Shown here piece by piece: positions 1-64,000 of a DNA stretch of 64,000 nucleotides. A program made the translations under genes and the position numbers. Origin of the DNA: Tetracentron sinense. Lineage: Eukaryota; Streptophyta; Magnoliopsida; Trochodendrales; Trochodendraceae. The stretch covers positions 26,295,250 through 26,359,249 of the forward strand of contig CM026570.1 in assembly GCA_015143295.1 (NCBI GenBank), read 5' to 3'. The notes beneath the pieces are model-generated. The model saw only the letters and a program-made list of their open reading frames with translations, made no database searches and had not been told where the DNA came from. Each line of letters opens with the position of its first letter. The stretch's first letter is position 1.

Positions 1-149
1 AATGGATTAAGTCAAGAAAGCCACGTGCCAAAGTTCTCATTTTTCTTAAGGAGGATTCGGGGCGTGACACATGGTGCCCGTAGGGAAATTTCGAGTGTTT
101 TGGAACGAACACTCAATGGGCCTAGTCCTTGCCTCGAAGGTATTGGGAC

Positions 150-388
150 AACCACCATTACCAAAAAAATAAGATAGGCAGGCGGGACATGAATCGATTG
201 TAGGCACCCTCACTGGCGTCATTATGGAATCTGGGAATTGGATGACTAGGAGGGGCATGCCTAAGTTGTGCCCTAGTATATGAAAGAGTTTTACCCTTGG
301 AAAAAGTGGCTTCGCCCTTCGAGGCTTTAGAGGGTCTCTCACTCAATCCTAGGGGCTCGATGAAGTGGAGATTCATGCTCTTCCTCAT
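150..388 (-). pseudogene. PF20167-like transposon protein, N-terminal fragment (unit 1)
   Basis: A short minus-strand reading frame contains SERPSKASKG followed by PRFHNDASEGAYNRF. A basic, Ser/Lys-rich N-terminus followed by a motif of F..D-A...Y type is how the 'putative plant transposon protein' family (PF20167) of plant retroelements usually begins. The frame is far shorter than the usual several-hundred-residue protein, and I read it as a fossil fragment. It follows a conserved TATA box and C/T-rich leader on the same strand. A middle part of the same kind of protein (VELVREFYSNVYNI) lies elsewhere in each unit. The family assignment is by motif only; a chance ORF conserved with the repeat is the alternative. 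Confidence 0.45.
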
Positions 389-389
389 T

Positions 390-640
390 GAAGTGGGTGT
401 TTGGCTCAGGTGCAAACCGAGAGGAAGGGTTGCTAAGGATTGTGGGTTTGGTTAAGGGAAGTGAGATATAGAATGAGAGAGTAAGGGTTGAATGAAGTCT
501 GGGGTGTTTGGCTTAACCGTGAGAGAAGGGTTGAGGCTTTAGGGGCTTGGGTGTGTAAGAACTCCCAAGGTTTGTTGGGGGGGGTGTGAACTTGGGATTG
601 AGGCGAGGGAACTTTCCCTATTTATAGACCTTGAGAGAAA
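390..640 (-). promoter_or_regulatory. TATA box and C/T-rich leader (unit 1)
   Basis: On the minus strand TATAAATAG (618-626) is followed by about 200 bases rich in C and T that lead to the ATG of the short PF20167-like frame. A TATA-type motif is kept at the matching place in units 2-5. A poly-C run (poly-G on the plus strand, 577-584) sits just downstream of the TATA box and changes length between units. Promoter activity is inferred. Confidence 0.5.
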
Positions 641-1243
641 GAGAGGGGGGGAGGAGACCAAAACAAAGATAAGTCTCCTCCTTATTGGTTGGGCTGCTTA
701 TGGAATTACATCAAGAAGTTTTGATTCCTCGACCCCAAGTAAAAACGGAATTCATGCTTGACCCCATGTAAAAACTGAATTCACTAGTATCACCCATTCT
801 GCAACATAACATACATTGAAAAAACATTTGATGCTGCCAACACAGCGAATAAAAAAAAGGCTCAATAATTGGACTAGAGATCATTTTTCAGTGCGGCAAA
901 CAAGGTGATATACATCAAATTAAGGTTCACCAAAATAACAAAACAAAAAAATAAAAAGTAAATGCGAAGATCAAATAGGCATGTATGTCAATAAGTCTAA
1001 ACCAGCATGTTCCAAGCTTTTCAGATCAAATAGACATGTGTATTATATTAACTCAACTTCTAAACCGGCATGTTCAAGTGGTTTCTAGAATTTCAAGTAT
1101 TCCATTTCATTCTACTGAATTAAGAAAAGAATAAGTATTCCATATCAATTATCAGATAAAAAAAACAAATAATGTCTCAATAAATAAACAATATGGAGAG
1201 ATCATGTAAAATATGGTAAGATATGTTGTGAGGTTTAACATAC

Positions 1244-1701
1244 CTAAAGTTCCAAATGACTTCGAGGAAAGGCCTCTGACAGCCTGATCAAAGTTTCCAG
1301 CTGCCTAACTACTCCCAGGAGTTGTATCACCTCTACGAAGCGCAACACAGGAATCCACCAAAAGTTTCCTAGCTTCTCAGCTGAGCTACGTGAATTTGAA
1401 AAAATTTTAAAGGGGTGAGGGTTACAACATATGGATTTTCGAACAACAGATTATCACCTCCGATTTCAAGGAAGAGTAGACAAACCTTGGGTTTCAAAGA
1501 CTTCACAAATACGATATAACACTTTACTAGCACAGTAGTGAATGCAGGAGCAAGTGCATCTTCATGCTTTTTATTAACTCTCACGATGTGGTGAGCAATG
1601 TGGTAATCCGTTTGATCGTCTAGATCACCAATCATAACATACACCAGATCAAACCTTGAAAGGATAGCAGGAGGAAGGGACACATTGTTCCATGCTTTCA
1701 A
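1244..1701 (-). pseudogene. MCM6 helicase exons, fragment (unit 1)
   Basis: Minus-strand exons of the MCM6 subunit of the MCM2-7 replicative helicase. The first exon (about 1490-1701) encodes [16 protein letters not shown], with the arginine-finger motif SRFD, then [11 protein letters not shown] and SLKPK, ending at a plausible GT donor. The next (about 1244-1395) encodes [18 protein letters not shown] and VRQLETLIRLSEAF..RSHLEL. Between GDTTPGS and RQLE the residues expected in MCM6 are missing and the frame shifts, so a small deletion is likely. The last codon before the donor reads TAG where module B copies have CAG. Everything N-terminal of the AAA+ C-half is absent. The intron shows this is a genomic copy, not a retrocopy. 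Confidence 0.88.
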
Positions 1702-1708
1702 AGCCTAG

Positions 1709-2154
1709 ATTCACATATTGAAATAATGTCCATTAACACATTGCAATGCAAACCCCAAAGGTAGAGACTTATTACAATAAACTCTTCTATTACAACTTGT
1801 TTGTAATTAGGGTCCTACTTAAATTCCAGCATTCCATATAGGGATTGGCAAATAGGTTCCTCTAGTGCCTAAGAGCAAGAGCATAGAGAATTGGCAAATA
1901 GTCTACGTATAGAGTCCTATTTAAATTCCGGCATTCCTTATAGGGAGGCAAATAGGAACCTCTTGTGGCTAAGAGCAAGAGCATTGGGGATTGGCAAATA
2001 GTCTACGTATAGAGGGGTTGGAATGGTTCTCATTCCTCTCTCCCTACATAAGAACCTCTAGTAGCGTCGATTACAACCTATAGAGTTCCTACCCACATAA
2101 GGTTATAGCTCTCCAACACTAATAATATAATTTAAAACAATTAATAAACCAATT
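1709..2154. repeat. Unique stretch with a ~100-bp direct duplication
   Basis: No gene is visible. Two adjacent copies of about 100 bases (1812-1913 and 1914-2014) share CTTAAATTCC or TTTAAATTCC, CAAGAGCAT and ATTGGCAAATAGTCTACG with scattered differences. This is a simple tandem duplication of unknown origin. Confidence 0.75.
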
Positions 2155-2876
2155 AAAGACTAAAATACTAGACAGAAACTAGAAAATGGATTCCTAGAAA
2201 TCAGATGAATTTCTGAAAAAAGATTTTTCCCGAGAAAATATACGATTCTTGGGAGTTCCAACACCTGGGAAATGTTTCCTAGATAATGGACGCATGAGAA
2301 TTTATAGGCAGGAAAGGGAGGAATTTTCACCTCCCTAGACGATGAGGGGGGCATATATATACCAAAATTGGAAACATAGATTGCGAAACATTTTCGCGTG
2401 ATGGGAAAACGATTTTCCCCTTTCGAATCTTCACTTGAAGAGTTAGATCTTAAGGAAGGTGTATAAACAACTAACATTTATTCGCAAGATACTCAAGTGT
2501 GCAGCCTCGTATGTCGATTCATGTCGTTCCTCTATTTGACTTTCTACGTTCATTCACGGAGAGCTAATGGCCTTCTCTATTCCTCAATGTGTGCACACAG
2601 CTAGGGATCACATCATTTTTCCTTTTCTTCTAACAAATGAAGAAGACTACAAAATAATCTAGAAAAACATTTTTTTTGTCTTTTCTATTGAACTGACATT
2701 TTACCCTCAAAACGATAGATTATGGTAAAAATCTAGAAATGATCTTTAAAATGATATACTATCAGACCAAAATCGGAGTTACAGTGATAGAATTATGATC
2801 TGTAAACCGAAATAGTGTTGATTCATTTAATCAAACCCCAAGGCCAAAAATCCTAGAGAGAGACGAAACTAGTATC
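2155..2876. repeat. Dispersed repeat R2, copy 1
   Basis: This block recurs at 58198-58690 and 59325-60045. Shared landmarks are TTTTCACCTCCCTAGACGATG, AACGATTTTCCCC, CAAGTGTGCAGCCTC and GAGAGACGAAACTAGTATC. I see no convincing coding frame and no clear termini. It ends where the LINE begins. Its presence on both sides of the macro-repeat array makes it a border marker. It may be a piece of a larger transposon, but the sequence does not tell me which. Confidence 0.8.
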
Positions 2877-2886
2877 ATGGGGCCTT

Positions 2887-4899
2887 ATTTGTAAGGTGGA
2901 CATAGACAAGGCCTATGATCATGTAAATTGGGCTTTTCTCAACTCTATTCTAGGCAGGATGGGGTTTGGGTTGATGTGGAGGCGTTGGATGAGGGTTTGT
3001 GTGTCCTCGGTGTCTTTTACAGTCCTCTCCTTAATAGGAGTCCAGTGGAGTTTTGCCCTATCTCTAAAGGTTTACGTCAGGGAGATCCACTTTCTCCCTT
3101 CTTGTTCGTGATTGTCTCTGAGGCTTTGAGCCACATGTTATCTAGGGCAGAGGGAAGAGTGTTTGAAGGGTTTCCAATTGGTCCGTCGAGGCTTCGCATA
3201 TAGCATCTTTAGTTTGATGATGATACCCTCATCTTTTGCAAATCCCAAAGAGGCGATCTCCTGTATCTTAGATGTCTCCTTCGTCTTTTTGAGGTTGTGT
3301 CAGGTTTGAGAGTTAACTTAAGGAAATCAGAGATTGTGAGTGTAGTTCTAGTTCCTGACATAGATCTTCTTGCAGAATGTCTAGGTTGTTCCATGGGATC
3401 ACTTCCGTCAGTGTACCTAGGTATACCTTTGGGGGAGAATTTCAAAGCTCAAGCGGTGTGGGCCCCAGTGCTAGAAAGAGTAGTCAAACGTCTCTCAGGA
3501 TGGAAATTAGTCTGCTTATCTAAAGGGAGTAAATTGACTCTTACCCAAAGCTCCCTAAGTAGTCTTCCTCCTAATTTTATGTCCACTTTAACCATTCCAC
3601 ATTCGCTCGCTACTTCTTTGGAGTGAATCCAAAGGAACTTTCTATGGCATGAGAAAGGAGACACTTTCAAATATCATCTAATCGCTTGGAAGAATATGGG
3701 TCGGCCAAAGGAGAGTGGGGTTTGAATCTCAAGTCGCTAGTCCAGGTTAATAAAGTCTTGGTAGGAAAATAGATTTGGAGGTTTGGGGAGAAGAGGGATA
3801 GTCTGTGGCATTCTGTGATTGTTGCCAAATATGGGGAAAGCTTGTGTTGGGTCTCGAGTGAAGTGAAGGGCTCTCATGGCCAAAGTCTCTGGAAGGGCAT
3901 TTTGACCAATGCCAACCTTGTGGTGCCTTATTTCAAGTATTGAGTTGGGAGGGGTTCGGAGGTCAGATTTTGGATGGATGTGTGGTGTGGGGCATCTAAG
4001 CTAAAGGATGACTTTGGGAACCTCTTCATGCTAACTTTTGATAGGACAGTCTTGGTTCAGGATTCTTATGAGAGTTCGGGTGAGGGGGTGGTGTGGTGTC
4101 TGAGTATGCGTTGGGGTTTGAATAATTGGGAAATAGAGGATGACTCGCCTCTTGGAGTGCGTCAACTTGTTATCCCCTTGTGTCGAGCTTAGGAATAGTA
4201 GGATTTGGACTAGAGACAACCATGGTCGATTTTCAGTAAGATGATTGCTACAATATTTGTCTCTAGTTCCCTCTGGGTCGTTTCCTTATAGGATTATGTG
4301 GAATCCTGGCATTCCTTCAAAGGTATTGTTCTTCTTATGGAATACAACTTTGAATAAAATTCTAACATGTGACCATTTACAGAGTAGAGGATAGAGGATG
4401 GCTAACCGTTGTTTTTGTGCATGCAAGCGAAAGAGTCTGTGGATCATCTCTTATTACACTGTCCTATTGTGTCTGAGTTATGGGGGTACTTTCTCTCCCG
4501 TGTGGGGTAGGCTGGGTCTTTCCCTCATCCTTTCTAGACTTCTTATCTTGTTGGACGAAGGTTCATGCGGATGGGGCGACGGAGGCAATTTGGGCAGTGC
4601 TTCCTAGGGCCATCTCTTGGATGATTTAGAAGGAACGAAACCGTAAGGTGTTTGAGGATTCCTCTTCTACAGTGGAGCGCATTTGTTCTAGGACCCATTT
4701 GGTTGTATTGGAATGGACAGGGCTAGTCTTTGATGTGGAAGCCCTGAGGGAGGTTCTGGGGTGATCAGGTGTGTCGGAGTCCCGAGGCGTGTGGGTAGGG
4801 TTTATGTGCTTGTAACCCTTTCCCTTGGTTGGTTTCTATCGATCTTCTATTTCCTTTTTGATATATAATTTGAGCTTGCTTATTGATCCAAAAAAAAAA
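2887..4899 (+). mobile_element. L1-type LINE, 5'-truncated, decayed
   Basis: Non-LTR retrotransposon reverse transcriptase on the plus strand, read across frames. Motifs in order: [11 protein letters not shown] (about 2899), [12 protein letters not shown] (about 3072), FDDDTLIFC, the active-site box corresponding to Y/FADD (about 3214), VYLGIPLG (about 3412) and SGWK. A C-terminal zinc-finger-type region (zf-RVT) follows, with SKVLFFLWNTTLNKILTCD (about 4317), ANRCFCACKRKSLWII and further on. It ends in a poly-A tract at 4890-4899. The endonuclease domain and the start of the RT are missing, as expected for 5' truncation. At least one frame change near 3060 and several stops (after the RT core and in the C-terminal part) mean it cannot be active. 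No clear target duplication was found. Confidence 0.9.
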
Positions 4900-5038
4900 T
4901 TCACTGAAAGGTTGAATGGTCATTATGACTGGCATATAATAGATCCCAAAATTGAATTATCATAATAACATTTACTTGGGAAATGATTAATATATGAAAA
5001 CAAGTTGTTTGCCCTAGTTATTTAAGTTACATTATCAA

Positions 5039-6038
5039 GCATGGTTTAAAATATCGATACGTATCGACCCATACGGGCTGATATGTATCCTATTTGGAGC
5101 TACCCGATATACTAGTACGCTGGAAAAAAAAATTTCATTGTATCGGGCCGATACAGGCTCGATACACTCTATATGGGGATTTTTCAGTTAATTTTTTTCT
5201 CTTTCCATTTACACTAGGATCTACAATACAGGCCTGATACATACAACTTATTTACATAATATATTATTTAAGTAAATGATTTTAACTTGATTTTACTTTT
5301 ATTTACTTTAAATATTAATATATAAATAAGGTCATCCCCTGGTTATGATGCCTCAGCCCAGCCCTACTTATCAAGAGCCACTGGTTATAATCCCAGCTCA
5401 ACCCTACTTATTAGGAGCCACTAGTTATGATGCTCAGTCCTAATCTTCGACTCACAGTTATGGACAGATCACGACTCAGCAACAGGAATATGTACAAATT
5501 TACCTGGGCATGTACTGCACGATGATAACTTGGACACAGTGGTGTCATCATGTCTGAACCACTGTTAACATATCACTCTACTCAATTCCTGATCCCACAA
5601 TGATAGAGTATGAATTGACACAAAGCTCGAAGTGGTATTTAGCTTCTATCATATATGTAATTTGATTGGTGAATACAAAGGTCTATATATTTTCATATTT
5701 TTGATTGATGAATGCAAGCAAGCTTCTATCACTTGGTTAAGTAATTATTTCATATATATTTATCAGCGCGCACGCTTTTTTTAACTTATAAATTTGTTAA
5801 CTCTCATATGTATGATTATAAATGTAGTTTGAGGCCTTTATTTAGTTTGTTTTTAACTTATATTTGCATTAAAAGAGGTTTTATGCAAGGTATCCAAGTT
5901 TTTCCTTGCGTATCGAAGCTTTTTTTAGCGTATCTTGTATTTTTCCACCGTATCCAACCAATACGGTACCGATACGCCGATACGTATCCTATCTTGGACT
6001 TACCGATACGGCGACCGATACCGATATTTTGAACCATG
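5039..6038. mobile_element. Non-autonomous hAT element, 1.0 kb, with 8-bp TSD
   Basis: The ends are inverted repeats: CATGGTTTAAAATATCG at the left, and the right end reads CATGGTTCAAAATATCGG on the other strand. The element is flanked by the identical 8-mer ATTATCAA (5031-5038 and 6039-6046). An 8-bp duplication and CA.GG-type ends fit the hAT superfamily. Sub-terminal regions are rich in CGATAC / GTATCG motifs in both orientations. The inside has a short internal duplication around 5340-5450 (GGTTATGAT...CTACTTAT) but no transposase I can recognise. Related, less complete copies lie at 13866-14040 and 62672-62870. Confidence 0.88.
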
Positions 6039-6046
6039 ATTATCAA

Positions 6047-6879
6047 TTTGTAAAACACTAAAGTGATATATTTGTATTTTATCTTCATATGATATTTTGC
6101 AGAGTTTTTCTGCTTTGTTCTTCTACAAATTTGTACATACTTGATTACTCGACCACACAATTACAATTTTATGATAGTTTTTCCTAAAATTTCCGATGAA
6201 GTAAAAGTAGTTTATTAATCTTAAAAAAAGATATATAAAACTATCCCAATGACAGATAAACCAAAATCTGTACAGAAGACAAATACTTGGCCAGAAAAAA
6301 CTAGAAAGGCTACCCAATTCTCTTTTACGAAGAATGATTTTATGATGCTTTTAAGATTTTCAACAACAAAACAGGAAGTTTTATTTTTCCGCTTTCTATA
6401 AGAGTATGGCTTTCCTCTCATATTCCCACACATTCACGGAAAACTTATGCTCCGCTAGTCAATTTAAGGAGAAGTATCACATCTTGCAAAGATAATGATA
6501 GAAAAATACAAAAGCTGCTAGGAAATGCATCCACTAGGTTCAAGGAAGACTGTAACTAGAACTTTGTGATTACTGGTTCTCAAACTCAATCGAAGTCATC
6601 AACATGCTACTATGGGTTCAAAACAATTTGATGGATTAATTCTTAACTAGTTGCACCAATGATGTAAGGGAACTATAACAAAAAGAAATTCCTGCTTGTT
6701 AAACATGTACATGCCAGTTGTAGAAATATCGCTCTTGTAAATAATAAAACTTTCTAGTTTGGGGAAATTATAACCTTGCAAGTTTGCTTCACAGTTCAAG
6801 TTGATATAAATCTCGAGCCAATAAAATTATATTGCCAGATGATGAATAATAATGGTACAATATTGGGAATTTTACTAGA
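6047..6879. other. AT-rich intergenic sequence, nothing recognised
   Basis: No coding frame, repeat boundary or RNA gene could be supported here. Short frames on both strands have no recognisable motif and low-complexity composition. Confidence 0.6.
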
Positions 6880-8759
6880 ATCGAAGGCATACCCACCTTG
6901 CTGTTCACTCACATTCACATTAGCCTTCATCCCTTTCAACCTCTACAGAAAACTTCATCGGTCATCTTCTGCTTCACGGGTGGCGGCAAGTCCTCTGCTT
7001 CTTCTCTAGAAAATCCCTCCTTGATTTCCTTAATCTTTTTCCCACAAATAACAAGTACCTCATTAGATCAAGCCGCGAAGAGAAAACTTAAAGCACCCAG
7101 AGTCCCCAAAAGTCCAAGCGAACAAATCTACAAATTGCTAAAGGAGTACCAACAATGACAAAAAAATCCCCAAAACTAAAATGTAGGTCTCACCAATCTA
7201 ACAAGCTATATGGGCCCCCTTCCATAGTTGCTCGCATTAATCTACCGTAGAGGGAAATCAATAGTCTAATAATGTCACTGACGTTAAATAAAAATGTGTC
7301 TGTTCATGAGCAATGCAGCCAACCACCCTTTCATACATATATGTGGCCCACAATGCATCAATCAAGGTCATCCAGTTGTTGTCTAACCTCATGGATATAT
7401 GGGCAACAATCCAAAAATCCTACAAGTGAGGCGATATAACATTTAATTCTAAGACCAAAACATGGATAACTAATTAACAACTCATCGTGGAGAATAAAAT
7501 CCACACAGTGTGCAGTTAGGACTCTCCAATGGTATGGGGTTTCAAATACTGCACATCTAATCATCTAGAACAATGATTTTGGAGTGCATGTATAGGTCCA
7601 GGATAAGGTGGTTCGCTACATCATCTATGGTTCAGCAAGGTGCATCATATATTTGCTTGAAAGTGCCTTGTGCATAGTAAATAATAAGCAAGAGGGAAAT
7701 TACAGCTCTTAGCATGGCTTTTCCACTGTTTTAGCTCTCTCTGCAGCTATTCTTCCTTAAGATTATATGGTACCATTTAAAATCTGCAATATTAAGAATG
7801 AAGATTATAAATAACACCTAATTTAAAAAAGCATAATGAAGAGGTAAAATTAATTACCCTAAACTAAATTACTGAACCATATTGAAACACCAAACAACTC
7901 ACTATTAAAAAAAATTGTTTTCTATTGGTTCAATTCTTCTCTGTGCTTAAATTTATACAATTGTTATGAAAAGGCACAATAATTAAACTCAGTGTCTCTT
8001 ACCTTGCAAAGTTGTAATCTCGATGTGCACATGCTGGAAACAGAACCATTGATAACGGAACCAGGCCAAAACAATCAATAGATGTAGCCGGACTAATTAC
8101 CGGAAAACCCTAACCCTAGCCCTAATATTCCCCATTTAAATTTGATCCATACAAAAGAAAAACAAAAGTAATAAACAAGGGGAAAACATTAATTTTTTAA
8201 AAAGAATTCTTAGACAATGGATGAAATAAACACGAAAGCTCAAGAAGAGACAACCTTCTGCAAGCCCTCGTGTTGAAGAGCTTAAGAAAATTCATCATTC
8301 CCATGTGGAGGGGTTCTCCTCCTTGGCTGTACCCCTACAACATCCACCTTGATATGCGGCTGTCAAGCAATTAAATAACCCAATAAAATATTAAATTTAG
8401 CAGGATAACATCCGAGCAAAGTTTTAGACTAAAGCCCTAAAAGAATTTTTTAAAAAATATGCTGCAAATGTTTGGAAATTCAAGGATGAAAAGCATGCAA
8501 AGAAAATTACCAAGATCTACCATGGCTTCTTAAGTGTTGTAGGGCTTGCGGAGCTTTTTAAGGTGCAGTGGGTGGTATAACCTTGAGCACGTTTGAACTC
8601 TGCTCCTAATTTTCTTGTTCATTTTCATTTCAGAATAGCCATATAGGCAAGCAGATTTAAACCAAAAAAAATTAGCAAAATGTGATCAACAAGACATGAA
8701 AAATGGAAAAATATATCCTCAACTAAGGGAGAAGGATTATAACCTGCATTACTAGAACC

Positions 8760-9060
8760 AAGGGTCGACATATTATATGATTCAAATCAATATTCAGATT
8801 ACAGATTCACTACATATTCGAATCAAACTAATAAAAAATAGTAACAATATTCAGATTACAGATTCACAATAAATTCAAATCAACAAATTCAGAGATTCAA
8901 TTACAGACAATATTCAGATTAAAACAGAATCAGATGATAGTTTCAATATTCAGATTAAAACAATAATAATAAAAGTATCAGAACAAAATATACTTAATTA
9001 GATTCGCCACAGATTATCAGAATCAGATATTTAGAAATTTAAAGTATCACAACAGATTAG
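8760..9060. repeat. Degenerate AT-rich tandem motif
   Basis: The motif AATATTCAGATTA with variants recurs several times, interspersed with ATTCAAATCAA. It looks like a decayed microsatellite-like stretch inside the presumed intron of the unidentified minus-strand gene. Confidence 0.6.
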
Positions 9061-9299
9061 GGACAAACCATATAAATAAACGAACCAGGCAATTGATGAT
9101 TATTGCACATTTATATTTAGAATTAGATTAGGGGCAAACCATCATAAGCAACAAATAAAGGTTAGGCTCTTAGGGACAAATCAGAAGATAGATAATAAGA
9201 ATAACATAGGGTTTTAGAGCACGGTAGTTAGATGTATATAATTTTTAAAAAGAAAAATCAAAAGACTAAAAAAGAAACTCAGATTATGGACCAATCTTG

Positions 9300-9498
9300 C
9301 AAATAATAGTTCAGTAGAAGTATCTAATAAGTTCAATTACAAACACATGTCAATCAGATGATAGGTAGTAACATAGTGAATCTCTTGGTCATTTTACAAA
9401 TAATAGTTCAGTAGATGTATCTAATAAGTTCAATTACAAACACATGTCAATCAGAAGATAGGCAGTAACATAGTGAATCTTTTTGTCATTTTACAAAG
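9300..9498. repeat. 98-bp direct tandem duplication
   Basis: Two adjacent copies (9300-9396 and 9397-9498) share AAATAATAGTTCAGTAGA, AAGTTCAATTACAAACACA and AACATAGTGAATC with a few differences. No coding content. Confidence 0.85.
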
Positions 9499-10948
9499 GG
9501 GTTGAAGCTTTCGGATATCATCTTGGAAGCAAGAGATGCATAACAGACCAAACACCAAGTACTGAACACCTCTCTGTTAAATCTTATAGAACCATGACAC
9601 CATAACTATAACTTCTGCACATAATTCAATTTGAAATGTACAAATCCATACAACATTTTCCTGAATCAAGAGATTCCTTCTCCTTTAATTGCCTAATCGA
9701 TCCGGCAGATAATCTTTGAATTTCTAAAGAACCCTAATACCATGACAATCATCTATAGACATGCCAATTACAAAAATAAAATCAAAAATATGCCACAAAG
9801 ACAAAAAAAATATTTCTCTAGATCTTTTGATTCTTTATTCCAATTATACCAAGTTATTTTTTTCAGTAATATATCCAGAAATTCAGGACAAGAAAAAAGA
9901 TAAGCAAAACTTAGGGATGAAACAGATTGCTATTTATGAGATCTCACTACCTGACGGTGGTGTTGCTGGGGTTCCCACAGTAGACGTGCAGTTGAACGGA
10001 GCAGGAGAGTCTCTGAAGATCATCTGCTGTAAAGGAATCTTCTTAGGATTATCTACAACGGCGTTTGGAGGGATCGCTACGGCCTAATAAGAATTTTCTC
10101 AGACGCAGTATTGAGGATGATGATGATTCAGAGGCAACGGAGTCTGGTAGCTCGCGGTGTAGAGGATGCCGGTTTTGCCCTTCTTCGACATTATCTTCTT
10201 TCTTAGTTGGGACATTGATTGAGTGATCGATTGATACGAGATTCTCTGCAACACCACAGTTCCATTATTGTAATCGAATAACAAAACTCCGAAGACAAAT
10301 CAGAATCAAAATCAACTGATATATGACGTGGTGACTTAAATTCGTGGGGGAGATGTTCCTGAATTAGAGAGCGAACCAATTAAAGAAAATTAGATCAACA
10401 GAATCAGCTAAAAGGGGAAAATATAATCCTTACAGAAGAAAATGGAGAGATAAATCGAATAGAAAATGGAAAAAGAATTACCAGTTCCTCCATCACCAAA
10501 CAATCACGAGTTTGAAGGTCGGACAATCAACGGTCTTCTGATCCGGTAAAGCCTGTAAAGGAAAATTATTAAAACCTTAATTACGATCAAGAACAGGAAC
10601 TGTAACAGGAAAAAACCCCAAACCCTAATTCTAACAAAAAAAAACAGGAGATCGAAGAACAACGAACAAAGCAAGAGAAGATCGATAGGTAACATAAAAA
10701 TCCGAACAAGATCAGTGAAAACCCTAGTGAGGAAACGAAATCTGCCATTGATTTCTCTTCTGAAAATTTCTGTATCAGTAGTCATTTAATCAATATTGAG
10801 TTTTTCTTTTTAATCTGAGACTGGAACTCGAGCAAGAGAGGAAGAGGACCTCTGAACAGGTACTTTGAGAGAGCCGTTGGGAGAGGAGAGAGCCTCGAAG
10901 CTTTGAGAGATTCGGTGGACGATTTAGGATTTGAATTTGAGTAGAAAT

Positions 10949-10990
10949 CTAGTATATATACTAGTAGGCGCTGCACGTGCAAGGCACGTG
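10949..10990 (-). promoter_or_regulatory. TATA box and paired G-boxes of a minus-strand promoter
   Basis: A perfect 16-base palindrome CTAGTATATATACTAG (10949-10964) supplies a TATA box. Directly upstream, for minus-strand transcription, lie two CACGTG G-boxes six bases apart edge to edge (10974-10979 and 10985-10990). bZIP and bHLH factors are known to bind such sites. A CT-rich leader follows downstream. The layout is that of a plant class II core promoter, and it supports a gene or former gene on the minus strand below 10925. Confidence 0.6.
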
Positions 10991-11039
10991 CAGGTTTTCA
11001 AATTTTTTTATTGGTTTGGTGATAGAAATTCTTAGTAGA

Positions 11040-11160
11040 GTCAGACTGTCAGTCAGTAAGGGTTAGGTTGGGCAGTGGAGCTCTTGCTTACTCATACAGG
11101 GTGGGATTAGATCCCTGGACCTCCAACATGGGAAGGCCACAACCCTACCAATCATGTACT
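11040..11160 (-). mobile_element. Possible SINE fragment
   Basis: On the minus strand GGAGGTCCAGGGATCTAATCC resembles the B-box half of plant tRNA-derived SINEs, and shares GAGGTCCAGGG with the better SINE at 12370. An A box is not clear and no target duplication was found. Confidence 0.3.
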
Positions 11161-11341
11161 AATTAAGTAATTATAATAAGCCCTTAACAGTGGCATATTA
11201 GGGGGAAACTTTGGCTTCTAAGATATCTGTTAACCCGGTCTTGAAAACGACGATGCATTCTTGGTTGGATTAGAAATGTATTGCGATGGTGGCATAGAAA
11301 TTATTCAAATAGTGGGGTGTTTTGGTCATTTGAAGCCATAC

Positions 11342-11463
11342 CTTAACTTTGATTGAGCCGCTGTGATTGAATTCCCAATCAATGATATATTCGTAGTTTC
11401 CATCAGTTGAGACCTTCCTTACCACTAAGCTCACTTCCATTTGAACTTGTCGTATCGTATCTA
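11342..11463 (-). pseudogene. Copper amine oxidase exon fragment
   Basis: The minus-strand frame reads MEVSLVVRKVSTDGNYEYI then IDWEFNHSGSIKVKV. This matches the conserved core of plant copper-containing primary amine oxidases, which oxidise primary amines to aldehydes with H2O2 release. In the family this segment reads like VSLVVRMVSTVGNYDYI and IDWEFKQSGSIK. The exon starts after a TTTTGTAG acceptor and ends at AAG|GTATGG, so intron signals are kept. No catalytic Tyr (topaquinone) region or other exon was seen within several kb. A single relic exon is the simplest reading. The open frame just upstream (up to about 11670) is not recognisable. Confidence 0.72.
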
Positions 11464-11679
11464 CAAAACCACCCAAATTATGTTCACATCCCTACAATCA
11501 CCTTCAAAAAAACCATTCTCATCCACCGAAAAATCAGCTACGACTTTCCGAGGAATCCCACTCTCCGCGTGGTGCAAAGCGGGTGACCTAAAAAGAGGCA
11601 GTGCAAGAAAATCAATCAATCCATTTAATACGCATATAAGCCAATATAACCACTCTAGGTGGTAATGATTCATGTTGTT

Positions 11680-12369
11680 ATCGGATAGTCATTTGATCGT
11701 TGAGACATAAAATATAAACGAAAATGTTATTGACACCGAAGAAACTTTGGTGTCTAGATAGGAAGAGAAGCCATGAAAGGGGTAGAAATCTCATTCATGG
11801 GAGGGTTGATCAGACTCATGAGATTGAAGGGTGAAGATGTATTTGTGGTGATTTTAGGAGGATTGAGACCCATGAACTTATGTCGACCACAGTGGAGAGT
11901 TAAAGAAAATATCAGTCGAGGATTTTGATTTTAACGGTAGCCGCGTGGAGATGGGTAGAGTAAAACATGGCAGCATAGAGGAAAATTTAGACAGATGGAG
12001 CCACTAACTTAACCCACAACTTGTGGTAAGGCAAGGTTCTTCAGGTGCTATACCACAAGCACGATAGAGTTTAGGGGTAGGTTTGGTAAGAGAAAAAGTT
12101 CAACAAAACAGAATTATTGAATAGAAATAGGGATAATTTTGGAAAGAAAAATAAATATTTTCCGACAAAGTGAGGGTATTCTTGGAATTAAAAAATAATA
12201 AACCAAGTCTTAGGGGGTAGTTTTGGAATTAAAAAAAGGTGAACGAAAGCTTCAACAGCTGCCGTTCACCTTATATAGGTTAGTAGATATATAGAGGGAG
12301 GATTTGTGTAATTACAAGTGTAACCTCACTATTAAACTATTAACTGGGGATATATTAGTCATTTTAGAC
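11680..12369. other. Intergenic sequence, nothing recognised
   Basis: No coding, RNA or clear repeat signal. A short stretch near 12030-12250 looks like degraded repeat DNA. Confidence 0.5.
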
Positions 12370-12560
12370 ACACCATAGGCATAGCCCAGTGGTACTGTAT
12401 CCCCTGCTTAGGGGGGGAGGTCCAGGGGTTCCATTCTCGAGACGGTGGGAGTTTGTATATACTCTCCACCCACCCACTAACTCAGAACAAATACTAATAC
12501 CTAACCGGAGTTACGGCCTAACCGTGTGTCTCATACCAAAAAAATATATATATATTTTAA
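12370..12560 (+). mobile_element. tRNA-derived SINE
   Basis: The head GGCATAGCCCAGTGG fits a pol III A box of plant SINEs. A second box GGTTCCATTCTCGA about 50 bases later fits the B box (GGTTCRANNCC type). The body ends in an A-rich / TATATA tail near 12540-12560. The overall length of about 190 bases is normal for plant SINEs. Target duplications were not clear. Confidence 0.6.
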
Positions 12561-12639
12561 TATCTATTACATATCTATCTATTCTATTACTTAATACTAT
12601 GGCAAGACGTTCTTCCTCCTTTCGTCACGTAGGACTACC

Positions 12640-13039
12640 ATTCGATGCCACATGTCAGTTACAAAAAAATTAAACCATTTTCCTCAAGCTGTTGTTGGAC
12701 CCTACCCGACCGTTAAACATTTTCATAGCCATGCTTCATAGTACCGACTTCCCCATCTCTCTCTATATTAAGGTATGCTATATTCGTAGAAGGGCCACCA
12801 GTTCGGGCTGGGATTGCCCTTGCTTGGCCCTATTGGTAAAGGGCTAGTGGTTTTTGGACCCTAGCCGACCCAGAGGCAGAGGAAGAGCAGGGTTTGGACG
12901 GGCTTTTTAGGGTCAGGGTAAAGCTTTAGTTCGCTCATATCTGATCGGAATAAAGTGATTCTTGAATTTTTAGAAAGGTATTGGAACCCACTTCGAGGTT
13001 CATGTTAATCACTTTTTCAGATTTTGAGTCGAGGTAGAG
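12640..13039. other. Intergenic sequence with no recognised gene
   Basis: The GC content rises around 12780-12910 (GGGCCACCAG, GGGCTAGTGG), possibly a transposon fragment, but nothing can be named. Confidence 0.45.
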
Positions 13040-13072
13040 TCAAACGTCCGATTTCCGTAAATCGCTGGAGAA

Positions 13073-13149
13073 GCTACGATCGATCATTGGAACCTACGAA
13101 CGATCGTAGAAAGCTACGATCGATCGTAAATCGCTACGAACGATCGTAG
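13073..13149. repeat. Cluster of CTACGA/TCGTAG inverted repeats
   Basis: Within 77 bases there are two identical hairpin-capable 16-mers CTACGAACGATCGTAG (13094-13109 and 13134-13149), the perfect 14-base palindrome TACGATCGATCGTA (13115-13128), and a related half-site GCTACGATCGATC at 13073. No coding frame runs through it. Confidence 0.8.
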
Positions 13150-13299
13150 ATAGGAACCTTATTGTGTAAGAAACTAGAGAAATCCAGAACCAAGGTTTAC
13201 AAGACAACTACATTCTTTTATCAATCTCCATTCCTAAATATTAAAAATCCTAAACCAGCAAACGAAAAGTAATTCCTTTATGAAGAATAACTCATGTAC

Positions 13300-13473
13300 C
13301 TGTAAGCCAAGAGAGCAATAAATACGTAGTATGCAAAAGATAGTCCCAAGGTATGGCATCAAACTTGGTATGAGATTTAAGAATGTTGCAACAAAAGCTC
13401 TGTAACGTTGAACATGCATCAAAAGCCTGATTAATCGCAACATTCTCGCAATAAGAAGGTAACGAATCCTATT
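13300..13473 (-). pseudogene. TPC1 two-pore channel exon fragment
   Basis: The minus-strand frame reads [20 protein letters not shown] then [20 protein letters not shown] and [16 protein letters not shown]. This is the S4 voltage-sensor (Arg-spaced) to S5 stretch of the second domain of plant vacuolar two-pore cation channel TPC1. The exon is bounded by an acceptor (TTAATAG) and a CAG|GTACATG donor and has no internal stop. No other TPC1 exon was recognised on either side within several kb; the minus-strand frame at about 13698-13934 does not look like TPC1. An isolated relic exon or captured fragment is therefore more likely than a working channel gene. Confidence 0.78.
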
Positions 13474-13479
13474 AACAAA

Positions 13480-13865
13480 CCAAAGAAGTCAATTAATGCA
13501 CAGTCTGGTGTATAACAGAATTGTTTGAGACGCCAGTCATTCTATACAGAATCAAGATAGAATCACACTTCTTACGACATTATCTAGACTCTACAAGTAA
13601 CACAACTTGGATACATCTCAGAATTATATATTTTAGTAAATGTATATGGATTTGGAAATGTGTGGCTATCAGTAACTTATCAATTTTCGTCAGGTATTCA
13701 TTTAGAGTGTACAAGGATAGAGGCAAAAATCAATATGCATGAATCAAAGTTTTCACATACATTGCCAAATAAGCAATAGTTTCCAAGTCCATCTGCCACT
13801 AATTGCCTCTTGATACACATAAGAGACCTTGAAATTGCCGTGACCATTTTGAGTAAAAGGTCAAA
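13480..13865. other. Intergenic, nothing recognised
   Basis: Short frames on both strands without motifs. It could hold other decayed TPC1 sequence, but I cannot show it. Confidence 0.4.
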
Positions 13866-14040
13866 CCATGGTTCAAAATATTGAGACGTATCGGTCGATA
13901 CAGGCTGATATGTACCAATTTTTCGAGTACCCAATACCTAGATACGTTGGAAAGAAGAAAATACAGCGAATCGAGACCGTATCATGCATATCAGACCGAT
14001 ACAACTCGATACAGGCCGATACGCAATAGTTGAAAAAAAA
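13866..14040. mobile_element. hAT-like fragment related to 5039-6038
   Basis: It begins CCATGGTTCAAAATATTG, like the left end of the 1-kb hAT element, and continues with GTATCGGTCGATACAGGCTG-type sub-terminal motifs. The right end is indistinct (GATACGCAATAGTTGAA followed by poly-A), and no 8-bp duplication was found. Confidence 0.6.
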
Positions 14041-14799
14041 AAAAACCTGTTTGCAATAATCAGCTAGAAAAAAAAAAACAAAAAAGGTAGAATATTAATA
14101 AAGAGAGGAGAGATTCGCACTATAAATCATCATACGCATGCTAGCCGTATAGGGGTTCCTGTTTACCCCGCGATTCCGAATTTCAACCTTAGCTTGAATG
14201 CTTTCACTATAAATATTGAGGAATCTAAAACTCCCAAAAGCAATCTATAGTCTACAGAATAGAGATTGAGAAGTGAGAAGAGGAAAAATAAAAAGAAAAA
14301 AAAAATTACTGCACATACTTGTGCCACTGCCCACGGTAGAGCGCCATCATCTTCAAGGCTTCAATCGAGTTGCCGTCGTCGTCCATTGAAAAACCGAGGA
14401 GGAGTGCCGTTAGTATCTTGCCGCCATCTTCCTCGTCATTTCCCTCTTTCGGCCAAGGTAAGGTTAAAACCCCTACTACTGGTTTCTTTTCTTGAAGTCT
14501 TATAAGATCGAAGACTTGTAGGTTATACAAATGAGGATTTGCTAGACTCACTTTGTTTCTGCCACATATGAGGATTCCTAGCCTCACTCTGTCTCTACTC
14601 TCTACCACATATGAGGATTACTAGCCTCACTTTGTCTTTACCTACCACATATGAATTATGATAAGATCTATTTGGTATTTTGGAGTAATGCTAGCCTCAC
14701 TCAGCTACTAATATAAATTAAGATTCACTAATCCTTGGGGGATGTTTGCAAAACTAATATAAGTCGATTAAGGCATCTAAAACAATTTAAGAAGAACCA
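14041..14799. other. No gene; GC-richer patch and small duplication
   Basis: A GC-richer plus-strand patch (14330-14460) ends in GGCCAAG|GTAAGG, which looks like a splice donor, but no protein can be recognised on either strand. At 14564-14645 a 40-base motif with CACATATGAGGATT and CTAGCCTCACT is repeated about twice. Confidence 0.45.
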
Positions 14800-15605
14800 A
14801 GGTTAGACATATGTCTATTAAACACACCCTAAGGTTAAGAATTTTTAATTCTAGTTAATTTTTTTATATTTATTTCTAAAAACCAATTTTAGACATGTGT
14901 CCCTTTTAGTGACTATTAAACACACCCTTAGGTAAAAAAATTTTAACAATAATAAATTTTTTTATATTTATTTCTAAAAACCAATATTAGACATGTGTCC
15001 CATTCATTGACTATTAAACACCACCCTAAGGTTAAATTTTTTTAACTCTAGTTAAATTTTTTTTTATATTTATTTCTAAAAACCAAGATTAGACATGTGT
15101 CCCTTTTAGTGACTATTAAAAACACCCTAAGGTTAAGAATTTTTAACTCTAGTTAATTTTTTTGATATTTATTTTTGAAAACCAATATTAGACATGTGCC
15201 CCTTTTAATGACTATGAAACAACCCTAAGGTTAAAATTTTTTTAAATCTAGTTAATGTTTTTTATATTTATTTCTAAAAACCAATTTTAGACATGTGTCC
15301 TTTTGAGTGACTATTAAACAACCCTAAGGTTAAATTGTTTTAACTCTAGTTAATTTTTTTTTATATTTATTTCTAAAAACCAATTTCAGACATGTGCCCC
15401 ATTTAATGACTATTAAACACACCCTATGATTAAATTTTTTTAACTGTAGTTAATTTTTAATTTATTTATTTCTAAAAACCAAGATTAAACCTGTGTCCCT
15501 TTTAGTGACTATTAAACACACCATGAGGTTTAATTTTTTTAACTCTAGTTAATTTTTTTTTATATTTATTTCTAAAAACCAAGATTAGACATGTGTCCCT
15601 TTTAG
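14800..15605. repeat. ~100-bp minisatellite, left part
   Basis: About eight head-to-tail copies of a unit of about 100 bases. Each contains AGACATGTGTCCCTTTTAGTG, GACTATTAAACACACCCTAAG, then T-rich sequence, CTCTAGTTAATTTTTTT and TATTTATTTCTAAAAACCAA. Repeat starts fall about 98-101 bases apart (AGACATGTG near 14890, 14990, 15091, 15190, 15290, 15390, 15488 and 15588). Copies differ by scattered substitutions and small indels. A hAT insertion separates it from the right part. Confidence 0.92.
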
Positions 15606-17063
15606 CAGTGTTTTAAAACCCAACTCGACTCGGAAACTTGCCGAGTAGAGTCAACTCGGAAACTTGGGCAAAACTCGTCCGAGTAATGACTCTTAAAACT
15701 TGGACGTACATAATATTTTTTAATACATTATATATGGTAAAAATTGAAAAATAATGATAAAACATGCCTAAAATGAGCTACATAATTCAATAATGAAATA
15801 TTGATGAATTAAAATTACAAAAATATTTAAAATACTTAAATATTAAATCATACAATTCATCAATCACCATCCAATATAGAAAAACAAATGAATAAACACG
15901 CAGAAAGAATAGTATTTCATGAAGCATTTGAGATAAACCTAGGTATAGAAACGCTACAATAGAAAAATAAATTACAGATGTGAAAAAACAAAAGAAATTT
16001 CTATATGAATACAAGTATCAAACGCATAGTGGAGGTGTGTATTAGTGAGATTGATCTCAGGTTGCAATACTTCTAAATACAATTAAATGATCACTGTTCT
16101 AACTCATAATAACTAATCAGTTTTTTTTTTCCACATATACAAGGATCAGACGCAGGCATGGACGATCATGAACCATACAAAAGATTACAAAAGAAAAAAA
16201 AAGAGGGAAGAAAAAGGTTTAGGACCTTTACCATTTAAGCAAGAGGGGAGCACAGTTCTCTTCTCCACTGCCTGGGTTCGAATGAGCCCTAAAATGGCCG
16301 AGTTGAGTGACAGCATCGACGAATCTGTCATGAAGCTCAGCCGTAGTGAGAACCAAGCAAGTGTCACCAAGGGGATTGGTGCTTCCAAGAGATCCTTGTA
16401 AATCTTCATGGCCGAGGCTACCATCGAGTGGAGATTTATGATCTTTAATAGCTCGGTAGGAAATTCAAGGGCTACAAAGGAAGCCGAAACCCTAAGTTTC
16501 TTATGATTGAAGATCTGAACTGCGAGGTTTCGGAGATGAGAGAGAGACCACCATGCTCAAAACAAATACAAGGCTATAGGGTTTATGTTTATCGAACATA
16601 AATCCCCAAAAGTGTTGTGGCACGCTCTCTCTCTCTCTAATGGTAAGAGAGGCTAAGGAGAGGACAAATAGAGAAAGCGAAAAGAGAAAGGGAACAGAGA
16701 AGAGAAAGGGGGAAAAGAACTTACCGATCGCCGAAAAATGATGGTCGGAAAATGATGGCCGAGGAAGAATGAGAGAGGGAGAGGTTTGGCAGTGATTGCT
16801 TTGTGCCGTAGCTCTCGCCCACTCTAATCTATTCGAGTTTAATATCGGGGGTCAGGGGTTTTTTTTCTAAAAAAAAAAAAAACATTGTTACGTAACTCGG
16901 CGAGTCGAGCGAGTCTACCGGGTCGGATTGACTCCCGGAGTCGACCAAGAAACTGGTGAGTTTATGGTTTTTCCAAGTTTTCCAGGCTACCCGGCTCGAA
17001 ACCTGGCCGAGCCGAGTCGACTCAGCCGAGTTTCGAGCCGACTCGCCGAGTTTCAAAACAGAA
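15606..17063. mobile_element. Non-autonomous hAT element, 1458 bp, with perfect 8-bp TSD
   Basis: The 8-mer CCTTTTAG occurs on both sides (15598-15605 and 17064-17071), splitting one minisatellite repeat. The left end is CAGTGTTTTAAAACCC and the right end, on the other strand, is TTCTGTTTTGAAACTCGG; both are followed by arrays of ACTCGG / GAGTCGA motifs. Such ends and 8-bp duplications are typical of hAT. The inside (about 16150-16840) has a few short frames on both strands but no transposase. A GGTTCGAATGAGCC tract at 16275 looks like a pol III B box but has no partner A box. Confidence 0.9.
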
Positions 17064-18526
17064 CCTTTTAGTGACTATTAAACACACCCTAAGGTTAAGA
17101 ATTTTTAACTCAAGTTAATTTTTTTGATATTTATTTTTAAAAACCAATATTACACATGTGTCCCTTTTAATGACTATTAAACAAACATAAGGTTAAAATT
17201 TTTCAAATCTGGTTATTGTTTTTTATATTTATTTCAAAAAGCAATTTTAGACATGTGTCCCTTTTAGTGACTATTAAACACACCCTAAGGTTAAAATTTT
17301 TTAACTCTAGTTAATTTTTTTTATATTTATTTCTAAAAACCAATTTTAGATATGTGTCCCTTTTAGTGACTATTAAACACACCCTATGGTTAAAATTTTT
17401 TAACAATAATAATTTTTTTTATAATTATTTCTAAAAACTAATATGAGACAGGTGTCCCTTTCAGTGAATATTAAACACACCCCAAGGTTAAAAATTTTTA
17501 ACTCAACTAAATTTTTTTAATATTTATTTCTAAAAACCAATTTTAGATATGTGCCCCTTTTAATGACTATTAAACACACCCTATGGTTAAAATTTTTTGT
17601 TTAACAATAATAATGTTTTTTATAATTATTTCCAAAATCTAATATTAGATAGGTGTCCCTTTCAGTGACTATTAAACACACCCTTTAGGTTAAAAGTTTT
17701 TAACTCTAGTTAATTTTTTTTATATTTATTTCTAAAAACCAAGATTAGACATGTGTCCCTTTTAGTGACTATTAAACATACCCTAAGGTTAAGAATTTTT
17801 AACTCTAGTTAATTTTTTTGATATTTATTTTTAAAAACCAATATTAGACATGTGTCCCTTTAAATGACTATTAAATAACCCTAAGGTTAAAATTTTTTAA
17901 CTCTAGTTAATGTTTTTTATATTTAATTCTAAAAACCAATTTTAGACATGTGTCCGTTTTAGTTACTATTAAACAACCCTAAGGTTAAATTATTTTAACT
18001 CTAGTTAATTTTTTTTATAATTATTTCTAACAACCAATTTTAGACATGTATGGTGAAAAAATTTTAACTCTAGTTAATTTTCTTTATATTTATTTCCAAA
18101 AACTAAGATTATACCTGCATCCCTTTTAGTGACTATTAAACACACCCTAAGGTTAAAATTTTTTAACTCTAGTTATTTTTTTTATATTTATTTCTAAAAC
18201 CCAAGATTAGACATGTGTCCCTTTTAGTGACTATTAAACACACCTTAAGGTTAAATTTTTTAACTCTAGTTAATTTTTTTAAATTTTTTTAAAAAAAACC
18301 AATATTAGACATGTGTCCCTTTTAATGACTATTAAACAACCCTAAGGTTAAATTTTTTTAATTCTAGTTAATGTTTTTTATATTTATTTCTAAAAACTAA
18401 ATTTAGACATGTGCCCCTTTTAGTGCCTATTAAACACACCCTAAGGTTAAAATTTTTTAACTCTAGTTCATTTTTTTAATATTTATTTCTAAAAACAAAT
18501 TTTAGACATGTGTCCCTTTTAATGGG
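17064..18526. repeat. ~100-bp minisatellite, right part
   Basis: It continues the same repeat family for about 14 more copies, with more indels (for example extra ACAATAATAA blocks near 17403 and 17603, and a shortened copy near 18045). It ends inside a copy at CCCTTTTAATG, where macro-repeat unit 2 starts. The junction lies in a short stretch (TTTAATGG) common to both sequences. Confidence 0.92.
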
Positions 18527-19186
18527 AATAGATTCCTTGTTGGAATTCCATCATCACCCAAACATATCTCTGATTATCCAACTGTCACTTTCAAGTAATC
18601 TCAAATTGAGACTATTTTGGTGGAATCAAAATAATTAGGTTACTGTTCAGTGATAAATGAAATCCTCAGGTCTAAGAATTCACATATCAAGTTTCCGGTA
18701 ATTGAGTGAACATCTAAATGATAGTAACTTTAAAATCAAATGTCTCTCCCGGTGATGCAATCAGTTAGTGTACAATTAAGCACTCATATGTCGATGGGTA
18801 GTCAACATTTCAATAGCTCGAGATAGAGCTATATCTCAACTATTAAGAACATCCAATGTTGTGTCTTGTACTTTTATTTTCCTTTTGGCTGTCCTATAAG
18901 GGTATGCCAAACCCCACACTCCTTCTAAGTGGGTTTTTTAAAAAAAAATCCAAACATTGTGGCGGGCACCTAAGTGAAGTGTCCAACTTCACCCATAGCT
19001 GTGAATAATTTTGGCATAAGGAAATGAAAAGCTAAATCTACCAGTATTCGTCCGAGGCCAAACACTTCGCTTTTTTCTACGATTTGTTCTAAGGACCTTT
19101 CCTCGGTATCTCATACCGAGTTGATCATCTCATGATCGGTATATAGTCAACCACCCATAATGAATGCAATAAAGAAAGCATAGACA

Positions 19187-19211
19187 ACAATATTAATTTG
19201 ATTAATATTGT
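19187..19211. other. Perfect 11-bp stem hairpin (unit 2)
   Basis: ACAATATTAAT, loop TTG, ATTAATATTGT. The same hairpin is kept with small changes in units 4 (about 42720) and 5 (about 53746), so it predates amplification. Function unknown. Confidence 0.7.
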
Positions 19212-19454
19212 CTTACAAGTAAATAACTTTTCTTGGGCACTTAGTCTAACAAAGAATTCATCAAGGAGGACTTTCCACGGGTTGCAGCAGTTAGCAAGCA
19301 TCCCGATTTAGGTTCCTATGGTTGTGTGTTCAAATACCACTCTTCAACTTACCATGGTGCCCGTAGGGAAATTTCGAGTGTTTCGGAACGAACACTCAAT
19401 GGGACTAGTCCTTGCCTCAGAGGTTTTGGGACACCCACCATTACCAAAAAATAA

Positions 19455-19625
19455 GATAGGCAGGCGGGACATGAATGGATTGTAGGCACCCTCACTGGAG
19501 GCATTCTGGGAATTGGATGACTAGGAGGGGCATGCCTAAGTTATGCCCTAAAAAATACGAACGGGCTTTATACCCTTGGAAGAAGTGACTTTGTCGTTCG
19601 AGGCTTTAGAGGGCCTCTCACTCAT
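19455..19625 (-). pseudogene. PF20167-like N-terminal fragment (unit 2)
   Basis: Minus-strand counterpart of the unit 1 fragment, beginning MSERPSKA, the likelier start because the upstream ATG frame closes early in units 2-5. It lies about 280 bases downstream of a TATA box at 19901. Fossil, broken at several points. Confidence 0.4.
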
Positions 19626-19900
19626 AGTCCTAGGGGCTCGATGAAGTGGAGATTCATGCCCTTCTTCATTGAAGTGGGTGTTTGGCTGAGGTGCAAACCG
19701 AGAGGAAGGGAGGTTGCTGAGGGTTGTGAGATTGGTTAAGGGAAGTGAGATATAGAATGAGAGAGTAAGGGTTGGATGAACTATTTAGGTGTTTGGTTTA
19801 ACCGTGAGAGAAGGGTTGAGGCTTTAGGGGCTTGGGTGTGTAAGAACTCCCAAGGGTTGTTTGGGGCTGTGAACTTGGGATTGAGGTGAGGGAACTTTCC

Positions 19901-19910
19901 CTATTTATAG
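19901..19910 (-). promoter_or_regulatory. TATA box before PF20167-like frame (unit 2)
   Basis: CTATAAATAG on the minus strand at the position kept in all five units. The neighbouring G run is only four long here. Confidence 0.45.
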
Positions 19911-20491
19911 ACCTTGAGAGAGAGAGAGGGGGGGAGGAGACAGAAAATTGTTAGGTCTCCTCCTTATTGGTTGGGCTACTTATGGAATTACATTAAGAAG
20001 TTTTGATTCCTTGACCCCATGTAAAAACGGAATTCATGCTTGACCCCTTGTAAAAATCGAATTCAATAGTAAGTATGACCCATTCTGCAACATAATAACA
20101 TACATTGAAAAAACATTTGATACTGCTCACACAACGAATAAAATAAAGGTTCAATAATTGGACTAGAGATCATTTTTAAGTGGGGAAACAAGTTGATATG
20201 CATCAAATTAAGGTTCACTAAAACAACAAAACAAAAAAATGAAAAATAAATGAGAAGATCAAATAGGAATGTATATCAATAAGTTTAAACCAGCATGTTC
20301 CATGCTTTTCAGATCAAATAGACATGTGTATTATACTAACTCAACTTCTAAACCGGCATGTTCAAGGGGTTTCTTGAATTTCAAGTATTCAATTTCATTC
20401 TACAGAATATAAGAAAAGAATAAGTCTTCCATATCAATTATCAGATAAAAAAAACAAATAATGTCTCAATAAATAAACAATATCTTCTCAT

Positions 20492-20655
20492 CTCGAGTGA
20501 TTTTGACTTGTCATAACGACCCTACATTGGGTTTGCAGTAGCTAAAATTGATGTTCAAGCATTTAGTGTCGCTTGTATTCCCGCTTTTGTAATGCTTATC
20601 ATTTGTTGTTCCTTGGATCAATTGGAATCGTTCCGCATAGATCATTGTTAGAAAC
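20492..20655 (-). pseudogene. MCM6 pre-sensor-1 exon (unit 2, module A)
   Basis: The minus-strand frame shows EQQ.[14 protein letters not shown], then ANP, GRYDKSKSLE. This is the pre-sensor-1 hairpin and sensor-1 part of the MCM AAA+ domain (MCM6: [22 protein letters not shown]). The copy has stops in this frame, and the donor is changed from GAG|GTGAG to GAG|ATGAG. The exons that should follow (SRFD arginine finger and beyond) are deleted in this unit: sequence jumps from AAACAATAT directly to CTTCTCATCTCGAG. Confidence 0.82.
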
Positions 20656-20752
20656 ATCGCTATAACATTCAATAGTCAAGACCCACTTATATAAAATATA
20701 AACCAGATACCTACATAGTTGAAATCAAATATCTAAGGGGATTTTTCAACTT

Positions 20753-21330
20753 ACAAAACTTTGAGGTTGGAGAGGGTGGTGAACTCTTTAGGAATGGATC
20801 CTGTCAGCTTGTTGTTTATCAGACGACTATACTATCAAGTTTGAAAGTGTTTTCAAGTGTGTTAGCATATCAGACAATCTGTAATACAAACAATGTACTG
20901 CAAAATTCAAAAACTCATGACTAGTGATCTCCAACTAACTAAAAAGATATGCTTACAGAAATTCAAGTGACTTCAACTTAGTAAAAGCTTTGGAATTTCT
21001 CATTCAAATATGTTCCAATATAAATCAATGCTAAGATGGTTCTTCAAATTGCCAAATTCCTAAGGGATTCTCCCTCTAATATTGTTCCTATAAAGCTCCA
21101 TACAACCGATCAAGTACATAACCTCAATTACACAAACAAACAATTTTTTAAAAAAAAGATAATTACAAAAAAAAAACAGAGCTTTAACTTATCCAAGGTG
21201 GAGACAAAGAAATTCAAGAAAAAAAGGGAATCATTTTCTGAAATTAGTTCAACAGAGATGGAATTACAAGTACTGAAGATGTTTAAGTTCATCGGGCTTC
21301 GATCCCAAAGTCCCAAGAATATTTAGAATT
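20753..21330 (-). pseudogene. SERK/LRR1-type LRR exons 3-6 (unit 2, module A)
   Basis: Minus-strand exons of a small extracellular leucine-rich-repeat protein of the SERK / LRR1 (At5g21090-like) type. In transcription order: SELGELQHLQYL-like exon (about 21330-21265), ELYRNNIRGRIP..FGNLK (about 21105-21040), KAFTKLKSLEFL (about 21010-20952) and INNKLTGSIPKEFTTLSNLK (20830-20753), ending at TTTT|GTAAGTTG. One-LRR-per-exon structure is typical of this family. In-frame stops occur (for example after GRIP). Signal-peptide and N-cap exons are missing here, being cut off with the right half of the foldback element. Confidence 0.8.
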
Positions 21331-21431
21331 GCCCAAATCACTACAGATAAAAGAAAAAGATAAAAACCAAGAAAACGTATGTAGACGAGATGATTCAGTT
21401 AAATAGAGAGAATTTAGAGCAAAAAGATTAC

Positions 21432-21838
21432 GTAACGAGAAAGAAATCTTGAGGCCACGATGACCTTTAATTAACAATAATTAAAGTGAAGATTAATATT
21501 TAATTATATTAGGGTATCACTTTCTCTAGTCGGAATCCGTAAAACCACGGGAAAGTGTTTGGGTTTAATCGCGGGTTCTGGTCATCGGATTCGATATTCG
21601 ATAATTACCAGTGAAACCAGGAGGTACCCACCCGGTATTCTCGTGTTGCGTGTCAGTCTACTATCTGAACGATTACTCGTCATGCTGGTTCCATTATGCA
21701 TCGATTCGCACAACCACCGTGCAATCGGTGCTCAAACCCAGTAAATCCGACCGACATGTAATACAAGAATACCTGGTGGGTACCTCCTAGTTTCACTGGT
21801 AATTATCGAACAACGAATCCGATAACCAGATCCGACGG
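21432..21838. repeat. Foldback element, right-truncated (unit 2)
   Basis: Long inverted-repeat element described at 32987. Here the left arm and the centre (TCTCGTGTTGCGTGTCAG) are present, but the right arm stops at GACGGCTAAAT and joins LRR1-upstream sequence (TAAATAATAAAAAAAC). Confidence 0.8.
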
Positions 21839-22424
21839 CTAAATAATAAAAAAACCATAAATTCGAAACATGGATAACACAATATCAATAAGATTAAAGC
21901 AAAAAAAAGCAGCCAAATATGAATAGCAGTTTGATGCCCAATTTTAAAACATAAATCAAAGCAAATATTTTTTTCATTTTAATAATTGGCATTCTTTTAC
22001 ACGACATTTGTGAATTCTTCTAACTGCGATCAAACTCTATTTCAACCATGGATCTATCGTAGTCACCTAAAGGCGAAATTCAATGACTTCCAAAAAAATA
22101 TGACAATTATATAAATTAGTTCAATTAAAATAGAAGACCAGTAAAAAATGTGAGTAATAAACAATCTTTGATGAAGTAATGAATTAAAGGATATTTCATG
22201 CTTTCAGATCAAATGGGGATGCGTATTATATTATATAATTATTATATTTCTCAACTTCTGTACCAACATCTTCAAGGGATTTGTTGAATTTCAAGTATTC
22301 AATTTCATTTTCCCGAATATAAGAAAAGAATAAGTATCCCATATCAGATAAAAAAACAAATAATGTCCACATAAGCAAACTATGTGGATAGAACGTGTAA
22401 ATAATGGTAAGATATGTTCTGAGT

Positions 22425-22620
22425 TTTAACACACCTGAAGTTCGAAATGACTTCGAGCAAAGACCTTTGACAGCCTGATCAAAGGTTCCAGTTTCCTAAA
22501 ATAGATGTTCAAGCATTTAGTGTCGCTTGTATTCCCGCTTTTGCAATGCTTATCATCTATTGTTTCATGGATCAACTGGAATCGTTCCTCAGTGAATGTT
22601 GTCAAAAACATCACTGTAAT
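22425..22620 (-). pseudogene. MCM6 fused exons (unit 2, module B)
   Basis: The pre-sensor-1 exon (AAGCATTGCAAAAGCGGGAAT, the SITKAGI region in another frame) is joined without an intron to the KLEPLIRLSKVFARSHFEL exon. The sensor-1, arginine-finger and lid exons that lie between them in module A are deleted. The joint reads open through KLEPLIRL but out of the original MCM6 frame on the 5' side. It ends at CAG|GTGTG, a good donor. Confidence 0.8.
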
Positions 22621-22704
22621 ATTTCAGAGTCAAGACTCACTCATATAAAATCAGAACATAATAACTACATACTTGAAATCAAATAAGAAAGTGAGGATTT
22701 TTGA

Positions 22705-23412
22705 ACTTAAAAAACTTTGAGTTGCAGAGGGAGGTGAACTCTCTAGGAATGGATCCTGTCAGCTTGTTGTTGTTCAGACAACTATACCATAAGTTTGAGA
22801 GAGTTTTCAAGTCTGTTATAATATCAAACCATCTTTAATATAAACATTATATTACAAGAACCGAAGATGCTCGAGCTCGCCGAGCTCCGATCCCAAAGTC
22901 CCAGAAATACTAGAATTGCCCAAATCCCGGCAGATAATTAAAAAAGATAAAAACCCAGAAAACGTATATTTTTTTTTATCGAAAAATCAAGAAAACATAT
23001 ATAGGCGAGAAGATTCAGTTATAAGAGAATTTGAAGGTGAAAGCTTTATCTATCTTAGAGACGAATAACATGGTTATTTATGTCGCAGGTGACATGGAAC
23101 CAGGTGCAGGGATTATCCAGTGTAGGGCCCCAGCTCTGGAGAACATTAGTGGGGTCAGAGAGTCTACCTCTCAAGGCATGGATAGCATTTCCAGAAATTA
23201 AAAAGACGACAAAAAAAAAAAAAAAGATGAGACGAGATGAGAAGAGATGAGATGATGAAAGAAATCTAAAAACCCTTGAGAAGAAAAAAGAATAAAAGAA
23301 TAAAAATCAGTTCGATCATACCTTCAGAATTAGTTGAGAGCGTTGGAGAAACTTTAAGGAGAAACCAAGTAGTACTAAGAGAAGGAACCAGAGAGCCATT
23401 CAAGATGGTCAT
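22705..23412 (-). pseudogene. SERK/LRR1-type gene fragment with signal-peptide exon (unit 2, module B)
   Basis: The best-preserved 5' part of the LRR gene. Exon 1 (23412-23322) is open from ATG: MTILNGSLVPSLST, hydrophobic [16 protein letters not shown], a signal peptide that ends at GAAG|GTATGA. Exon 2 (about 23191-23057) is open: [20 protein letters not shown] then [20 protein letters not shown], the LRR N-terminal cap with the Cys motif PCTWFHVTC. Its acceptor is changed from CCAG to CTGG, which should impair splicing. Exon 3 reads SGTLGSELGELEHLRFL. Exons 4 and 5 are missing. Exon 6 (22790-22706) has NKLTGSIP-type sequence. There is no kinase or C-terminal part, so MCM6 sequence follows instead. 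Confidence 0.82.
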
Positions 23413-23959
23413 TGGAATGCTTCTTTCCCTCTTAGGAAGAAATGATGAAGATATGAAGAAACTAGAAATAGTGTTTTAAGGTAGAATTAAGGTTTTATTG
23501 CCTAATATATTTTCTAAGTAGGCAAACAAAGTTTTAGTTTTGCCTACATCATGTCTATGTGTCATATTCATCCAAACAAGTGTTTAAGTTACGCATGTTT
23601 CTAAACAAAAAATCATAAATTCGAAACATGGATAACATAACATCAGTAAGAATAAAGCAAAAAAAAAAGGTAACCAAGTATGAATAGTATTTTGATGCCC
23701 ATTTCTAAACATAAGCAAACTAAATCAATTCTGTTTTTCTTTTAGTAATTAGCATTCTTTTACACGATATTTGTGAATTCTTACTGTTTGAACTCAATTT
23801 CAAGCAAGGATCTACCGTAGTGACCGAGAGGTGAAATTCAATGATATCCAAATAAAAATATGACAATCATATATATTAGTTCAATCAAAATAAAATATCG
23901 GTAAAGATGGTGAATAATAAACAATCTATTATGAAGTAATGAATTACAGGTATTGAATT

Positions 23960-24940
23960 AACCGAAGAATTAGAGGTTGATTATTTTGCCATCATAACCA
24001 TACTTATGTTTTCTTGGTATCAATGTAGAGTAGATGTTTCATAAATTATGACTCATTTTCTGAATTAGTTAGTCACGGCTCAACTAAAAAATATAAATAT
24101 TGAACTCAAGCCACAACAAAGTAAGTTTCAATAACATTATGAAGAAGCACTTTAGGTGCAAGAAGCAACTTAAGTCGCACACTATAGAGCGAGAGAAATT
24201 TGAGGTGAAGTATCATATGCTAACATTCAACCAGACTTAAGCATTATATAGTTGATAAATTATACAAAAGAAATGTTGAGCCACTTTCTATATTAAATAC
24301 CAAGTCAAAGTTTGTATTCAGTTAAACAAGAAATATTCATGTCAAGTCACAAGTGTTTGTTCTACATACATCATAACCCTACGTATGTTGACTTTTTCTT
24401 TTTTCTTTTTTGATAGATAACGAGAACATTTAATAAAGAAGAGAGAATATACAAACGATGCAAGAAACATCACCTAGATTTCTGAATTATGACCCTCCAT
24501 ATGCATCATAGCCCTACTTAAGTTTTCTTAATATCAATGTAGAATAGATGTTGCATCAATTATGACTCATTTTCTGAATTAGTTAGTCACAGCTCAACAA
24601 AATAAATAAATATTCAACTCAGGCCACAATAAAGTAGGTTTCAATCACATTCTCAAGAAACACTTTAGGTGCAAGAAGCAACTTAAGTCGCACACTATAG
24701 AATGAGAGAAATACGAGGTGAAGTATCATATGCTAATATTCAACCAGAGTTGAGCATTATATAGTTGAAAAATTATACAAAAGAAATGTGGTGCCACTTT
24801 CTATATTAAATAACAAGTCAAAGCATGCTTTAAGTTAAACAAGAAATATTCATGTGAAGTCACAAGTGTTTGTTCTACATGTTCAAACAATTTAAGTGGA
24901 TCACATTCTAACATATGCGCATTCTTTTCATGTGTGAGCA
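23960..24940. repeat. AT-rich block duplicated in tandem (unit 2)
   Basis: Two copies of about 400-480 bases (about 23990-24390 and 24500-24930) share ATCAATGTAGA.TAGATGTT, TTAGTTAGTCAC.GCTCAAC, CACTTTAGGTGCAAGAAG and AACAAGAAATATTCATGT. Between them unit 2 alone has about 110 extra bases (about 24393-24500) with TTTTTTGATAGATAA, resembling a reversed LINE tail. No coding signal. Confidence 0.8.
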
Positions 24941-24978
24941 TGGTATAAAACACTATTATAAGTAATATGGATAAAGAT

Positions 24979-25498
24979 CTAGGAACCACGGATACTTCAA
25001 ATAGGGATTCGTACCCGTATCCGATACGGTGGGATACGTACGGGATAGGGCTGAAACGTATCCGGTTAATTAAAAACAAAATTTTTATTCCGGATACGGC
25101 TCCGATACAACCGGGATACGGCCGGGATACGAGATTTTTTTTTTTTTGGAGACCCAGGGGAGTGACCCTATCACTTTTTTTTTTTTTGCCGCGTTTGTTT
25201 TTGCATGGCCATGATCTTCTTTATATTTTGCTTAATGGATAATAGGATGACTTTCTTTTTTGGTTAATGGATAATGAGATGACCCTATTTCTTTTGCTTT
25301 TGCATGGAGATGGATATTTTTTTATACATAAACAGAACTGAACCAATGGTTATTTTGTAATTAAAATACAAAATATAGTACTATTATTATTTTAAAAAAA
25401 ATTACAGACGTATCCTAGCCGTAACCGTATCCTGTTTTTTTAGGTTATGCCGTATCGCCATATCTGTATCGTATCGTACCCGTATCCGTGCTTCCTAG
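24979..25498. mobile_element. Non-autonomous hAT-like element, 520 bp, unit 2 only
   Basis: Terminal inverted repeats CTAGGAACCACGGATAC / CTAGGAAGCACGGATAC (one mismatch), followed by GGGTACG / CCGTATCC motifs. Flanks are ATAAAGAT (24971-24978) and ATACAAAT (25499-25506). The empty site in unit 4 reads ATACAGAT (49524-49531), so each flank differs from the ancestral 8-mer by one base. This confirms an 8-bp duplication and a fairly old insertion. No coding content. Confidence 0.9.
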
Positions 25499-25696
25499 AT
25501 ACAAATACATTTGTATTGTGATAAGAACCATAAGGGAAAAAGAACAAATAGAATGGAATAGACTCCAAACCCAAGCCCAAAGAGATCAGCTCACATAAAA
25601 GTTATACAGAAGAGATGATTCAAAACCTTAAATACAAATTGGAATGCATCAACATGAGTGCGCTAAAGTGTCATGTTAAGTATTTGAGTGTAATAG

Positions 25697-25933
25697 CTAA
25701 TGAGTGCAAGCTGAAAATTTCATGGCTGCAAATCCAAATTCAGAGTTGAGTTTTGGTTGGAACACGCACAAGAGACCGAATGCAGAAGAGCCCCAAATAC
25801 GATGATAACCTTGCTGCTTTGAGAGCCCAAGTTTGAGGTCTAGATTCTGTGATTTATGTGGTGTACTCAAGTTTGCATTTTGAGATTTTTGCGAATTATT
25901 CAAAGAGACGGTAAATTTTACCACAGCCAACAT
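25697..25933 (-). other. Open frame kept in units 2 and 4, unidentified
   Basis: A 78-codon minus-strand frame (KFTVSLNN, SSAFGLLCVFQPKLNSEFGF) is open in units 2 and 4 (49722-49958), and broken in unit 3 (about 36840-37080). The product is not recognised. It follows the PF20167-like piece on the same strand and may be its degenerate continuation. Conservation may only reflect recent copying. Confidence 0.3.
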
Positions 25934-26059
25934 GTACGGTAATTGGTCCTTAGATTAAACCAACAGACTAAATTTCAAATCTTGAACATTCAAATGCAAC
26001 AACAATTGTAAAGAACCTTCAGTCTCAAGAAACCATCATAGAAACTAAAATAAAATTAC

Positions 26060-26640
26060 TAGCGCAATCGAACAAAAACTATTTTTTTCTTACAGGACAT
26101 GGTAATTGTTCAACATAAAAGGGGGATGTGGCTTACCATCTTGCATAGCACCTTCATGATGTCTAATGTGCATAACAAGAGCATCATCAACTGACCAATG
26201 TGTGCTGACAGGCAAATCGGCTCCCTCTCCATGATGGCATGAGGCAATCGCGCTCGATATTAGCACACATGATCATGTGTGCCATACGAGAATCAGGAGT
26301 AAGATCCCTTAGGGCAATGTGGGAAACAATTCAAGTCTATCTACCCCAAACATGGATGACGCAACAACATCAAGGAAATGGGGATCGGCATCAGCCCTCT
26401 GTAAGTATGGAAAATAGGCATTAGAAACAAGCGAGGTCTGAATCAACCGAGAAATGAGGTCAAGAGAAACATCAATAACCTGACCACGAACTTGGACTAT
26501 GAAAGTACGTTGTTAATCGTCAATGTTGTAGACATTGGAATAAAATTCCCTTACCAACTCAACTAGGCATTGCCCTGATAGACTTAATGCCTTCCCATTC
26601 ACGAGATTGGAAAATCACGGGAAGAGGGAGGTAGACAAAT
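26060..26640 (-). pseudogene. PF20167-like transposon protein, middle fragment (unit 2)
   Basis: Read over more than one frame on the minus strand: QCPVELVREFYSNVYNI, QRTF.VQVRGQVIDVSL, ISRLIQT, NAYFPYLQRADADPHFLD, then MAHMIMCANIE and DALVMHIRHHEGAM. The pattern 'ELVREFY.N ... V.VRG..I..S ... I' is the signature of the putative plant transposon protein (PF20167) found in plant retroelements. Fossil, broken in several places. Its N-terminal partner is probably the SERPSKASKG fragment of the next unit, separated by later insertions. Confidence 0.6.
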
Positions 26641-26881
26641 GAAGGGGGAATCCGAATAAAATATTAATTTAATATGGGAAAATTTTTAATTCCATAGATC
26701 ATAAAAAATAGAAACATTCAAGGTTCTCGAATGGCAATAAATAATTTGTTCACCTTTCTTCGGGACGAAAAAGAAACTTGCAGGATCGTTAAGAAAATTT
26801 GTCGAGACTTCTCGAAGCTCTAAGCCTGGCTCAATCTCGAAACGCCACTACCCCCGTAGCGTTTTTAGATCACCGATAGTT

Positions 26882-27589
26882 ATATAACTCTAATGGAAGG
26901 TTTTTGGTGAAATCTTATCTGCAGGCTGTCAACTCGGTCCCCATTGTGAGGTTCCCTAGCAAGTTGGTCTGGTTTAATGGGGTACCCTCTAAGGTATCGG
27001 TTTTTCTTTGGTCTGCTGTTTTGGATAAGATTTTGACATTGGACAATTTGCAAAATAGAGGTTGGAGTCTTCCAAATCGTTGTTGTTTGTGTATGGTGGA
27101 GGAGTCGGTTGACCATTTATTTCTTCACTGCTCGTTTGCGTGCAGGCTTTGGTTGTATTTTCTTTCTCAGCTCGGGGTCGCTTGGGTATTCCCCTCGTCA
27201 TTCATGGGCTTGTTATCCGGTTGGCTCTCAGTTATATTGCATTGCCCGTTGCATTTTGTTTGGGCTCTTCTCCCAAGGGTGATATCGTGGTCTTTCTGGA
27301 AAGAGCGGGACAGGAGGGTTCTTCAGAATTCCGCATTGCCTTTGGAGAGTGTGTGCTATCGTTCGCGTGCCTTGTTGCGGGATTGGGTTGCAGCTAAATA
27401 TGACATGGAGGAGTTAGGGTTGGACGAGATTATATCTTAGTGGAGTCAGGAGAGTATCCTTTAGCTTTTGTGTTGTTGTAGTTCCTTGTCCTTGATGTTA
27501 GTGTTTAGTTTTTGCTTTGTGCCATTTGCGATTCACATTTTGTGAATCTTCCTTTTTTTAATAAAAATTGATATTACCAATAAAAAAAA
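26882..27589 (+). mobile_element. 5'-truncated LINE with 12-bp TSD (unit 2)
   Basis: The C-terminal part of a LINE polyprotein: GRFLVKSYLQAVNS region, VWFNGVPSKVSVFLW, KILTLDNLQNRGWSLPNRCC, LCMVEESVDHLFLHC, WSFWKERDRR (zf-RVT type, with Cys and His spacing kept), ending EIIS and stop near 27440. A 3' UTR follows with the hairpin GATTCACATTTTGTGAATC (27530-27548) and an A-rich tail. Target duplication: TCACCGATAGTT (26870-26881) and TCACCGAAAGTT (27590-27601), the latter mutated at one base; unit 4 keeps both almost intact. The insertion is shared by units 2, 3 and 4 and by the inverted copy. Confidence 0.9.
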
Positions 27590-27601
27590 TCACCGAAAGT
27601 T

Positions 27602-28229
27602 CAAACCTTAAAAATATGAAAAACCCTAACCCTCTCTCTTCTACGTTTTCTGAGTAGCATTCCTTGAGAAAAGTTCTCCAATCCCCTTAAAAAAAACTCT
27701 TCTATCTTATAATGAGCATTAAAAAGAATCTATTAATACTAATGAATCCATCCATTGATAAAAGGGACCCCATCCCTATTAAATCTCGAAAAAAGTGAAC
27801 TCTCATAGCCTCCACAACAACTTGCGTATCAGATTTCAAATAGGAGATCTAATCCTTATTTTTTAAGGAGATAAAAGATGGGAGAGAGAGTTAACGCAAG
27901 GAGAGAGAGAGATAGAGAGTGGGCGTGGATAGGGTTCTAAACCTTATCCTCTATTTTTGATTTTTCAACTAAATATCTAATCTCATTAGATAATACTTTA
28001 ATTAATTAATTAACACAAGCTACTTAATAGGGATTAAAGTGTTTCCAACTTCATGGGCGTGGCCCACCTCTATGCTCCATTTTAGCTATTAATTAGGATA
28101 TGGATCATATCCATTATCCATTTAAAACTAGACGTGGGTACGGGTCAACCCCATTAACCCTATTCATGAATACAACTTCATACCTGCATGTACATGAGTC
28201 ATACCCATCAATCCCCATAGAATGTTAAT
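27602..28229. other. Non-coding unit sequence
   Basis: AT-rich with purine-rich GGAGAGAGAG runs near 27880-27920. No gene seen. The same sequence is in unit 4 (51623-52250) and mostly deleted in unit 3. Confidence 0.6.
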
Positions 28230-29100
28230 TAAATAATTAATTATCATAGATTAAATCTATGGTCCGTGCTTGGCAAGCTACCTTGAGCGCCTTCACATAT
28301 TGCTCTGGGATATACTATCCCTGCTCACTGACCCAAATAACATCGTATGCCCGATTTGAGCACCGAGGAGTCCGTATTGCCTATTTTGTAAAAGAGTTGA
28401 ATCTAAAACTAACATAGCTCATCAAATCCTAAGTTGGGTTATGTTTTTTTATGTGGTTTCTTCTGACATTTGCATTTGAATAAAACCCACGAGTTTGAAT
28501 TAATTTTGAGGAGTTCAGAGTTCATATGCCCGATTTGAGCACCGAGGATTCCGTATTGCCTATTTCGTAAAGAGAGCCAAGTTTACACCTCACATTGCGC
28601 GTAAATCCAAACTGGGGATCGGTTTTTTATGCAGTCTCTTCTGACACATGTATTTTCAATATATCCTATGTTCGAATTGAGCACCTAGGATTACGTATTG
28701 CCTATTATGTAAAGAGTTAAAGTCTACACCTAACATTGCGTGCCAAACCCTAACCGGGGTTCGGTTTCTTATTCGGTCTCTTTTGATACGTGTATATCAA
28801 TAACCTAAGTGTTCGAATTGCCTATTTTGTAAAAAGAGTTAAGTCAAAATCTAACATTGAGAGTCACATCCGAACCGGGGATCTGTTTTATATGCAGTCT
28901 CTTCTAACATTTATACCCGAATATAACCTAAGTGTTTGAAGTGGTTTAAAGAAGTTCGGAACCCGTATGCCCGAGTCACCGAGGAGTCCGTATATCTTAT
29001 TATGTTAAATAATTAATTATCATACATTTAATCTATGGTCCGTGCTTGGCAAGCTACCTTTAGCACCATCACAGATTGCTCTGGGCTATATTATCCCTCG
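28230..29100. repeat. 150-185 bp minisatellite between ~95-bp direct repeats (unit 2)
   Basis: Flanking direct repeats at 28230-28323 and 29004-29100 share TTAATCTATGGTCCGTGCTT or a close variant, GGCAAGCTACC and ATTGCTCTGGG. Between them lie about five degenerate copies of a motif with GCCCGATTTGAGCACCGAGG, AGTCCGTATTGCCTATTTTG, AAGAGTTAAGTC and CAGTCTCTTCTGACA. Copies shorten towards the right. No coding frame. Confidence 0.8.
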
Positions 29101-29251
29101 CCAAAAAAAATGTTAACCCATTGAACCAAAAAATACGTTAAACAAAGGAATTGCAACTGACGAGGGATATGCATAATGCAATTTTTTTTAAAAAAAAGGA
29201 AAGTTGGCGTTAGGCAGACCCCGACCAGAATAAGATAAACTAAAAAAGAGA

Positions 29252-29570
29252 TTACACCCTTAGGAATTCACAACCCCGAGCATCATCTTGAACTAACTCA
29301 GATAAGTCGAGAGTGAACGAATCACTATCTAGCAAAACCTCACCATTAGGGGGACAAAACTTTGATACAGCGTTGGCTACTTTCTTGGCCTCCATATAGA
29401 TGTGACTAATAGAAACTAAGTTGAGCCTACCCCATAATTTATCAATGTCATCCAATTAAATCCTACTTATTAAGAAAAATGGATCCCTCCAAAGAAACTA
29501 GTTGATCTGCTTAATTCTTCCAATATCATTATTCCACATAGTCCCTCGAGAATAAATACTATCTAACCCA
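29252..29570 (-). pseudogene. RNase H-like fragment of a LINE (unit 2)
   Basis: The minus strand reads GRLNLVSISHIYMEAKKVAN, AVSKFCPPNGEVLL, DSDSFTLDLSELVQDD. This matches the end of the RNase H domain (RVT_3 type) common in plant LINE and LINE-like proteins: 'HIYREANKVADALSK'. A preceding part (MWNNDIGRIKQIN) is visible up to about 29560. The motif spacing ending in L..D fits, but the catalytic first half is missing. It is on the opposite strand to the 3' LINE at 26882, so it is a separate insertion. Confidence 0.65.
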
Positions 29571-30389
29571 TAGCCTATAAAAATCGTCAGGGTTCCAAGA
29601 TATTAGATTTCAGCTATAAGAAACAATTTCTCAAAAAGGTTTTCAAAACTCTTTTGAATACATTTAATTATATTTTAATACAGAAAATAATATTTAAAAC
29701 TTTCCTTTAAAATCACCTGCGCAGGATTTCAGCTCAAATTATATCTTCCCAGGTCTTGGATAATCTCCTAATTTAATGGGTATAGATTCGTTGTTGGAAT
29801 TCCATCATCACCCAAACATATCTCTAATTATCCAACTGTCACCTTCAAGTAATCTCAAATTGAGACTATTTTGATGGAATCAAAATAACTAGGTTACTGT
29901 TCAGTGATAAATGAAATCCTCGGGTTTAAGAATTCACATATCAAGTTTCTGGTAATTGAGTGAACATCTAAATGATAGTAACTTAAAAACCAAATGTCTC
30001 TCCTGATGATGCAATCAGTTAGTGTACAATTAAGCACTCATATGTCGATGAGTAGTCAAGACTCCAATAGCTCGAGATAAAGCTATATCTCAAGTATTAA
30101 GAACATCCAATGTTGTGTCTTGTGCTTTTATTTTCCAATTGGCTGTCCTGTAGGGGTATGCCAAATCCCCCACTCCTTCTAAGTGGCTTTTAAAAAAAAA
30201 ACATCCAAACATTGTGGCAGGCATTTAAGTGAAGTGTCCAGCTTCACCCATAGCTGTGAATAATTTTCGCATAAGGAAATGAAAAGCTAAATCTACCAGT
30301 ATTGGCCCATGGCCAAACACTTCAATTTTTTCTACAATTTGTTCTAAGGACCTTTCCTCGGTATCTCATACCGCGTTGATCATCTCAGG

Positions 30390-30553
30390 CGGGACATGAA
30401 TCAATTGTAGGCACCCTCACTGGCGTCATTATGGAATCTGGGAATTGGATGACTAGGAGGGGCATGCCTAATTTGAGCCCTCGAATATGAAAGGGCTTTA
30501 CCCTTGGAAGAAGTGGCTTTGCCCTTCGAGGCTTTGGAGGGCCTCTCACTCAT
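30390..30553 (-). pseudogene. PF20167-like N-terminal fragment (unit 3)
   Basis: Counterpart of the unit 2 fragment. Its downstream end is removed by the deletion at 30388. Fossil. Confidence 0.35.
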
Positions 30554-30788
30554 AGTCCTAGGGGCTCGATGAAGTGGAGATTCATGCTCTTCCTCATTGA
30601 AGTAGGTGTTTAGCTCAGGTGCAACCGAGAGGAAGGGAGGTTGCTAAGGGTTGTGGGTTTGGTTAAGGGAAGTGAGATATAGAATGAGAGAGTAAGGGTT
30701 GAATGAACTCTTGGGGTGTCTGGTTTAACCGTGAGAGAAGGGTTGAGGGTTTAGGGACTTGGGTGAGTAAGAACTCCCAAGGGTTGTT

Positions 30789-30848
30789 GGGGGGGGGGGG
30801 GGGGGTGTGAACTTGGGATTGAGGTAAGGGAACTTTCCCTATTTATAG
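30789..30848 (-). promoter_or_regulatory. TATA box and expanded poly-C leader (unit 3)
   Basis: TATAAATAG on the minus strand (end near 30848). The leader homopolymer is 17 G on the plus strand (30789-30805), against 8 in unit 1 and 4 in unit 2. Confidence 0.45.
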
Positions 30849-31465
30849 ACCTTGAGAGAGAGGGGGGGAGGACACCAACAAACAGATAGGTCTCCCCCTT
30901 ATTGGTTGGCCTGCTTATGGATCTACATCAAGAAGTTTTGATTCCTTGACCACATGTAAAAAGGGAATTCATGTTTGACCCCATTTAAAAACTGAATTCA
31001 CTAGTAAGTATCACCCATTCTGCAACATAACATACATTGAAAATACATTTGATGCTGCCTACACGGCGAATAAAATATTGGCTCAATAATTGGACTACAG
31101 ATCATTTTTCAGAGCGGCAAACAAGGTGATATACATCAAATTAAGGTTCACCAAAAGAACAAAACAAACAAAACAAAAATAAATGAGAAGATCAAATAGG
31201 CATGTATATCAATAAGGCTAAACTAGCATGTTCCATGCTTTTCAGATCAAATAGACATGTGTATTATATTAACTCAACTTTTAAACCAGCATGTTCAAGG
31301 GGTTTCTTGAATTTCAAGTATTCAATTTCATTCTACCGAATATAAGAAAAGAATAAGTATTCCATATCAATTATCAGATAAAAAAAACAAATAATGTCTC
31401 AATAAATAAACAATATGGATAGATCGTGTAAAACATGGTAAGATATGTTGTGAGGTTTAACACAC

Positions 31466-31933
31466 CTAAAGTTCCAAATGACTTCGAACAAAGGCCTCTG
31501 ACAGCCTGATCAAAGTACCCAACTGCCTAACTACTCCCAGGAGCTGTATCACCTCTTCGAAGAGCAACATAAGAATCCACCAAAAGTTTCCTAGCTTCTC
31601 AGCTGAGCTACGTGAATTTGAAAATTTTTTAAAGGGGTGAGGGTTACAACAAATGGATTTTCAAACAATAGAATATCATCTCCAATTTCACGGAAGTGAA
31701 TTCGATAGTAGACAAACCTTGGGTTTCAAAGACTTCGCAAATACGATATAACACTTTAGTAGCACAGTAGTGAATGCAAGAGCAAGTGCATCTTCATGCT
31801 TTTTATTAACTCTTACGATGTGGTGAGCAATGTGGTAATCCATTCGATCATCTAGATCACCAATCATAACATACACCAGATCAAACCTTGAAAGGATAGC
31901 AGGAGGAAGGGACACATTGTTCCATGCTTTCAA
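31466..31933 (-). pseudogene. MCM6 exons A-C (unit 3, module A)
   Basis: Same exons as at 1244-1701: [20 protein letters not shown] with SRFD arginine finger, [20 protein letters not shown], then the SEARKLL / RRGD and LIRLSEAF exon. The second exon has the same small deletion before RQLE. A short insertion near 31690-31700 differs from unit 4. Several changes would stop translation, so it is a pseudogene. Confidence 0.87.
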
Positions 31934-32051
31934 AGCCTAGATTCACTGTAGATGATATATTAATATCGAATACTCGAACCATCATATCATGCATGATTGA
32001 CATTAGTTACAAGCTTAGGAGAAAACAAGGCAATAAGTTTACAATATCTTC

Positions 32052-32245
32052 TCACCTCGAGTGATTTTGACTTGTCATAACGACCCTACATTGGGTTTGC
32101 AGCAACTAAAATTGACGTTCAAGCATTTAGTGTCGCTTGTATTCCCGCTTTTGTAATGCTTATCATTTGTTGTTCCTTGGATCAATTGGAATCGTTTTGC
32201 ATAGATCATTGTTAGAAGCATCGCTGTAACATTCAATAGTCAAGA
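32052..32245 (-). pseudogene. MCM6 pre-sensor-1 exon (unit 3, module A)
   Basis: EQQMISITKAGIQATLNA, stop, TSILVAANP, GRYDKSKSLE, with a good GAG|GTGAG donor. On its 5' side TGTTACAG at about 32240 forms a good acceptor. It is the first MCM6 sequence after the LRR part, so an LRR exon 6 to MCM6 splice is possible in principle. The Walker A and Walker B motifs of MCM6 lie upstream of the captured region and are absent. Confidence 0.85.
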
Positions 32246-32321
32246 CCCAGTTATATAAAATCTAGACAAAATGCCTACATAGTTGAAATCAAATATCAAA
32301 GGGGATTTTTCAACTTACCAA

Positions 32322-33940
32322 ACTTTGAGGTTGGAGACGATGGTGAACTCTTTAGGAATGGATCCTGTTAGCTTGTTGTTGATCAGACGACTGTATAATC
32401 AAGTTTGAAAGAGTTTTCAAGTGTATAAGCATATCAGACAATCTTTAATATTAACATTGTACTGCAAAACTCAAAAACTCATGACTGGTGATCACCAAAT
32501 AATTAAAAAGATATGCTTACAGAAATTTAAGTGACTTCAACTTAGTAAAACTTTGGAATTTCTCATTCAAATATGTTCCAATATATATACTAAGATGGTT
32601 CTTCAAATTTCCCTATTCCTAAGAGATTCTCCCTCTAATATTGTTCCTATAAAGCTCCGTACAACCGTTAAAGCAACATACCCACAATTACTCAAACAAA
32701 CAATATTGAAAAAAAGATAATTACCAAAAAAAATAGAGCTTTAACTTATCCAAGGTCTCACAAAGAAATTCAAGAAAAAAACGGAATCATTTTCTGAAAT
32801 TAGTTCAAGCGAGATGGAATTACAAGTACTGAAGATGTTGGAGTTCACCGAGCTCCGATCCAAAGTCCCAAAAATATTTAGACTTGCCCAAATCCCTGCA
32901 AATAAAACAAACAGATAAAAACAAAGAAAATGTATGTAGGCGAGATGATTCAGTTAAAAAGAGAGAATTTGAAGCGAAAAGATTATGTAACGAACCGGAT
33001 TTTCGGAAGAAATCTTGAGGCTAGGATGACCTTTAATTAACAATAATTAAAGAAGATTAATATTTAATTATATTAGGGTATCACTTTCCCTAATCGGAAT
33101 CCGTAAATGCTCGGGAAACTGTTTAGGTTTAACTGGAGGTTCTGGTTTTCGGATTCAGTTTATGATAATTACCAGTGAAACCAGGAGGTACACCCACCCG
33201 GTATTCTCGTACTGCGTGTCAGTCTGCTATCTGAACGATTACCCGTGATGCTGGTTCATTATGCATCGATTCGCATAGCCATCGTGCAATCGGTACTCAA
33301 AACCCAGTAAATCCGATCGACACGTAGTACGAGAATACCCGGTGGGTACCTCTTGGTTTCACAAGTAATTATCGAACACCGAATCCTATAACTAGATCCC
33401 ATGGTTAAACCCAAACTCTTTTCCAAGGTTTTACAGATTCCAATTAGGGAAAGTGATACCCTAATATAATTAAATATTAATCTTCACTTTAATTATTGCT
33501 AATTAAAGGTCATCCTGACCTCAAGATTTCTTCCGAAAATTCGGGTCGTATTATAGACGAATACCTTGGTTATTTGTGTCTTAGGTGACATGAAACCAGG
33601 TGCAGGGATTAACCAAAATAGGGTCCCTGCTCGGCAGAACATTGGTGGGATCAGAGAGACTACTTCCAAAACATGAAGAGTATTTCCTGGAATTAAGAAG
33701 ACGAAAAAAAAAATGTGATGATATGAGATGTGATGATGAAAGAAATCTAAAAACCCTAGAAAAGAAAGAAGAATAAGAGAACAAAAATTGGTGAAAGTTG
33801 GATCATACCTTCGGAGTTTGTTGAGAGCGTTGGAGAAACTTTTAGGAGAAAGCCAGGTAGTACTGTGACAAGGAACCGAAGTGTTGTTGAAGATGGTGAT
33901 TGGAATGCTTCTTCCTCACTAAGGAAGAAGTGATGAAGAA
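32322..33940 (-). pseudogene. SERK/LRR1-type gene fragment, all six exons traceable (unit 3, module A)
   Basis: In transcription order: signal-peptide exon (about 33900-33808, SPTLS-like, NSEG end), N-cap exon (33690-33560: [26 protein letters not shown]), foldback insertion, then LRR exons near 32905-32820 (SELGELQHLQYL), 32665-32605 (RNNIRGRI), 32580-32530 (KAFTKLKSLEFL) and 32400-32322 (NKLTGSIPKEFTTLSNLK). SERK and the short LRR1 proteins (At5g21090 type) have this exon plan. The LRR1 type usually continues with a DLCGTIP C-terminus and SERK with a membrane segment and kinase; neither is present, so the parent cannot be told apart. Stops and a frame change in the N-cap exon mark it as a pseudogene. 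Confidence 0.85.
32987..33553. repeat. Foldback (long inverted-repeat) element in LRR gene (unit 3)
   Basis: The left arm begins GTAACGAACCGGATTTTCGG and the right arm, read on the other strand, ATAATACGACCCGAATTTTC. Both continue with GGAAGAAATCTTGAGG or a close variant, CCTTTAATTA, AATAATTAAAG and CACTTTCCCTAATCGG for more than 200 bases each. The centre also pairs (GGTATTCTCGTACTGCG with GTAGTACGAGAATACC). The element sits exactly at the 3' edge of LRR exon 2 (...CGTCT), a place that is uninterrupted in module B. No transposase. MITE-like or built from two inverted repeat copies. Confidence 0.85.
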
Positions 33941-34724
33941 ACGAAAAAACTAGAAAATAGTGTTATAAGGTAGAATAAAGGTTTTATTGCTTAAAATATG
34001 TTTCTAAGTGGGCAAACAAAGTTTTAGTTTTGCCTAAATCATGTCCATGTGTCATATTCATCCAAGCAAGTGTTAGTTATGCATGTTTCTAAATAATAAA
34101 AAAACATAAATTCCTAAATAATAAAAAAAACATAAATTCGAAACATGGATAACACAATATCAATAAGATGAAAGCAAAAAAAGCAACCAAATGTGAATAG
34201 CATTTTGTTGTCAAATTCTAAACATAAATCAAATTAAATCAAAGCAATTTTTTTTTCCTTTCAATAATTAGCATTCTTTTACACGACATTTGTGAATTCT
34301 TCTAACTGCGATCAAACTCTATTTCAAGCATGGATCTATCGTAGTCACCAAGAGGTGAAATTTGATGCCATCCAAAAAAATATGACAATCATATAAATTA
34401 GTTCAATTGAAATAGAAGACCAACAAAAAATGTGAGTAATAAACAATCTTTGATGAAGTGATGAATTGATGAATTACAGGATGTTCCATGCTTTCAGATC
34501 AAATGGGGATGTGTATATTATATAATTATTATATTTCTCAACTCCTATACCAGCATGTTCAAGGGATTTCTTGAATTTCAAGTATTCAATTTCATTTTAC
34601 CGAATATAAGAAAAGAATAAGTATCCCATATCAGATAAAAAAACAAATAATGTCCACATAAGCAAACAATGTGGATAGATCATGTAAAAAATGGTAAGAT
34701 ATGTTCTGAGCTTTAACACACCTG

Positions 34725-34915
34725 AAGTTCCAAATGACTTCGAGCAAAGACCTCTGACAACCTGATCAAAGCTTCCAGCTTCCTAATATTGATGTTCAAG
34801 CATTCAGTGTCGCTTGTGTTTCCGCTTTTGCAAAGCTTATCATCTATTGTTCCATGGATCAATTGGAATCGTTCCTCAGTGATCATTGTCAGAAACATCA
34901 CTATAAAATTCAAGA
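34725..34915 (-). pseudogene. MCM6 fused exons (unit 3, module B)
   Basis: As in unit 2 module B: the pre-sensor-1 exon joined directly to KLEALIRLSEVFARSHLEL and a CAG|GTGTG donor. The joint is uninterrupted over 60 codons in one frame, although the 5' half is not in the MCM6 frame. The absence of an intron at the joint indicates a deletion inside a genomic copy. Confidence 0.82.
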
Positions 34916-35004
34916 GTCAAGACTCACTCATATAAAAATCGGAACCAAATAACTACATAGTTGAAATCAAATATGAATGTGGGGATTTTTTAACTTACAA
35001 AACT

Positions 35005-35345
35005 TTGAGGTTGGAGAGGTAGGTGAACTCTTTAGGAATGCATCCTGTCAGCTTGTTGTTGTTCAAACGACTATACCATCAAGTTTGAAAGAGTTTTCAA
35101 ATCTGTTATAGTATCAGACCATGGAGAGCTTTTCCTGAAATTAAAAAGATGAAAAAAAAAAAAAGAGAGACGGGATGAGATGGGATGATGAAAGAAATCT
35201 AAAAACCCTAGAGAAGAAAAAAGAATAAGAGAATACAAATCAGTTGGATCGTACCTTCGGCGTTGGCTGAGAGCGTTGGAGAAACTTTAGGAGAAAGCCA
35301 AGTAGTACTAAGACAAGGAACCAAGGCGTAATTGAACATGATGAT
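35005..35345 (-). pseudogene. SERK/LRR1-type fragment (unit 3, module B)
   Basis: Only LRR exon 6 (about 35090-35005, NKLTG region), a remnant of exon 2 (about 35135-35120) and the signal-peptide exon (about 35340-35257, ending in SEG with GGTACGATCC donor) remain. Exon 3 and most of exon 2 are deleted at CAGACCATGGAGAGC. Confidence 0.72.
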
Positions 35346-35889
35346 CGGAATGCTTCTTCCTCACTAACGAAGAAGTGATGAAGATAGGAAGAAACTAGAA
35401 AATAGTGTTTTAAGGTAGAATTAAGGTTTTATTGCTTAAAATATTTTTTAAGTTGGCAAAAAAAGTTTTAGTTTTGCCTACATCATGTCTATGTGTCATA
35501 TTCATCCAAACAAGTGTTTAAGTTACGCATGTTTCTAAACAAAAAAATCATAAATTTGAAATATGGATAACATGACATCAGTAAGATTAAAACAAAAAAA
35601 AAGGAAGCAAATATGAATGGTATTTTGATACCCATTTCTAAACATAAGCCAAATTAAATCAAATCTGTTTTTCTTTTAGTAATTGGCAATCTTTTACACC
35701 ATATTTGTGAATCAAACTCAATTTAAAGCATGGACCTACCGTAGTCACCGAGAGGTGAAATTCAATGATATCAAAATAAAAATATCACAATCATATATAT
35801 TAGTTCAATCAAAATAAAATATCAGTAAAGATGGTCAACAATAAACAATCTATAATGAAGTAATGAATTACAGGTAATGAATTAACCGA

Positions 35890-36640
35890 AGAATTAGAAG
35901 GTTGATTATTTTGGCATCATAACCCTACTTATGTTTTCTTAGTATCAATGTAGAGTAGATGTTTCATCAATTATTACTCATTTTCAGAATTAGTTAGTCA
36001 CAGTTCAACTAAAAAGAATAAATATTGAACTCAAGCCACAATAAAGTAAGTTTCAATAACATTCTCAAGAAACACTTTAGGTGCAAGAAGTAACTTAAGT
36101 CGCACACTATATATCATACATATTTTTTTCGTCGTTTTCCAATTTCTATATTAAATAACAAGTCAAAGCATGCTCTGTAAAACAAGAAATATTCATGTCA
36201 AGTCACAAGTGTTTGTTCTACATACATCATAAGCCTACTTATGTCTTCTTAATATTATGTGGAGTAGATGTTGCTACAATTATGACTCATTTTCTGAATT
36301 AGTTAGTCGCAGCTCAACTAAAAAGAATAAATATTAAACTCAAGTCACAATAAAGTAAGTTTCAATCACATTCTCACGAAACACTTTAGGTGCAAGAAGC
36401 AACTTTAGTCGCACACTATAGAATGAGAGAAACATGAGGTGAAGTATCATATGCTAATATTCAACCAGACTTAAGCATTATATAGTTGATAACTTATACA
36501 AAAGAAATGTGGTGCCACTCTCTATATTAAATAACAAGTCAAAGCATGCTTTAAGTTAAACAAGAAATATTCATGTCGAGTCACAAGTGTTTGTTCTACA
36601 TGTTCAGACAATTTAAGTGGATCACATTCTAACATATGCA
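35890..36640. repeat. AT-rich block duplicated in tandem (unit 3)
   Basis: Counterpart of 23960-24940, in two copies meeting near 36215. It lacks the extra 110 bases seen in unit 2. Confidence 0.75.
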
Positions 36641-37234
36641 CATTCTAACAGATACATTTGTATTGTGCTAAGAATCATAAGGGAAAAAGAACAAATAGAA
36701 TGGAATAGACTCCAAACCCAAGCCCAAAGAGATCAGCTCACATAAAAGTTATAAATAAGAGATGATTCAAAACGTTAAATACAAATTGGAATGCAGCACC
36801 ATGAGTGCACTAATGTGTCATGTTAAGTATTTGAGTGTAATAGCTAATGAGTGCAAGCTGAAAATTTCATGGCTGCAAATCCAAATTCAGAGTTGAGTTT
36901 TGGTTGGAACACGCACAAGAGACCGAATGCAGAAGAGCCCCAAATACGATGATAACCTCACTTCTTTGAGAGCCCAAGTTTGAGGTCCAGATTCTGTGAT
37001 TTATGTGGTGTACTCAAGTTTGCATTTTGAGATTTTCGCGTATTATTCAGAGACATGGTAAATTTCACCCCAGCCAACATGTACGGTATCTGGTCCTTAG
37101 ATTAAACCAACAGACAAAATTTCAAATCTTGAACATTCAAATGCAACAACAATTGTAAAGAACCGTCGGTCTCAAGAAACCATCATAGAAACTAAAATAA
37201 AATTACTAGCGCAATCGAACAAAAACTATTGTTT

Positions 37235-37800
37235 TCTTACAGGACATGGTAATTGTTCAACATAAAAGGGGGATGTGGCTTACCATCTTGCATTGCACCT
37301 TCATGATGTCTAATGTGCATAACAAGAGCATCATCAATGTGTGCTAACAGGCAAATCGGCCTCCATGATGCCATGAGGCAATCGCACTCGATATTAGCAC
37401 ACATGATCATGTGTACCATACGAGAATCAGGAATAAGATCCCTTAGGGCAATGTGGGAAACAATTCAACTCTATCTACCCCAAGCATGGATGACGCAACA
37501 AGATCAAAGAAATGGGGATCGGCATCAGCATCAGCTCTATGTAAGTATGGAAAATAGGCATTAGAAACAAGCGGGGTCCGAATCAACCAAGAAATGGGGT
37601 CAAGAGAAACATCAATAATCTGACCACGAACTTGGACTTTGAAAGTCCGTTGTTAATCGTCAATGTTGTAGACATTGGAATAAAATTCCCTAACCAACTC
37701 AACTGGGCATTGCCTTGATAAACTCGATGCCCTCCCTTTCACGAGATTAGAAAATCACGGGAAGAGGGAGGTAGACGAATGAAGGGGGAATCCGAATAAA
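37235..37800 (-). pseudogene. PF20167-like transposon protein, middle fragment (unit 3)
   Basis: The same motif series as in unit 2 (QCPVELVREFYSNVYNI, FKVQVRGQIIDVSL, SNAYFPYLHRADAD, MIMCANIE). Fossil with several breaks, directly next to the solo LTR. Confidence 0.6.
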
Positions 37801-37845
37801 AAATTAATTTAATATGCGAAAATTTTTTACTCCATAGATCTTAAC

Positions 37846-39580
37846 TGTCACGCCCCAAAACCTAAACATAATACATCTAATAATTGTGCAAATTCTAAGG
37901 CGTGAACCTGGAACAAATCCCGAGGTAATAGAATTTAATCTAAATAAATTACCATTAACATATGCATATCTCAAGCATTAAGTTTAAACCAACAAGAGTA
38001 AATAACCGTAAAACTGAATCGATATAAAATCTCACTGACATGACACTCTACCTCAAATTAAAAGTACTAGTTAAAGTTCTGCAAAAAAACCCAACAGCTA
38101 ACTAAGTTCTTGACCGTTTTCCCTAGTTCCTTCAAGTACTTCCTGAAAAATCGATAAATATAATAAGGGTGAGCTATTGGCTTAGCAAGAGAATACAACA
38201 ACATGCAACCATTATAAATAATAAAAACAATGAACAACAGAAATGGATATGCATCATTTAATTTATCAGTTTACACAGTTTTTCTGTCAATAAGGTTTAC
38301 ACGTAGTTCACCCTATTGACAACAATATTAATCTTGTAAGGTTTTATACAGGGACCCTTAGGTTTACACATAGCTCACCTAAGGTACTCACTCTGAAAGG
38401 CACGTAACTTCTCAGTGGGATTACACAAAGCTCTCCCTCAGACTTTAGACCTATAGAGTTTCTTACTCTATATTTGGCATCCCTTAATCTTATTCTCTTT
38501 AATTCATTAACCTCACTCTTTATTATGGCGTCCCATACCATCATAATAAAGAGGACATAATATTGTAAAACTAAAACAATTACAATTACACAAGATGATA
38601 ATTGAAATAAATTTTAACATGTCATTCTAAAACAAAGAGAATATGCAATTTATCTAATATGCTCACAATATTAACCATTCCAAATTAATTATTTTACAAA
38701 GAATAAATAATTAAATCATTTTATTATCCTTCTTCTCTTTCGTTTTATGTAATTATTTTTCATCATTTTTATTTAATTAATTCAATTAAATATAGCCCCC
38801 AAAACCACCATCGCAAAACACCCAAAACGGCGCCACCCATCGATCGGCGGTCGCCTGCGATCAATCGGTGACCACCGATCGATCGGCCCAAGGCCCCCGA
38901 TTGATCTGTATCGGCGATTTGGCTGGAAACGCCAGCCCAAACCCCATATTTTGATTTTTTTTCAACTTTCTTAACCCTTTTTCTCTATTTTCCAACCTCG
39001 AAACCCTAGTTAATTTACCCACCATTGTTCTTTCAATTTATAATTTTTTATTCAAACATTATTTTTGCATTATATTTCAAAGTACATAGATCTCTATCCT
39101 AAATATCACACAAATATTAATAAATCTATATGAACTCAAGATAAAACAAAACCGTAACTCTAGGGGAGTATTCACTTGCCTCAAAGGATCGAATCTCAGA
39201 CTTTTAATGCTTCAATCCTACCCGAACACGCTTGTCTCGAAGGATCAGACCACCACGAGGAAGAGGCTCAAATCTCCAAGCCTAGAATCTCGATCTAGGT
39301 GCTTGAAAGCACTACCAAAGTGCAGCCCCTTTTTCCTTTCTCTCCTACGTTCTATTCTCCAGAATTTCAGTTTAGATTAAAATAATGAGGAATAGGTTTA
39401 ACATGTTCTATTTATATTAACCCTAGTTCTTATTTACCAAAAAGTCATTAGTGGCCCTTGTTTGTTTATAGGTTCTAACAAACCCCAATAAACTTACTCA
39501 TTCTTAAATTTATCACCCCTACTCAAAGAAATTACTGAATCACTCTTAAAAATAGGAAAAGAAATTTCAAGATCATTACA
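37846..39580 (+). mobile_element. Solo LTR, 1735 bp, with 5-bp TSD
   Basis: Starts TGTCACGCCCC, ends ATCATTACA (TG...CA), and is flanked by TTAAC on both sides (37841-37845 and 39581-39585), as expected of an LTR-retrotransposon insertion. Units 2 and 4 lack it at this site. No internal region is present, so it is a fossil left by recombination between two LTRs. It contains a patch rich in CGATCGATCGG (about 38840-38915). A second copy in inverted orientation lies at 60551-62304 in the same sequence context. Superfamily undetermined. Confidence 0.9.
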
Positions 39581-39761
39581 TTAACAAATAGAAAGATTCA
39601 AGGTTCTCGAATGGCAAGAAATAATTTGTTCACCTTTCGTCGGGACAAAATAGAAACTTGCAGGATCATCAAGAAAATTTGTCGAGACTTCTCGAAGCTC
39701 CAAGCCCGGCTCAATCTCGAAACTCCACTACCCCCGTAGCGTTTTTAGATCACCGATAGTT

Positions 39762-40345
39762 ATATAACTCTAATGGAAGGTTTTCGGTGAAATCTTATCT
39801 GCAGGCTGTCAACTCGGGCCCCATTGTGAGGTTCCCCAACAAGTTGGTCTGGTTTAATGGGGTACCCTCTAAGGTATCAATTTTTCTTTGGTCTGCTGTT
39901 TTTGGTAAGATTTTGACGTTGGACAATTGCAAAATAGACGTTGGAGCCTTCCAAATCGATGTTGTTTGTTTATGGTGGAAGAGTCAGTTAACCATTTATT
40001 TCTTCACTGCTCGTTTGCGTGGAGGCTTTGGTTGTATTTTCTTTCTCAGCTCGGGGTCGCTTGGGTATTCCCCTCGTCATTCATAGGCTAGTTGTCCAGT
40101 TGGCTCTCAGTTTCATTGGACTGCCCGTTGGATTTTGTTTGGGCTCTACTCCCAAGGGTGATATCGTGGTCTTTCTGGAAAGAGCGGGACAGGAGGGTTT
40201 TTCAGAATTCCACAATGCCTTTGGAGGGTGTGTGCTATCGTTAGTGTGCCTTGTTGCGGGATTAGGTTGCAGCTAAATATGACATGGAGGAGTTAGGGTT
40301 CGACAAGATGATATCTTAGTGGAGTCAGGGAAGTATCCTTTATCT
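39762..40345 (+). mobile_element. LINE C-terminal fragment (unit 3)
   Basis: The same LINE as at 26882: KSYLQAVNSGPIVRFPNK, GVPSKVSIFLW, ILTLDN and onward. The left target duplication TCACCGATAGTT is at 39750-39761. The 3' UTR, hairpin and tail are deleted (jump at CCTTTATCTTTT to AAGGAG). A frameshift lies after LTLDN. Confidence 0.85.
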
Positions 40346-40544
40346 TTTAAGGAGATAAAAGATGGGAGTTCATGGGCGTGGCCCACCTCTATGCTTCATT
40401 TTAGCTATCAATTAGGATATGGATCATATCCATTATCCATTTAAAACTAGACGTGGGTACGGGTCAAACCCATTAACCCTATTCATGAATACAACTTCAT
40501 ACGTGCATGTACTTGGGTCATACCCATCAATACCCATAGAACAT

Positions 40545-41440
40545 TAATTAAATAATTAATTATCATAGATTAAATCTATGGTCCGTGCTTAGCAAGCTAC
40601 CTTGAGCACCTTCACATATTGCTCTGGGATATACTATCCCTTGCTAACCCAGTGGTAACTCATTGAACCAAATAATATCGTATGCCCGATTTGAGCACCG
40701 AGGAGTCCGTATTGCCTATTTTGTAAAAAGAGTTAAGTCTAAAACCAACATAGCTCGTCAAATCCTAAGTTGGGTTATGTTTTTTTCTGTGGTTTATTCT
40801 GAGATTTGCATTTCAATAAAACCCACGTGTTTGAATTAGTTTTGAGGAGTTCAGAGCTCGTATGCCTAATTTGTGCACCGAGAATTCCGTATTGCCTATT
40901 TTGTAAAAAGAGCCAACTTTACACCTCACATTGCGCGTCAAATCCAAACTGGGGATCGGTTTTTTATGCAGTCTCTTCTGACCCTTGTCTTTTCAATATA
41001 TCCCAAGTGTTCGAATTGAGCACCTAGGATTACGTATTGCCTATTTTGTAAAGAGTTAAAGTCTACACCTAACATTGCGCATCAAACCCTAACCGGGGAT
41101 CTGTTTTTTATTCGGTCTCTTTTGATACTTTTATATGAATAACCTAAGTGTTCGAATTGCCTATTTGGTAAAAAGAGTTAAGTCAAAATCTAACATTGAG
41201 AGTCACATCCTAACCCGGGATCTTTTTTTTATGCAGTCTCTTCTAATATTTATATATCAAAATAACCTAAGTGTTTGAAGTGGTTTAAAGAAGTCCGGAA
41301 CCCGTATGTCCAGAGTCACCGAGGAATCCGTATATCTTGATTTGTTAAATAATTAATTATCATACATTTAATCTATGGTCCGTGCTTGGCAAGCTACATT
41401 TAGCACCTTCACAAATTGCTCTGGGATATACTATCCCTCG
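40545..41440. repeat. 150-185 bp minisatellite and flanking direct repeats (unit 3)
   Basis: Same layout as 28230-29100: flanks near 40545-40640 and 41345-41440, with about five motif copies from 40680 to 41340. Confidence 0.8.
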
Positions 41441-41590
41441 CTAAAAAAAATGTTAACCCATTGAACCAAATAATACATTAAACAAAGGAATTGCAAATGA
41501 CGAGGGATATGCATAATGCAATTTGTTTTTAGAAAAGGAAAGCTGGGGTTAGGCAGACCCTGACCAGAATAAAATAAACTAAAAAAGAGA

Positions 41591-41850
41591 TTACACCCTT
41601 AGGAATTTACAACCCCGAGCATCATCTTGAACTAACTTAGATAAGTGGAGAGTGAACGAAACACTATCAAGCAAAACCTCACCATTAGGGGGACAAAACT
41701 TTGACAGCGTTGGCCACTTTGTTGGCCTCCCTATAGATGTGACTAATAGAAACAAAGTGGAGCCTACCCCATAATTTATCAATGTCATCCAATTGAATCC
41801 TAGTTATTAACAAAAATGGATCCCTCGAGAATAAAATACTATCTCACCCA
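41591..41850 (-). pseudogene. RNase H-like LINE fragment (unit 3)
   Basis: The minus strand reads KFCPPNGEVLLDSVSFTL, HLSKLVQDDARGCKFLRV. Shortened and frame-changed compared with unit 2. Confidence 0.55.
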
Positions 41851-42974
41851 TAGCCTATAAAAATCGTCAGGGTTCCAAGATATTAGATTTGAGCTACAAG
41901 AAACAATTTCTCAAACAGGTTTTTAAAACTCTTTTGACTACATTTAATTATATTCTGATACAAAAAATAATATTTAAAACTTTCCTTTAAAATCACCTGT
42001 GCAAGATTTCAGCTCAAATTATATCTTCCCTAATCTTGGATAATCTCCTAATTTAATGGGTATAGATTCCTTGTTGGAATTTCATCATCACCTAAACGTA
42101 TCTCTCATTATCCAACTGTCACCTTCAAGTAATCTCAAATTGAGACTATTTTGGTGGAATCAAAATAATTAGGTTACTGTTCAGTGATAAATGAAATCCT
42201 CAAGACTAAGAATTCACAGATCAAGTTTCTAGTAATTGAGTGAACATCTAAATGATAGTAACTTAAAAACCAAATGTCTCCCCCAATGATGCAATCAGTT
42301 AGTGTACAATTCAGCACTCATACGTCAATGGGTAGTCAGCACTCCAATAGCTCGAGATAAAGCCATATCTCAAGTATTAAGAACATCCAATGTTGTGTCT
42401 TGTACTTTTATTTTCCTTTTGGCTGTCCTGTAGGGGTATGCCAAACCCCCACTCCTTCTAAGTGGCTTTTAAAAAAAAAAAAAATCCAAACATTGTGCAG
42501 GCATCTAAGTGAAGTGTCCAGCTTCACCCATAGCTGTGAATAATTTGGCATAAGGAAATGAAAAGCTAAATCTATCAATGTTGGCCTGTGCCCAAACACT
42601 TCGCTTTTCTCTCCAATTTGTTCTAAGGACCTTTCCTCAGTATCTCATACTGCGTTGATCATCTCATGATCGGTATATAGTCAACCACCCATAATGAATG
42701 CAATAAACAAAGCATAGACAACACTATTAATCAAATTAATATTGTCTTACAAGTAAATGACTTTTCTAGGGCACTTTGTCGTACAAAGAATTCATCAAGG
42801 AGGACTTTCCGCGGGTTGGAGCAGTTAACAAGCATCCCGAGTTAGGTTCCTATGGTTGTGTGTTCAAATACCACTCTCCCACATACCATGGTGCCCGTAG
42901 GGAAATTTCGAGTGTTTTGGAACGAACACTCAATGGGACTAGTCCTTGCCTCGAAGGTTTTGGGACACCCACCA

Positions 42975-43163
42975 TTACCAAAAAAATAAGATAGGCAGGC
43001 GGGACATGAATCGATTGTAGGCACCTTCACTGGCGTCATTATGGAATCTGGGAATTAGAGGACTAGGAGGGGCATGCCTAATTTGTGCCCTAGAATATGA
43101 AAGGGCTTTACCCTTGGAAGAAGTGGCTTTGCCCTTCGAGGCTTTAGAGGGCCTCTCACTCAT
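42975..43163 (-). pseudogene. PF20167-like N-terminal fragment (unit 4)
   Basis: MSERPSKASKGKATSSKGKA then PRFHNDASEGAYNRF. The cleanest copy of this frame, 62 codons, ending LPILFFW. Fossil. Confidence 0.45.
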
Positions 43164-43444
43164 AGTCCTCGGGGATCGATGAAGTGGAGATTCATGCTCT
43201 TCCTCATTGAAGTGGGTGTTTGGCTCAGGTGCAAACCGAGAGGAAGGGAGGTTGCTAAGTGTTGTAGGTTTGGTTAAGGGAAGTGAGATATAGAATGAGA
43301 GAGTAAGGGTTGAATGAACTCTTGGGGGGTTTGGGTTAACCGTGAGAGAAGAGTTGAGGGTTTAGGGGCTTGGGTGTGTAAGAACTCCCAAGGGTTGTTG
43401 GGAAGGGAGGGTGTGAACTTGGAATTCAGGAGAGGGAACTTTCC

Positions 43445-43453
43445 CTATTTATA
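43445..43453 (-). promoter_or_regulatory. TATA-like element (unit 4)
   Basis: TATAAATAG on the minus strand. The base after it differs (TTTATAAATAGG), leaving the TATA core intact. The G run is interrupted here (GGGAAGGGAGGG). Confidence 0.4.
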
Positions 43454-44084
43454 AACCTTGAGAGAGAGAGCGGGGTGAGGAGACCCAAAAACAAGATAGG
43501 TCTCTTCCTTATTGGTTGGGCTGCTTATGGAATTACATCAAGAAGTTTTGATTCCTTGACCCCATGTAAAAACGGAATTCATGCATGACCCCATGTAAAA
43601 ACTGAATTCACTAGTAAGTATCACCCATTCTGCAACATAACATACATTGAAAAAACATTTGATGCTGCCAACACGGCGAATAAAATCAGGGCTCAATAAT
43701 TGGACTAGAGATCATATTTCAGTGCGGCAAGCAATGTGATATACATCAAATTAAGGTTCACCAAAATAACAAAACAAACAAATCAAAAATAAATGACAAG
43801 ATCAAATCGGCATGTATATCAGTAAGTCTAAACCAGCATGTTCCATGCTTTTCAGATCAAATAGACATGTGTATTAAATTAACTCAACTTCTAAACCTGC
43901 ATGTTCAAGGGGTTTCTTGAATTTCAAGTATTCAATTTCATTCTACCGAATATAAGAAAAGAATAAGTATTCCATATCAATTATCAGATAAAAAAAACAA
44001 ATAATGTCTCAATAAATAAACAATATGGATAGATCGTGTAAAACATGGTAAGATATGTTGTGAGGTTTAACACACCTAAAGTTC

Positions 44085-44535
44085 CAAATGACTTCGAGCA
44101 AAGGCCTCTGACAGCCTGATCATAGTTTCCAGCTGCCTAACTACTCCTAGGAGCTGTATCACCCCTACGAAGAGCAACATAGGAATCCACCAAAAGTTTC
44201 CTAGCTTCTTAGCTGAGCTGCGTGAATTTGAAAAAATTTTAAAGGGGTGAGGGTTACAACAAATGGAATTTCGAACAAAAGAATATCACCTCCTATTTCA
44301 ATGAAGAGTAGACAAACCTTGGGTTTCAAAGAGTTCGCAAATACGATATAACACTTTAGTAGCACAGTAGTGAATGCTGGAGCAAGTGCATCTTCATACT
44401 TTTTATCAACTCTCACGATGTGGTGAGCAATGTGGTAATCCGTTTGATCGTCTAGATCACCAATCATAACATACACCAGATCAAACCTTGAAAGGATAGC
44501 AGGAGGAAGGGACACATTGTTACATGCATTCAGAG
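44085..44535 (-). pseudogene. MCM6 exons A-C (unit 4, module A)
   Basis: [40 protein letters not shown], then the SEARKLL / RRGD and LIRLSEAF exon, ending at a CTTTAG|GTGTG junction. Both arginine-finger and lid-helix regions are visible. The exon start is altered (ATTGTTACATGCATTC). Same small internal deletion before RQLE as in the other units, hence inherited. Confidence 0.87.
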
Positions 44536-44654
44536 CCTAGATTCACTGTAGATGATATATTAATATCAAATACTCGAACCATCATATCATGCATGATTGA
44601 CATTAGTTACAAGTTTAGGAGAGAACAAGGCAATAAGTTTACAATATTTTCTCA

Positions 44655-44850
44655 CCTCGAGTGATTTTGACTTGTCATAACGACCCTACATTGGGTTTGC
44701 AGCAGCTAAAATTCATGTTCAAGCATTTAGTGTCGCTTGTATTCCCGCTTTTGTAATGCTTATCATTTGTTGTTCCTTGGATCAATTGGAATCGTTTCGC
44801 ATAGATCATTGTTAGAAGCATCGCTGGAAAATTCAATAGTCAAGACCCAC
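44655..44850 (-). pseudogene. MCM6 pre-sensor-1 exon (unit 4, module A)
   Basis: SITKAGIQATLNA, then ANP and GRYDKSKSLE with GAG|GTGAG donor. The acceptor found in unit 3 (TGTTACAG) is changed here (GATGCTTC preceded by TTTTCCAG). Confidence 0.83.
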
Positions 44851-44920
44851 TTATATAAAATCTAAACAAAATACCTACATAGTTGAAATCAAATATCAAA
44901 GGGGATTTTTCAACTTACAA

Positions 44921-46480
44921 AACTTTGAGGTTGGAGACGGTGATGAACTCTTTAGGAATGGATCCTGTCAGCTTGTTGTTGATCAGACGACTGTATTATC
45001 AAGTTTGAAAGAGTTTTCAAGTGTGTTAGCATATCTAACAATCTTTAATATTAACATTGTATTGCAAAATTCAAATACTGATGACTGGTGATCACCAACT
45101 AATTAAAAAGATATGCTTACAGAAATTTAAGTGACTTCAACTTAGTAAAACTTTGGAATTTCTCATTCAAATATGTTCCAATATAAATCCATACTAAGAT
45201 GGTTCTTCAAATTGCCAAATTCCGAAGAGATTCTCCCTCTAATATTGTTCCTATAAACCTCCTTACAACCGATCAAGCAACATAGCCAAAATTACTCAAA
45301 TAAACAATTTTAAAAAAAAGCTAATTACCAAAAAAAAACATTGCTCTAACTTATCCAAGGTGGAGACAAAGAAATTCAAGAAAAAAATGGAATCATTTTT
45401 TTAAATTAGTTCAAGAGAGATGGAATAACAAGTGCTGAAGATGTTGGAGTTCACCGAGCTCCGATCCCAAAGTCCCAAACATATTTAGACTTGCCAAAAT
45501 CCCTGCAGATAAAAGAAATAAACAAAAACCAATAAAACGTATGTAGGCGAGATGATTCAGTTAAAAAGAGAGAATTTAAAGCGAAAAGATTATGTAACGA
45601 ACCGGATTTTTGGAAGAAATCTTGAGGCTAGGATCACCTTTAATTAACAATAATTAAAGTGAGGATTAAATTATATTAGAGTATCACTTTCCCTAACGGA
45701 ATCCGTAAAACCTCGGGAAAGTGTTTGGGTTTAACTGCGGGTTCTGGTTATCGGATTCGATGGACGTACCCACCCGGTATTCTCGTACTGCGTGTCAGTC
45801 TGCTATCTGAACGATTAACCGTCATGTTGGTTCCATTGTGCATCGATTCGGACAGCCATAGTGCAATCGGTACTCAAAAGCCAGTAAATTCGATCGACAC
45901 GTAGTACGAGAATACCTGGGGTACCTCCAGTTTCACTAGTAATTATCAAACACCAAATCCAATAACCAGATCCCACGGTTAAACCTAAACACTTTTCCGA
46001 GGTTTTACGGATTCCGATTAGGGAAAGTGGTACCCTAATATAATTAAATATTAATCTTCACTTTAATTATTGCTAATTAAAGGTCATCCTGACTTCAAGA
46101 TTTCTTCCGAAAATTCGGGTCGTATTATAGACGAATAACTTGATTATTTGTGTCTTAGGTGACATGAAACCAGGTGCAAGGATTGACCAAAATAAGGTCC
46201 CAGCTCTGGAGAACATTGGTGGGATTAAAGGGTCTGCTTCTCAAAGCATGGAGAGCATTTCCTGGAATTAAGAAGACGAAAAAAAAAATCAGATGATATG
46301 AGATGTGATGATGAAAGAAATCTAAAATCCATATAAAAGAAAGAAGAATAAGAGAATAGAAATTGGTGAAAGTTGGATCGTACCTTCGGAGTTTGTTGAG
46401 AGCGTTGGAGAAACTTTTAGGAAAAAGCCAGGTAGTACTGAGACAAGGAACCGAAGCGTCGTTGAAGATGGTGATTGGAA
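44921..46480 (-). pseudogene. SERK/LRR1-type gene fragment (unit 4, module A)
   Basis: Same exons as unit 3 module A: signal-peptide exon near 46480-46384, N-cap exon near 46265-46135 (NPC.TWFH region), foldback insertion, LRR exons near 45500-45415, 45275-45205 and 45180-45125, and 45000-44921 (NKLTGSIPKEF). Several substitutions and stops. Confidence 0.82.
45594..46128. repeat. Foldback element (unit 4)
   Basis: Same insertion site as in units 3 and 5. The central part is slightly shorter (GGATTCGATGGACGTACCC) than in unit 3. Confidence 0.85.
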
Positions 46481-47229
46481 TGCTTCTTCCTCACTAAGGA
46501 AGAAGTGATGAAGATACGAAAAAACTAGAAAATAGTGTTATAAGGTAGAATAAAGGTTTTATTGCTTAAAATATTTTTCTAAGTGGGCAAACAAAGTTTT
46601 AGTTTTGCCTAAATCATGTCCATGTGTCATATTCATCCAAGCAAGTGTTAGTTATGCATCTTTCTAAATAATAAAAAAACATAAATTTGAAACATGGATA
46701 ACACAATATCAATAAGATTAAAGCAAAAAAAGCAACCAAATATGACTAGCATTTTGATGCCCAATTCTAAACATAAATCAAATTAAATCAAAGCAAATAT
46801 TTTTTCCTTTTAATAATTGGCATTCTTTTACAGGACATTTGTGAATTCTTCTAACTGCGATCAAACTCTATTTCAAGCATGGATCTATCGTAGTCACCTA
46901 GAGGTGAAATTCAATGACATCCAAAAAAATATGACAATCATATAAATTAGTTCAATTAAAATAAAAGACCAACAAAACGTGTGAGTAATAAACAATCTTT
47001 GATGAAGTAATGAATTACAGGATGTTCCATGCTTTCAGATCAAATGGGGATGTGTATTATATTATATAATTATTATATTTCTCAACTTCTATACAAGCAT
47101 GTTCAAGGAATTTGTTGAATTTCAAGTATTCAATTTCATTTTACCGAATATTAAAAAAACAGATAATGTCCACATAAGCAAACAATGTGGATAGATCGTG
47201 TAAAAAATGGTAAGATATGTTTTGAGCAT

Positions 47230-47400
47230 TAACACACCTGAAGTTCCAAATGACATGATCAAAGCTTCCAGCTTCCTAAAATTGATGTTCAAGCATTCAG
47301 TGTCGCTTGTATTCCCGCTTTTGCAATGCTTATCACCTATTGTTCCATGGATCAATTGGAATCGTTCCTCCGTGATCATTGTCAGAAACATCAGCATAAT
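47230..47400 (-). pseudogene. MCM6 fused exons (unit 4, module B)
   Basis: The SITKAGI region joined to KLEALI. The exon is shortened: after KLEALI the sequence skips RLSEVFARS and continues in SFGTSG from the same exon, a small deletion not present in units 2 and 3. Confidence 0.78.
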
Positions 47401-47489
47401 ATTTAAGAGTCAAGACTCACTCATAAAAAATCAGAACCAAATAACTACAAAGTTGAATTCAAATATGAAAGTGGGGATTTTTTAACTTA

Positions 47490-48165
47490 CAAAACTTTGA
47501 GGTTGGAGATGGAGGTGAACTCTCTAGGAATGGATCCTGTGAGCTTGTTGTTGTTCAAACGACTATACCATCAAGTTTAAAAGAGTTTTCAAATTGTTAT
47601 AATATCAGACAATTTTAATATAAACATTATATTACAGGAATTGAAGCTGCTCAAGCTCGCCGAGGTCCGATCCCAAAGTCTCAGAAGTATTAGAATTGCC
47701 CAAATCCCGGCAGATAATTAAAAAAGATAAAAAACAAGAAAACATCTTCTTCTTTTTTATTGAGAAATCAAGAAAACGTATATAGGCGAAAAGATTCAGT
47801 TATAAGAGAATTTGAAGGTGAAAGCATTATCTATCTTAGAGACGAATAACATGGTTATTTACGTCGCAGGTGACATGGAACCAGGTGCAGGGATTATCCC
47901 GTGTAGGGCCCCAGCTCAGGAGAAAATTGGTAGGATCAGAGAGTCTACTTCTCAAGGCATGGAGAGCATTTCCTGATATTAAAAAGACGAAGAAAAAAAA
48001 AAAGAGACCAGATGAGATGATAAAAGAAATCTAAAAACCCAAGAGAAAGAAAAAGAATCAAAGAATACAAATCAGTTGGATCGTACCTTCGGAGTCAGTT
48101 GAGAGCGTTGCAGAAACTTTAGGAGAAAGCCAAAGGAACCAAAGCGTAAGTGAACATGATGATCG
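47490..48165 (-). pseudogene. SERK/LRR1-type fragment (unit 4, module B)
   Basis: Signal-peptide exon (about 48165-48087), N-cap exon (about 47970-47845, with [10 protein letters not shown]), LRR exon 3 (about 47715-47635) and exon 6 (about 47570-47490). Exons 4-5 are absent as in unit 2, so their loss predates the separation of the units. Confidence 0.8.
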
Positions 48166-48719
48166 GAATGCTTCTTCCTCACTAACGAAGAAGTGATGAA
48201 GATTGGAAGAAACTAGAAAATAGTGTTTTAAGGTAGAATTAAGGTTTTATTGCTTAAAATATTTTCTAAGTTGGCAAACAAAGTTTTAGTTTTGCCGACA
48301 TCATGTCCATGTGTCATATTCATCCAAACAAGTGTTTAAGTTCAGCATGTTTCCCAACAAAAAAATCATAAATTTGAAATATGGATAACATGACATCACT
48401 AAGATTAAAACAAAAAAAAAAGGAAGCAAATATGAATAATATTTTGATACCCATTTCTAAACATAAGTCAAATTAAATCAAATCTGTTTTTCTTTTAGTA
48501 ATTGGCATTCTTTTACATGATATTTGTGAATTCTTACTGTTCAAACTCTATTTCAAGCATGGATGTACTGTAGTCACCGAGAGGTGAAATTCAATGATAT
48601 CAAAATAAAAATATGACAATCATATATATATTAGTTCAATCAAAATAAAATATCGGTAAAGATGGTGAATAATAAAAATTCCATAATGAAGTAACGAATT
48701 ACAGGTATTGAATTAACCG

Positions 48720-49450
48720 AAGAATTAGAGGTTGATTATTTTGGCATCATAACCCTACTTATGTTTTCTTAGTATGAATGTAGAGTAGATGTTTCATCAT
48801 TTATTACTCATTTTCTGAATTAGTTAGTCACAGCTCAACTAAAAAGAAAAAATATTGAACTCAAGTCACAATACAGTAAGTTTCAATAACATTCTTAATA
48901 AACACTTTAGGTGCAAGAAGTAACTTAAGTCGCACACTATATATCATAAATATTTTTTTCTTCATTTTCCAATTTCTATATTAAATAACAAGTCAAAGCA
49001 TGCTTTAAGTTAAACAAGAAATATTCATGTCAAGTCACAAGTGTTTGTTCTACATGCATCATAACCCTACTTACGTTTTCTTGATATCAATGTAGAGTAG
49101 ATGTTGAATCAATTATGACTCATTTTCAGAATTAGTTAGTCACAGCTCAACTAAAAAGAATAAATATTAAACTCAAGTCACAATAAAGTAAGTTTCAATC
49201 ACATTCTCAAGAAACACTATAGGTGCAAGAAGCAACTTAAGTCGCACACTATAGAATGAGAGAAATATGAGGTGAAGTACATATGGTAATATTCGACCAG
49301 ACTGAAGCATTATATAGTTGATAAATTATACAAAAGAAATGTGGTGCCACTTTCTATATTAAATAAAAAGTCAAAGCATGCTTTAAGTTAAACAAGAAAT
49401 ATTCATGTCAAGTCACAAGTGTTTGTTCTACATGTTCAGACAATTTAAGT
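48720..49450. repeat. AT-rich block duplicated in tandem (unit 4)
   Basis: Counterpart of 23960-24940; the copies meet near 49060. Confidence 0.75.
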
Positions 49451-49721
49451 GGATCGCATTCTAACAGATGCACATTCTTTTCAAGCGTGAGCATGCCATA
49501 CAACACTATTATAAGCAATATGGATACAGATACATTTGTATTGTGCTAAGAACCATACGGGAAAAAGAACAAATAGAATCGAATAGACTCCAAACCCAAG
49601 CCCAAAGAGATCAGCTCACATAAAAGTTATACATAAGAGATGATTCAAAACCTTAAATACAAATTGGAATGCATCACCTTGAGTGCGCTAAAGTGTCATG
49701 TTAAGTATTTGAGTGTAATAG

Positions 49722-49958
49722 CTAATGAGTGCAAGCTGAATATTTCATGGCTGCAAATCCAAATTCAGAGTTGAGTTTTGGTTGGAACACGCACAAGAGA
49801 CCGAATGCAGAAGAGCCCCAAATATAATGATAACCTTGCTTCCTTGAGAGCCCACGTTTGAGGTCCAGATTCTGTGATTTATGTGGTGTACTCAAGTTTG
49901 CATTTTGAGATTTTTGCGTATTCTTCAGAGACACGGTAAATTTCACCCCAACCAACAT
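49722..49958 (-). other. Open frame matching 25697-25933, unidentified
   Basis: 78 codons, with SSAFGLLCVFQPKLNSEFGF identical to unit 2 and several substitutions elsewhere. Not recognised. Confidence 0.3.
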
Positions 49959-50109
49959 GTACGGTATTTGGTCCTTAGATTAAACCAAAAGACTAAATTT
50001 TAAATCTTGAACATTCAAATGCAAGAACAATTGTAAAAAAACCTTCGGTCTCAAGAAACCATCATAGAAACAAAAAAAAAAGTACTAGCGCAATCGAACA
50101 AAAACTATT

Positions 50110-50640
50110 TTTTTCTTACAGGACATGGTAATTGTTCAACATAAAAGGGGGATGTGGCTTACCATCTTGCATTGCACCTTCATGATGTCTAATGTGCATA
50201 ACAAGAGCATCATCAACTGAGCAATGTGTGCTGACAGGCAAATCGGCTCCCTCTCCAAGATGCCATCAGGCAATCGCGCTCGATATTAGCACACATGATC
50301 ATGTGTACCATACGAGAATCAGAAGTAAGATCACTTAGGGCAATGTGGGAATCAATTCAAGTCTATCTACCCCAAACATGGATGACGCAACAAGATCAAG
50401 GAAATGGGGACCGACATCAGCCCTATGTAAGTATGGAAAATATGCATTAAAAACAAGCGGGGTCTGAAATAAACCGAGAAATGAGGTCAAGAGAAACATC
50501 AATAACCTGACCACGAACTGGGACTTTGAAAGTCCGTTGTTAATCGTCAATGTTGTAGACATTGGAATAAAATTCCGTAACCAACTCAACTGGACATTGC
50601 CCTGATAGACTTAATGCCTTCCCATTCACGAGATTAGAAA
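50110..50640 (-). pseudogene. PF20167-like transposon protein, middle fragment (unit 4)
   Basis: Same motif series as in units 2 and 3. Fossil with several breaks. Confidence 0.58.
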
Positions 50641-50909
50641 ATCACGGGAAGAGGGAGATAGACGAATGAAGGGGGAATCCGAATAAAAAATTAATTTAAT
50701 ATGCAAAATTTTTTAATTCCATTGATCTTAACAAATAGAAAGATTCAAGGTTCTCGAATGGCAAGAAACAATTTGTTCACCTTTCTTCGGGACGAAAAAG
50801 AAACTTGCAGGTATCATCGAGAAAATTTGTCGAGACTTCTCGAAGCTCCAAGCCCGGCTCAATCTTGAAACTCCACTACCCCCGTAGTGTTTTTAGATCA
50901 CCGATACTT

Positions 50910-51610
50910 ATATAACTCTAATGGAAGGTTTTCGGTGAAATCATATCTACAGGCTATCAACTCGGGCCCCATTGTGAGGTTCCCCAGCAAGTTGGTCTGG
51001 TTTAATGGGGTACCCTCTAAGGTATCGGTTTTTCATTGGTCTGCTGTTTTGGGTATGATTTTGACATTGCAAAATAGAGGTTGGAGCCTTCCAAATCGCT
51101 GTTGTTTGTGTATGGTAGAAGAGTCGGTTCACCATTTATTTCTTCACTGCTCGTTTGCGTGGAGGCTTTGGTTGTATTTTCTTTCTCAGCTCGAGGTCAC
51201 TTGGGTATTCCCCTCGTCATTCATGGGCTTGTTATCTGGTTGGCTCTCAGTTTTATTAGACTGCCCGTTGGATTTTGTTTAGGCTCTACTCCCAGGGGAG
51301 ATATCGTGGTCTTTCTGGAAAGGGCGGGACAGGAGGGTTTTTTCAGAATTCCACAATGCCTTAGGAGAGTGTGTGCTATCGTTCGCGTGCCTTGTTCCGG
51401 GATTGGGTTGCAGCTAAATATGGCATGGACGAGTTAGGGTTCGACGAAATTATATCTTAGTGGAGTCAAGGGAGTATCCATTAGCTTTTGTGTTGTTGTA
51501 GTTCCTTGTCCTTGATGTTAGTGTTTAGTTTATGCTTTGTCCCTTTTCGATTCACATTTTATGAATCTTCCTTTTTTTAATGATATTGATATTACCAATT
51601 AAAAAAAAAT
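50910..51610 (+). mobile_element. 5'-truncated LINE with TSD (unit 4)
   Basis: NSNGRFSVKSYLQAINSGP, VWFNGVPSKVSVFHW, NRGWSLPNRCCLCMVEESVH and HLFLHCSFAWRLWLYF. Target duplication TCACCGATACTT (50898-50909) and TCACCGATAGTT (51611-51622). The 3' hairpin at 51549-51567 has one mismatch in the stem. A four-codon loss (LDNL) and a frame change near 51280 are visible. Confidence 0.9.
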
Positions 51611-52249
51611 TCACCGATAGTTCAAACCTTAAAAATATGAAAAACCCTAACCCTCTTTCGTCTGCGTTTTCTGAGTAGCAATCCTTGAGGAAAGTTTTCC
51701 AATCCCCTTAAAAAAAATTGTGTAACTTATAATGACCATTAAAAAGAAACTATTAATGCTAAATGAATCCATCCATTGATAACAGGGACCCCATCCCTAT
51801 TAAATCTCGAAAAGAGTGAACTCTCTTAGCCTCCACAACAACTTGCGTATGGGATTTCAAATAGGAGATCTAATCCTTATTTTTTTAAGGAGATAAAAGA
51901 TAGGAGAGAGAGTTGAAGCAAGGAGAGAGAGAGAGTGGGCGTGGATAGGGTTCTAAACCTTATCCTCAATTTTTGATTTTTCAACTAAATATCTAATCTT
52001 ATTAGATAATACATTAATTATTTAATTAACACAAACTACTTAATAGGGATTAAAGTGTTTCCAACTTCATGGGCGTGGCCCACCTCTATGCTTCATTTTA
52101 GCTATCAATTAGGATATGGATCATATCCATTATCCATTTAAAACTAGACGTGAGTACGGGTCAAACCCATTAACCCTATTCATGAATACAACTTCATACG
52201 TGCATGTACTTGGGTCATACCCATCAATGCCCATAGAATATTAATTAAA

Positions 52250-52587
52250 TAATTAATTATCATAGATTAAATCTATGGTCCGTGCTTGGCAAGCTACCTT
52301 GAGCACCTTCACATATTGCTCTAGGATATACTATCCCTTGCTAACCCAGTGTTAACTCATTGAACCAAATAATATCGTAGGCCCGATTCGAGCACCGAGG
52401 AGTCCGTATTGCCTAATTTGTAAAAAGGGTTAAGTCTAAAACCAACATAGCTCGTCAAATCCTAAGTTGGGTTATCTTTTTTTCTATGGTTTCTTCTGAC
52501 ATTTGTATTTAATTAAAACCCACGTGTTTGAATTAGTTTTGACGAGTTCAGAGCTCGTATGCCTAATTTGTGCACCGAGAATTCCGC
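52250..52587. repeat. Truncated minisatellite (unit 4)
   Basis: The left flanking repeat (52250-52345) and about one and a half motif copies remain; the second flank is deleted. Confidence 0.75.
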
Positions 52588-52589
52588 AT

Positions 52590-52870
52590 CATCTTGAACT
52601 AACTTAGATAAGTGGAGAGTGAACGAATCACCATCTAGCAAAACCTCAGCAAGAGGGGGACAAAACTTTGATCCAGCGTTGGCCACTTTGTTGGTCTCCC
52701 TATAGATGTCACTAATAGAAACTAAGTTTAGCCTACCGCATAATTTATCAATGTCATCCAATTGAATCCCAGTTATTAACAAAAATGGATCCCTCCAAAG
52801 AAACTTGTTGATCTGCTTAATTCTTCCAATATCATTATTCAACATAGGCCCTCGAGAATAAAATACTATC
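52590..52870 (-). pseudogene. RNase H-like LINE fragment (unit 4)
   Basis: MLNNDIGRIKQINKFLWRDP, GRLNLVSISDIYRETNKVAN, SKFCPPLAEVLLDGDSFTL. The longest open copy of this domain piece; its end is fused to minisatellite sequence. Confidence 0.65.
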
Positions 52871-54011
52871 TAACCCATAGCCTATAAAAATCGTCAGGGT
52901 TCCAAGATATCAGATTTGAGCTATAAGAAACAATTTCTCAAAAAGGTTTTCAAAACTCTTTTGAAAACATTTAATTATATTTTGATACAGAAAATAATAT
53001 TTAAAACTTTCCTTTAAAATCACCTGCGCAGGATTTCAGCTCAAATTATATCTTCCCTAATCTTGGATAATCTCCTTATTTAATTGGTACAAATTCCTTG
53101 TTGGAATTCTATCATCACCCAAACATATCTCTAATTATCCAACTGTCACCTTCAACTAATTTCAAATGGAGACTATTTTGGTGGAATCAAATAATTAGGT
53201 TACTATTCAGTGATAAATGAAATCCTCATGTCAAAGAATTCACAGATCAAGTTTCTGGTAATTGAGTCAACATCTAAATGTTAGAAACTTAAAAACCAAA
53301 TGTCTCTCCCGATGATGCAATCAGTTAGTGTACAATTAAGCACTCATATGTCGATGGGTAGTCAACACTCCAATAGCTCGAGATAAAGCTATATCTCAAG
53401 TATTAAGAACATCCAATGTTGTGTCTTGCGCTTTTATTTTCCTTTTGGCTGTCCTGTAGGGGTATGCCAAACCCCCCACTCCTTCTTAGTGGCTTTAAAA
53501 AAAAAAAATCCAAACATTGTGCCAAGCATCTAAGTGAAGTGTCCAGCTTGACCTATAGCTGTGAATAATTTTGGCATAAGGAAATGAAAAGCTAAATCTA
53601 TCAAAGTTGGCCCGTGCCCAAACACTCCGCTTTTTTCTACAATTTGTTCTAAGGACCTTTCCTCGGTATCTCATACCGCGTTGATCATCTCATGATCGGT
53701 ATATAGTCAACCACCCATAATGAATGCAATAAACAAACCATAGACAACAATATTAATCAAATTAATATTCTCTTACAAGTACATGACTTTTCTAGGGTAC
53801 TTAGTCGAACAAAGAATCCATCAAGAAGTACTTTCCGCGGGTTGGAGCAGTTAGCAAGCATCCCGAGTTAGGTTCCTATGGTTGTGTGTTCAAATACCAC
53901 TCTTCCACTTACCATGGTGCCCGTAGGGAAATTTCAAGTGTTTTGGAACGAACACTCAATGGGACTAGTCCTTGCCTCGAAGGTTTTGGGACACCCATTA
54001 CCAAAGAAATA

Positions 54012-54193
54012 AGATAGGCAGGCGGGACATGAATCGATTGTAGGCACCCTCACTGGCATCATTATTGAATCCGGGAATTGGATGACTAGGAGGGGCATGC
54101 CTAAGTTGGGCCCTAGAATATAAAAGGGCTTTACCCCTGGAAGAAGTGGCTTTGCCCTTCGAGGCTTTCGAGGGCATCTAACTCATAGTCTTA
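54012..54193 (-). pseudogene. PF20167-like N-terminal fragment (unit 5)
   Basis: Counterpart of the unit 4 fragment, more degraded. Fossil. Confidence 0.35.
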
Positions 54194-54422
54194 GGGGCTC
54201 GATGAAGGGGAGATTAATGCTCTTCCTCATTGAAGTGGGTGTTTGGCTCAGTTGCAAACCGAGAGGAAGGGAGGTTGCTAAGGGTTGTGGCTTTGGTTAA
54301 GGGAGGTGAGATATAGAATGAGAGAGTAAGGGTTGAATGAACTCCTAGGGTGTTTGGCTTAACCGTGAGAGAAGAATTGAGGGTTTAGGGGCTTGGGTGT
54401 GTAAGAACTCCCAAGGGTTGTT

Positions 54423-54480
54423 GGGGGGGGGGGGGGGGGGGAACTTGGGATTCAGGTGAGGGAACTTTCCCTATTTATAG
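54423..54480 (-). promoter_or_regulatory. TATA box and longest poly-G/C leader (unit 5)
   Basis: TATAAATAG on the minus strand (end near 54480) with 19 consecutive G on the plus strand at 54423-54441, the longest of the five copies. Confidence 0.45.
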
Positions 54481-55104
54481 ACCTTGAGAGAGAGAGTGGG
54501 CGAGGAGACCAAAAACAAGATAGGTCTCCTCCTTATTGGTTGGGCTGCTTATGGAATTACATCAAGAAGTTTTGATTCCTTGACCCCATGTAAAAACGGA
54601 ATTTATGCTTGACCCCATGTAAAAACTGAATTCACTAGTAAGTATCACCCATTCTGCAACATAACATACATTGAAAAAACATTTGATGCTGCCAACACGG
54701 CGAATAAAATAAAGGCTCAATAATTCGACTAGAGATCATTTTCCAGTGGGGCAAACCAGGTGATAAACATCAAATTACAATTCACCAAAAGAACAAAAAA
54801 AAAAAATCAAATATAAACGAGAAGATCAAATAGGCATGTATATCAATAAGTCTAAACCAGCATGTTCCATGCTTTTCAGATCAAATAGACATGTGTATTA
54901 TATTAACTCAACTTCTAACCGGCATGTTCAAGGGGTTTCTTGAATTTCAAGTATTCAATTTCATTCTACTGAATATAAGAAAAGAATAAATATTCCAAAT
55001 CAATTATCAGATAAAAAAAAACAAATAATGTCTCAATAAATCAACAATATGGACAGATCATGTAAAACATGGTAAGATATGTTGTGAGGTTTAACACACC
55101 TAAA

Positions 55105-55530
55105 GTTCCAAATGACTTTGAGCAAAGGCCTCTGACAGCCTGATCAAAGTTTCCAGCTGCCTAACTATTCCCAGGAGCTGTATCACCTCTACGGAGCAAC
55201 ATAAGAATCCACCAAAAGTTTCCTAGCTTCTTAGCTGAGCTACGTGAATTTGAAAAAATTTTCAAGGGGTGAGGGTTATTTTCGAACAAAAGAATATCAC
55301 CTCCTATTTCAAGGAAGAGTAGACAAACCTTGGGTTTCAAAGACTTCGCAAATACGATATAACACATTAGTAGCACAGTAGTGAATGCAGGAGCAAGTGC
55401 ATCTTCATGCTTTTATTAACTCTCACGATGTGGTAATCCGTTTGATCGTCTAGATCACCAATCATAACATACACCAGATCAAACCTTGAAAGGATAGCAG
55501 GAGGAAGGGACAATTTGTTCCACGCTTTCA
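55105..55530 (-). pseudogene. MCM6 exons A-C (unit 5, module A)
   Basis: The same exons; the first has lost a few codons around HIAHH (a short gap after CACGATGTGGT). RRGDTAPGN is visible in the second exon. Pseudogene. Confidence 0.84.
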
Positions 55531-55654
55531 GAGCCTAGATTCATTGTAGATGATATATTAATATCGAATACTCAAACCATCATATCATGCACGATTGGCA
55601 TTAGTTACAAGCTTAGGAGAAAACAAGGCAATAAGTTTACAATATCTTCTCACC

Positions 55655-55830
55655 TCGAGTGATTTTGACTTGTCATAACGACCCTACATTGGGTTTGCAG
55701 CAGCTAAAATTCATGTTCAAGCATTTAGTGTCGCTTGTATTCCCGCTTTTGTAATGCTTATCATTTGTTGTTCCTTGGATCAATTGGAATCGTTTCGCAT
55801 AGATCATTGTAAGAAGCATAGCTATAACAC
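55655..55830 (-). pseudogene. MCM6 pre-sensor-1 exon (unit 5)
   Basis: SITKAGIQATLNA and GRYDKSKSLE with GAG|GTGAG donor, as in unit 4. Confidence 0.83.
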
Positions 55831-55914
55831 TCAATAGTCAAGACCCACTTATATAAAATCTAAACAAAATACCTACATAGTTGAAATCAAATATCAAAGG
55901 GGATTTTTCAACTT

Positions 55915-57520
55915 ACAAAACTTTGAGGTTGGAGACGGTGGTGAACTCTTTAGGAATGGATCCTGTCAGCTTGTTGTTGATCAGACGACTGTATTATCAA
56001 GTTTGAAAGAGTTTTCAAGTGTGTTAGCATATCAGACAATCTTTAATATTAACATTGTGTTGCAAAATTCAAAAACTCATGACTGGTGATCACCAACTAA
56101 TTAAAAAGATATGCTTTCAGAAATTTAAGTGACTTCAACTTAGTAAAACTTTGGAATTTCTCATTCAAATATGTTCCAATATAAATCCATACTAAGATGG
56201 TTCTTCAAATTGCCAAATTCCTCAGGGATTCTCCCTCTAATATTGTTCCTATAAAGCTGCTTACAACCGATCAAGCAACATACCCACAATTACTCAAACA
56301 AACAATTTTTAAAAAAAAGATAATTACCAAAAAAAATAGAGCTTTAACTGATCGAATGTGGAGACAAAGAAATTCAAGAAAAAAAGGGAATCATTTTCTG
56401 AAATTAGTTCAACAGAGATGGAATTACAAATTCTGAAGATGTTGGAGTTCACCAAGCTCCGATCCCAAAGTCCCAAAAATATTTAGACTTGCCAAAATCC
56501 ATGCAAATAAAAGAAAAAGATAAAAACCAAGAAAACGTATTTAGGCGAGATGATTTAGTTAAAAAGAGAGAATTTGAAGCGAAAAGATTATGTAACGAAC
56601 CGGATTTTCGGAAGAAATCTTGAGGCCAGGATGACCTTTAATTAACCATAATTAAAGTGAAGATTAATAATTAATTATATTAGGGTATCACTTTCCCTAA
56701 TCGGAATCCGTAAATCCTCGGGAAAGCGTTTGGGTTTAACCGCGGGTTCTGGTTATCGGTTTCGGTATTCGATAATTACCAGTAAAACTAGGAGGTACCC
56801 ACTCGGTATTCTCGTATTGCGTGTCAGTCTGCTATCTAAACGATTACCCATAATGCAGGTTCCATTATGCATTGATTCGCACAGCCATCGTGCAATCGGT
56901 ACCCAAAACCGAGTAAATCCGACCGACACGTAGTACGAGAATGCCTGGTGGGTACCTCCTGGTTTCAGTAGTAATTATCGAACACCGAATCCCATAACCA
57001 AATCTCACGATTAAACCCAAACACTTTTCTGAGGTTTTACGGATTCCGATTAGGAAAAGTGATACCCTAATATAATTAAATATTTATCTTCACTTTAATT
57101 ATTGTTAATTAAAGGTCATCCTGACCTCAAGATTTCATCCGAAAATTCGGGTCGTATTATAGACGAATAACTTGGTTATTTGTGTCTTAAGTGACATAAA
57201 ACCAGGTGCAGGGATTAACCAAAATAGGTTCCCAGCTCTGGAGAACATTGGTGGGATCAGAAAGTCTGCTTTTCAAAGCATGCAGAGCATTTCCTGCAAT
57301 TAAGAAGACGAAAAAAAAAATGATACAAGATGTGATGATGAAAGAAATCTAAAAACCCTAGAAAAGAAAGAAGAATAAGAGAATAGAAATTGGTGAAAGT
57401 TGGATCATACCTTTGGAGTTTGTTGAGAGCGTTGGAGAAACTTTTAGGAAAAAGTCAGGTAGTACTGAGACAAGGAACCGAAGCGTCATTGAAGATGGTG
57501 ATTGGAATGCTTCTTCCTCA
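55915..57520 (-). pseudogene. SERK/LRR1-type gene fragment (unit 5, module A)
   Basis: Signal-peptide exon near 57520-57415 ([23 protein letters not shown]), N-cap exon near 57300-57170, foldback insertion, LRR exons near 56500-56415, 56275-56195, 56165-56110 and 55990-55915. The LRR 4 exon lies next to an open frame on the opposite strand that is only a shadow. Pseudogene. Confidence 0.82.
56592..57160. repeat. Foldback element (unit 5)
   Basis: Same site and arms as in unit 3; both arms complete. Confidence 0.85.
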
Positions 57521-58197
57521 CTAAGGAAGAAGCGATGAAGAAACAAAAAAACTAGAAAATAGTGTTATAAGGTAGAATAAAGGTTTTATTGCTTAAAATA
57601 TGTTTCTAAGTGGGCAAACAAAGTTTTAGTTTTGCCTAAAACATGTCCATGTGTCATATTCATCCAAGCAAGTGTTAGTTATGCATGTTTCTAAATAATA
57701 AAAACAACATAAATTCAAAACATGGATAACACAATATCAATAAGATTAATGCAAAAAAAGCAACCAAATATGAATAGCATTTTGATGCCCAATTCTAAAC
57801 ATAAATCGAATTAAATCAAAGCAAATAATTTTCTCCTGTTAATAATTGGCATTCTTTTAGACGACATTTGTGAATTCTTCTAACTGCGATCAAACTCTAT
57901 TTCAAGCATGGATCTATCGTAGTCACCTAGAGGTGAAATTCAATGACATCCAAAAAAATATGACAATCATATAAATTAGTTCAATTAAAATAGAAGACCA
58001 ATAAAAAATGTGAGTAATAAACAATCGTTGATGAAGTAATGAATTACAGGATGTTCCATGCTTCCAGATCAAATGGGGATGTGTATTATATTATATAATT
58101 ATTATATTTCTCAACTTCTATACCAGCATGTTCAAGGGATTTGTTGAATTTCAAGTATTCAATTTTATTTTACCGAATATAAGAAAAGAATAAGTAT

Positions 58198-58690
58198 CAT
58201 GGAGGATTTTCACCTCCCTAGACGATGAGGGGGGGCCATATAAAGACCAAAATTGGAAACATAGATAGCGAAACCTTTTCAAGTGAAAGGAAAACGATTT
58301 TCCCCTTTTGGATTTTAACTTGAAAATTTATATTTTAAGGAAGGTGTAAGAACTACTAACCTTTATTCGTAAGGGACTCAAGTGTGCAGCCTCCTAAGCC
58401 TATTAATGTTGTTCCTCTCTTCGATTCCCTACATTCATCCACGGAGAACTAATGGCCTTCTCGATTCATCAATGTGTGCATCCAGCCCTAGGGATCACAT
58501 CCTTTTTTTTCCTTTTCGTCCAAAAAAGGAAGAAGATTGCAAAATACTGTGTAACAACCATTTTCTCGTCTTTGCTTTTTTACTAGCATTTTGAGCCTTA
58601 AAACAATATATTATGGAAAAACTTTCGAAACGAAAGTTGTAGATCTCGAAATGATCTTTGAATGAGGATTGCTATAGTTTAAACTAATGG
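58198..58690. repeat. Dispersed repeat R2, copy 2 (left-truncated)
   Basis: Starts inside R2 at TTTTCACCTCCCTAGACGATG. Carries the CAAGTGTGCAGCCTCC block and the GGGATCACATCC block. Joined directly to unit 5. Confidence 0.78.
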
Positions 58691-59324
58691 CTAAGAGCGT
58701 GTTAATAGTTTAAGCTCCTCCTCAAGAGCGTTTGGGTAGTTTAAGCTTGGGCTTAGATGAACTCTTTTATTAAAAGCACCATGCATGGATTTATTGAGTC
58801 TAATCTTGATGATCAAAGTATTTGAATGCATTCTTCCTACACGAATAATTTCCTTTGAGGATTTGTTCCTGCCATGCATTGTCTGTATGGCTTTGATGTT
58901 ACCAAACGCCAAACTGCGGGGGCATTTAAAATTGTGCCTACCCCTTAGACATGTGAAAAAACGCTGAAAAAAGGCAAAAAAACAAATTGTTGTGAGAAAA
59001 GACGGGCTAGCGTGTCAGTGCTGAATCCAAGAATAGGATTGCCACAGTATCCACTTTTAGTGGAATCATGTCACACGTAGAATTGGGGAATGATAAGTTC
59101 ATTGAATAAGTATCGAAAGTTTCAGCTCGTATATCGGAACTCAACCCAAGAATTGGGCTTGCCTACATATCCACTTTTAGTGGAATCAAGCCACACGTAG
59201 TTCTAGGGAACTATATGTAGATTGGATGGCGATTCGATAGTTTTAGCTCCTATCTGGTGCCTTTGGACAAGTTTAGGCTCATATAAAAGAATATTTGAGC
59301 AGTTTAAGCTCGTTAATGGGAGGA
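58691..59324. other. No gene; ~55-bp direct duplication
   Basis: ATCCACTTTTAGTGGAATCA with flanking CACACGTAG occurs twice (about 59031-59090 and 59152-59205), and AGTTTAAGCTC recurs several times (58708, 58738, 59310). No gene recognised; it resembles degraded transposon DNA. A short frame at 58785-58967 has no motif. Confidence 0.55.
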
Positions 59325-59532
59325 ATTTTCCAAAACAAAAAATTTCCCGAGAAAATGTTAGATTATTGGGAATTGTTTCTTAGAAAATCGACGCATGGAA
59401 ATTTATAGCTGGGAAAGGGAGGAATTTTCACCTCCCTAGACGATGAGGGGGGGGCCACATAAGATCAAAATTGGAAACATAGATTGCAAACTTTTTCGAA
59501 TGACGGGAAAACGATTTTCCCCTTTTGGATCT

Positions 59533-59581
<49 letters not shown>

Positions 59582-60045
59582 ACCCCCCCCCCCCCCCCCC
59601 CTCTAGAAGAGTTTAGATCTTAAGGAAAGGGTAAGAACTATAACCTTTATCGCAAGATATCAAGTGTGCAAGCTCTTATGTAGATTAATGACGTCGCTCT
59701 TTGATTCTCTTCATTCATCACGGAGAGCAAATGACCTTCATTCCTCAATGAGTGCATCCGCCATAGGGATCCCATCCCTTTTCCTTTCTTCTAAACAAAG
59801 AAGCGAACTACAAAATAATGGAGAAAAACCTGTTTCCCGCCTTTTCGTTTCTCTAGCATTTGTACCCGCAAAATGAGTGATATGGAAAACTTTTTAAATG
59901 AAGTTGTAGATCTTTAAATAATCTGTGAAATGATTACTATCAGACCGAACTCAGAGTTACGTGAAAGAATTAGGATCCATACAAACGAAACGGGTGGTGA
60001 TGCTCTTATCAACACAGGCCGAAAATCCTAGAGAGACGAAACTAG
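59325..60045. repeat. Dispersed repeat R2, copy 3
   Basis: Covers the same blocks as copy 1 (TTTCCCGAGAAAAT, CCTCCCTAGACGATGAGGGG, GAGACGAAACTAGTATC) but contains the poly-C tract. Confidence 0.8.
59534..59601. repeat. Poly-C tract, 67 of 68 bases
   Basis: 48 C, one A (59582) and 19 C in a row. The matching place in R2 copy 1 has no such run, only CGAATCTTCACTTG-type sequence. It is either a real homopolymer expansion or an assembly/sequencing artefact. Confidence 0.9.
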
Positions 60046-60081
60046 TATCTGAATGACGAGAGTTACCCAAGCGCCCCCGAG

Positions 60082-60345
60082 CTAAAGAGAAAAAATACAA
60101 CCCAAAGCCCTCACGCACACGAGCAGTGAAGAATTATGGTACCGCCTCTTCCACCATAACACCAAACCACATCGATTGTAAGGCTCCACCTCTATTTTGG
60201 AAAATTGTCCAACGTGCAAAATCCTTACCAAAACAGCGGACCACAGAAAAACCGATACCTTAGAGGGTACCCCATTAAACCAGACCAACTTGTTGGGGAA
60301 CCTCACAATGGGGCCCGAGTTGACAGCATGCAGATAAGATTTCAC
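60082..60345 (-). mobile_element. LINE C-terminal fragment in inverted copy
   Basis: KSYLHAVNSGPIVRFPNK, VWFNGVPSKVSVFLW then a frame change. The 3' end is missing. The left target duplication (TCACCGATAGTT on the minus strand) is kept near 60380. Confidence 0.82.
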
Positions 60346-60550
60346 CGAAAACCTTCCATTAGAGTTATATAACTATCGGTGATCTAAAAACGCTACGGGG
60401 GTAGTGGAGTTTCGAGATTGAGCCGGGCTTGGAGCTTCGAGAAGTCTCGACAAATTTTTTGATGATCCTGCAAGTTTCTATTTTGTCCCGACGAAAGGTG
60501 AACAAATTATTTCTTGCCATTCAAGAACCTTGAATGTTTTTATTTGTTAA

Positions 60551-62304
60551 TGTAATGATCTTGAAATTTCTTTTCCTATTTTTAAGAGTGATTCAGTAAT
60601 CTCTTTGAGTAGGGGTAATAAATTTAAGAATGAGAATAAGTTTATTGGGGTTAGTTAGAACCTATAAACAAACAAGGGCCACTAATGACTTTTTGGTAAA
60701 TAAGAATTAGGGTTAATATAAATAGAACATGTTAAACCTATTCCTCATTATTTTAATCTAAACTGAAATTCTGGAGAATAGAACTTAGGAGAGAAAGGAA
60801 AAAGTGGCTGCACTTTGGTAGTGCTTTCAAGCACCTAGATCGAGATTTTAGACTTGGAGATTTGAGCCTCTTCCTCGTGGTGGTTTGATCCTTCGAGACA
60901 AGCGTGTTCGGGTAGGATTGAATTATTAAAAGTCTGAGATTCGATCCTTTGAGGCAAGTGAATACTCCCTTAGAGTTAGGATTTTGTTTTATCTTGAGTT
61001 CATATAGATTTATTAATATTTGTGTGATATTTAGGATAGAGATCTATGTACTTTGAAATATAATGCATAAATAGTGTTTGAATAAAAAATTATAAATTGA
61101 AAGAGCAATGGTGGGTGAATTAACAAGGGTTTCGGGGGTTGGAAAATAGAGAAAAAGGGTTCAGAAAGTTGAAAAAAATTGAAATATGGGGTTTGGGCTG
61201 GTGTTTCCAGCCAAATCGCCGATACCGATCGATCGGGGGCCTTGGGCCGATCGATTGGTGGTCACCGGTTGATCGCAGGCGACCTGCCGATCGATCGGTG
61301 GTGCCGTTTTGGGTGTTTTGCGATGATGGTTTTGAGGGCTATATTTAATTGAATTAATTAAATAAAAATTATGAAAAATAATTACAGAAAACAAAAGAGA
61401 AGAAGGATAATAAAATGATTTAATTATTTATTCTTTGTAAAATAATTAATTTGGAATTGTTAATATTGTGAGCATATTAGATAAATTGCATATTCTCTTT
61501 ATTTTAAAATGACATGTTTAAAAGAATTTATTTCAATTATCATCTTGTGTAATTGTAATTGTTTTAGTTTTACAATATTATGTCCTCTTTATTATGGTGG
61601 TATGGGATGCCATAATAAAGAGTGAGGTTAATCGATTAAAAGGAATAAGATTAAGGGATGCCAAATATAGAGTAAGAAACTCTATAGGTCTAAAGTCTGA
61701 GGGAGAGCCTTGTGTAATCCCACTGAGAAGTTACGTGCCTCTCAGAGTGACTACCTTAGGTGAGGTATGTGTAAACCTAAGGGTCCCTGTATAAAACCAT
61801 ACAAGATTAATATTGTTGTCAATAGGGTGAACTACGTGTAAACCTTATTGACAGAAGAACTGTGTAAACTGATAAATTAAATGATGCATATCCATATCTG
61901 TTGTTCATTGTTTTAATTATTTATAATGGTTGCATGTTGTTGTATTCTCTTGCTGAGCCATACAAAAGCTCACCCTTGTTATATTTATTGATTTTTCAGC
62001 CTTTCAGGAAGTACTTGAAGGAACTAGGGAAAACGGTCAAGAACTTAGTTAGCTGTTGGGTTTTTTTGTAGAATTTTAACTAGTACTTTTAATTTGAGGT
62101 AGAGTGTCATGTCAGTGAGATTTTATATGGATTCAGTTTTACGGTTATTTACTCTTGTTGGTTTAAACTTAATGCTTGAGATATGCATCTGTTAATGGTA
62201 ATTTATTTAGATTAAATTCTATTACCTCGGGATTTGTTCCAGGTTCACGCCTTGGAATTTGCACAATTACGAGATGTATTATGTTTAGGTTTTGGGGTCT
62301 GACA
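60551..62304 (-). mobile_element. Solo LTR in inverted copy, 1754 bp
   Basis: Minus-strand ends TGTCAGACCCC and ATCATTACA, flanked by the same TTAAC duplication (60546-60550 and 62305-62309 on the plus strand as GTTAA). Fossil. It differs from the 37846 copy by scattered changes, including in the first dozen bases. Confidence 0.88.
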
Positions 62305-62671
62305 GTTAAAATCTATGGAGTAAAAAATTTTCGCATATTAAATTAATTTTTTATTCGGATTCCCCCTTCAGTCGTCTACCTCCCACTTCCTGTGATTTTC
62401 TAATCTCGTGAATGGGAAGCCATTGAGTTTATCAGGGCAATGCCCAGTTGAGTTGGTTAGGGAATTTTATTCCAATGTCTACAACATTGACTATTAACAA
62501 CGGACTTTCTAAGTCCAAGTTCGTGGTCAGATTATTGATGTTTCTCTTGACCTCATTTCTCGGTTGATTCGGACCCCGCTTGTTTCTAATGCCTATTTTC
62601 CATACTTACATAGGGCCGATGCCGATCCCTATTTCCTTGATCTTGTTGCGTCATCCATGGTTGGGGTAGAT

Positions 62672-62870
62672 AGAGTCATAGTTCAAAATATCGATACGTA
62701 TCGGCCGATACGGGCCGATACGTACCGGATTTTCAGCCTACCGATACAGAGATACGCATGAAGGAAAAAAATGCTGCGTATCGGTGCGTATCGGTACCGA
62801 TACGCACCGATACTCACCGATATGCACCAATACGCTGTGATACGCAGCTGTTTTACAAAATTTTTGTTTT
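62672..62870. mobile_element. hAT-like fragment
   Basis: CATAGTTCAAAATATCGATACG at the left and many GTATCGG / CCGATAC motifs, like the end of the hAT element at 5039. The right end is not clear (about GCATCGACCGATGG). It breaks the inverted unit segment. Confidence 0.65.
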
Positions 62871-63330
62871 AAAGCATCGACCGATGGTGTTCAAGGGAGA
62901 GATTTAAAAAAAAAAACGAGGAGAGCTATTAAAAAATGACTGATACAGATTAAAAGGATATACATTTTTAGTAGAGAATGAGACATACCTGTGGGCCTAT
63001 GGGAGATCGTCAATTGCCGTCGCCGTGGGCTTTCATCCATTGCCGGCGTTAATCGCAGAGGGTTCGATTTCCCTCTTCCGTTGCCGTTCTCCCCACTCCC
63101 TCTTTGCCCCTTTCCTTTCAAATGCCAAAACAGTGAGAGATTGGGGTTGTGTATTGTGCAAGTTTCATCTCTTATGCACGTGACAAATGATATTTGCTTA
63201 ATGGGGAAGTGCTAGCCTCACTCAGTCGTGCATACCTTTCCCTAAAATAGACTTTGGTCAACCCACAAAGTGTCTGTGTGGTTATTAGATTACCTCTTCA
63301 ACAAAAAAAACAGAGTTCAATCGCACCCCA
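62871..63330. other. Intergenic, nothing recognised
   Basis: A GC-richer patch (62990-63120) has no recognisable product on either strand. CTAGCCTCACTCAG near 63213 also occurs near 14692, hinting at a shared repeat. Confidence 0.5.
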
Positions 63331-63339
63331 AGTTCAATG

Positions 63340-63770
63340 CACCCCAGGCCAACATGCCCCTTTTAACTTTATTAACTGTGGTTAAAATTTACTAACCTTA
63401 TAGTTCAACAATCTAACTTTGGTTTGATCTAAAAATAATTTAAAAAATTAAACTCAGGGTTAAGAATTTTTCACTCTAAAGTTTTTTTTTTTTTTTAAAT
63501 CAAGCTTAGATTATTGAATCCTAAGGGTTAGTGAATCTTAACTACAGTTAGTAGGAGTTAAAAGGGACAGTCAATAAGTGCGATTGAAATCTCCCAAGGT
63601 TATAAAAATAAATAAAATTAACCCTATTAAAAAAATCACACCCACATGCCAATGTGTCTCTTTTAACTCTTATTAACTGTGCTTAAGATTCACTAACCCT
63701 TGGGGTTCAACAATCTAACCTTGGTTTTTTTTAAAAAAAAAATTAACCCTGTTAACTTGTAATCACCTAA
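63340..63770. repeat. Degenerate tandem repeat
   Basis: Two related blocks (about 63350-63480 and 63640-63770) share TCTTTTAACT or CCTTTTAACT, TTATTAACTGTG, GTTCAACAATCTAAC and TTGGTTT. Between them lies a partly inverted version (about 63500-63580: AGATTATTGAATCCTAAGGG, TTAACTACAGTTA). Confidence 0.6.
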
Positions 63771-63817
63771 ACGGCTAAACACCACTCAATAGATATGGAA
63801 GTCCTACTTGTTTATAT

Positions 63818-63934
63818 TTTTTTTTGTCGGTAAAAAGTAATTTCATTAAAAAATGAGGATTCACAAATAGTGAATCATAAAGAGCCCAAACAAACAGAGC
63901 ATAGACTAACAACTACCAAATAAAATTACAGTCA
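63818..63934 (-). mobile_element. Very short LINE 3' end with 16-bp TSD
   Basis: 117 bases on the minus strand: the hairpin GATTCACTATTTGTGAATC (63858-63876), an AATGAAATTACTTTTTACC region and a poly-A tail (poly-T at 63818). It matches the 3' end of the LINE at 26882. The flanks TCCTACTTGTTTATAT (63802-63817) and TCCTGCTTGTTTACAT (63935-63950) form a target duplication with two mismatches. Confidence 0.82.
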
Positions 63935-64000
63935 TCCTGCTTGTTTACATCAAAAATAAAAAATTAAAAAAATTGAACAATGGTCCTGCTTAATTACATA

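What the first reader, a model, noticed from the sequence alone, without database searches (positions are those of the whole stretch)
18527..58197. Tandem array of an 11-12 kb macro-repeat built from gene fragments and transposons
Seen: four head-to-tail units (the last cut short) with the same order of parts, periods of about 11.2, 12.3 and 11.0 kb, plus an isolated partial unit at 69-1708 and an inverted one at 60080-62668. Inference: unequal recombination multiplied a composite that already held MCM6-LRR fragments, a foldback element, a LINE and a minisatellite. Satellite-like amplification of captured host exons at this unit size is unusual.
Basis: seen in the sequence. Interest (0 to 1): 0.8.

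Follow-up and report, generated by a model that had tools for sequence, protein, structure and literature searches.

The report
Fossil tandem array of gene fragments
A block of plant-like DNA about 11 kb long, made of dead pieces of two genes and of transposons, was copied head to tail to about three and a half units long ago and has been decaying since; it is a clear example of a known kind of genome rearrangement, not a working element.

Summary
The array is real. Units start at 18518, 29772, 42052 and 53079 (periods 11254, 12280, 11027); the fourth ends at 58198; partial copies lie at 70-1714 (direct) and 60040-62676 (inverted). Units are 92-94% identical with private insertions and deletions, unlike an assembly artefact. 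Minus-strand exons come from MCM6 and from an LRR co-receptor of the SERK/BAK1 family; introns are kept, and the MCM6 piece was dead before amplification. Each full unit holds an older internal duplication, D1/D2; a foldback element entered D1 after D1/D2 split and before the units did. The unit tree is nearly a star, internal branches 2.5% of its length: quick amplification, little later homogenisation. U2's long period comes from a 1.7-kb LTR-like insertion, shared with the inverted copy. No Helitron ends or flanking terminal repeats were found. Best reading: stepwise tandem segmental duplication of an already dead composite; maize P1-wr is a published array of similar unit size. New member of a known kind.

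The parts
18518..29771 (.). Unit U1
   Evidence: Self-BLAST. Longest branch in the unit tree. Private gaps of 631 and 710 columns and a private 0.5-kb insertion.
29772..42051 (.). Unit U2
   Evidence: Self-BLAST. Carries the 1.7-kb LTR-like insertion, shared only with the inverted copy I.
42052..53078 (.). Unit U3, used as reference
   Evidence: Self-BLAST; gap of 731 columns after 52585.
53079..58198 (.). Unit U4, cut short where it meets element X1
70..1714 (.). Partial copy P, direct orientation, left end at an LTR-like terminus
   Evidence: 94.2% identical to U3 over 1645 ungapped columns.
60040..62676 (-). Partial inverted copy I, from the U2 lineage
   Evidence: Shares the LTR-like insertion with U2; of 863 columns, 15 sites join U2 with I, 1 joins U1 with I, 0 join U1 with U2.
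43838..47021 (-). D1 in U3: SERK fragment followed by MCM6 fragment, same orientation
   Evidence: blunt D1/D2 junction at 47021/47022, read.
47022..48705 (-). D2 in U3: older, deleted tandem copy of D1
   Evidence: Blocks 73-85% identical to D1; D1 and D2 form separate groups, 100/100.
44312..44787 (-). MCM6 exons (about residues 474-587 of animal MCM6) with an intron between, D1 of U3
   Evidence: Pfam MCM 4.1e-12 and 9.2e-07; MCM6 2.5e-10 is the best MCM row; splice-donor-like GTGAG after the first exon.
44073..44141 (-). Further MCM piece (AAA-lid)
   Evidence: Pfam MCM_lid 0.0015, below the curated cut-off.
46125..46271 (-). SERK LRR N-terminal exon, D1
   Evidence: PDB SERK1/SERK2/BAK1, best 2e-16.
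45151..45261 (-). SERK LRR exon (about residues 101-137), D1
   Evidence: Second stretch of the SERK/BAK1 match, i-Evalue 0.0036-0.0054 in the two alignments shown.
47836..47976 (-). SERK LRR N-terminal exon, D2
   Evidence: LRRNT_2 9.2e-08; SERK/BAK1 2.7e-20 for the whole sequence.
47463..47573 (-). SERK LRR exon (about residues 143-179), D2
   Evidence: Weak second stretch, i-Evalue 0.022-0.029; the D1 copy (about 44893-45001) scores 131 against it in the same frame.
45597..46124 (.). Foldback element in D1 of U3; 32990-33549 in U2, 56595-57155 in U4, part in U1
   Evidence: Self-inverted, 71-80% over the element in U2, U3 and U4; D2 at 47833-47836 is the uninterrupted site.
50929..51171 (+). 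LINE fragment, zf-RVT domain, U3
   Evidence: Pfam zf-RVT 4.5e-15.
50282..50602 (-). Transposase_32-like fragment, U3
   Evidence: Pfam 5.6e-05, below the curated cut-off.
40678..41282 (.). Minisatellite downstream of the LINE piece, U2 (U1: 28343-29009)
37846..39580 (.). LTR-like insertion in U2 with TG..CA ends and TTAAC on both sides
   Evidence: Empty sites in U1 and U3.
24979..25497 (.). Private insertion in U1 with 17-bp terminal inverted repeats and an imperfect duplication of about 9 bp
   Evidence: Empty site in U3.

Best explanation
This is a decayed (fossil) tandem segmental-duplication array, built stepwise in a plant-like genome. (1) Intron-bearing fragments of a SERK-family gene and of MCM6 became joined in one orientation. 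(2) That chimera was duplicated in tandem across a blunt junction (D1, D2). (3) A foldback element entered D1; LINE, Transposase_32-like and minisatellite pieces also lay in the segment, and the MCM6 piece was broken by stop codons. (4) The whole 11-kb segment was duplicated head to tail; U1 split off before U2 and U3 did, and U2, U3 and U4 then separated within a short interval. P's place in this order is unresolved. (5) The units diverged separately by substitution, deletion and insertion; a piece of a U2-type unit was copied in inverted orientation, and other repeats now cut the edges. The order in steps 2-5 is read from the sequence. The means of step 4, misaligned (unequal) recombination once two units existed, is inference, as is how step 1 came about. 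The array has no evident function of its own.
For: Collinear units and periods. 92-94% identity and private indels. The MCM6 474-517 exon carries the same three internal stops in 4 of 4 units, and U3 and U4 share a fourth. D1's SERK N-terminal exon has an internal stop in U3 and U4 and a frameshift in U2, and is absent from U1; D1's 101-137 exon has one stop in common in U1, U3 and U4 and a frameshift in U2. D1 and D2 separate 100/100; U2_D2 with U3_D2 against U1_D2 99/97. Foldback in D1, D2 uninterrupted. Near-star unit tree, internal branches 2.5% of length; two-by-two site patterns 12, 7 and 11 of 3419 columns against single-unit changes of 151, 99, 88 and 89. Insertion-site duplications in U1 and U2. 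I shares U2's insertion and 15 sites. The left array edge shares TTTAATG with the 98-bp minisatellite.
Against: The star is formally worse than the best tree (log-likelihood -10807.6 against -10799.6, two more branches), with U3+U4 at 72% bootstrap; two-by-two patterns total 30, against a mean of about 15 in 200 star simulations under a rough model, of which 0 reach 30. So some order or conversion exists. A short tree (321 columns) instead joins U1, U4 and P at 89/89, below the tool's star, so the regions do not agree. Some constraint or recent death is not excluded: in-phase codon-position differences rise 4.45, 5.58, 6.75% (variable sites 32 of 395, 37 of 394, 45 of 394), exonic stretches differ less than the rest of D1/D2 (5.59 against 7.36%), the MCM6 518-587 exon is open in U2, U3 and P, and D2's SERK N-terminal exon is open in U1 and U3 up to its last codon. 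The first duplication's junction and a homologous substrate were not found. Species unknown; no other individual compared.
Confidence: 0.78

Rival explanations
1. One rolling-circle or circular-DNA event: an 11-kb extrachromosomal circle carrying the composite was replicated as a concatemer and reinserted, giving several units at once and perhaps stray pieces such as P.
For: Nearly equal distances among U2, U3, U4 and P; no homologous repeats seen at the array edges.
Against: The D2 tree puts U1 outside U2+U3 (99/97), so at least two steps are needed. A weak U3+U4 signal exists. P is not shown to belong to the burst: the few shared sites join it to U1 (4 of 4, 2 of 4 and 5 of 6 two-by-two sites in the three quartets with U1 and P). 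No circle junction was identified.
Confidence: 0.1
2. The unit is a large non-autonomous transposon (Helitron, Pack-MULE or LTR type) that captured the exons and inserted repeatedly.
For: Two host gene fragments with introns in one orientation, a pattern known from transduplication (general knowledge); partial copies outside the array.
Against: No conserved Helitron 3' end: 1 candidate on the two strands of the 39.7-kb array, inside U1's private insertion, against 0-2 in five one-strand mononucleotide shuffles. Inverted pairs in U2 and U3 are only the foldback and one 17-bp pair (E 0.029); direct pairs are D1/D2, nearby small tandem pairs, the minisatellite and one 24-bp pair (E 0.029). The ends of the array, of P and of I fall in different phases of the unit.
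Confidence: 0.04
3. A satellite kept homogeneous by concerted evolution.
For: Head-to-tail order; a slight excess of shared site patterns that conversion could give.
Against: About 3.5 units in the window; most differences are private to one unit (427 single-unit changes against 30 two-by-two sites).
Confidence: 0.03
4. Assembly artefact.
For: No raw reads were available; a 68-base poly-C run at 59534-59601, next to the array, is technically suspect.
Against: 6-8% divergence, private insertions with site duplications, private deletions.
Confidence: 0.02

Closest known systems
Maize P1-wr cluster (PMC2686159; abstract and sections 8, 18, 19 read)
   Same: About 12-kb units head to tail, a TE insertion in some units only, a separated homologous sequence, edges shaped by end joining and retroelements, amplification in several steps.
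   Different: P1-wr has eleven nearly identical units with a Myb gene; here about 3.5 units at 92-94% carry only gene fragments, with little sign of homogenisation.
Transposon-captured (transduplicated) gene fragments, Pack-MULEs and Helitrons (features from general knowledge; review PMC13317346, abstract and section list seen only)
   Same: Fragments of two host genes, introns kept, in one orientation.
   Different: No Helitron ends, no flanking terminal inverted repeats, no common ends among copies.
Plant tandem arrays with TE parts, such as Cassandra arrays (PMC7215508) and rye subtelomeric blocks (PMC4857426); search listing only
   Same: Head-to-tail repeats linked with TE sequence.
   Different: Few units in the window, a very large unit, gene fragments inside, no sign of array-wide homogenisation.

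Membership tests
Tandem segmental duplication array | Collinear head-to-tail units of kilobase size | tested here: met
   four units, periods 11254, 12280, 11027.
Tandem segmental duplication array | Units share internal events that predate amplification | tested here: met
   Foldback in D1 of U2-U4 and in part in U1; D1/D2 in U1, U2 and U3.
Tandem segmental duplication array | Unequal recombination: homologous substrate at the first junction, or graded similarity between neighbours | tested here: inconclusive
   No homologous substrate at the array edges; weak U3+U4 grouping, 72%, contradicted in a short stretch.
Helitron | Hairpin and CTRR at a conserved 3' end, joined to TC in tandem (motif recalled) | tested here: not met
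   one candidate, inside U1's private insertion; five shuffles give 0-2.
Pack-MULE | Terminal inverted repeats flanking the captured fragments (recalled) | tested here: not met
   in U2 and U3 only the foldback and one 17-bp pair (E 0.029).
LTR-type capture or retrocopy | Intron loss or a flanking LTR pair (recalled) | tested here: not met
   MCM6 residues 517/518 are split by an intron with a GTGAG donor; no LTR-like direct pair around the fragments.
Satellite DNA | Many homogenised copies | tested here: inconclusive
   Not so in this window: about 3.5 units at 92-94%, mostly private changes. The rest of the genome could not be searched.
MCM6 fragment | Best similarity to MCM6 among MCM proteins | tested here: met
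   MCM6 2.5e-10, best MCM7 row 1.2e-07. In one search archaeal-type MCM chains score best and MCM6 (5.4e-07) is the best of the eukaryotic MCM2-7 rows.
SERK-family fragment | Best similarity to SERK/BAK1 ectodomains | tested here: met
   the top 19 rows are SERK or BAK1 chains in each (PDB chains only).

The most novel reading that the evidence does not exclude
The array is a proto-satellite caught early: a chimera of two dead host genes went through nested tandem amplification (3-kb, then 11-kb units), the second round by circular-DNA rolling-circle reinsertion, which also scattered pieces to both sides, so that higher-order repeats can be seeded by gene fragments without any transposon's help.
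Probability: 0.1. Interest if true: 0.5.

Novelty: new member of a known kind. Interest (0 to 1): 0.3.

Why it matters
It is a clearly ordered series of nested duplications: SERK-MCM6 chimera, D1/D2, foldback, units, then private insertions. Such a series shows how a genome can turn gene fragments into large tandem repeats and how such an array decays with little homogenisation. It also warns gene annotators: the open MCM6 and SERK stretches here are parts of broken pieces.

Tried and rejected
Assembly artefact: rejected on 6-8% divergence and private insertions with site duplications. Helitron ends: none above shuffles. Flanking inverted or LTR pairs: none beyond chance level. Purifying selection on the exons: first counted with two of nine pieces out of phase (5.05, 5.81, 6.07%), recounted in phase (4.45, 5.58, 6.75%); the rise is slight and not decisive. 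P as a member of the U2-U4 burst: I first read it so from branch lengths; the quartets and a short rooted tree do not bear it out, so I dropped it, and for that reason lowered the rolling-circle rival from 0.13 to 0.10 and the novel case from 0.12 to 0.10. Stops at the ends of the 143-179 exons: read GTAAGTT, a splice-donor-like sequence, and are not counted as death marks. The 17-base overlap at U1's 631-column gap looked like a LINE target-site duplication, but the missing stretch is MCM6 gene sequence, so it is read as a deletion between short repeats. D1/D2 microhomology: BLAST's 4-base overlap disappears when the sequences are read; the junction is blunt. The Rfam scan at gathering scores and the tRNA scan were empty. 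Six paper searches listed no report of this array; they cover only the open-licence library and did not name SERK or MCM6. No genome is held for the window. Dates in years were not attempted because species and rate are unknown.
Full report
OBSERVATION. The array stands as described. Self-comparison of the window gives U1 18518-29771, U2 29772-42051, U3 42052-53078 and U4 53079-58198, head to tail and collinear, with periods of 11254, 12280 and 11027. A partial copy P lies at 70-1714 and an inverted one, I, at 62676-60040. A multiple alignment of the six pieces gives ungapped identities of 92.3% (U1-U2, U1-U3), 92.0% (U1-U4), 93.9% (U2-U3), 93.5% (U2-U4), 94.1% (U3-U4), 92.7-94.2% (P with U1-U4), 95.6% (U2-I, including the shared insertion), 91.2% (U1-I) and 91.0% (U3-I). 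Columns filled in at least two of U1-U3 number 11856.

The uneven periods have simple causes. U2 carries a 1.7-kb insertion with TG..CA ends and TTAAC on both sides, with empty sites in U1 and U3. U1 has gaps of 631 and 710 columns and a private 0.5-kb insertion with 17-bp inverted ends. U3 has a gap of 731 columns. These private events and 6-8% divergence are not what a falsely duplicated assembly would give; long reads would settle it.

CONTENT. No genome is held. A plant source is inferred from the SERK matches and the 'putative plant transposon protein' match. The LRR piece belongs to the SERK/BAK1 co-receptor family: the top 19 rows are SERK or BAK1 chains in each. MCM6 pieces follow on the same strand, residues 474-517 and then 518-587 across a short intron whose start reads GTGAG. 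The plus strand holds a LINE zf-RVT piece, the minus strand a weak Transposase_32 match below its cut-off. These domain scans were made on U3 and its edges, not on every unit.

STATE OF THE EXONS. The MCM6 474-517 piece has the same three internal stops in 4 of 4 units, and U3 and U4 share a fourth, so it was dead before the units split. The 518-587 exon is open in U2, U3 and P, frameshifted in U4 and absent from U1. D1's SERK N-terminal exon has an internal stop in U3 and U4 and a frameshift in U2; D2's is open in U1 and U3 up to its last codon and mostly deleted in U2. With all pieces in phase, differences at codon positions one to three are 64 of 1439, 80 of 1434 and 97 of 1438 cells (4.45, 5.58, 6.75%); variable sites are 32 of 395, 37 of 394 and 45 of 394. 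Exonic stretches differ less than the rest of D1/D2, 5.59 against 7.36%. This is a slight tendency in the direction of constraint. I do not take it as working genes, because the pieces are broken fragments, but it tells mildly against a reading of wholly free decay.

NESTED HISTORY. The unit contains two tandem versions of the SERK-MCM6 piece, D1 (43838-47021) and D2 (47022-48705), with blocks 73-85% identical, joined bluntly. A tree of seven D pieces separates D1 (4) from D2 (3) at 100/100, so this duplication is older than the units. The foldback element sits in D1 of U2, U3 and U4 and in part in U1; D2 shows the uninterrupted site. It therefore entered after D1/D2 and before the units.

UNIT TREE. 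Internal branches of the U1-U4-P tree (first 5200 columns) are 2.5% of its length. Among 3419 columns shared by U1-U4, two-by-two patterns are 12, 7 and 11, against 151, 99, 88 and 89 single-unit changes. A star is formally worse by 8.0 log-likelihood units for two branches, and 0 of 200 star simulations (rough model, mean total about 15) reach the observed 30, so weak order or some conversion exists. U3+U4 has 72% bootstrap. With D1 as outgroup, U2_D2 and U3_D2 group against U1_D2 (99/97), so U1 split off before those two parted.

P is not placed. The five-unit tree leaves U1 and P on one side of U2+U3+U4 at 66%; quartets with U1 and P give 4 of 4, 2 of 4 and 5 of 6 sites for U1+P; a short tree with D2 outgroups (321 columns) joins U1, U4 and P at 89/89, not starred. 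I is a later derivative of the U2 lineage: it shares the insertion, and 15 sites join it to U2, against 1 for U1+I and 0 for U1+U2, of 863 columns.

EDGES. The left edge of U1 joins the 98-bp minisatellite (17064-18524) with a shared TTTAATG. The right edge of U4 joins element X1, present in fuller form at 2266-2876 and 59367-60049. P begins where an LTR-like end stops, so it may continue left of the window. I ends on one side against X2 and on the other against a repeat also seen at 5037 and 13864.

MECHANISM. Shown: the order of events above. Inferred: growth from two to several units by misaligned recombination. Rival: a rolling-circle reinsertion, which fits the near-star but not U1's earlier split. 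A mobile element with fixed ends is unlikely: no Helitron 3' end beyond chance, no flanking repeat pairs beyond chance level, and unit pieces end in different phases.

COMPARISON. Maize P1-wr is eleven 12-kb head-to-tail repeats; its paper invokes end joining, recombination and transposition (PMC2686159; abstract and sections 8, 18 and 19 read). That cluster carries a Myb gene in near-identical units; this array is more diverged, smaller and made of fragments. I rate it a new member of a known kind. Searches listed no paper on this array; none of them named SERK or MCM6.

Noticed in passing
59534-59601: A 68-base run of C (one A) interrupts element X2; such a run may be a sequencing or assembly fault.
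   Followed up: partly
14815-15605 and 17064-18524: Two blocks of one 98-99-bp AT-rich minisatellite just left of the array; the array joins the second block at a 7-base shared sequence.
   Followed up: partly
2266-2876, 58201-58675, 59367-60049: Element X, a dispersed repeat right of P, at U4's right edge and at I's left edge; X1 is cut at its left end at the junction with U4.
   Followed up: partly
3033-4483: A different LINE, with RVT_1 (1e-09) and zf-RVT (2.8e-08); DNA of 2150-5400 has no BLAST match to the units.
   Followed up: no
11339-11452: A short copper amine oxidase fragment on the minus strand (Pfam 1.1e-07).
   Followed up: no
48744-49434: A third level of small tandem duplication inside the unit (198-bp and 88-bp pairs, 91-98%); U1 has a different pair there (23990-24880).
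   Followed up: no
62677-62772: A repeat rich in CGATACG at I's right edge, also at 5037-5133 and 13864-13959.
   Followed up: no
18518-58198, 70-1714, 60040-62676: Transitions hardly exceed transversions between units (ratios 0.81-1.37 in the 13 pairs that overlap), unlike what I would expect of heavily methylated repeats.
   Followed up: no
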